This document shows, one piece after another, positions 1-25,830 of a DNA stretch of 25,830 nt. Every line of letters begins with the position of its first letter. Position 1 is the stretch's first letter. The position numbers and the translations under genes are program-made. Origin of the DNA: a virus; the IMG/VR virus record IMGVR_UViG_3300032284_000558, positions 1 to 25,830 of that record. One strand, given 5' to 3'. The notes below the pieces were generated by a model. The model made no database searches. It saw nothing but the letters and a program-made list of their open reading frames with translations, and had not been told where the DNA came from.

Positions 1-57
1 CAACAATAAACAAATAGCGATTGCAGCTATAAACAATCCATTAGTAAGATTTTTCAT
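1..57 (-). CDS. Small secreted or membrane protein, N-terminal part only
   Basis: An ATG at 57 opens a frame that stays open to the window edge (19 codons visible). It begins M-K-N-L-T-N and is followed by a hydrophobic stretch (LFIAAIAICLLL), so the visible part is a signal peptide or membrane anchor. The start overlaps the stop of the next gene upstream as TAATG, the tight coupling used throughout this minus-strand run. The rest of the gene lies outside the window, so no function can be given. Confidence 0.6.
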   Translation of the reverse strand, partial: MKNLTNGLFIAAIAICLLL

Positions 58-302
58 TACTCATCATTGCCTCTAATTCGTTCAATGGTGTTACCAATAA
101 AGTATGCACCACACACTGCCATTACTGCTAACAATAATTGGAACATTGCCCATGGGATAATGAAGAATGGACCAAAAATTGCAAGCAGAACACCACCACC
201 GATAATGAAACGACGACCGAAATGGTTGTTCCATAGTTCGAGAAAATATGGTTGGACTTTCGCCCAACCGTTTGTAATATATGTTTTAATTTTATTCAAC
301 AT
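57..302 (-). CDS. Small inner-membrane protein, two predicted TM segments
   Basis: This 81-aa protein has an amphipathic, aromatic N-terminus (residues 1-30). Two hydrophobic segments follow: roughly 32-50 (IIGGGVLLAIFGPFFII) and 52-70 (AMFQLLLAVMAVCGAYFIG). The tail is short and charged. I do not recognise a family. It overlaps the upstream gene by 11 bp, has an AAGG-type ribosome site about 9 nt before its ATG, and overlaps the following gene by one base. It is therefore the middle gene of a three-gene coupled run driven by the promoter at 551-578. Its position among other early small membrane proteins fits envelope take-over or superinfection exclusion, but that is inference from context only. 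Confidence 0.75.
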   Translation of the reverse strand: MLNKIKTYITNGWAKVQPYFLELWNNHFGRRFIIGGGVLLAIFGPFFIIPWAMFQLLLAVMAVCGAYFIGNTIERIRGNDE

Positions 303-516
303 TAGTTTTTACCTTCATACCTAACTTGGCAAGGGTAATATTATGACCACGGATAGCTTCATCCTTGGTCTGATACCGTGCCTGAACATTGCTGTCGTTT
401 GGACCAAACAAGCATGTTTCATACTTATAGCCAAAGTCATAACCAATGTCAGGCATTTCAACAGTAGAAAGCCGCATGTCCCGATCTTCAGTAATAATCT
501 GCCACTGTTTTTCCAT
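292..516 (-). CDS. Conserved-looking small phage protein, unknown function
   Basis: This is a 74-aa soluble, mixed-charge protein without a signal peptide or membrane segment. An AGGAG ribosome site lies 6-7 nt before the ATG at 516. It is the first gene after the promoter at 551-578, so it should be expressed early at a good level. I recognise no motif. The C-terminal half, with K-D-E-A-I-R-G-H-N, looks like the last helix of a small alpha/beta fold. Confidence 0.75.
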   Translation of the reverse strand: MEKQWQIITEDRDMRLSTVEMPDIGYDFGYKYETCLFGPNDSNVQARYQTKDEAIRGHNITLAKLGMKVKTNVE

Positions 517-550
517 TAGATTTCTCCTAACGCAGTATTGTTGATAACTT

Positions 551-578
551 AGATTACCATACTATTATGGTTTGTCAA
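551..578 (-). promoter_or_regulatory. Early-type sigma70 promoter (P1)
   Basis: On the minus strand: TTGACA (578-573), 16-bp spacer, TAATCT (556-551) with a TG one base before the -10. The spacer holds a CCATA/TATGG inverted repeat. It drives the gene starting at 516. Confidence 0.75.
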
Positions 579-586
579 GAACTTTT

Positions 587-712
587 TTAACCACACCTAT
601 GAATTGCTACCATAGTATCATGATATGTGCATGACGCTACGGCAAAACATAGAAACAATGTTACGCAAATTGCTTTTATGCTTCTAAAAACTACACTGGT
701 ATCGTCTACCAT
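587..712 (-). CDS. 41-aa small lipoprotein
   Basis: The ATG at 712 lies 2 nt after the stop of the preceding gene, with GGAG about 10 nt upstream. The frame ends at TAA 587-589. The product has a 12-residue polar N-terminus, a hydrophobic core (AICVTLFLCFAVAS) and a lipobox V-A-S-C with the cysteine at residue 28. The mature peptide would be only 14 residues, beginning C-T-Y-H-D and containing one further cysteine. The signal peptide, ribosome site and tight spacing argue it is real. Very short lipoproteins are known in phages as Rz1-type spanins or exclusion factors. There is no proline-rich mature part as in Rz1 and no Rz partner overlapping it, so exclusion or an unknown envelope role is likelier. 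Confidence 0.6.
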   Translation of the reverse strand: MVDDTSVVFRSIKAICVTLFLCFAVASCTYHDTMVAIHRCG

Positions 713-714
713 GA

Positions 715-903
715 TTATTCAACTCCAAAATGTTCTTTGATAAATCCACCTACGGGACAGAATCCCGCATTATAATTGTCATCTGCAAGTTTAGCACATT
801 CCTTAATAATCAACTCGGCAAACTTATCCAATGTATCTGGATGTATGCTACTGAGATATACAATACCACTTTTTTCAGCAAGTTCTTTAATTCGTTCGTT
901 CAT
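715..903 (-). CDS. Small phage protein with FAELI-type helix (paralogue of the upstream gene)
   Basis: This 62-aa protein begins M-N-E-R-I-K-E-L-A-E. The ATG at 903 is preferred over the GTG at 906 because GGAG sits 9-10 nt before it and it overlaps the upstream stop as TGATG. It contains K-F-A-E-L-I-I-K-E-C-A, the hallmark of a widespread family of very short proteins in T4-like and other myophages, usually near early operons and of unknown function. It ends G-F-I-K-E-H-F-G-V-E, closely matching the end of the neighbouring gene (L-R-M-R-F-G-V-K). The pair is therefore probably a tandem duplication. Confidence 0.8.
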   Translation of the reverse strand: MNERIKELAEKSGIVYLSSIHPDTLDKFAELIIKECAKLADDNYNAGFCPVGGFIKEHFGVE

Positions 904-1139
904 CACTTAACTCCAAACCGCATACGCAATAACTGTGCCGCCTCATCACCAGTTAAACTGGACGAACCATACTCTAATTCTAACTTGCTGGCACATTCAC
1001 AAATAATCAACGTGGCAAACTCTTCCAAGTTGCCTTCACCGTATCCCAACTTATCAATAGTGCAACCAGCACGTTCAGCAAGCGATATGATATTATCGTT
1101 CACCTTAATCTGTTTTAGCTGTTCTCTCCAATCGTTCAT
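903..1139 (-). CDS. Small phage protein with FATLI-type helix (paralogue of the downstream gene)
   Basis: This 78-aa protein starts at the ATG at 1139, which overlaps the stop of the RNA ligase gene as TGATG and follows a GGAG at 8-9 nt. The GTG at 1142 is less likely. Its core E-E-F-A-T-L-I-I-C-E-C-A is the same helix as in the gene below it, and both end F-G-V-[KE]. It differs by about 20 extra N-terminal residues (W-R-E-Q-L-K-Q-I) before the shared I-x-x-L-A-E segment. Function is unknown. Co-transcription with the ligase is clear from the overlap. Confidence 0.8.
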   Translation of the reverse strand: MNDWREQLKQIKVNDNIISLAERAGCTIDKLGYGEGNLEEFATLIICECASKLELEYGSSSLTGDEAAQLLRMRFGVK

Positions 1140-2317
1140 CACACATCTCCATCAAATGCATAGTTCCACTTGAAGCCACCCCATAACGAGCGAGCCTCAT
1201 CGACCTTAGTTTGCGTCCCAAGGTGCTTGGTGATAGTGTCAAGAACCATCTTACGAGTGTCCTTGCCATCAAACTTGCCAAACACGATACCTGACACAAA
1301 CGGGTCATTTTGCTTAACAGTTGGCATCCATGTCAATGCAAACTGCTTACGGTCCATGCCGTGCGATACAACCATACCAAAGTAGTGGTCATATGCCTTT
1401 ACAACACGATCTACGCCCGTCCAGAAGTCAGTTTCAAACGCCTCTACACGTTTACGATCATCATCTAACATGAATGCCTTAGTGTCATCCATCTTTTCAG
1501 TGATAAGCAATTCGATAACATTCTTCTCGTGAAGAAGATTGTCCTTGGTCTTGTGGATACGCACATACCAGTCACCCTTGACCTTGACCATGTGACCATC
1601 GTCAAAGCGGATTACCCAACCTTCCATGCCTTCCGTAGCACGAGTTTCAGCAATCAAGTGTTCCATGTTAGCAGTCGTGCCATCATACGCCTTGACAACT
1701 TCAACGCCAAACTTCTTGCCATATGCTTGCAGCCAATCATGATTTACATAATCACCCTTACGAGTGTCACGAACAGCAATCAGCACTAGACGATCATCAG
1801 GATAATCCACGACGATACGCTGCTTACGTGAGCACCATTCAAAGATAGGAGTCCATCCTGAGTCTAAGCACCAACGAGCAAACGTATCGTACTCTGGATG
1901 ACGAGCCACAAACTCTTCTGCTTGCATGGATACCTCAGTGATGCCCATTTTCGTGCCAAAACGCAGTCCTGCATCGGTAACAACAGGAGTTATCATTGAC
2001 CCGTCAAGTTTTTCAAGGATAACATGCGGCTTACCCAAGTCAATGTGTTGGACCTGAGTTTCATCACGTTCATTCACGTTAAAGAACTTGTGCAAACGAC
2101 GTGACATGATGGTACCATCAGGATAGAACAGCATACCACGGCATTCACGACGAATAGCATCTGCCTCAGTTTCTACAGGCGGAAAAGTATCTGCAAGATT
2201 TACATGGTAATTTACTACCATGTATTCTCCACGATCATTGATTGCAAATTCATCCCGTCCTTCAATAGCAGGACGAACTTCGTCAAGGTGGTCGATACGG
2301 GGAAATTTATACTGCAT
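1139..2317 (-). CDS. rnlA: RNA ligase, T4 Rnl1 family
   Basis: An ATP-dependent RNA ligase of 392 aa (T4 Rnl1 is 374). It joins 3'-OH and 5'-phosphate RNA ends and in T4 re-seals tRNAs cut by host anticodon nucleases. Visible elements in order: E-C-R-G (58-61) and H-K-F-F-N (76-80) before the active site; motif I E-K-L-D-G-S with nucleophile K103; a motif III-type P-I-F-E-W (157-161); motif IV E-G-W-V-I-R-F (232-238); and motif V V-K-V-K (244-247). A C-terminal domain of about 140 residues would give RNA specificity. The start has GGAG 6 nt upstream, and the gene is first behind promoter 2337-2364. A polynucleotide kinase that would prepare ends for it lies at 10085-10558, in a different operon. 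Confidence 0.93.
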   Translation of the reverse strand: MQYKFPRIDHLDEVRPAIEGRDEFAINDRGEYMVVNYHVNLADTFPPVETEADAIRRECRGMLFYPDGTIMSRRLHKFFNVNERDETQVQHIDLGKPHVILEKLDGSMITPVVTDAGLRFGTKMGITEVSMQAEEFVARHPEYDTFARWCLDSGWTPIFEWCSRKQRIVVDYPDDRLVLIAVRDTRKGDYVNHDWLQAYGKKFGVEVVKAYDGTTANMEHLIAETRATEGMEGWVIRFDDGHMVKVKGDWYVRIHKTKDNLLHEKNVIELLITEKMDDTKAFMLDDDRKRVEAFETDFWTGVDRVVKAYDHYFGMVVSHGMDRKQFALTWMPTVKQNDPFVSGIVFGKFDGKDTRKMVLDTITKHLGTQTKVDEARSLWGGFKWNYAFDGDV

Positions 2318-2336
2318 GACTGTCTCCTATAAACCC

Positions 2337-2364
2337 ATAATAGCATGGGTCTATAGGATGTCAA
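2337..2364 (-). promoter_or_regulatory. Early-type sigma70 promoter (P2)
   Basis: On the minus strand: TTGACA (2364-2359), 16-bp spacer, TATTAT (2342-2337) with TGC before the -10. An A-rich run and TGC precede the -35. It drives the RNA ligase operon. Confidence 0.8.
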
Positions 2365-2367
2365 GCA

Positions 2368-4281
2368 TTATTTTTTTATAGTTTTGATGTGGGCAATGCC
2401 GAAGTTTTCACGACGTTTCCAGTAAATGTATTCCAAATACTGTGCCTCTGTAAGATTAACGTCGCCATTGTACTCAAACGTTACGTTAACTGGTGTATTG
2501 ATTGGGGTATCGAACAGTAGATAGTTGTAGAAATCATACTTATACTCACCGTATACTGGGTAATTCTTAATAGTATGATAGTCAATAACGCTCTTACGCT
2601 GGAAATCAAGTAGTTCATCAATGAAATCTTCGTCAATATTGTAACGAGATTTTACAAACTCTTTTGTTAATTGTAGAACATGGTCAATCTTATTATTGGA
2701 AATAATAGAAATAATAATCTTCCACATAAGGCTCATACGACGAATGGTAAATCCATTTACGTCAATCTTTTCGTTACCAGTACGCCAACTATCATAGAAC
2801 TTTTCAATGCTCCTAAACTCAGAGGCCATAAACTCGTCAGTCAGGTAATATTGATATAGGTTTTCATAGAAGTCTGCCCAAGTTACGCCATGCATCTTGT
2901 TTAAGACACGTGCAACATAACTGGTAATACCGTTTGTGTGCAGACCCATGATATAACATGAGAATGTAAGTGCTGCCTTGAAGTCTTCCTGTGGCATGTC
3001 CTTAGTAGCAACTGTAATTTCAACAGCTTCTTGTAGGTCATCAAAGTTATTCACACCATGGAAATAATCTGGTGCAAGAATAGACTCAATCTGGAACTCT
3101 TCTTTTTGTTTAAGATTAAGTTCAGCATTTTCAAGCAACATGCTAATCCACACTTCAATGCCGTTATGATTGCCAGCATCAAAGATACGATAGAAGTTCT
3201 TACGCCATGACTCCAGTGACTCGCCTGGCAATCCAAGAATGAGTTCACTGTATACAGGAATGTTAGCTTCTTCACATAGTTTGTAGATTTCACCTACACG
3301 ATTGATTTCAAGGTTCTTACGTTTAATGTTAGCCAACACGTCTTCATCAAGACTTTGGAAGGATACTGTCAAACCATAATTTGGGAAGTTACTATTAATG
3401 AACTTGCTGACAATTTCAACAACTTCTTTCTTTTGGTTTTTTGCATAGTTAATAACGTAGTTACGTGGATACCCGTATTTGTAATTGGTTTCAATTAACT
3501 TGTCAGCAATTAGCAAATCACGGTCTGGGAAAATACCAAAGTTAGCATCGCAGATTGTAAAGTGGTCTAACTTATTTTGACCCATCCATTCAATTTCTTC
3601 AAACACTCGAACAAGGTCAAAGTTTTTGATTTTACTCTGTGTAATACTGCCCCAATCGCAGAACGTGCACATGTATGGGCAACCACGATTGGTTTCTAAC
3701 ATACCATTCCACGTAACTGTTGGATTATCGGCTATAATTTTCTGGAACAGTCCGCTTGTATATGGACTTGGAATGTCATCTAACTTGTCAATACGACGGC
3801 TTGCACCAGTATCAATACGCTTACCACCACGATTTAGTAGTATACCTTTTACGGATTCTAAATTATCACGATTTAGCAGAATGTTTTTGAAACTAATTTC
3901 ACCCTCATTCTTGATGACAATATCCATAAAAGGATAGCGTTCAAAAATGTCAGCTTTTTCAATCTGTGGTTCTGGTCCACCAAATACTATTGTAATATGT
4001 GGATAACGTTCTTTGATAGTCTTAGCAAGTTTGTAATTGTAGTTACGGTTCCAAATGTATGTTGAGAAACCAATGATATCACTGTGCTTAAGTTTTTCAA
4101 CAGCAATTTCAATATCATCACGTCGCCATAGCATTTCCCCAAGTTCGTATTGTGAACTTACTTCAGGAAACTGATTGACGTAACTCCACAGCAAACCAAC
4201 CGAATATGGTAGGTAGTATGCGTTAAGGTGTGTTGGACCCTGTTGGAAATTTACACTTACGAAACTTACGATTTTTTTCAT
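2368..4281 (-). CDS. Radical SAM enzyme with B12-binding-like N-terminal domain (copy 1)
   Basis: A 637-aa Fe-S enzyme. Residues about 1-135 resemble the Rossmann-like cobalamin-binding domain of class-B radical SAM proteins (D-I-I-G-F-S at 68-73, I-V-F-G-G-P at 98-103, N-E-G-E at 125-128). I see no D-x-H-x-x-G lower-ligand motif, so any cobalamin would bind without a histidine ligand. The radical SAM core follows, with G-C-P-Y-M-C-T-F-C (C201, C205, C208) binding the [4Fe-4S] cluster, then D-A-N-F-G-I-F and a glycine-rich G-L-P-G-E-S strand. About 200 C-terminal residues are of unknown fold. The substrate is unknown. No Shine-Dalgarno precedes the ATG; instead a late-type box TCTAAATA ends 5 nt before it. 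It is clearly paralogous to the gene at 7500-9296. Confidence 0.85.
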   Translation of the reverse strand: MKKIVSFVSVNFQQGPTHLNAYYLPYSVGLLWSYVNQFPEVSSQYELGEMLWRRDDIEIAVEKLKHSDIIGFSTYIWNRNYNYKLAKTIKERYPHITIVFGGPEPQIEKADIFERYPFMDIVIKNEGEISFKNILLNRDNLESVKGILLNRGGKRIDTGASRRIDKLDDIPSPYTSGLFQKIIADNPTVTWNGMLETNRGCPYMCTFCDWGSITQSKIKNFDLVRVFEEIEWMGQNKLDHFTICDANFGIFPDRDLLIADKLIETNYKYGYPRNYVINYAKNQKKEVVEIVSKFINSNFPNYGLTVSFQSLDEDVLANIKRKNLEINRVGEIYKLCEEANIPVYSELILGLPGESLESWRKNFYRIFDAGNHNGIEVWISMLLENAELNLKQKEEFQIESILAPDYFHGVNNFDDLQEAVEITVATKDMPQEDFKAALTFSCYIMGLHTNGITSYVARVLNKMHGVTWADFYENLYQYYLTDEFMASEFRSIEKFYDSWRTGNEKIDVNGFTIRRMSLMWKIIISIISNNKIDHVLQLTKEFVKSRYNIDEDFIDELLDFQRKSVIDYHTIKNYPVYGEYKYDFYNYLLFDTPINTPVNVTFEYNGDVNLTEAQYLEYIYWKRRENFGIAHIKTIKK

Positions 4282-4286
4282 GGGAA

Positions 4287-4313
4287 TATTTAGATTATAG
4301 GTTTATCATAAAC
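4287..4313 (-). promoter_or_regulatory. Late-type promoter abutting radical SAM 1, with upstream palindrome
   Basis: The minus strand reads TCTAAATA (4294-4287), then five bases, then ATG (4281). A perfect palindrome GTTTAT-C-ATAAAC lies at 4301-4313, just upstream of the box. T4-type late transcripts start about 6 nt after the box, which would place the start at or next to the ATG. The box is a weaker match than the plus-strand ones. Confidence 0.45.
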
Positions 4314-4314
4314 A

Positions 4315-4350
4315 TAAAAAGGGGTGCTGTCAATTTAATAACAGCACCCT
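4315..4350 (-). terminator. Rho-independent terminator
   Basis: The 9-bp stem GGGTGCTGT (4322-4330) / ACAGCACCC (4341-4349) has a 10-nt loop and is followed on the minus strand by TTTTT (4320-4316). It ends the operon coming from 5611 and separates it from the radical SAM gene. Confidence 0.85.
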
Positions 4351-4374
4351 GCATTATATTATTTTATTGTTATT

Positions 4375-4878
4375 TTACTTACGAGACTCTTTTGGATACG
4401 TCAACACGATAATACGTGGTTCAATATACTGTGGTTCAACCTTATCACTACCTGGAACCTTACACAGCACCCACGTTCCTTCGGCAGAGGCGGGACTAAA
4501 CAAACCATTTGGATCGGCCTGTGGAAGTGTTGCATACCCAGCCTGAGAACGTTCTACAATCTTTTGTGGATTAGTAAACTGTGTGGCAGAACTAATACCG
4601 TATCCAATGCTATCACAAATCTTCTCACCAATATTGCCGTTCATATCACCTGCAAGATAGGTGTATGTATTCGGTGTCTTATCACGCAACTCAAGAATGT
4701 CTTTAAGAATACGTTTCTCAGCAAACTTGGTAATAGCTGGCATACCAACCGTCATATTACCCTGTTGTGCAAGTGCTTCCTGTGCTTGCTTCTGCACCTG
4801 ATCACTATTCGGAGAGGCATCACATGCAGTAAGACCAAGCGTGGCAAGACCAACCATACCCATAATAAACTTATTCAT
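4375..4878 (-). CDS. Phage lipoprotein
   Basis: A 167-aa protein with a type II signal peptide: M-N-K-F, a hydrophobic core, and lipobox L-T-A-C with C19 as the lipidated cysteine. The start at 4878 is preferred because AGGTG lies 6 nt upstream; ATG 4884 and GTG 4887 are possible alternatives. The mature part contains segments I recall from a lipoprotein family common in myophages: V-G-M-P-A-I, L-K-D-I-L-E-L-R-D, T-Y-T-Y-L, C-D-S-I-G-Y-G-I, F-T-N-P-Q-K-I, A-D-P-N-G-L-F-S-P and Y-I-E-P-R. Function is not established; a role in altering the infected cell envelope or blocking superinfection is plausible. It is last in a four-gene operon and is followed by a strong terminator. Confidence 0.85.
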   Translation of the reverse strand: MNKFIMGMVGLATLGLTACDASPNSDQVQKQAQEALAQQGNMTVGMPAITKFAEKRILKDILELRDKTPNTYTYLAGDMNGNIGEKICDSIGYGISSATQFTNPQKIVERSQAGYATLPQADPNGLFSPASAEGTWVLCKVPGSDKVEPQYIEPRIIVLTYPKESRK

Positions 4879-4890
4879 GTTCATCACCTA

Positions 4891-5211
4891 TTAGTTTCCA
4901 AGAGAGTTATAGAATACTTGCAGATCATTCGGCAAGCGGTTACGATCAAAAACTTCAAACCGATGCTGTATAAGTGCCTTCATAGCACCACGATGTTCAG
5001 TATCAGCAGCATTATATTCACGTTGCAAGTCATACAAGTCACGCAACATGCCGTCATTATAAGCCTGACTTTGCTTAAATGTATCATAACGAACTTGCTC
5101 ATACCGTGGAGCAAAGAACTTATACGACTCATAGCCAAGGAAGCTAATACCCATGATAACAGCAATACCAAAGATTACTGCACCGACTGCACTAAAAAGA
5201 TCACGCATCAT
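4891..5211 (-). CDS. Small membrane protein, one N-terminal TM helix
   Basis: A 106-aa protein with one transmembrane segment at about residues 8-28 (VGAVIFGIAVIMGISFLGY). A soluble, probably coiled, C-terminal part carries Y-D-T-F-K-Q-S-Q-A-Y-N-D-G-M and R-L-P-N-D-L-Q. These motifs resemble a small family found in enterobacterial and other myophages with no assigned function. The ATG at 5211 overlaps the stop of the gene upstream as ATGA, with AGG about 8 nt before it. A second ATG immediately follows. It is part of the envelope-protein operon from promoter 5637-5664. Confidence 0.8.
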   Translation of the reverse strand: MMRDLFSAVGAVIFGIAVIMGISFLGYESYKFFAPRYEQVRYDTFKQSQAYNDGMLRDLYDLQREYNAADTEHRGAMKALIQHRFEVFDRNRLPNDLQVFYNSLGN

Positions 5212-5387
5212 TTACCTACCTTTACAGAAAGCAAACTTCCAAGAATAACTGCTGCGAACCAAGTTTCAACAGTATACGGAATATTTGCAACAGGGAACAG
5301 TGTATTCACTGCCCAAATTGTAGCAAGTGGTCCTGCAATAATCAACAGGGCAGCAAGTGCTACAAATACCAACGTATCAATGTTCAT
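5208..5387 (-). CDS. 59-aa membrane protein with two hydrophobic segments
   Basis: The ATG at 5387 lies just after the stop (5392-5390) of the gene upstream, with GGAG about 9 nt before it. The product is almost entirely hydrophobic: residues about 5-30 (TLVFVALAALLIIAGPLATI) and 42-56 (WFAAVILGSLLSV), with a short N-I-P-Y-T-V link between. The stop overlaps the next ATG as ATGA. The tight coupling on both sides and proper ribosome site support it as a real gene. A two-helix hairpin of this size could be a holin-like or exclusion protein; with an early-type promoter, exclusion or an envelope role is likelier. No family recognised. Confidence 0.75.
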   Translation of the reverse strand: MNIDTLVFVALAALLIIAGPLATIWAVNTLFPVANIPYTVETWFAAVILGSLLSVKVGK

Positions 5388-5389
5388 TT

Positions 5390-5611
5390 TTATACTCCAA
5401 AGGTTGTCATGGCATCGTCATGCTTTTCCATAGCATATGCCATATCGTCATAATATTTTGCCTCGTCAAGGCGACTTGCATAATCATGAAGGTCATCTGC
5501 CACAAAGCAGATTTCTGCCAAAATGTCACTGCGAGTCTTATCAAATGTATTGCAGTAACGAACAAGGGCTTCGAGACGATTGGCAAGAGCAAATGCTTCG
5601 GTGGATTTCAT
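5390..5611 (-). CDS. Small soluble helical protein, unknown
   Basis: A 73-aa acidic, helix-rich protein starting M-K-S-T-E-A-F-A-L-A-N-R-L-E-A-L. The ATG at 5611 has GGAG 7 nt upstream and is preferred over the in-frame ATG at 5623, which lies upstream of that site. It is the first gene after promoter 5637-5664 and shares the operon with two membrane proteins and a lipoprotein. There is no signal peptide or recognised motif. Confidence 0.75.
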   Translation of the reverse strand: MKSTEAFALANRLEALVRYCNTFDKTRSDILAEICFVADDLHDYASRLDEAKYYDDMAYAMEKHDDAMTTFGV

Positions 5612-5636
5612 GGCTATCTCCATTGCTTATATTCTT

Positions 5637-5664
5637 ACAATATCACAGAATTATACGGTGTCAA
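5637..5664 (-). promoter_or_regulatory. Early-type sigma70 promoter (P3)
   Basis: On the minus strand: TTGACA (5664-5659), 16-bp spacer, TATTGT (5642-5637) preceded by TGA. The run TGTGATATTGT is shared with the promoter at 12190-12217. AAATAATGC precedes the -35. It drives the membrane-protein operon. Confidence 0.8.
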
Positions 5665-5689
5665 GCATTATTTTTAAGGTTGGGGAATA

Positions 5690-6292
5690 TTATTCCCCAC
5701 CTTCTTCGCCATCATCTGAATCTTCAGCATCGTCCATTTCAGCATAGTCTGCAAACTGCTGTTCAAGATCATAATATTCACGAAGGTCAGCAGGAATATC
5801 TTCCAGATTTGACGGGTCGCTATAATCCAAGTCATAGCAATCATCATCGCCGTCATTGTAACGACCAACAAAGCCCATGCCTTCCTCAAGGTAATGTGCA
5901 TCTACAGTGAAGCCAAACACGTCTTCCATTGCACGATAAAATGCAATAGGTGGTGCCCATGCACTGTCAAATCCAAGGGAAATGGTAGTAGCCCCATCGG
6001 TGAGTTCAAGTTCGTCGTATTCGCTATCAGAACCAACGTCCCACTTGGTACCCCAATTATCAATGTTCCATTCATACCAACTTGGATAGCCATATTTTTC
6101 GGTATTTTCAGCAGTAATAGCTGCTGAACGTTCTTGCCAACCTTCGCCAGTTTCGGCTTCACGGCTCAAGTCTGGCGGTGTGGGAAGAAATTCGGCAAAC
6201 AGCTTGCCCTCATTGTATCCTTTGGCAATACGCACAATCATATCAGGGTTTTCGTGAGTAAGCGTAACTGAATTTTGGCACCAATTAGGCAT
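5690..6292 (-). CDS. YubB/API92A-like (DUF1281-type) protein
   Basis: A 200-aa protein beginning M-P-N-W-C-Q-N-S-V-T-L-T. This opening is typical of the API92A/YubB family (ferredoxin-like fold) common on plasmids and phages. Later conserved parts include N-I-D-N-W-G-T-K-W-D-V and S-A-W-A-P-P-I, also typical of the family. The last 60 residues are strongly acidic (E-D-S-D-D-G-E-E-G-G-E). The biochemical role of the family is unknown. The start is supported by GGAG 8 nt upstream. It appears to be a single-gene unit under the promoter at 6325-6353. Confidence 0.88.
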   Translation of the reverse strand: MPNWCQNSVTLTHENPDMIVRIAKGYNEGKLFAEFLPTPPDLSREAETGEGWQERSAAITAENTEKYGYPSWYEWNIDNWGTKWDVGSDSEYDELELTDGATTISLGFDSAWAPPIAFYRAMEDVFGFTVDAHYLEEGMGFVGRYNDGDDDCYDLDYSDPSNLEDIPADLREYYDLEQQFADYAEMDDAEDSDDGEEGGE

Positions 6293-6324
6293 AGGACATT
6301 CTCCTGTTTCAATACAATATAGTT

Positions 6325-6353
6325 ATACTACTATAGGATTTCTAATCTGTCAA
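6325..6353 (-). promoter_or_regulatory. Probable early-type promoter (P4), weaker -10
   Basis: On the minus strand: TTGACA (6353-6348) with best -10 TAGTAT (6330-6325) at 17 bp. It lacks the TGn extension of its sisters. The -35 overlaps the stop codon of the gene at 6350-6538. It would serve the YubB-like gene. Confidence 0.55.
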
Positions 6354-6538
6354 TCCTTTTCTGGAGGAATTAGGGATTTTTTACGTGGTCTGCCCCACTG
6401 ACTTTTTTGATCGGCTGGTTCGGTTCGTTGGCCCATGGGAATCTGTTTTATTACACCGCCACGGGCTAAAAACTCTGCTACTGCTGCGTCGGCTTGTTCT
6501 TGCGGAGTGCGACCTTTATCGTCTACCTGACTTCCCAA
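6350..6538 (-). CDS. Small phage protein with GGVIKQIPMG motif
   Basis: A 62-aa basic protein with a TTG start at 6538 and GGAG about 8 nt upstream; no ATG is available before the conserved part. The order D-K-G-R-T-P-Q-E-Q-A-D-A-A, F-L-A-R-G-G-V-I-K-Q-I-P-M-G, and a W-G-R-P-R-K-K tail resembles very short phage and prophage proteins with F-L-x-x-G-G-x-[IV]. These are sometimes annotated as regulators without proof. The basic tail could contact nucleic acid. Expression source is unclear, as no good promoter is visible in 6539-6595. Confidence 0.65.
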   Translation of the reverse strand: MGSQVDDKGRTPQEQADAAVAEFLARGGVIKQIPMGQRTEPADQKSQWGRPRKKSLIPPEKD

Positions 6539-6595
6539 TTACTATTCTCCAAAATGTGTGATACAAGATATATATGACAGAATTAAGGTAGCATA

Positions 6596-7492
6596 TTATT
6601 TTTTAGATTTTGGGTCGTATTGGTCAAAATCGTTGCTTACGATGATACTTTTTAACTTCTTTGGGTATTCACCACCAGTATCAGTATAGTTTATTAGATT
6701 TGGAACTAGTGCTAACCCCTCTACTGGCTTATTGTGTTTACGTAACTCGGCACGGTGTTTACGGAATGCTGCATAAGCACGGTGAGTATTAAGGTTTAAC
6801 ATATATGAATTAACGGAACCTTGTGGAGTTTGAAACGCATGATATTTCTCACCATATGGACCCTCAACACTATCAGCCTTGCCAAATGATTTTTGACCAT
6901 AGAATACGTTTGCTGCTTTAGATTTTTCATCTTGACCCCAACTGCTTTCAATAGCAGCCTGTGCCAGCGCAATACTTGGTGGAATAATATCAACCTTGTC
7001 AAGTAGTTCCATAACATTGCTTGCACCATATTGGTCAAACATAGCATTCAAGAAGTCATTTTCATCTACTGGTAATTTGACACCACGTTTTAATGCAATT
7101 GCATCACGCATAATACGAGCACGGTCATGCATGATGCGTTGATTTTCTGCATTAATAAATGGAAGAACTGCTTTAGTAAAGTTTTCAACACGTGTATCAC
7201 GGTCAACTTTATCTTGGTTCTGTAATTCTTTTGGGAAGTTTGGATTAGTAACTGCTGCTTTTTCTTGTTTTTTAGGCTCTGCTTGCTTTTGTGGTTGTGT
7301 ATCTGCAGCACGTTGAACCGCACTAACTGATTGTTGAGGCTGAGCTATAGGTGCCTGTGGTGCCTTGCTAAGCATACCTATCCCACCAGCACCTATACCT
7401 GCGGCAACTGCACCAGCAGCAGCGGTATTCTTAATACGGTTCCATACTGGACCTTCAATTAATTCTTCGTCATAGAGTTCTGATAAAAGCAT
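6596..7492 (-). CDS. Bax-like glucosaminidase (peptidoglycan hydrolase) with membrane-like N-terminus
   Basis: A 298-aa protein. Residues 22-42 form a small-residue hydrophobic segment (AAAGAVAAGIGAGGIG). Residues 45-105 are a Pro/Gln/Lys-rich linker, and the C-terminal half (about 110-290) is a Bax/glucosaminidase (GH73-like) domain. Its signature is I-I-P-P-S-I-A-L-A-Q-A-A-I-E-S-S-W-G, with the glutamate as predicted catalytic acid, then N-V-F-Y-G-Q, Y-H-A-F-Q-T and S-V-N-S-Y-M-L-N-L-N-T-H-R-A-Y. It probably cleaves glycan strands, at lysis or as a virion-borne wall hydrolase. The late-type promoter favours a late role. There is no Shine-Dalgarno: AATAAATA ends 4 nt before the ATG, and an 8-bp inverted repeat covers the start. 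It lies just after the radical SAM 2 gene. Confidence 0.85.
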   Translation of the reverse strand: MLLSELYDEELIEGPVWNRIKNTAAAGAVAAGIGAGGIGMLSKAPQAPIAQPQQSVSAVQRAADTQPQKQAEPKKQEKAAVTNPNFPKELQNQDKVDRDTRVENFTKAVLPFINAENQRIMHDRARIMRDAIALKRGVKLPVDENDFLNAMFDQYGASNVMELLDKVDIIPPSIALAQAAIESSWGQDEKSKAANVFYGQKSFGKADSVEGPYGEKYHAFQTPQGSVNSYMLNLNTHRAYAAFRKHRAELRKHNKPVEGLALVPNLINYTDTGGEYPKKLKSIIVSNDFDQYDPKSKK

Positions 7493-7519
7493 AAGATATT
7501 TATTGGGCGACTATCTTAT
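7491..7519 (-). promoter_or_regulatory. Late promoter inside an inverted repeat covering the lysin start
   Basis: On the minus strand, AATAAATA (7504-7497) lies between the perfect 8-bp arms ATAAGATA (7519-7512) and TATCTTAT (7498-7491). The right arm includes the first two bases of the ATG at 7492. The loop holds the stop codon of radical SAM 2. A late transcript starting about 6 nt after the box would lack the left arm and be essentially leaderless. Confidence 0.7.
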
Positions 7520-9296
7520 TTTTTAGCGCACCAGTTCGGCGAACACTATAAAAATCAAAAGGTTTTAATGGATCAATTTTATTGAAAATTTTATAATTTG
7601 TTTTTTCTAGTGTCCAATCGTTGACATTAATCCAATAATCACGTATGACTTCGGGATATACAACTTTTTGGTCATAGATGAAATGTCTTTGGATATTGTA
7701 TATTTCACTGGCATCCCACGTATATTCTTCTACAAGTTTCTTACCAAGGTCATATATGATATCTTTATGGTCATACATAAACTTCCAACTCATCGTGTGG
7801 ATAGCATGACCTTTAATCTTCTCTGGATTGGTCATATGTCCAGTGGTCAGATACGTGCGAACAATTTGTTTAAGTTCACGATAGTGTTCACCAAGTATTG
7901 GGTCAGCTTGAATCATTTCATACAACATATCATAGAACTCAAGATACGGCATATCTTCAACTTTACGCATATATTTTGCATACAACTGTGTATAACCACT
8001 GATATGAAAATGAATAATCATCCAACCATACATATACGCTTCGATCATTTCGTCTGTGGTCATTGTGCTTGTTTCGTTTATAAGTTCAACGATTTCTGGA
8101 TATATGTCACTGTCGCTTGAATTATAAAGTGACACATAATCAAGTGCACGAACTGTTTTAATGCCGTATTTCTTTATAGATTCTGGCTGTGCTAACTCAC
8201 TGTTTGCCAACAATTGTGCAAACCAAATGTCTATGCTATTGTGTTGTCCTAGTTCGAGAACCTTACACATGCCAGATTTGAATGTCTGTAGTGTTTCGTT
8301 TGGCAGACCAATAATAACTTCTGTATATGTTGGAATATCACGCTGCTCACCAGTTAATAACACGTGTTCGGTGCGGTTCTTATCCATGTTGTCACGTTTA
8401 ATTTCAACCAGTGTGCTCTCATTCATGCTTTGAACGCTAACAGTAATGCCACGTCCATATTTTCCAATAGTTTGTGCGATATCAAATACAACATCGCTGC
8501 TGTTTTTTACATAATCAATGCTTATACCTTGGATACGACTGCTGTCTAATACTTTAGATAATTCAACTGCAAGCTCAAGGTCACGTTCTTTGAAGATACC
8601 AAAGTTTGCATCAGCAAAATACAGATATGTTATGTTATGGTTAGCTGCCCAATTAAACTCCGCAATAACACGGTCTTCACGAAACTTGTATATTTTACTG
8701 TATGTAGTTCCACCCCAATCACAGAACGTGCAAGCATATGGACACCCACGTGTGGTCTCAACAGTCATCTGCCACGCAGCATCTGGATATTCTGACATAA
8801 TATCATCAAACACACCAGTCAAATATGGACTTGGAATATCAAGATTTTTAATTCGTGGACTATTGTATACACGGGTTAGCGGTTCACCGTTCATATATTG
8901 ACGTAGTATTTTAAGAAACGATTCTTCGCCCTCAGTTAAGACAACGCTATCAATCCAACTATATTTTTCTAGTAGTTCTGCATTTGTATTTGGTCCACCA
9001 AACACAATTTTACATTCTGGAAACGTTTCTTTAATACGCTTTGCCATCTGTAGATTATATTGTTCATTCCAAATATACGAACTGAATCCGCATATAGATG
9101 GATTATCTAATCTAGATAACATAACTTCAGGTGCTTCTCGTTTGAAAAAAAGTTTATCTAGTTTGAAGTTTTCTGTTATATCACTAAACTGTGCAGCATA
9201 ACTCCACAAGCAGCCAACACTGTATGGCAACCAATAATTGATATTCTCAGCAAACTTTACCGTGTATTGGGGTTGAAATAAATATATGCGGTGCAT
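7500..9296 (-). CDS. Radical SAM enzyme with B12-binding-like N-terminal domain (copy 2)
   Basis: A 598-aa paralogue of the gene at 2368-4281. Shared landmarks (numbering from the 9296 start): W-L-P-Y-S-V-G-C-L-W-S-Y (22-33), G-F-S-S-Y-I-W-N (70-77), I-V-F-G-G-P (97-102), T-E-G-E (121-124), cluster motif G-C-P-Y-A-C-T-F-C-D-W-G-G (C185, C189, C192), D-A-N-F-G-I-F, and E-V-I-I-G-L-P-N-E. The D-x-H-x-x-G cobalamin motif is absent here too. The ATG at 9296 is preferred over 9323 because M-H-R-I-Y-L-F aligns with M-K-K-I-V-S-F of copy 1 and because a late-type box sits immediately before it. Substrate is unknown. It is followed directly by the glucosaminidase gene. Confidence 0.85.
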   Translation of the reverse strand: MHRIYLFQPQYTVKFAENINYWLPYSVGCLWSYAAQFSDITENFKLDKLFFKREAPEVMLSRLDNPSICGFSSYIWNEQYNLQMAKRIKETFPECKIVFGGPNTNAELLEKYSWIDSVVLTEGEESFLKILRQYMNGEPLTRVYNSPRIKNLDIPSPYLTGVFDDIMSEYPDAAWQMTVETTRGCPYACTFCDWGGTTYSKIYKFREDRVIAEFNWAANHNITYLYFADANFGIFKERDLELAVELSKVLDSSRIQGISIDYVKNSSDVVFDIAQTIGKYGRGITVSVQSMNESTLVEIKRDNMDKNRTEHVLLTGEQRDIPTYTEVIIGLPNETLQTFKSGMCKVLELGQHNSIDIWFAQLLANSELAQPESIKKYGIKTVRALDYVSLYNSSDSDIYPEIVELINETSTMTTDEMIEAYMYGWMIIHFHISGYTQLYAKYMRKVEDMPYLEFYDMLYEMIQADPILGEHYRELKQIVRTYLTTGHMTNPEKIKGHAIHTMSWKFMYDHKDIIYDLGKKLVEEYTWDASEIYNIQRHFIYDQKVVYPEVIRDYWINVNDWTLEKTNYKIFNKIDPLKPFDFYSVRRTGALKNKIVAQ

Positions 9297-9301
9297 AAAA
9301 A

Positions 9302-9309
9302 TACTTATT
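9302..9309 (-). promoter_or_regulatory. Late-type promoter abutting radical SAM 2
   Basis: The minus strand reads AATAAGTA (9309-9302), five T residues, then ATG (9296). There is no Shine-Dalgarno. The spacing matches the other three abutting boxes, which is the main reason to accept this one-base variant. Confidence 0.45.
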
Positions 9310-9345
9310 GACACAGACCCCACACATAATATAAATTAGGAAAGT

Positions 9346-9364
9346 GGCGGTTATAAATATCGCC
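9346..9364 (+). promoter_or_regulatory. Late promoter in a short hairpin, upstream of the outer-membrane protein
   Basis: TATAAATA (9352-9359) lies between GGCGGT (9346-9351) and ATCGCC (9359-9364), a 6-bp stem with one G-T pair. A near match TATAAATT lies upstream at 9331-9338. Transcription would start near 9365, leaving about 33 nt of leader with an AAAAGGA ribosome site inside the palindrome CTTTTATAAAAG. Confidence 0.7.
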
Positions 9365-9397
9365 GTGGGTTAAAACTTTTATAAAAGGAAAAATCAA

Positions 9398-10033
9398 ATG
9401 AAGAATATTCTACTCGCTACTGTTGCTACTATCGCCATGCTTGGCGTTGCACACGCAACTGATCTCCCGAACAAGAAGGCTCCACCTGTTGTTCCTACTC
9501 CTGCTCCTGTTGTATCTACTGCAGACAGTGTTTCTTTCAGCGTCTCTGGCGATTATCAGCCAAACTTCGGTGACAACAAGGACTATGCTTATGGTCTTAC
9601 CTATACACATACATTCGATGGTGGCTTCACTGGTGGTGTAAGTGGTTCTTGGACTGATACAGCTTCTGGCGACAACAAGTATAACCTTGAAGCACAGGCT
9701 GGTTACAAGTTCCCACTAACAAGTGCTATCACTGTTGGCGGTAAGGTCGGCGTTGGTGAACGTTGGCAGCCAGGTGCAGAGTTCCCTTACTACGCACTCT
9801 ATGGCACTGCCGACTATAAGTTGAACGATACTATTACTATCAATGCGCTTCAGTATCGTTATCGTAATGCCTTTGAACAGGCTAACAACTACGAGTCACA
9901 CCGTCTTGGCACTGGTGCAACTTACAACGTAAGCAAGACTGTTGCACTCAACGCAACTGTATACCGTGACTTTGACAAGGACTTCAACGCAACTGGCGAT
10001 GGTGTTCTAGTCGGTGCTACTGTTAAGTTCTAA
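9398..10033 (+). CDS. Alphaproteobacterial-type outer-membrane beta-barrel protein carried by the phage
   Basis: A 211-aa protein with a Sec signal peptide (M-K-N-I-L-L-A-T-V-A, cleavage likely after A-H-A at 20). The mature N-terminus T-D-L-P-N-K-K-A-P-P-V-V-P matches the A-D-L-P-x-[RK]-K-A-P opening of Omp25/Omp31-type proteins of rhizobial and related Alphaproteobacteria. The remainder alternates polar and aromatic residues in strands (Y-A-Y-G-L-T-Y-T-H-T-F, T-I-N-A-L-Q-Y-R-Y-R) and ends G-A-T-V-K-F, with the terminal Phe used for outer-membrane assembly. Its size fits an 8-stranded barrel. It has an AAAAGGA ribosome site, its own late promoter and a strong terminator. The phage probably took it from a host to alter the infected cell surface or mask a receptor (inference). 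Confidence 0.88.
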   Translation: MKNILLATVATIAMLGVAHATDLPNKKAPPVVPTPAPVVSTADSVSFSVSGDYQPNFGDNKDYAYGLTYTHTFDGGFTGGVSGSWTDTASGDNKYNLEAQAGYKFPLTSAITVGGKVGVGERWQPGAEFPYYALYGTADYKLNDTITINALQYRYRNAFEQANNYESHRLGTGATYNVSKTVALNATVYRDFDKDFNATGDGVLVGATVKF

Positions 10034-10056
10034 TATAATAGAAAATATTATATAAT

Positions 10057-10086
10057 AAAAATGGCGGGGAAACCCGCCATTTTTTT
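10057..10086. terminator. Bidirectional rho-independent terminator
   Basis: ATGGCGGG (10061-10068), GAAA loop, CCCGCCAT (10073-10080), flanked by A5 and T7 runs. It serves the outer-membrane protein on plus and the kinase operon on minus. Confidence 0.93.
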
Positions 10087-10558
10087 ATGCTTGAATGATG
10101 CTATCAAAACCTTCGTCTGGATCAGGTGGTTCAAGACTACCTATCATCTGATTCATAACATGATGTGGAATGTTCTTACCGCTACGTGAAGCAAGACGAC
10201 GATTTAATTCCAACATATCAGGTGTTGGAAAGAAGACAGCAATCTTTTCATAGTTCTCTGGAACCTGTGCCAGCTTGCCACGACGTGACTTCTTGCTGGT
10301 ATTGGTTTGGTCCCATACCAAATCCTTGTCATTATGAATGGCAGTACGAACCTGTGCCTGAACAAATTGATTAGCCTTATCAATATTATCCTTAAAGACA
10401 TCGTTATATGTCTTACCACTTTTAGCGGCAACTTGGTCGATGTAGGCATCGCTTGACGCAATGATAGCATCACCAAAGTTCTGGTTCTTAATCCAAGTGC
10501 TCTTACCGCTTGCAGGAACACCAATCAACATGTATAAACGAGGCAATGTAATCTCCAT
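10085..10558 (-). CDS. Polynucleotide kinase, 5'-kinase domain only
   Basis: A 157-aa P-loop kinase resembling the N-terminal half of T4 PseT/Pnkp. Walker A is G-V-P-A-S-G-K-S-T (13-21); S-S-D-A-Y-I-D follows as the substrate-binding strand, then D-Q-T-N-T-S-K-K-S-R-R and an arginine-bearing lid L-N-R-R-L-A-S-R-S-G-K. It would phosphorylate 5'-OH RNA or DNA ends with ATP, preparing them for the Rnl1 ligase. The HAD 3'-phosphatase domain fused in T4 is absent; a phosphatase-like fragment lies at 11258-11434. An in-frame TTG four codons in, with GGAG upstream, is an alternative start. It is last in its operon, before the bidirectional terminator. Confidence 0.85.
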   Translation of the reverse strand: MEITLPRLYMLIGVPASGKSTWIKNQNFGDAIIASSDAYIDQVAAKSGKTYNDVFKDNIDKANQFVQAQVRTAIHNDKDLVWDQTNTSKKSRRGKLAQVPENYEKIAVFFPTPDMLELNRRLASRSGKNIPHHVMNQMIGSLEPPDPDEGFDSIIQA

Positions 10559-10562
10559 TTCT

Positions 10563-10700
10563 TTATATTAAGATAACACATAGTAAGTTTTGTAGTCCAT
10601 ATAAATTAAAAAACCGAGAATATACAATGTAAATAATGTATATCCGTTCCTGATTAAAAAAATCTAATGTTTTCAAAAACATCTTTAAGATTTTTTTCAT
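10563..10700 (-). CDS. Possible 45-aa hydrophobic, lysine-rich peptide
   Basis: The ATG at 10700 follows the stop of the receiver-like gene by one base. The frame runs M-K-K-I-L-K-M-F-L-K and ends with L-L-C-V-I-L-I before TAA. It fills the gap exactly, but no ribosome site is visible. The composition is that of AT-rich DNA, and a 7-bp ATATACA/TGTATAT inverted repeat lies within (about 10621-10643). It may equally be an untranslated spacer. Confidence 0.3.
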   Translation of the reverse strand: MKKILKMFLKTLDFFNQERIYIIYIVYSRFFNLYGLQNLLCVILI

Positions 10701-10701
10701 G

Positions 10702-11037
10702 TTACGAAACTTTCATCACCATAAAGTTATGCATATAATGTTCAATATTTGCCTTGCCAACAGGGTTCATACTGTGAACAGTATACCCAAATCCATCTGG
10801 TAATTCAAGATTATTGTCCATGATATAATTGCATAACCACTTGGCAAAGTCGTATCCAGTTTTCTCATGCTTCTGGCCAATAATGTAGTGGTCATCAGCA
10901 AGGTCGTGGTCAAAGCTGATATAGTGCGGTAAGCCATAGTTAGTGACATACCACACTGCATCATCCATATTACGAGCAATTACCCAACTGTTGTCAGTAG
11001 GGTATCGCATATCATCAAGAAAGAGTTTGTATTTCAC
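10702..11037 (-). CDS. Cyclic-phosphate-processing receiver-like (cREC-type) protein
   Basis: A 111-aa single-domain protein: L-F-L-D-D-M-R-Y-P at the N-terminus, then W-V-I-A-R-N, F-D-H-D-L-A-D-D in the centre, T-G-Y-D-F-A-K-W-L, and Y-T-V-H-S-M-N-P-V-G at the end. This order (L-D-D-x-R-x-P, S-F-D-H-D-L, H-S-x-N-P) is that of the receiver-like family Burroughs and Aravind described in RNA-repair gene clusters and proposed to process cyclic phosphates at RNA 3' ends. The catalytic residues would be the acidic pairs and the histidines. It overlaps the preceding gene by 23 bp and lies two genes from the polynucleotide kinase. That context fits a 3'-end-healing role, as an alternative to the missing HAD phosphatase. 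Confidence 0.75.
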   Translation of the reverse strand: MKYKLFLDDMRYPTDNSWVIARNMDDAVWYVTNYGLPHYISFDHDLADDHYIIGQKHEKTGYDFAKWLCNYIMDNNLELPDGFGYTVHSMNPVGKANIEHYMHNFMVMKVS

Positions 11038-11257
11038 CTATAAACTCCACTTCACTTGTGGTTTCAATCCATACCTTCGCACCACAGCTTAGTGGTTTAT
11101 CTGGACTGTATACTACCTTACTTGGTCCATTGATAACGACTTCGTGTGCATATGTATTTTTTTTACCTTGTTTAACTGTGAGTGTAGGTTCACGCTCACC
11201 AGTTTTGGCGTTACGTTTAACTACGTGTTGATTGACGTGTATAATTGTTTTACCCAT
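11015..11257 (-). CDS. Conserved small phage protein (KTIIHVNQH family)
   Basis: An 80-aa protein starting M-G-K-T-I-I-H-V-N-Q-H, with R-N-A-K-T-G-E-R-E-P-T-L-T-V-K, T-Y-A-H-E-V, and V-V-Y-S-P-D-K-P-L-S-C-G-A-K-V-W-I-E-T. I recall this as a widespread short protein of T4-like and plasmid-like elements, function unknown. The same frame is open upstream to 11434, but that part reads as a different protein (see 11258-11434). The ATG at 11257 is chosen because it matches the usual family start. Only a weak ribosome site (GGATAG) precedes it. Confidence 0.75.
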   Translation of the reverse strand: MGKTIIHVNQHVVKRNAKTGEREPTLTVKQGKKNTYAHEVVINGPSKVVYSPDKPLSCGAKVWIETTSEVEFIGEIQTLS

Positions 11258-11434
11258 TTTTACTATCCATAATATTATTGTATCCACGACGGACTTTGCC
11301 AATCGTTTCACCAATTTCTTCTGGCCACCAAACAACAATGCAGCCCAGTTCTTGGGCTTGCTTGCGACGTACTGACGACGGCGTTCAATATTGGCGAGTG
11401 TTTTATCAATGTCAAATACAATAACTTTATTCAT
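11258..11434 (-). pseudogene. HAD phosphatase N-terminal remnant, joined to foreign reading frames
   Basis: From the ATG at 11434 (GGAG about 10 nt upstream) the frame reads V-I-V-F-D-I-D-K-T-L-A-N-I-E, then Y-V-A-S-K-P-K-N-W-A-A. This is the beginning of a Pnkp/PseT-type HAD 3'-phosphatase (F-D-x-D-x-T-L-A motif, with Lys where Gly is usual). After about 33 codons the resemblance ends and the rest of the domain is absent. Beyond that point another frame carries a protein-like stretch (L-G-C-I-V-V-W-W-P-E-E-I-G-E-T, ending at TAA 11252-11250), also without its own start. The remnant continues in frame into the 11015-11257 gene, so a 139-residue fusion could be made. I read it as deletion debris. 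Confidence 0.6.
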
Positions 11435-11700
11435 TACAACAATGCTCCACTGTGCATCAAATCAGCATAGGCATAGATAGCCCAGTTGCTAACTTTCTTG
11501 CCGACCTTTGGCGGGACTTCACCCTTGGTCAAAATGGCAAACTGGCGACCACGCTCATATTGCCACTGTTCATTGGTAGCCCACTTATCATATTCAGGAC
11601 TAAATGGCTTACCTTGCAAAACTTCTGTAAAGCCAAGAGTAAAATACCGATTATGGATGATACTTTTAAGTGTAACCACACGAGTCTTAATCTGTGTCAT
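11434..11700 (-). CDS. Conserved small phage protein, unknown
   Basis: An 88-aa protein starting M-T-Q-I-K-T-R-V-V-T-L. The ATG at 11700 has GGAG 6 nt upstream and is preferred over 11712 and 11727. It contains Y-F-T-L-G-F-T-E-V-L-Q-G-K-P-F, Y-E-R-G-R-Q-F-A and a helical C-terminus. The pattern F-x-x-G-F-x-E, then W-x-Y-E-R-G-R-x-F, is familiar from small phage proteins of unknown role. It is first in the operon behind the promoter at 11726-11753, followed by the HAD remnant with a TAATG overlap. Confidence 0.8.
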   Translation of the reverse strand: MTQIKTRVVTLKSIIHNRYFTLGFTEVLQGKPFSPEYDKWATNEQWQYERGRQFAILTKGEVPPKVGKKVSNWAIYAYADLMHSGALL

Positions 11701-11725
11701 GTGTTTCTCCATCAGTTGATAATTC

Positions 11726-11753
11726 AAATTACCATACTATTGTGACTTGTCAA
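11726..11753 (-). promoter_or_regulatory. Early-type sigma70 promoter (P5)
   Basis: On the minus strand: TTGACA (11753-11748), 16-bp spacer, TAATTT (11731-11726) with TGG before the -10. The segment AATAGTATGGTAAT is shared with the promoter at 551-578. The -35 overlaps the stop codon of the upstream gene. It drives the operon ending with the kinase. Confidence 0.75.
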
Positions 11754-12157
11754 TCGATAATTTGGTATGGTTTGTTCCAGTTACCGATATTCACGTCAAC
11801 ATACCATCCAATATCATAGTAATCCGATTGGACATCGCTACGGTCGTGATTACCATCGTTCATAGCAGTCAAAATTTCTTTCAAGAAGTTCTTTGCCTTG
11901 CCAGTAAAATTGTCCCGATAGTGATAAGTGTTTACGTCGATATGGTCTACAGCAGGGCTACCCAAACGGAAACCACCTGCACGTGCACCAACCGTATCGT
12001 TGTAGTTGGTGATGAAGTCAATAGAACCGCTCTTGATATTGAGCACAAGGGTCATGTGGTTACTAACTGCAAGCGAACCCTTAACGCCGTATTTGGCAAG
12101 GATTTTCTTAACGACTGGGGCAATCTGAGCCTTACGTTCCTGGGACATATAAGCCAT
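11750..12157 (-). CDS. Conserved phage protein (MAYMSQERKA family)
   Basis: A 135-aa protein starting M-A-Y-M-S-Q-E-R-K-A. The ATG at 12157 has GGAG 9 nt upstream; the upstream in-frame extension lies over the promoter and is not coding. Conserved stretches are K-Y-G-V-K-G-S-L-A-V, N-H-M-T-L-V-L-N-I-K-S-G, D-H-I-D-V-N-T-Y-H-Y and the C-terminal D-I-G-W-Y-V-D-V-N-I-G. I recall this family as very common in T4-like phages and some plasmids; its function is unknown. It is a single-gene unit with its own promoter at 12190-12217, suggesting it is wanted early. Confidence 0.88.
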   Translation of the reverse strand: MAYMSQERKAQIAPVVKKILAKYGVKGSLAVSNHMTLVLNIKSGSIDFITNYNDTVGARAGGFRLGSPAVDHIDVNTYHYRDNFTGKAKNFLKEILTAMNDGNHDRSDVQSDYYDIGWYVDVNIGNWNKPYQIID

Positions 12158-12189
12158 TGGTGTATCTCCTCGTTGCTGTCTATATTCTG

Positions 12190-12217
12190 ACAATATCACA
12201 AATCGTGTGGCTGTCAA
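12190..12217 (-). promoter_or_regulatory. Early-type sigma70 promoter (P6)
   Basis: On the minus strand: TTGACA (12217-12212), 16-bp spacer, TATTGT (12195-12190) with TGA before it. GTGC precedes the -35. It shares TGTGATATTGT with the promoter at 5637-5664. Confidence 0.8.
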
Positions 12218-12225
12218 GCACTATT

Positions 12226-12423
12226 TTATATTAAAAGATGGTCATCGCCACGACGGGCCAGTTCACGGAAAATGATACGTTTACCGTCCTGAATAGACTT
12301 ATCCTCAAGAATGAGTTCATTGTAATATTCAGCACGTTCAATGAGAGCATACGCATCAATCAGCCCTGCGGTGCTAAAGAATCTGACACGGCTTTTTGCA
12401 AGCATTTTCTGAAAAAAGTTCAT
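12226..12423 (-). CDS. Small basic phage protein, unknown
   Basis: A 65-aa protein starting M-N-F-F-Q-K-M-L-A-K-S-R-V-R-F-F, with a GGAGA ribosome site 7 nt before the ATG at 12423. The first 20 residues form an amphipathic basic helix; the rest (A-Y-A-L-I-E-R-A-E-Y-Y-N-E-L-I-L-E-D) is helical. It lies 12 bp after the gene at 12436-12774 and is probably co-transcribed from promoter 12808-12835. No family recognised with confidence. Confidence 0.7.
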   Translation of the reverse strand: MNFFQKMLAKSRVRFFSTAGLIDAYALIERAEYYNELILEDKSIQDGKRIIFRELARRGDDHLLI

Positions 12424-12435
12424 GTGTGTCTCTCC

Positions 12436-12774
12436 TTAAAGTGCACCAGTCCAACGGATACGGTCAAAATTACCTTCCAGAATGTTACCACGAGCAAAGT
12501 TCGTAGCAGGAGCCTTCCACGAGGCAGGTTTCAATACGTCACCTGCACGGAACTTCTTAGTATCCGCCTTGACTACGAAGGAGTGGACGCTGTTCTGGCT
12601 ACCACTCTGGATAATGACCTTATAATACGTGTTACCTTCCTCAATACGGATACCCGCATTGTATTCCTCAATCATCTTCTGAACGTGGGCATCGTTAGCC
12701 TTGGCACCCCACCAAGCTGCATAATCGGCCTTGGCTTTAGCAAGAAGGGCGGCGAGAGCGGTATTCATATCCAT
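12436..12774 (-). CDS. Conserved small phage protein, unknown
   Basis: A 112-aa protein starting M-D-M-N-T-A-L-A-A-L-L. GGAG lies 8 nt before ATG 12774; ATG 12768 is also possible, and upstream extensions run through the ribosome site. An N-terminal helical region (A-K-A-D-Y-A-A-W-W-G) is followed by a beta-rich part (T-Y-Y-K-V-I-I-Q-S-G-S-Q-N-S-V-H-S-F-V-V) and a basic end. I recall relatives of this layout as short hypothetical proteins in T4-like phages. It is first in its operon, divergent from the plus-strand block. Confidence 0.78.
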   Translation of the reverse strand: MDMNTALAALLAKAKADYAAWWGAKANDAHVQKMIEEYNAGIRIEEGNTYYKVIIQSGSQNSVHSFVVKADTKKFRAGDVLKPASWKAPATNFARGNILEGNFDRIRWTGAL

Positions 12775-12807
12775 GTCGGTAACTCCATTTGCACTGTCCA
12801 TATACAC

Positions 12808-12835
12808 ACATTATCATAGAATATGGGGGTGTCAA
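12808..12835 (-). promoter_or_regulatory. Early-type sigma70 promoter (P7)
   Basis: On the minus strand: TTGACA (12835-12830), 16-bp spacer, TAATGT (12813-12808) preceded by TGA, with GTGC before the -35 and an A-rich run farther upstream. It is divergent from P8. Confidence 0.8.
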
Positions 12836-12889
12836 GCACTTTTTTCACTTTTTTTATAATTATTTTTGGTGGGGGTTAAATCTTTTTGC
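12836..12889. other. T/A-tract-rich divergent promoter spacer
   Basis: The 54 bp between two back-to-back promoters contain T6, T7 and T5 runs and a GGTGGGGG block. A- and T-tracts upstream of a -35 act as UP elements in known sigma70 promoters, so this spacer may raise activity in both directions. No gene is seen here. Confidence 0.5.
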
Positions 12890-12917
12890 TTGACATGTCC
12901 CTAAATCGTGGTATCTT
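12890..12917 (+). promoter_or_regulatory. Early-type sigma70 promoter (P8), plus strand
   Basis: TTGACA (12890-12895), 16-bp spacer, TATCTT (12912-12917) with TGG before it, and TGC before the -35. It is the only plus-strand member of the promoter set and should drive 12983-15622. Confidence 0.8.
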
Positions 12918-12923
12918 ACGGTT

Positions 12924-12961
12924 GTGGACAGTTATGTCTACCTGTGGGGCAAGGTCTGCCC
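12924..12961 (+). other. Two tandem hairpins in the leader of the plus-strand operon
   Basis: Stem 1 is GTGGACA (12924-12930), GTTA loop, TGTCTAC (12935-12941), with one G-T pair. Stem 2 is GGGCA (12947-12951), AGGTC loop, TGCCC (12957-12961). The expected transcription start (about 7 nt after the -10) falls at the foot of stem 1, so the mRNA would begin with a hairpin. The gene's start codon is 22 nt after stem 2. It may stabilise the mRNA or control translation. It matches no riboswitch I know. Confidence 0.5.
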
Positions 12962-12982
12962 AAAGAAAGTGAGTATATTATA

Positions 12983-13507
12983 ATGACTGAACAACGATAC
13001 TATTATTTCGGATACGGAATGAACACCAATAACAGTGGCATGGCATCACGTTGCCCTACTGCTATTAACCTTGGTGCAGCAGTGCTGCCTGGTTATCGGT
13101 TTGTATTCCGTGGACATGCTGATGTCGAACTGGACCTTGAAGGTGAAGTTCACGGTGTCCTATGGGAAATTGGCGAGGGCGATTTGGCATCTCTTGACCG
13201 CCTTGAAGGATTTCCAAAATACTACCTGCGCCAACGTGCGTGGGTGGATACGCCTGAAGGTGTATGTCAAGCATGGGTCTATATGATGAATGACCAAGAT
13301 TTCATCAGCAAGCCGTATGAAGGCTACTATCAGATGTGCTATGAGGGCTATCGGGAAAACGAAGTTGACGTGACACAATTGATTGAGGCACGTGAGGCAG
13401 CATTCCAATTGACAACCCGTGAAGAAGATTATCTCTTGACAGATATCAATTCACATGCTACACCTGATTACATACCGTTTGACACAAACTATAGGGAAAT
13501 GTTCTAA
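12983..13507 (+). CDS. Gamma-glutamylcyclotransferase-like (GGCT/AIG2 fold) protein
   Basis: A 174-aa protein starting M-T-E-Q-R-Y-Y-Y-F-G-Y-G-M-N-T. It carries the family's nucleotide-like loop as Y-G-M-N (11-14, usually Y-G-S-N), then R-F-V-F-R-G-H-A-D, V-H-G-V-L-W-E-I, and L-D-R-L-E-G-F-P-K-Y-Y with E75 as the catalytic glutamate. Family members form 5-oxoproline from gamma-glutamyl compounds or cyclise related amines; the substrate here is unknown. The ATG at 12983 is chosen because it starts just before the first strand; the open frame to 12908 runs over the promoter and leader hairpins. The ribosome site is weak (GTGAG). It overlaps the next ATG as TAATG. Confidence 0.85.
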   Translation: MTEQRYYYFGYGMNTNNSGMASRCPTAINLGAAVLPGYRFVFRGHADVELDLEGEVHGVLWEIGEGDLASLDRLEGFPKYYLRQRAWVDTPEGVCQAWVYMMNDQDFISKPYEGYYQMCYEGYRENEVDVTQLIEAREAAFQLTTREEDYLLTDINSHATPDYIPFDTNYREMF

Positions 13508-14670
13508 TGGCAAAATCTGCTCTTGCTGCAAAACCTAAACGTAAGCCAGCACCACGTCAGCCAAAGTTCATGGACGAACGCTACACTGGTGGTGAGCCTA
13601 CATGGGTAGGTGTTGATAAGTGGAGTGACGATAAGGTCCGTCAGGAAATCTATCGTGGCTTCTACTTTTACAATTACTATATGACTGCCTCTGACATGCG
13701 GAAGTATGTTCTTGAGTATGGTCAGAAGGTTCTTAAGTGGAGCAAGACAGATGTTGCCGCATTTAATGAATGTGAAGACGCACGTGTAGGCATCACCATT
13801 GGTAGCTATTCCAAGATGGTGCTTAACGGTGCGCCTATCCCTGCAAGTGATTTTGTTACTGACAAGATTGCTGAACTGTTGGCATATGGTAACGCTAAGT
13901 TGGCCGAAAAGGTTGACGCAGAAAAGTCAGTTGCCAAACGCACCATTCAAGACCACATGAACGAAAAGTTCTGTGATATTGTTGGTGAGATTGAGGCACA
14001 GTATGATGTGATGTGGAGTGGCAGTGAAGAGAAGTTTGACTTTGTTGCTTATTTCCGTGAAGTGTCAATGCCACAACAGTTTGTCAATCGTATCCGTGAC
14101 CGCTATCAGGGTCAGCTTGATGAGTTGAACGAGAGCCAAGCCAAGAAGTGTGACCCACAATTGGCAGAAGCATACGCATGGATGAAGAAGCCAGACGTTA
14201 AGCGTATTACTGCATGGTATGCATCCCTGTTTGATGCACTTACTACGTATGGCAAGGTCAAGGCCGCTGTTCGTAAGGTTCGCAAGGTTCGTCCTGTGAG
14301 CAAGGAAAAGCAGGTCAAGGGTGTAAAGTATCTGAAAGACTTTGCAGAACTTAATCTCGTGAGCATCAACCCTGTTGATATCATTGGTTCAAAGGAATTG
14401 TGGGTATACAATACTAAGACCCGCAAACTTGGTCAGTATGTTGCAGCCGCTGATACTACGCAAATGACTATCAAGGGTTCAACCATCATTGGCTTCGATA
14501 CCAAGCTGAGTGTTGCTAAGACACTTCGCAAGCCAAAGGAGCAGTTGAAGGCTTTCCAGAACGCTGGTAAGATTGCACTGCGTAAGTTCATGGGCGATAT
14601 CCGTGCAACAGAAATTGCACTGACTGGTCGTATCAACGGTGATACTGTCCTTCTTAAAACAGTGAGGTAA
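13507..14670 (+). CDS. Conserved T4-like phage protein, unknown function
   Basis: A 387-aa protein with a basic, Pro/Lys-rich N-terminus (K-P-K-R-K-P-A-P-R-Q-P-K), then Y-T-G-x-E-P-T-W and a long helical middle. The C-terminal 110 residues look strongly conserved: L-W-V-Y-N-T-K-T-R-K-L-G-Q-Y-V, I-K-G-S-T-I-I-G-F-D, K-T-L-R-K-P-K-E-Q-L-K-A-F, and G-R-I-N-G-D-T-V-L-L-K-T-V-R. I recall this layout from uncharacterised proteins of T4-like phages, including cyanophages. No catalytic motif is visible. The basic termini suggest a nucleic-acid or structural role. It is translationally coupled to the GGCT gene by TAATG. Confidence 0.82.
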   Translation: MAKSALAAKPKRKPAPRQPKFMDERYTGGEPTWVGVDKWSDDKVRQEIYRGFYFYNYYMTASDMRKYVLEYGQKVLKWSKTDVAAFNECEDARVGITIGSYSKMVLNGAPIPASDFVTDKIAELLAYGNAKLAEKVDAEKSVAKRTIQDHMNEKFCDIVGEIEAQYDVMWSGSEEKFDFVAYFREVSMPQQFVNRIRDRYQGQLDELNESQAKKCDPQLAEAYAWMKKPDVKRITAWYASLFDALTTYGKVKAAVRKVRKVRPVSKEKQVKGVKYLKDFAELNLVSINPVDIIGSKELWVYNTKTRKLGQYVAAADTTQMTIKGSTIIGFDTKLSVAKTLRKPKEQLKAFQNAGKIALRKFMGDIRATEIALTGRINGDTVLLKTVR

Positions 14671-14671
14671 T

Positions 14672-14932
14672 ATGACTGTCCCTCGTCACTATGAAATATC
14701 AGAGTTGTTTTCTCGTAAGGAGAAACTTGATGAGATGTTTGACTGGCTTCGTCTAAACGTCAATTGTGACGAGGGACATGGCTATACTGCACAATACAAA
14801 AACAAATGGTATAAGAACCAGAAACATAGTGTAATTCAGGTGGTATTTTATACCTATGTGCCAGAAGAAGTGATAATGTATTTCGTGTTAATGTGGCATG
14901 ACCTATTTGTAGACAAGGAGACAGGAATATGA
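14672..14932 (+). CDS. Small phage protein, unknown
   Basis: An 86-aa protein starting M-T-V-P-R-H-Y-E-I-S-E-L-F. GAGG lies 5-6 nt before the ATG, and the stop overlaps the next ATG as ATGA. It is aromatic-rich (W-Y-K-N-Q-K-H-S-V-I-Q-V-V-F-Y-T-Y) with no signal or membrane segment. It resembles in layout the protein at 15293-15622: both have W-Y followed by a V-x-F/V-Y-x-[FY] strand, a P-E-[ED] turn, then a hydrophobic segment. They may be distant relatives. Confidence 0.75.
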   Translation: MTVPRHYEISELFSRKEKLDEMFDWLRLNVNCDEGHGYTAQYKNKWYKNQKHSVIQVVFYTYVPEEVIMYFVLMWHDLFVDKETGI

Positions 14933-15309
14933 GTGGCGGATGGAATACAGTTCAACAGGTTGACACGCTTCGTTCTATGGCAAGCGACCTTGGATTTGAA
15001 ATCGGACGTGACCCACATGGTAGCACGTCGGGTGTAGTGTGTTTGTTCGTATCCAAGGACGAGTCGGTATTGCCAGTTTATAATCGCAATATGCCCCTGT
15101 TCACTGGTGATATTGATGGGTGTATTAATTTCTTGATAGGTTGGAGAAAGTGTGTTGAATACCACAACGTCCTTGGCTTTGAAAAGCGGCGTAAGGTTGC
15201 AGAAGATAAACATTACACAGACTTGCAGTTTCGCAAGATTAAACATGCTGTGACTACTGGTAAAGAACCTACCAAGGATATGGGCTTTGAAGATGGCCAG
15301 CACTACTAA
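14929..15309 (+). CDS. Conserved small phage protein (MSGxW family)
   Basis: A 126-aa protein beginning M-S-G-G-W-N-T-V-Q-Q-V-D-T-L. GGAG-type sequence lies just before the ATG, which overlaps the preceding stop. Conserved-looking parts are S-D-L-G-F-E-I-G, D-E-S-V-L-P-V-Y-N-R-N, L-F-T-G-D-I-D-G-C-I-N-F-L-I-G-W and a basic helical end. I recall similar short proteins (M-S-G-x-W, L-P-x-Y-x-R-x, L-F-x-G) in T4-like phages, function unknown. It overlaps the next gene by about 17 bp. Confidence 0.8.
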   Translation: MSGGWNTVQQVDTLRSMASDLGFEIGRDPHGSTSGVVCLFVSKDESVLPVYNRNMPLFTGDIDGCINFLIGWRKCVEYHNVLGFEKRRKVAEDKHYTDLQFRKIKHAVTTGKEPTKDMGFEDGQHY

Positions 15310-15622
15310 TGATTGGGTTGATAATTTTATACACGATGGTGTGGTGATTATCCCTGTAGCTGTATTCATGTGCCATATTCTTGAAGAAGATAACAGTTTT
15401 GGTAATGCCGACTGGTATCTTGGAAAGGCAAATGAATACTGGTATGAAGAAGAAAACTATCGTTGGGTATGGGAACACAGTGTTAAAACCCCAAAGTTTT
15501 ATTCTCATCGTGACCACGCACAATTTGGATGGTTTGTAAAAGTTTATGCTTTCTTTACACCAGAAGATGAGGTATTATATCACTTGACATTCGGAGATAC
15601 AATTGCTCGTACATACATCTGA
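15293..15622 (+). CDS. Small phage protein, unknown
   Basis: A 109-aa acidic, aromatic-rich protein starting M-A-S-T-T-N-D-W-V-D-N-F. The in-frame TTG at 15287 is an alternative start and is better spaced from AAGGA at 15274. It contains A-D-W-Y-L-G-K-A-N-E-Y-W-Y-E-E-E-N-Y and a strand V-K-V-Y-A-F-F-T-P-E-D-E-V. No family recognised. It is the last gene before the late structural block. Confidence 0.7.
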   Translation: MASTTNDWVDNFIHDGVVIIPVAVFMCHILEEDNSFGNADWYLGKANEYWYEEENYRWVWEHSVKTPKFYSHRDHAQFGWFVKVYAFFTPEDEVLYHLTFGDTIARTYI

Positions 15623-15678
15623 CCGTTGGTTCAAAAACTTTGGCATTGAATTGTCGCCACGTGGTCTACGCTTGCTTT

Positions 15679-15695
15679 TATTTATACTATAAATA
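15679..15695. promoter_or_regulatory. Palindromic late promoter, TATAAATA on both strands
   Basis: TATTTATA-C-TATAAATA: the plus-strand box (15688-15695) serves the neck gene, which has GGAG 6 nt before its ATG. The mirror box (15686-15679) would fire leftward, antisense to 15293-15622. The palindrome may instead be a structural feature of the promoter. Confidence 0.7.
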
Positions 15696-15713
15696 TATGT
15701 AACGGAGTTATCC

Positions 15714-16466
15714 ATGGCCACATTGATGGAACTTAAAACTGATATTTTTGATTATGTGCGTTACAGTCTCGGCGACGGGATGATTGACATTGAACTGGAC
15801 CCAGTTCATTATGAAGTTAATCTAAAACAATCCATTGTTCGTTATCGTCAACGCAGTGCAAACAGTGTTGAAGAAAGCTATTCATTCCTTGAATTGCAGA
15901 TGGACACGAATACCTATCAATTGCCAAATGAAGTTATCAGTGTTCGTAACGTATTCAAGCGTAATATCGGTGCCAATAGTGGAACTAGTTCGCAGTATGA
16001 ACCATTTGAAGCTGGGTTCGTTAACTTCTATATGATTCAGAGTGGTCGTGTTGGTGGTTTATCAACATACTACATGTATAGTTCATTCTTAAAAGAAGCA
16101 GCTAAATTATTTGGTGGTTTTTTAAATTATAAGTTTAATACTGTGACTAAAGAACTTACAATCATGCGTCGTCCACGTGCAGACAAGGAAACTATCCTGC
16201 TGTGGACTGAAAATTATAAGCCAGACGTGACATTATTGACCGACATTTATAGTGGTCCATGGCTAAAAGAGTATACCCTAGCACTGTGTATGAGAACACT
16301 TGGTGAAGCACGTAGTAAGTTTGGAACAATCGTAGGTCCAGGTGGTGGCACTACTCTTAACGGGACTGATTTGCTAACTCGTGCACAAGCTAAGATTGAT
16401 GCACTTGAACTCGAAATTACCAATTACATGACAGGTGAAATGCCTATGTGGTGGGTGCAAGGATAA
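15714..16466 (+). CDS. Neck / head-tail connector protein (T4 gp13-14-type role)
   Basis: A 250-aa virion protein. The N-terminus reads L-K-T-D-I-F-D-Y-V-R-Y-S-L-G, then I-D-I-E-L-D-P-V-H-Y, R-Y-R-Q-R-S-A-N, and E-E-S-Y-S-F-L-E-L. Further motifs are Y-Q-L-P-N-E-V-I-S-V, L-L-W-T-E-N-Y-K-P, and G-E-A-R-S-K-F with a G-P-G-G-G-T-T-L-N-G loop. This is the layout of neck or connector proteins in T4-like phages of marine and soil bacteria, where they join the head portal to the tail. The exact equivalence to gp13 or gp14 is not certain. It has its own late promoter and a GGAG ribosome site, and stands at the head of the structural block. Confidence 0.72.
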   Translation: MATLMELKTDIFDYVRYSLGDGMIDIELDPVHYEVNLKQSIVRYRQRSANSVEESYSFLELQMDTNTYQLPNEVISVRNVFKRNIGANSGTSSQYEPFEAGFVNFYMIQSGRVGGLSTYYMYSSFLKEAAKLFGGFLNYKFNTVTKELTIMRRPRADKETILLWTENYKPDVTLLTDIYSGPWLKEYTLALCMRTLGEARSKFGTIVGPGGGTTLNGTDLLTRAQAKIDALELEITNYMTGEMPMWWVQG

Positions 16467-16478
16467 TTTGACAACGCC

Positions 16479-17102
16479 ATGAAAATTAATTATTCTAAGG
16501 GAATGATTATTGGTGTATGTGGATTGATTGGTGGCGGTAAGGGAACAGTCGCTGACATATTAGTAGGTTCCCATAACTTTCATAAGATTAGTTTTGCCGA
16601 TGCATTAAAAGATGCAGTATCACGTGTATTCTCATGGGATAGAAAACTCCTTGAGGGTGATACAAAGCAATCTCGTGAATGGCGTGAAGAAGTTGACCAA
16701 TGGTGGGCTGTTCGTCTTGATATACCTAACTTAACTCCACGTTGGGTTCTACAGTATTGGGGAACAGAAGTTTGCCGTGTAGGATTTCACGAAGATATTT
16801 GGGTTGCAAGTATGGAACGTCGTGTTATGAACCTACAAGCAAGTCATCCTACAACTAATTATGTTATTCCAGATACACGTTTTCCAAATGAAGTTGACAT
16901 GATTCGTCGTCAGGGTGGTAAAGTATGGGGGGTTCGCCGTGGTGAAGACCCTGGTTGGATGGTCAATTTACTGTTACATGGCACGGAACCTAATGATGTT
17001 CATCCGAGCGAATGGAGTTGGGTGCGTTCAAATCTTGACCAATTGATTGATAACAACGGCACTCTTCATGATTTGGAAGAAAAAGTTAAAACTTTGCTAT
17101 AA
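16479..17102 (+). CDS. Deoxynucleoside monophosphate kinase, T4 gp1 type
   Basis: A 207-aa P-loop kinase: G-V-C-G-L-I-G-G-G-K-G-T (12-23) as Walker A, S-F-A-D-A-L-K-D-A-V as the substrate helix, then W-D-R-K-L-L-E-G-D-T, W-V-L-Q-Y-W-G-T-E-V-C-R, and D-T-R-F-P-N-E. All are typical of phage dNMP kinases, which make dNDPs for phage DNA synthesis. It sits within the late block, 12 bp after the neck gene. The first ATG has no good ribosome site; ATG 16503 (M-I-I-G-V) has AAGGGA close to it, so the start is unsure. Confidence 0.88.
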   Translation: MKINYSKGMIIGVCGLIGGGKGTVADILVGSHNFHKISFADALKDAVSRVFSWDRKLLEGDTKQSREWREEVDQWWAVRLDIPNLTPRWVLQYWGTEVCRVGFHEDIWVASMERRVMNLQASHPTTNYVIPDTRFPNEVDMIRRQGGKVWGVRRGEDPGWMVNLLLHGTEPNDVHPSEWSWVRSNLDQLIDNNGTLHDLEEKVKTLL

Positions 17103-17119
17103 TGTCCGCACATAACCGT

Positions 17120-17187
17120 CCTTAAAGGGTCTATTTCTGGGTGTTCCGATAAATATTATCAACACCTTAAAGGAAACAGACCCTATG
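17120..17187 (+). promoter_or_regulatory. Late promoter inside a long inverted repeat before the sheath gene
   Basis: GATAAATA (17148-17155) lies in the loop of nested stems. AGGGTCT (17126-17132) pairs with AGACCCT (17178-17184, touching the ATG), TTTC (17134-17137) with GAAA (17173-17176), and GGTGTT (17140-17145) with AACACC (17161-17166). CCTTAAAGG occurs twice (17120-17128, 17165-17173), the second copy holding the ribosome site. A late transcript would start near 17161 and keep only the right arm. Confidence 0.78.
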
Positions 17188-20100
17188 GCAACATTAGTAT
17201 CTCCAGGCGTATCGGTATCAGTTATTGACGAGAGCAATTATGCTCCAACTGGTCCAGGTACAGTACCATTCATTCTACTTGCGACTGCACAGGATAAAAG
17301 CAGCACTGCTGGCGGTATTGCTAGCTTTACAACTGCAGCAAATGCAAATGCACTTAAATTGATCACAAGTCAGAAAGAGCTTCTAAACAATTACGGTTTG
17401 CCTATTTTCCCAACAGATGCAAGTGGAAACCGTTTATTTGGTAGTGAACTTGCTGAATATGGTCTGATGGCTGCACACAGCACCCTTGGTATTACCAATC
17501 AGGCTTATGTGCTACGTGCTGATATTGATTTAAATCAATTAATTGGCAGCAGCAGCCGTCCATACAGCAATCCAACTGGCGGAACTCAGTGGTTAAGCAC
17601 TACATCTAGTAAGTGGGGTATTTTCCAGTGGACACAAAGTACAACAAATCCAGTGTTTACAAACGTAACCCCTATTATTATTACTGACCCATCACAGCAT
17701 ACTAGTGGTGTTCCACTTTCAACTGTTGGCAAAGTAGGAAGTTATGCAATAGTTTCTGATATTTCATACACTTCTGCAAACCCAATTTATCAAAAAGCAT
17801 ATGATAATACTTGGAATCAAGTAGGAAGTACTGCTTGGCAGCAAAAGACTCCAACAATTATTGGAACTACTCAACCTACTAATGATCTCACATTTAGTGG
17901 AACACAAGATGTTCTAACTATTAATACTGTTCCTATTGCAGCCATCACTAATGGCACTGCTGCTACATTTGCAAATACTGTTAATACTGCTGCTATTCCA
18001 GGTGTTACTGCAGCAGTACTACCAAACGGATATTTTGCTCTATTTGTTACAAGTGCAGCAAAGAGTGGTGGTTCAGTAGTAGATGGTAAGGTTACCATTT
18101 CTAACGGAACTGGTACACCACTAGCAAAGCTAGGATTGACTGCAGTTAGCCAGATGGGTGGTGTAACATTTACATATGCTCCTCACTATCAAGTACCTGC
18201 TTGGAAAACAACAGATTCTTCCACTAAACGTGCAAGCGGTAGTGTATGGATTAAGACAACTGCTGTTAACAATGGTATGAATATTAGTGTATATCGTTGG
18301 AATAGTGCTACAACAAATTGGGATTTGATTCCAGCACCAGCGTTCCATAATAATTCAAATGCAATTTACAACTATGACCCAACATTGGGTGGATTGGGAA
18401 TTGTAACAGATACACTATTCATGCAATATGACACGCTTTCCAACGGTACTGCATCTTCACGTTTGATGCAATGGCAGGGTTATGGAAGTGCATTAACTGT
18501 TACTGGAACTGTATCAAATCCAACTTTTGCACAAAATGATTCATTTACTATTCAGACAACTGTTCTTGGAAGTAGTTCACTAAGTGCAACATATACTGTT
18601 ACATTAACACAAGCTACTCCTACTGCTAGTAATTTTGTAAACGCATTTAACTCAGTAATGGCTGGAACTCCTGTCAGTGCTTCACTTTCATCAAGTGGAA
18701 ACATTGTACTAACTCAGTCAAATGGCGGGGATATTATTCTTACAAATACAAGTGGAACCCCTCTAACAAGTGCTGGTATAACTACATCAACACCAAATGT
18801 TTATGACGGAAATAACAGCTATCTTGTTGCCACTTACTGGCAACCTGCAGAATACCTATATCAACAGGCAGTTGCTCCAATTAATGCACCTGCAACTGGT
18901 GCATTATGGTATTATGAAACACCTCTTGAAGTTGATATTATGATTAATAATGGAACGGTTTGGAAAGGTTATCACGGACTAGCAAGTGATGCACGTGGTT
19001 ATAACCTACAAAATACTGACCCACTAGGACCAATCATCAGTAGTTCAGCGCCTACACTACAGACAGATGGTACTTCACTAGTATTTGGTGACATTTGGGT
19101 AAGCACTGCAGACCTTGAAAATTATCCACAGATTTATCGTTGGCAGCGTCTAAATGGCGTAAATCAGTGGGTGCTCATTGATAATACTGATAACACAACT
19201 GAAAATGGTATTCTATTTGCTGATGCACGTTGGGCTGGCAGTGACGGAGTTGATCCTGCACTTGATGCTAAGCCAACTATCGTAAGTCTATTGACTAGTG
19301 ACTATGTAGATTATGATGCTCCAAATCCGCAGCTATACCCACGTGGAACACTGTTGTTCAATACACGTCGCAGCAGCTACAACGTTAAGAAGTATGTAAG
19401 TGATCACTTTAGCACTGCAAATTATCCTCTAAACAGTGCGTTGACTACTACTGCTTCATGGATAAGCGTTAGTGGTAAGAATATTAATAACGTTCCTTAC
19501 ATGGGCCGTAAGGCACAGCGTAATGTCGTTGTTAGTGCTCTTAAAGAAGCAGTAGATATGAACGTAGTTGTTCGTGAAGACCAAATTAACTTTAATCTCT
19601 TGGTATGCCCAGGCTACCCAGAATTAACTCAGAATCTTGTTATGTTGAACGATGATCGCCGTAATACTGGTTTCATTCTTGCTGATACTCCAATGGGATT
19701 ATCAAGTGACGCAACTGAAATCACAAATTATGTAACAAACGTTGCTGGTGTTTCAAATACTGGTGAAGACGGTCTTGTTACGGCTGATAGTTATACTGCG
19801 GTATTCTATCCAGGCGCTGCATACACCAATTCTCTTGATGGCGTTGGACAGGTTGTTGTTCCAATTACTCATGCAATCCTACGTATGATTGTTAAGAGTG
19901 ACCAAAACAGTCATCCATGGTTTGCACCAGCAGGAACACTACGTGGTCAGATTGATAACGTAACTAAGATTGGTTATGTTGATCGTGTAACTGGTAAGTT
20001 TATAAGCATTGGAACAAATCAGGGTCTACGTGACCTACTGTATCAAAACAATGTTAACCCAGTTGCGGTATTCCCTAACGAAGGCATCCTTAACTACGGT

Positions 20101-20502
20101 AACCACACTCGTCAGGCAACTGCTACAGCACTTGACCGTATCAACGTTGCTCGTTTGATTAACTATCTACGTTACAACCTTGAACGTCTTGCAAAGCCAC
20201 TTGTGTTTGAACCAAATGATACAATCACACGCAATGAAGCTAAACAAGCAATTGAAGGTCTGCTAAATGATATTGTTGCACAACGTGGTATCTACGACTA
20301 TCTCGTAGTTTGCGATACTACAAACAATACTCCAAGCACCATTGACCGCAATGAATTGCACATTGATATCGCAATTGAACCAACAAAGGCTGTAGAGTTT
20401 ATCTATATCCCTGTTCGTATCTTGAATACTGGCGCAATTGCTGGTTCTGGTGCAAATAATGGCGGAATTAGCAACACTACACCTAGTGTAAGATTAACGT
20501 AA
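17185..20502 (+). CDS. 18: Contractile tail sheath protein, T4 gp18 family, with large insertions
   Basis: The 1105-aa sheath subunit, much longer than T4 gp18 (659 aa). The N-terminus A-T-L-V-S-P-G-V-S-V-S-V-I-D-E-S and the C-terminal part (N-V-V-V-S-A-L-K-E-A-V-D, I-N-Y-L-R-Y-N-L-E-R-L-A-K-P-L-V-F-E-P-N-D, H-I-D-I-A-I-E-P-T-K-A-V-E-F-I) are standard sheath. Residues about 130-680 are inserted, surface-exposed material. They include two domains resembling the flagellin-hook IN fold (about 235-320 and 436-535, each with T-I-N/T-V start, N-T-V-N or F-V-N-A-F-N helix, and L-A-K-L-G-L or L-T-S-A-G-I end), plus several short modules with a G-x-[IVLQ]-W-x-x-T core. AAAGGAAA lies about 8-9 nt before the ATG. 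It is followed by a terminator. Confidence 0.95.
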   Translation: MATLVSPGVSVSVIDESNYAPTGPGTVPFILLATAQDKSSTAGGIASFTTAANANALKLITSQKELLNNYGLPIFPTDASGNRLFGSELAEYGLMAAHSTLGITNQAYVLRADIDLNQLIGSSSRPYSNPTGGTQWLSTTSSKWGIFQWTQSTTNPVFTNVTPIIITDPSQHTSGVPLSTVGKVGSYAIVSDISYTSANPIYQKAYDNTWNQVGSTAWQQKTPTIIGTTQPTNDLTFSGTQDVLTINTVPIAAITNGTAATFANTVNTAAIPGVTAAVLPNGYFALFVTSAAKSGGSVVDGKVTISNGTGTPLAKLGLTAVSQMGGVTFTYAPHYQVPAWKTTDSSTKRASGSVWIKTTAVNNGMNISVYRWNSATTNWDLIPAPAFHNNSNAIYNYDPTLGGLGIVTDTLFMQYDTLSNGTASSRLMQWQGYGSALTVTGTVSNPTFAQNDSFTIQTTVLGSSSLSATYTVTLTQATPTASNFVNAFNSVMAGTPVSASLSSSGNIVLTQSNGGDIILTNTSGTPLTSAGITTSTPNVYDGNNSYLVATYWQPAEYLYQQAVAPINAPATGALWYYETPLEVDIMINNGTVWKGYHGLASDARGYNLQNTDPLGPIISSSAPTLQTDGTSLVFGDIWVSTADLENYPQIYRWQRLNGVNQWVLIDNTDNTTENGILFADARWAGSDGVDPALDAKPTIVSLLTSDYVDYDAPNPQLYPRGTLLFNTRRSSYNVKKYVSDHFSTANYPLNSALTTTASWISVSGKNINNVPYMGRKAQRNVVVSALKEAVDMNVVVREDQINFNLLVCPGYPELTQNLVMLNDDRRNTGFILADTPMGLSSDATEITNYVTNVAGVSNTGEDGLVTADSYTAVFYPGAAYTNSLDGVGQVVVPITHAILRMIVKSDQNSHPWFAPAGTLRGQIDNVTKIGYVDRVTGKFISIGTNQGLRDLLYQNNVNPVAVFPNEGILNYGNHTRQATATALDRINVARLINYLRYNLERLAKPLVFEPNDTITRNEAKQAIEGLLNDIVAQRGIYDYLVVCDTTNNTPSTIDRNELHIDIAIEPTKAVEFIYIPVRILNTGAIAGSGANNGGISNTTPSVRLT

Positions 20503-20524
20503 CATAAAAATATAATAGAAATAT

Positions 20525-20553
20525 AAAAAGCCGCTAGCAATAGCGGCTTTTTT
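20525..20553. terminator. Rho-independent terminator after the sheath gene
   Basis: AAAAAGCCGCTA, GCAA loop, TAGCGGCTTTTTT (stem GCCGCTA 20530-20536 / TAGCGGC 20541-20547). It can act both ways and isolates the abundant sheath message from the tube message. Confidence 0.93.
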
Positions 20554-20573
20554 AATATACGCACTAATTAAAT

Positions 20574-20603
20574 CTATGCAAAGTGGTATAAATACTTTCA
20601 TAG
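20574..20603 (+). promoter_or_regulatory. Late promoter in the loop of a hairpin before the tube gene
   Basis: CTATG-c-AAAGT (20574-20584) pairs with ACTTTCATAG (20594-20603), 10 bp with one bulge. The loop holds TATAAATA (20587-20594). The right arm runs into the ribosome site AGGAG (20602-20606). A late transcript would start near 20600 and lose the left arm. Confidence 0.75.
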
Positions 20604-20614
20604 GAGAATATAAG

Positions 20615-21238
20615 ATGGCAGTTGCATCACTACTTAACATGACAGTGCCAGTGGCATCAGCGAGCGACCAGAGCGCAAATAGCCAAGGTCTGTTGATGCC
20701 CCTGTTGAAGTATCGTTTCAGAGTTAGCTTCGAGAACTTCGGGGTTACAAGTCCACGCACGGAACTTACGAAACAGGTCATGAATTTTACACGACCTAAC
20801 TTAAACTTTAACCCAATCACGATTGACTTGTATAACAGTAAAATGTATCTACAGGGTAAACCAGAATGGCAGACTGTTACGGTTGAATTCCGTGATGATG
20901 CCAATGGAACAGTTCGTCTTCTCGTTGGTGAACAGATTCAGAAGCAATTTGACTTTGCTGAACAGGCAAGCGCAGTTAGCGGTATTGATTATAAGTTTAT
21001 CACTCGCTTTGAAGCACTTGATGGTGGTAATGGCGCAAATGGTCCTACTACACTAGAAGAATGGGAACTTTATGGTTGCTTCATTAGTGAAGTAAACTAC
21101 AATCAGTTTGATTATACCAGCAACGATCCAGCAACTATTGGCGTAACACTTCGTTATGATAATGCTCTACAGGTTCCTGGAAAAACTGGTGTTGGTACTC
21201 CAGTAACAAGAACAAATGGAGCCAGTATTACTGGTTAA
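20615..21238 (+). CDS. 19: Tail tube protein, T4 gp19 family
   Basis: A 207-aa tube subunit that stacks in rings inside the sheath to form the DNA channel. The start M-A-V-A-S-L-L-N at 20615 has AGGAG 8 nt upstream; the frame is open from 20576 but that stretch is the promoter hairpin. Family features are L-K-Y-R-F-R-V-S-F-E-N-F-G, T-K-Q-V-M-N-F-T-R-P-N-L, G-K-P-E-W-Q-T-V-T-V-E-F-R-D-D and L-E-E-W-E-L-Y-G-C-F-I, followed by V-T-L-R-Y-D-N-A. It is longer than T4 gp19 (163 aa), mostly through loops. The gene directly follows sheath, the usual order. Confidence 0.92.
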   Translation: MAVASLLNMTVPVASASDQSANSQGLLMPLLKYRFRVSFENFGVTSPRTELTKQVMNFTRPNLNFNPITIDLYNSKMYLQGKPEWQTVTVEFRDDANGTVRLLVGEQIQKQFDFAEQASAVSGIDYKFITRFEALDGGNGANGPTTLEEWELYGCFISEVNYNQFDYTSNDPATIGVTLRYDNALQVPGKTGVGTPVTRTNGASITG

Positions 21239-21251
21239 GGGTTAATATAAT

Positions 21252-22766
21252 ATGAGTTCCATACTCAACTCGGTATTACAAAGCCTACTATACGGCGGCG
21301 AGGTGCATGATTATGCACACGCCGCCAAAGTCTTTCGTTCAAATGATTTTGCTCGTGCGCCACGATACAAATGGCTGTTTCAGGTAAACTTTATATTAAG
21401 TTCAAATGCACCATCCTATGTTAGCACAAGAGAATTAAGTTATCTTGTAAAATCAGTTGATTTGCCACGATTCACTGTTGATGTTAAAGATATGAATCAA
21501 TATAATCGTAAAACATTTGTTCAGAGTCGTATTCGATATGAGCCAGTTACTATTAAGTTTCATGATGATAATAGCAACGGCCTACGTGAATTATGGCAAG
21601 ATTACTATACATATTATTATGCAGATGGTAATTATTCCAACAATGATTATAATTTTGATGATCGATATCGTCCTCGTTCTTCCCGTTCAAGTTCTGCTTG
21701 GGGTTTAGATTACGGTGCAACTGTGCCGTTTTTTAGTGCAATAGAGATTTACAGCTTGGCTGGTGGGGAAAGTAATAAAATTACGCTAATGAATCCAATC
21801 ATCAGTAGTTTTAGTCATGATAGTCACGATTACAGTGACGGTCAGGGATTGATGGAAGCTACTATGCAAGTTCACTATATGGGTGTTACATACGAGAATG
21901 GATATGCGGCTGGTGTTCCAGGGTTTGCAGTTCCAGAAGCATATGATCCAAGTGTAAGCGGAATTAGTGCAAAGTTTGCTGGATTTTTTCTTGATAAAAA
22001 TAGTAACACACTAGTAAGACAGCCTACTAATTTTACAAATAGAGCAATTGAAAGACAAAATCAGGCATCCTACCGTAGTCCAATTGAGCAAACTGCAATA
22101 TATAATCCAACTTCAACTAATAGTTTAAGTCCAACTGAAATACAATCTATTGTCAATAACAATAATTCTGCAACCAATTTGCAAAATTATTCATTTCCAA
22201 TCGCTGATACTAACGCACAGATTCAAACACAAAATCCAAGTAATATAGTTCCGTATCAGCTTGCAACCAATGCTTCAAGCAATGGTGAAAATGTACCTAC
22301 ACCGCAGGGAAATGCAACACTTTATCCGCCAGATAGTTATCAGCACATTTTATATAATCAGGGATACACCGTAAGTCAGATTACATCTGCTAGTAAGTTT
22401 GTTAGTTCAATCCCATCTGAAACTATTAATTCACATAAAATTAGTGATGGCGGTATTACATCAACACAAGCATGGTTAGCACAGCAATATATAGATAGTC
22501 CCCAATCTGTTGCAAGTTTTGGTTCAGTAAATTATGGACAGCCAGCATCTAACCCAAGTAACATAAACTTCTCAAATCCATCTAACCCAGTAAATCCAAC
22601 TTATAATAGCCAAACTTGGCAACAAACATTGCTATCTGAAGGATATACCAGTAGTCAAGTTAATATTGCTGCAAATCAGATTGCTCAACTTAATATTGCA
22701 CCAGGCACTAACTTAGTTCCTGTTGCAAAGTCATACATTGCTTTTAATGCCAATAATAAAAAATAA
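21252..22766 (+). CDS. Second tail-tube-like protein with long Asn/Ser/Gln-rich C-terminal extension
   Basis: A 504-aa protein. Residues about 30-235 follow the gp19 tube plan (Y-K-W-L-F-Q-V-N-F-I, L-V-K-S-V-D-L-P-R-F, Y-E-P-V-T-I-K-F-H-D-D, M-E-A-T-M-Q-V-H-Y-M-G-V-T-Y). Residues about 240-504 are low-complexity and rich in Asn, Ser, Gln and Pro. They carry a twice-repeated helical unit (Y-Q-H-I-L-Y-N-Q-G-Y-T-V-S-Q-I and W-Q-Q-T-L-L-S-E-G-Y-T-S-S-Q-V). By analogy with T4 gp48 and gp54 (tube-like baseplate proteins), it may begin or end the tube, with the extension reaching another virion part. AAGGG precedes the ATG by about 10 nt. Confidence 0.82.
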   Translation: MSSILNSVLQSLLYGGEVHDYAHAAKVFRSNDFARAPRYKWLFQVNFILSSNAPSYVSTRELSYLVKSVDLPRFTVDVKDMNQYNRKTFVQSRIRYEPVTIKFHDDNSNGLRELWQDYYTYYYADGNYSNNDYNFDDRYRPRSSRSSSAWGLDYGATVPFFSAIEIYSLAGGESNKITLMNPIISSFSHDSHDYSDGQGLMEATMQVHYMGVTYENGYAAGVPGFAVPEAYDPSVSGISAKFAGFFLDKNSNTLVRQPTNFTNRAIERQNQASYRSPIEQTAIYNPTSTNSLSPTEIQSIVNNNNSATNLQNYSFPIADTNAQIQTQNPSNIVPYQLATNASSNGENVPTPQGNATLYPPDSYQHILYNQGYTVSQITSASKFVSSIPSETINSHKISDGGITSTQAWLAQQYIDSPQSVASFGSVNYGQPASNPSNINFSNPSNPVNPTYNSQTWQQTLLSEGYTSSQVNIAANQIAQLNIAPGTNLVPVAKSYIAFNANNKK

Positions 22767-22780
22767 ATATTATTATGGCA
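22748..22780 (+). promoter_or_regulatory. Late promoter inside an inverted repeat that covers an ATG
   Basis: TGCCAATAATA (22748-22758) pairs with TATTATT-at-GGCA (22768-22780), leaving AT of the start codon as a bulge. AATAAATA (22762-22769) lies between and overlaps the stop codon of the upstream gene (22764-22766). The box ends 5 nt before the ATG (22775) and no Shine-Dalgarno is present. Confidence 0.7.
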
Positions 22781-23140
22781 AACACACCAGATACTATCAC
22801 ATCCAATCCGTTATCAAGTCAAACATTTTTTAATGGATATTTTAGTCAACCTATCCAAGTAAGCGATGCTGTTTGGGGTCAGGTCTATGGGTATTTTTTA
22901 ACTCTTACTAAAGATGCAAGTGCAGCAAGTGCACTGGCACAAAGCGTTATTGCTCTAACTTATAATAATAATTTAGACCCACTTGCAGTAATAAATGAGT
23001 TTAGCAAGGCACCAAACTCTAGTAATGTAAAAACCCTATTAATAAGTTTTTTTAATAGTAGCAAAGGATCAACGAGTAAACTGGGATTTAAAAAGTTAAA
23101 TGAAACCCCTCCCAGTGTTTCTCGTAATATAATAGCATGA
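22775..23140 (+). CDS. Conserved tail-region protein, unknown
   Basis: A 121-aa protein starting M-A-N-T-P-D-T-I-T-S-N. It has helical parts (V-W-G-Q-V-Y-G-Y-F, A-A-S-A-L-A-Q-S-V-I-A-L) and the ending T-S-K-L-G-F-K-K-L, then V-S-R-N-I-I-A. Small proteins with a T-S-x-L-G turn and an R-x-[IV]-[IL]-A end commonly sit just after tube genes in T4-like phages; their function is not known to me, but position suggests tail assembly. Predicted to be made from a leaderless late mRNA. The stop overlaps the next ATG as ATGA. Confidence 0.78.
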   Translation: MANTPDTITSNPLSSQTFFNGYFSQPIQVSDAVWGQVYGYFLTLTKDASAASALAQSVIALTYNNNLDPLAVINEFSKAPNSSNVKTLLISFFNSSKGSTSKLGFKKLNETPPSVSRNIIA

Positions 23141-23583
23141 GTTTAAAATATAGCCAAGGAATATATGAACCAGTAAACGTCAGCAAATATGCTGGACGTG
23201 GTAGTATACGATATCGTAGTAGTTGGGAACTTGCTTTTATGACTTTTTGTGATAATCATCCAAGTGTATTGCATTGGGCTAGCGAAAGTATTAGTATCCC
23301 TTATCACAATCCAATTGAGAAGAAAACCAAAAGTTATATTCCAGATTTCTTTGTAGTCTATCAGGATGCACACGGTAAACGTCGTGCCGAATTGGTTGAA
23401 ATAAAACCACACAAAGAAACAACACTGGAAGCTGCTGGTCGTAGTGAAAGAAATCAAATTATGGCAGCAGTTAACATGGCTAAGTGGCAAGCAGCACAGG
23501 CTTGGTGTAAACAACAGGGAATATCCTTTCGTGTTATTACTGAACATGATATGTTTGCTGGAACAAAAAAGAAAAAACGATAA
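23137..23583 (+). CDS. 4: Head-completion nuclease-like protein, T4 gp4 family
   Basis: A 148-aa protein (T4 gp4 is about 150). It starts M-S-L-K-Y-S-Q-G-I-Y and carries Y-R-S-S-W-E-L-A-F-M (27-35), V-L-H-W-A-S-E-S-I-S-I-P-Y (44-56), Y-I-P-D-F-F-V-V (67-74), and E-L-V-E-I-K-P-H-K (85-93). E50, D70 and E88-x-K90 form a PD-(D/E)xK (TnsA-like) nuclease centre. In T4 the protein is needed to complete DNA-filled heads, perhaps trimming DNA ends. It is coupled to the preceding gene by ATGA. Confidence 0.9.
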   Translation: MSLKYSQGIYEPVNVSKYAGRGSIRYRSSWELAFMTFCDNHPSVLHWASESISIPYHNPIEKKTKSYIPDFFVVYQDAHGKRRAELVEIKPHKETTLEAAGRSERNQIMAAVNMAKWQAAQAWCKQQGISFRVITEHDMFAGTKKKKR

Positions 23584-23591
23584 ATTAATAT

Positions 23592-24020
23592 ATGACCAAG
23601 AAACTTGAAGAATTATTTGATTTGCCACCAGCCCCAAGTAGAGAGGTTGCAGAGGCATTAGAAAACGCCCACAGTCTTGAAAGTTCAATGCCAAGTCAAC
23701 CAGATGATGCACTAGATAAAGAACTTGACCAATTAGCTGACCAAGCAGTAGAAAGTTTTGAAAACTTACAAAGTCTTGGTATGAACGTAGAAGCACGGTT
23801 CAGTGCACCTATATTTGAAGCAAGTGCTAAAATGCTTGCCACTGCAGTTACTGCAAAACTTGGTAAAGTTCAAAAGAAACTTAAACAAGCTGAATTAGCT
23901 ATCAGAATTGAAAAAATGAAACAGGACCAACAAAAAAATAGTGGTGATGACAATACAGTAAATGTTGAAGCGGCAGTATTTGACAGAAATGAATTGCTAA
24001 AAACCTTTCGTAAACAATAA
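23592..24020 (+). CDS. Probable small terminase subunit (gp16-like)
   Basis: A 142-aa acidic, helical protein: M-T-K-K-L-E-E-L-F-D-L-P, a long acidic linker, D-K-E-L-D-Q-L-A-D-Q-A-V-E-S-F, then A-P-I-F-E-A-S-A-K-M-L-A-T-A-V-T-A-K-L-G-K-V-Q-K-K-L-K-Q-A. The last part is a long coiled-coil-like helix ending in a polar tail. This matches the plan of small terminase subunits of T4-like phages (N-terminal L-F-D-[IL]-P peptide, oligomerising helix pair), which recognise DNA and regulate the large terminase. The assignment rests on layout and context rather than a defining motif. No strong ribosome site is visible. Confidence 0.55.
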   Translation: MTKKLEELFDLPPAPSREVAEALENAHSLESSMPSQPDDALDKELDQLADQAVESFENLQSLGMNVEARFSAPIFEASAKMLATAVTAKLGKVQKKLKQAELAIRIEKMKQDQQKNSGDDNTVNVEAAVFDRNELLKTFRKQ

Positions 24021-24038
24021 ATACATGATAAAAGGTTT
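24001..24038 (+). promoter_or_regulatory. Late promoter inside a perfect inverted repeat containing the ribosome site
   Basis: AAACCTTT (24001-24008) and AAAGGTTT (24031-24038) are perfect 8-bp arms. AATAAATA (24016-24023) lies between them. The right arm carries the ribosome site AAAGG of the gene at 24044. Transcription from the box would begin near 24029 and exclude the left arm, which lies in the last codons of the gene upstream. Confidence 0.78.
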
Positions 24039-24043
24039 GAAAT

Positions 24044-24610
24044 ATGAAGACCCTATTAGAATATATCATAGATAATGAAAAGAAATATGGCTTTCGTGTG
24101 AAGATTGCCACAGAACTTAGCGACGATGGCATGAAAAGCCTACAAAATTGCTTGAGTAAATGGAAATTGGAAGCAATCAGTGAACCAAAACGTTTACCTA
24201 TTGCCGAAGAGCACACTGGATTTGGTCATTTAAAAAATACAGAACTTTATATCATTGATCTAGTTGTAAATTATCCATGCACTCCAGCAGAAGTTCAAGC
24301 TGCAGTTCACGAGTCAACTAGTATCCCATTGAGTCACATTATGGTGGTGACTCCGACACAGGAAGTCCTTGCTGCGCCAATTGTTGCAGATAGTGATTCC
24401 CCTGTGTTGACTTCTGATTTCCCAGAGCAAAAAGAACCACAGCTACTAGCTGATCTTGCAAATGCTCTTAAAACAAAATCAATTGAACATCAATTTGCTG
24501 TTAAACCTACAAAAGGCAAGACGCTAAACGATATTCCACAATATAACACTAGCCCATTGGGCACAAAGAAAACAAAACTACCAGAACGTCCTAAGACGGG
24601 AGTAAAATAA
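24044..24610 (+). CDS. Head-region structural or core protein, unknown
   Basis: A 188-aa protein. Residues 1-110 look like a small alpha/beta domain: L-L-E-Y-I-I-D-N, Y-G-F-R-V-K-I-A-T-E-L, M-K-S-L-Q-N-C-L-S-K-W-K-L-E-A-I, E-L-Y-I-I-D-L-V-V-N-Y-P-C-T-P-A-E-V, then S-I-P-L-S-H-I-M-V-V. The C-terminal 75 residues are disordered and Lys/Pro-rich. Similar proteins (Y-x-[YF]-R-V-K-[IV]-A, N-Y-P-[CV]-T-P, I-P-x-S-H-I-x-V) lie near the scaffold and portal genes of T4-like cyanophages and rhizobial phages; a head-core role is likely but unproven. Expression is from its own late promoter hairpin. Confidence 0.7.
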   Translation: MKTLLEYIIDNEKKYGFRVKIATELSDDGMKSLQNCLSKWKLEAISEPKRLPIAEEHTGFGHLKNTELYIIDLVVNYPCTPAEVQAAVHESTSIPLSHIMVVTPTQEVLAAPIVADSDSPVLTSDFPEQKEPQLLADLANALKTKSIEHQFAVKPTKGKTLNDIPQYNTSPLGTKKTKLPERPKTGVK

Positions 24611-24611
24611 G

Positions 24612-25361
24612 ATGCAGATGATTGATGTAATGAAAAAGCTACAGGAAATACAAAACCGTAGCCCTGAAATTGGACAGGCTATTGAAAGTGCCGCTAAAAT
24701 GTCTGGTATTGCAGAAGTATCATTTGATGCAGAACCTGCTGTCGCTGAAGCTAAAAAGGCAAACTTTCCAGAAGTTAAAGCAGAAAGTTCATACATGATT
24801 GATGTTCTGTCTAAGTTAAATGAAATTGCATCACGCAGTCCAGAAATTGCTGCTGCAATCGACAATACACGTAGAATGAATGCACCAGTTGCAGAAGCAG
24901 TTGAAGTTAAAACAACTGGCGATGATGCAGTATTAGCTACTATTCTTAAACTTGCTGGCATGATGGGTGCACAAACTGAAATCGATATGACAGATAGTGA
25001 TGGTATGAGTGCTGGTATGGATTCACCTCTTGCTCCAGATGCTGGTGCATCTATTGGTAGTGGTCCAGAGTTTAGTATGGGCATGGATGCACCAGATATG
25101 GATATGGGTGGACCAGATTTAGATATTGGCGATGACGATGATGAAGTGATCGCTGGACCAACAACTACGCTTTCACCAGAAATGATTGACGATGATCTTG
25201 ATAATCCAGCAGATCGTCCATACCCAAATAGTCCACATGAAAAAGTTCATGGCGTTGGTGCAGCAGTTCCAAGCGGAAATGATTTAGCAAAGACTAAGGG
25301 AACGTATCCGAAAGTTGCTGGTGGTGATAATCCAGTACATGTTGCAGTAAGTTTTGACTAA
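24612..25361 (+). CDS. Probable prohead-core protein with an internal repeat
   Basis: A 249-aa acidic protein. Two copies of a 28-residue helical unit occur at residues 3-30 (M-I-D-V-M-K-K-L-Q-E-I, R-S-P-E-I) and 62-89 (M-I-D-V-L-S-K-L-N-E-I, R-S-P-E-I). A Met/Gly/Asp-rich low-complexity tract follows (about 130-190, D-D-D-D-E). The tail reads Y-P-N-S-P-H-E-K, V-P-S-G-N-D-L-A-K-T-K-G-T-Y-P and G-G-D-N-P-V. I recall that kind of tail (N-S-P-x-E, G-x-D-L-x-x-x-K, G-D-N-P/A-M) from internal head proteins of T4-like phages. GGGAG precedes the ATG by 9 nt. Confidence 0.68.
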   Translation: MQMIDVMKKLQEIQNRSPEIGQAIESAAKMSGIAEVSFDAEPAVAEAKKANFPEVKAESSYMIDVLSKLNEIASRSPEIAAAIDNTRRMNAPVAEAVEVKTTGDDAVLATILKLAGMMGAQTEIDMTDSDGMSAGMDSPLAPDAGASIGSGPEFSMGMDAPDMDMGGPDLDIGDDDDEVIAGPTTTLSPEMIDDDLDNPADRPYPNSPHEKVHGVGAAVPSGNDLAKTKGTYPKVAGGDNPVHVAVSFD

Positions 25362-25371
25362 GGAAATTATT

Positions 25372-25830
25372 ATGAGTAAGTTTACAGATTATGTAAATCA
25401 GATTGACAGAACATTAAAAGCACCAGTTACTGGTGATATTGTAAACTTTGAAATTGATAAAGTTAAGTCTATCAGCGCAACTGTAGTAGAACATACAGAC
25501 AAGAGCGTAACTATTATGCTGAGCGAAGCTGCTTGGAATGAGATGGATAAACTACATCTTCTAAGCGAAGGTTCACGTCAACAAATGGCAGAGTTTGTAT
25601 TAACTTTTGAACGTGGTGGAGAAAAAATTTCTAAAAAGTTTCTTCATCAGCCTCCAATGGAATCCGCTGGAATCACTCAGGATTTTGTTCGCAATATTGC
25701 TAAAAGCAACAAAATCCATGAGATGATGAAGACCGAGGGTTATAAACTACGTCATGCTAGCGCAAGTCTTGTTGAAACTGATCAACTCCCAGAAAGTGAT
25801 GTTACTGTAATTGTAACAAATCCTGTAAAC
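25372..25830 (+). CDS. Late structural-block protein, C-terminus outside the window
   Basis: The ATG at 25372 follows AAGGAA by 7 nt and lies 10 bp after the preceding stop; the frame is open for 153 codons to the window edge. It begins M-S-K-F-T-D-Y-V-N-Q-I-D-R-T-L-K-A-P-V. The visible part is alpha/beta, with V-V-E-H-T-D-K-S-V-T-I-M-L-S-E-A-A-W and F-E-R-G-G-E-K-I-S-K-K-F-L-H-Q-P-P. I do not recognise the family. Position after the core-like protein suggests a head or packaging component. Confidence 0.75.
   Translation, partial: MSKFTDYVNQIDRTLKAPVTGDIVNFEIDKVKSISATVVEHTDKSVTIMLSEAAWNEMDKLHLLSEGSRQQMAEFVLTFERGGEKISKKFLHQPPMESAGITQDFVRNIAKSNKIHEMMKTEGYKLRHASASLVETDQLPESDVTVIVTNPVN

Follow-up and report, generated by a model that had tools for sequence, protein, structure and literature searches.

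Late promoters in a T4-like phage clade: a putative hairpin gate at the tail sheath gene and predicted leaderless late messages

Six late-type promoter boxes in a 25,830-base virus fragment lie beside inverted repeats. We call this fragment, the whole stretch of DNA analysed here, the window. A sequence-only reading proposed that all six repeats fold into RNA hairpins that gate late genes, and that this happens generally, at unrelated genes and with unrelated arm sequences. Does hairpin gating account for all six promoters, for some of them, or is the position of the promoter itself what matters? We consider it probable that the late promoters of this T4-like clade are used in two ways, both of which would make late-gene translation depend on transcription begun at the late promoter.

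Late boxes and inverted repeats in the window

The window carries a T4-like gene set, including a head closure gene at 23137. A megablast search of the window against 50,697 phage records returned no near match. Judged by sheath protein, the nearest cultured relatives are the jumbo T4-like phages Atu_ph07, Phosso and PA5oct, at 38-43% identity. For comparison we used 80 IMG/VR loci retrieved via the sheath protein, further loci retrieved via the tube, neck and phrog_11591 proteins, larger uncultured relatives (G001-G004) and cultured phages. When viral contigs were scanned with the 7492 and 9398 proteins no relatives came up, although relatives are present in loci fetched via other genes. A scan of genome contigs with the outer-membrane protein, aimed at the host lineage, gave no match.

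All six boxes are where they had been placed, at 7497 (minus strand), 9352, 17148, 20587, 22762 and 24016. Five are exact matches to WATAAATA, and the box at 17148 reads GATAAATA. The list was incomplete: it left out a conserved box at 15688 before the neck gene and TCTAAATA on the minus strand at 4287-4294. The window holds eight WATAAATA matches against 5.2 expected. In close relatives ATAAATA stands upstream of 33 of 169 gene starts, against a single occurrence in the antisense of the same stretches. On the coding strand NTAAATA is thus over-represented before genes, as for T4-type late promoters, and the variants CTAAATA and GTAAATA are also in use and common in the clade. Two of the relatives, G002 and G004, encode a gp55-like late sigma, as do the cultured phages HTVC008M, Mosig and Melnitz. 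No such sigma was found in the fragments G001 and G003, and the window itself is a fragment of only 25.8 kb.

Late boxes of T4 start at -13 (PMC2988020). An 8-base box that begins at -13 ends at -6, which puts the expected first base of the RNA six bases past the box. We infer that the same geometry applies to the present phage, and all start sites given below are predicted from it.

How surprising are the repeats? Around a box, perfect arms of at least 6 bp arise by chance with a frequency of 0.15-0.40 per site when the sites are shuffled, and of 0.28 at random window positions. Repeats are indeed present at all six boxes, but arms of this length are expected by chance at about 30% of positions. 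Perfect arm length exceeds chance only at 7497 (8 bp, p 0.007) and 24016 (8 bp, p 0.013). When stem energy was compared with shuffled upstream DNA at seven sites, only 17148 was significant (-28.4 vs -15.7 kcal/mol, p 0.002), with p between 0.08 and 0.65 elsewhere. Taken together the repeats at the six sites are mildly surprising, for sites whose choice and limits came from the sequence-only reading.

A candidate hairpin gate at the tail sheath gene and its relatives

The best-supported stem lies before the tail sheath gene (17185..20502, plus strand; PHROG 10581, E 6e-197). Directly upstream is a dNMP kinase gene (16479..17102, plus strand; PHROG 139, E 2e-44). The late box, GATAAATA at 17148..17155 on the plus strand and GCTAAATA in most orthologs, predicts an RNA start at 17161. 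It lies between a left side at 17126-17145 and a right side at 17161-17184, all on the plus strand, and orthologs keep this arrangement. The left side consists of an outer arm, AGGGTCTATTTCT (17126..17138), supported by sequence, fold and shuffles and covarying in orthologs, and an inner arm, GGGTGTT (17139..17145), supported by sequence and fold. On the right, the fold gives an inner arm, AACACC (17161..17166), and an outer arm, AGGAAACAGACCCT (17171..17184). The box is surrounded by GGGTCTATTTC..GGAAACAGACCC and GGGTGTT..AACACC. The SD of the sheath gene, AAAGGA (17169-17174, plus strand), falls in the right side of the hairpin, where the outer arm overlaps it and abuts the ATG at 17185. The stem of 17126-17138 with 17171..17184 scores 24.5.

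This stem is conserved with compensatory change. Orthologs build it from other sequences: GTGGTATATTTCT/AGGAATATACCAC (L014), TCTATTCC/GGAATAGA (L009), GTCTATCC/GGATAGAC (L023), CATATCC/GGATATG (L221) and, with one mismatch, TGGGGTTTTTCT/GGAAACACCCCA (L025). Native arms pair better than ones exchanged between orthologs (z 7.3, n=50). In one register shared by nine orthologs 92.6% of cells pair and both sides change in six of nine pairs (19 cells), a paired percentage that is inflated because the subset, like that for phrog_11591 below, was chosen by stem position. Covariation in this subset is 0.62 against at most 0.09 for slid controls, and shifting the partner by one base abolishes this pattern. 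The covariation is not explained by register picking alone.

In many distant orthologs the stem upstream of the box is weak or absent. Distant orthologs also place an arm in the 5-nt spacer that follows the box, a position at the predicted start or 5' of it, for example CTGGTAA/TTACCAG in L017 and TGAGTA/TACTCA in L224. The spacer pairs better with its own right side than with swapped ones (p 0.003 and 0.006).

Strong sheath hairpins occur in 21 of 37 loci where the kinase gene was detected directly upstream and in 6 of 43 others. This excess fits a need to silence read-through RNA from the kinase gene, and it is confounded by kinship. The kinase gene would be the likely source of such RNA, a view that gene order fits; kinase and sheath genes stand in this order in Escherichia phage 121Q too. 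Translational coupling between the two genes, which had been put forward as another use of the left arm, is unlikely at 17148 because that arm starts 24 nt beyond the kinase stop codon. Native and swapped leaders could not be told apart by SD accessibility in a partition-function calculation, so the case for the hairpin rests on stem covariation. On that evidence, putative hairpin gating of the sheath gene is well supported.

Similar structures recur at other genes. A second family, that of the virion protein phrog_11591, has its left arm directly against the box and its SD within the right arm, which stops close to the ATG. Native arms again outperform swapped ones (z 7.1, n=32 distinct leaders), and covariation is 0.41 against 0.23 in shuffled sets, G-U pairs included. 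Pooled leadered late starts pair better with their own arms than with swapped ones, with z -5.3 in Atu_ph07, -4.3 in G002, -4.1 in 121Q and -2.7 in G003; the pooled signal is weak in T4 (borderline), S-PM2 and HTVC008M. When T4 was scanned blind, genes matching the lysozyme, homing endonuclease and baseplate hub families came up, in agreement with published T4 cases. Summed over genomes, about 50 starts have an SD in a stem and a box in its loop, against 28 expected. These results support the view that gating of the T4 e/soc type recurs in the clade, with unrelated arm sequences, at a minority of late genes, probably at roughly 10-20% of leadered late starts. Recurrence with unrelated arms, as proposed, thus holds at the level of the clade, but gating is not supported as the common explanation of the six sites of the window.

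Late boxes four or five nucleotides from the start codon

What, then, are the other boxes doing? Two of them stand immediately before a start codon. On the minus strand the box AATAAATA at 7497..7504 ends 4 nt before the ATG at 7492 of a glucosaminidase (lysin-like) gene (6596..7492, minus strand; Pfam PF01832, E 3e-13). On the plus strand AATAAATA at 22762..22769 ends 5 nt before the ATG at 22775 of a gene for 121 amino acids with no function assigned (22775..23140, plus strand). Both genes start with AUG, lack an SD and have no SD-led alternative start upstream; in-frame stops lie 5-7 codons upstream. The overlooked box TCTAAATA (4287..4294, minus strand) likewise ends 5 nt before the ATG at 4281 of a B12-binding/radical SAM gene. 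With a box ending 4-5 nt before the ATG, T4 geometry would start the RNA at the AUG or within 1 nt of it, and at all three sites we predict a leaderless late mRNA.

At both 7497 and 22762 orthologs conserve the box 4-5 nt from the ATG and do not conserve the repeat arms. Seven distinct relatives keep the spacing at 7497 and not the inverted repeat, and 26 of 48 distinct upstream sequences keep it at 22762, none with an SD. The two sites are better read as leaderless starts than as hairpin gates.

The spacing is not peculiar to the window. Among the IMG/VR loci 186 starts have it against 17 expected, nine of them with an SD-like motif; some of these loci overlap G001-G003 and they share ancestry, so the counts are not independent. 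The excess is also seen in G001 (10 vs 0.6 expected), G002 (25 vs 3.2) and G003 (16 vs 2.5), in the cultured Pelagibacter phage HTVC008M (12 vs 0.6), in Mosig (6 vs 1.5) and in Melnitz (3 vs 0.4). There is no excess in T4, KVP40, 121Q or Atu_ph07, and there are just one and two cases in S-PM2 and P-SSM2, respectively. A pyrimidine is often found just before a transcription start site, and one precedes the ATG in 150 of 165 cases with 5-nt spacing. The HTVC008M members of the class are largely virion genes, including those for the tape measure, baseplate, tail tube, DNA end protector and head closure. The neck gene is the clearest case: its box, TATAAATA at 15688..15695 (plus strand), is conserved, and the start codon it precedes (ATG 15714) is leadered with an SD in the window and leaderless-type in many relatives. 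A search of open-licence PMC papers turned up no report of leaderless genes in T4-like phages.

Three boxes remain, all on the plus strand. Nearly all orthologs conserve the box at 20587 and at 24016. The former, TATAAATA at 20587..20594, serves the tail tube gene (ATG 20615), and its stem (20572-20584 with 20594-20603) shows no covariation among orthologs. The latter, AATAAATA at 24016..24023, overlaps the stop codon of the upstream gene; its arms (24001-24008 and 24031-24038) do not covary among orthologs either, apart from a marginal own-arm signal in close relatives (z -2.0, p 0.025). Upstream of an outer-membrane protein gene, the third box, TATAAATA at 9352..9359, sits in the loop of a small palindrome whose arms are 9346-9351 and 9359-9364; relatives lack this box.

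Competing explanations and known systems

Gating at all six window promoters draws on the repeats beside every box and on the 8-bp perfect arms at 7497 and 24016, which are rarer than chance. Compensatory change in homologous loci, which such gating leads one to look for, was found at 17148 and at none of the other five, with the marginal exception of 24016 in close relatives. The box at 9352 is missing in relatives, and at 7497 and 22762 there is no SD to hide. We regard gating of all six as highly improbable, and reject stem sequestering as their common explanation: the missing covariation, conservation and SDs largely refute it. The palindromes could instead act as DNA, as a repressor operator or a cruciform at the promoter, since in several orthologs the arms abut or overlap the box. 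Unlike a protein operator, however, they have unrelated arm sequences in different orthologs and shifting registers; moreover, the right arm always includes the SD or AUG region and G-U pairs are tolerated. A role as DNA is very unlikely. Some hairpins may be intrinsic terminators of upstream transcription, which a late promoter in the loop escapes. In a few hits in relatives the right arm is indeed followed by a T run, for example GGCTCCGTG..CACGGAGCCTTTTT at L273 -4676 and a hit at L329 15077, whereas the sheath and phrog_11591 stems end at the ATG without one, and we find termination quite unlikely.

For the closely spaced boxes the doubt is of another kind. As the +1 position is taken from T4 geometry, the RNA might start further upstream or the promoter might serve a downstream gene, and the messages would not be leaderless. 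Yet the spacing peak is sharp at 4-5 nt, with permuted-hexamer controls near background; an SD-led alternative start is absent in 240 of 247 members of the class; and leaderless-type N-termini align with those of leadered orthologs. We hold this alternative to be unlikely, and infer from these features that the class consists of leaderless late mRNAs.

We propose that T4-type late promoters, with an NTAAATA box and a gp55-like sigma, would be used in two modes. The first concerns the sheath gene and, in relatives, some further virion genes: here the promoter would be spanned by an RNA hairpin. Read-through RNA from upstream would hold both arms and hide the SD; RNA begun at the late promoter would lack the left arm and leave the SD free. 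In the second, at 22762 and 7497, the late message would begin no more than 1 nt from the AUG, and read-through RNA would carry the AUG internally, with no ribosome site. Box enrichment, spacing, SD absence, stem covariation and a left arm 5' of the predicted start are read directly from the DNA; start sites, read-through RNA and the effect on translation are what these features suggest. Both modes may serve one end, namely that only RNA from the late promoter is translated. A wider version is about an even call: among T4-like phages of fresh and marine waters, those of SAR11 included, a large part of the late genes would be leaderless, with the promoter 4-5 nt from the AUG, and together with hairpins elsewhere this would keep read-through RNA silent genome-wide.

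The proposal would carry a mechanism known from a few textbook genes of T4 over to the virion genes of a large uncultured clade, with covariation as evidence. Fusion of promoter and AUG may explain why the usual method failed to find late promoters in pelagimyophages (PMC7029224). The annotation of start codons and promoters in many T4-like genomes could be revised, and among the virion proteins of these phages some are predicted to depend on leaderless initiation by the host ribosome.

How do the two modes compare with known systems? The clade shares its box family with the late promoters of T4 and cyanophages, TATAAATA and NATAAATA (PMC2988020, PMC2984593), and its members include phages with a gp55-like sigma; it differs in the common CTAAATA and GTAAATA variants. 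It also differs from T4, KVP40, 121Q and Atu_ph07 in the large subset of boxes 4-5 nt from the ATG. A late promoter combined with a hairpin that sequesters the ribosome-binding site is known from T4 e, soc, 49, I-TevI/II/III and segB and from mobE of phage Aeh1 (PMC3014915, PMC2988022). There, as at the clade sites, the promoter lies within or beside the stem, late RNA loses the left arm, the right arm holds the SD and/or AUG, and the long upstream RNA is predicted to be silent. In contrast to the T4 cases, the candidate gated genes of this divergent jumbo-like clade encode the tail sheath and other virion proteins. Covariation of the arms extends over dozens of orthologs, and the left arm shifts register, so far in some of them that it falls within the 5-nt promoter spacer. 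Leaderless mRNAs are known from Alphaproteobacteria, with 171 in Sinorhizobium meliloti (PMC3616915), and from phage lambda cI (PMC9031893). Like these, the messages of the clade have an AUG start, no SD and a start, here predicted, at the A of the AUG; unlike these, they would form a whole class of genes, largely virion genes, tied to a T4-type late promoter.

Box spacing at the neck gene

Orthologs of the neck gene (ATG at 15714 in the window), in the related loci L200, L179, L196 and L209, also show spacings of 6-8 nt between the late promoter box and the ATG. Across the distinct upstreams of this gene, 18 of 63 have a spacing of 6-12 nt. At 6-8 nt the predicted leader is merely a few nucleotides long.

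Hairpins followed by T runs

The sheath gene is followed on its 3' side by a hairpin and a T run, AGCCGCTAGCAATAGCGGCTTTTTT (20529-20554, plus strand). Most orthologs retain this terminator-like hairpin with an altered sequence. T runs also follow some promoter-spanning hairpins, that is, RNA stems around the late box, in relatives (among them at L273:13400-13759, minus, and L329:15078-15620, plus). Such hairpins could be terminators, which a late promoter in the loop would escape.

Individual genes

This single phage fragment holds two B12-binding/radical SAM proteins of about 600 aa (Pfam; 2368-4281 and 7500-9323, both minus). The true start of the second is probably the ATG near 9296, not the listed GTG; the box-like AATAAGTA lies 5 nt before this ATG.

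The phage-encoded protein at 9398-10033 (plus) has a signal-peptide-like start and a weak outer-membrane beta-barrel match. Its relatives in L170, L182, L193 and other loci share 45-48% identity; upstream of their genes lies a different conserved element, TCTATGATATAACC.

The predicted leaderless class (box 4-5 nt before the ATG, no SD) includes two members of PHROG 35576, of unknown function (L272:4065-6110, minus; L274:11972-13807, plus). PHROG 35576 is in the predicted leaderless class of both Pelagibacter phage HTVC008M and G002, a larger uncultured relative.
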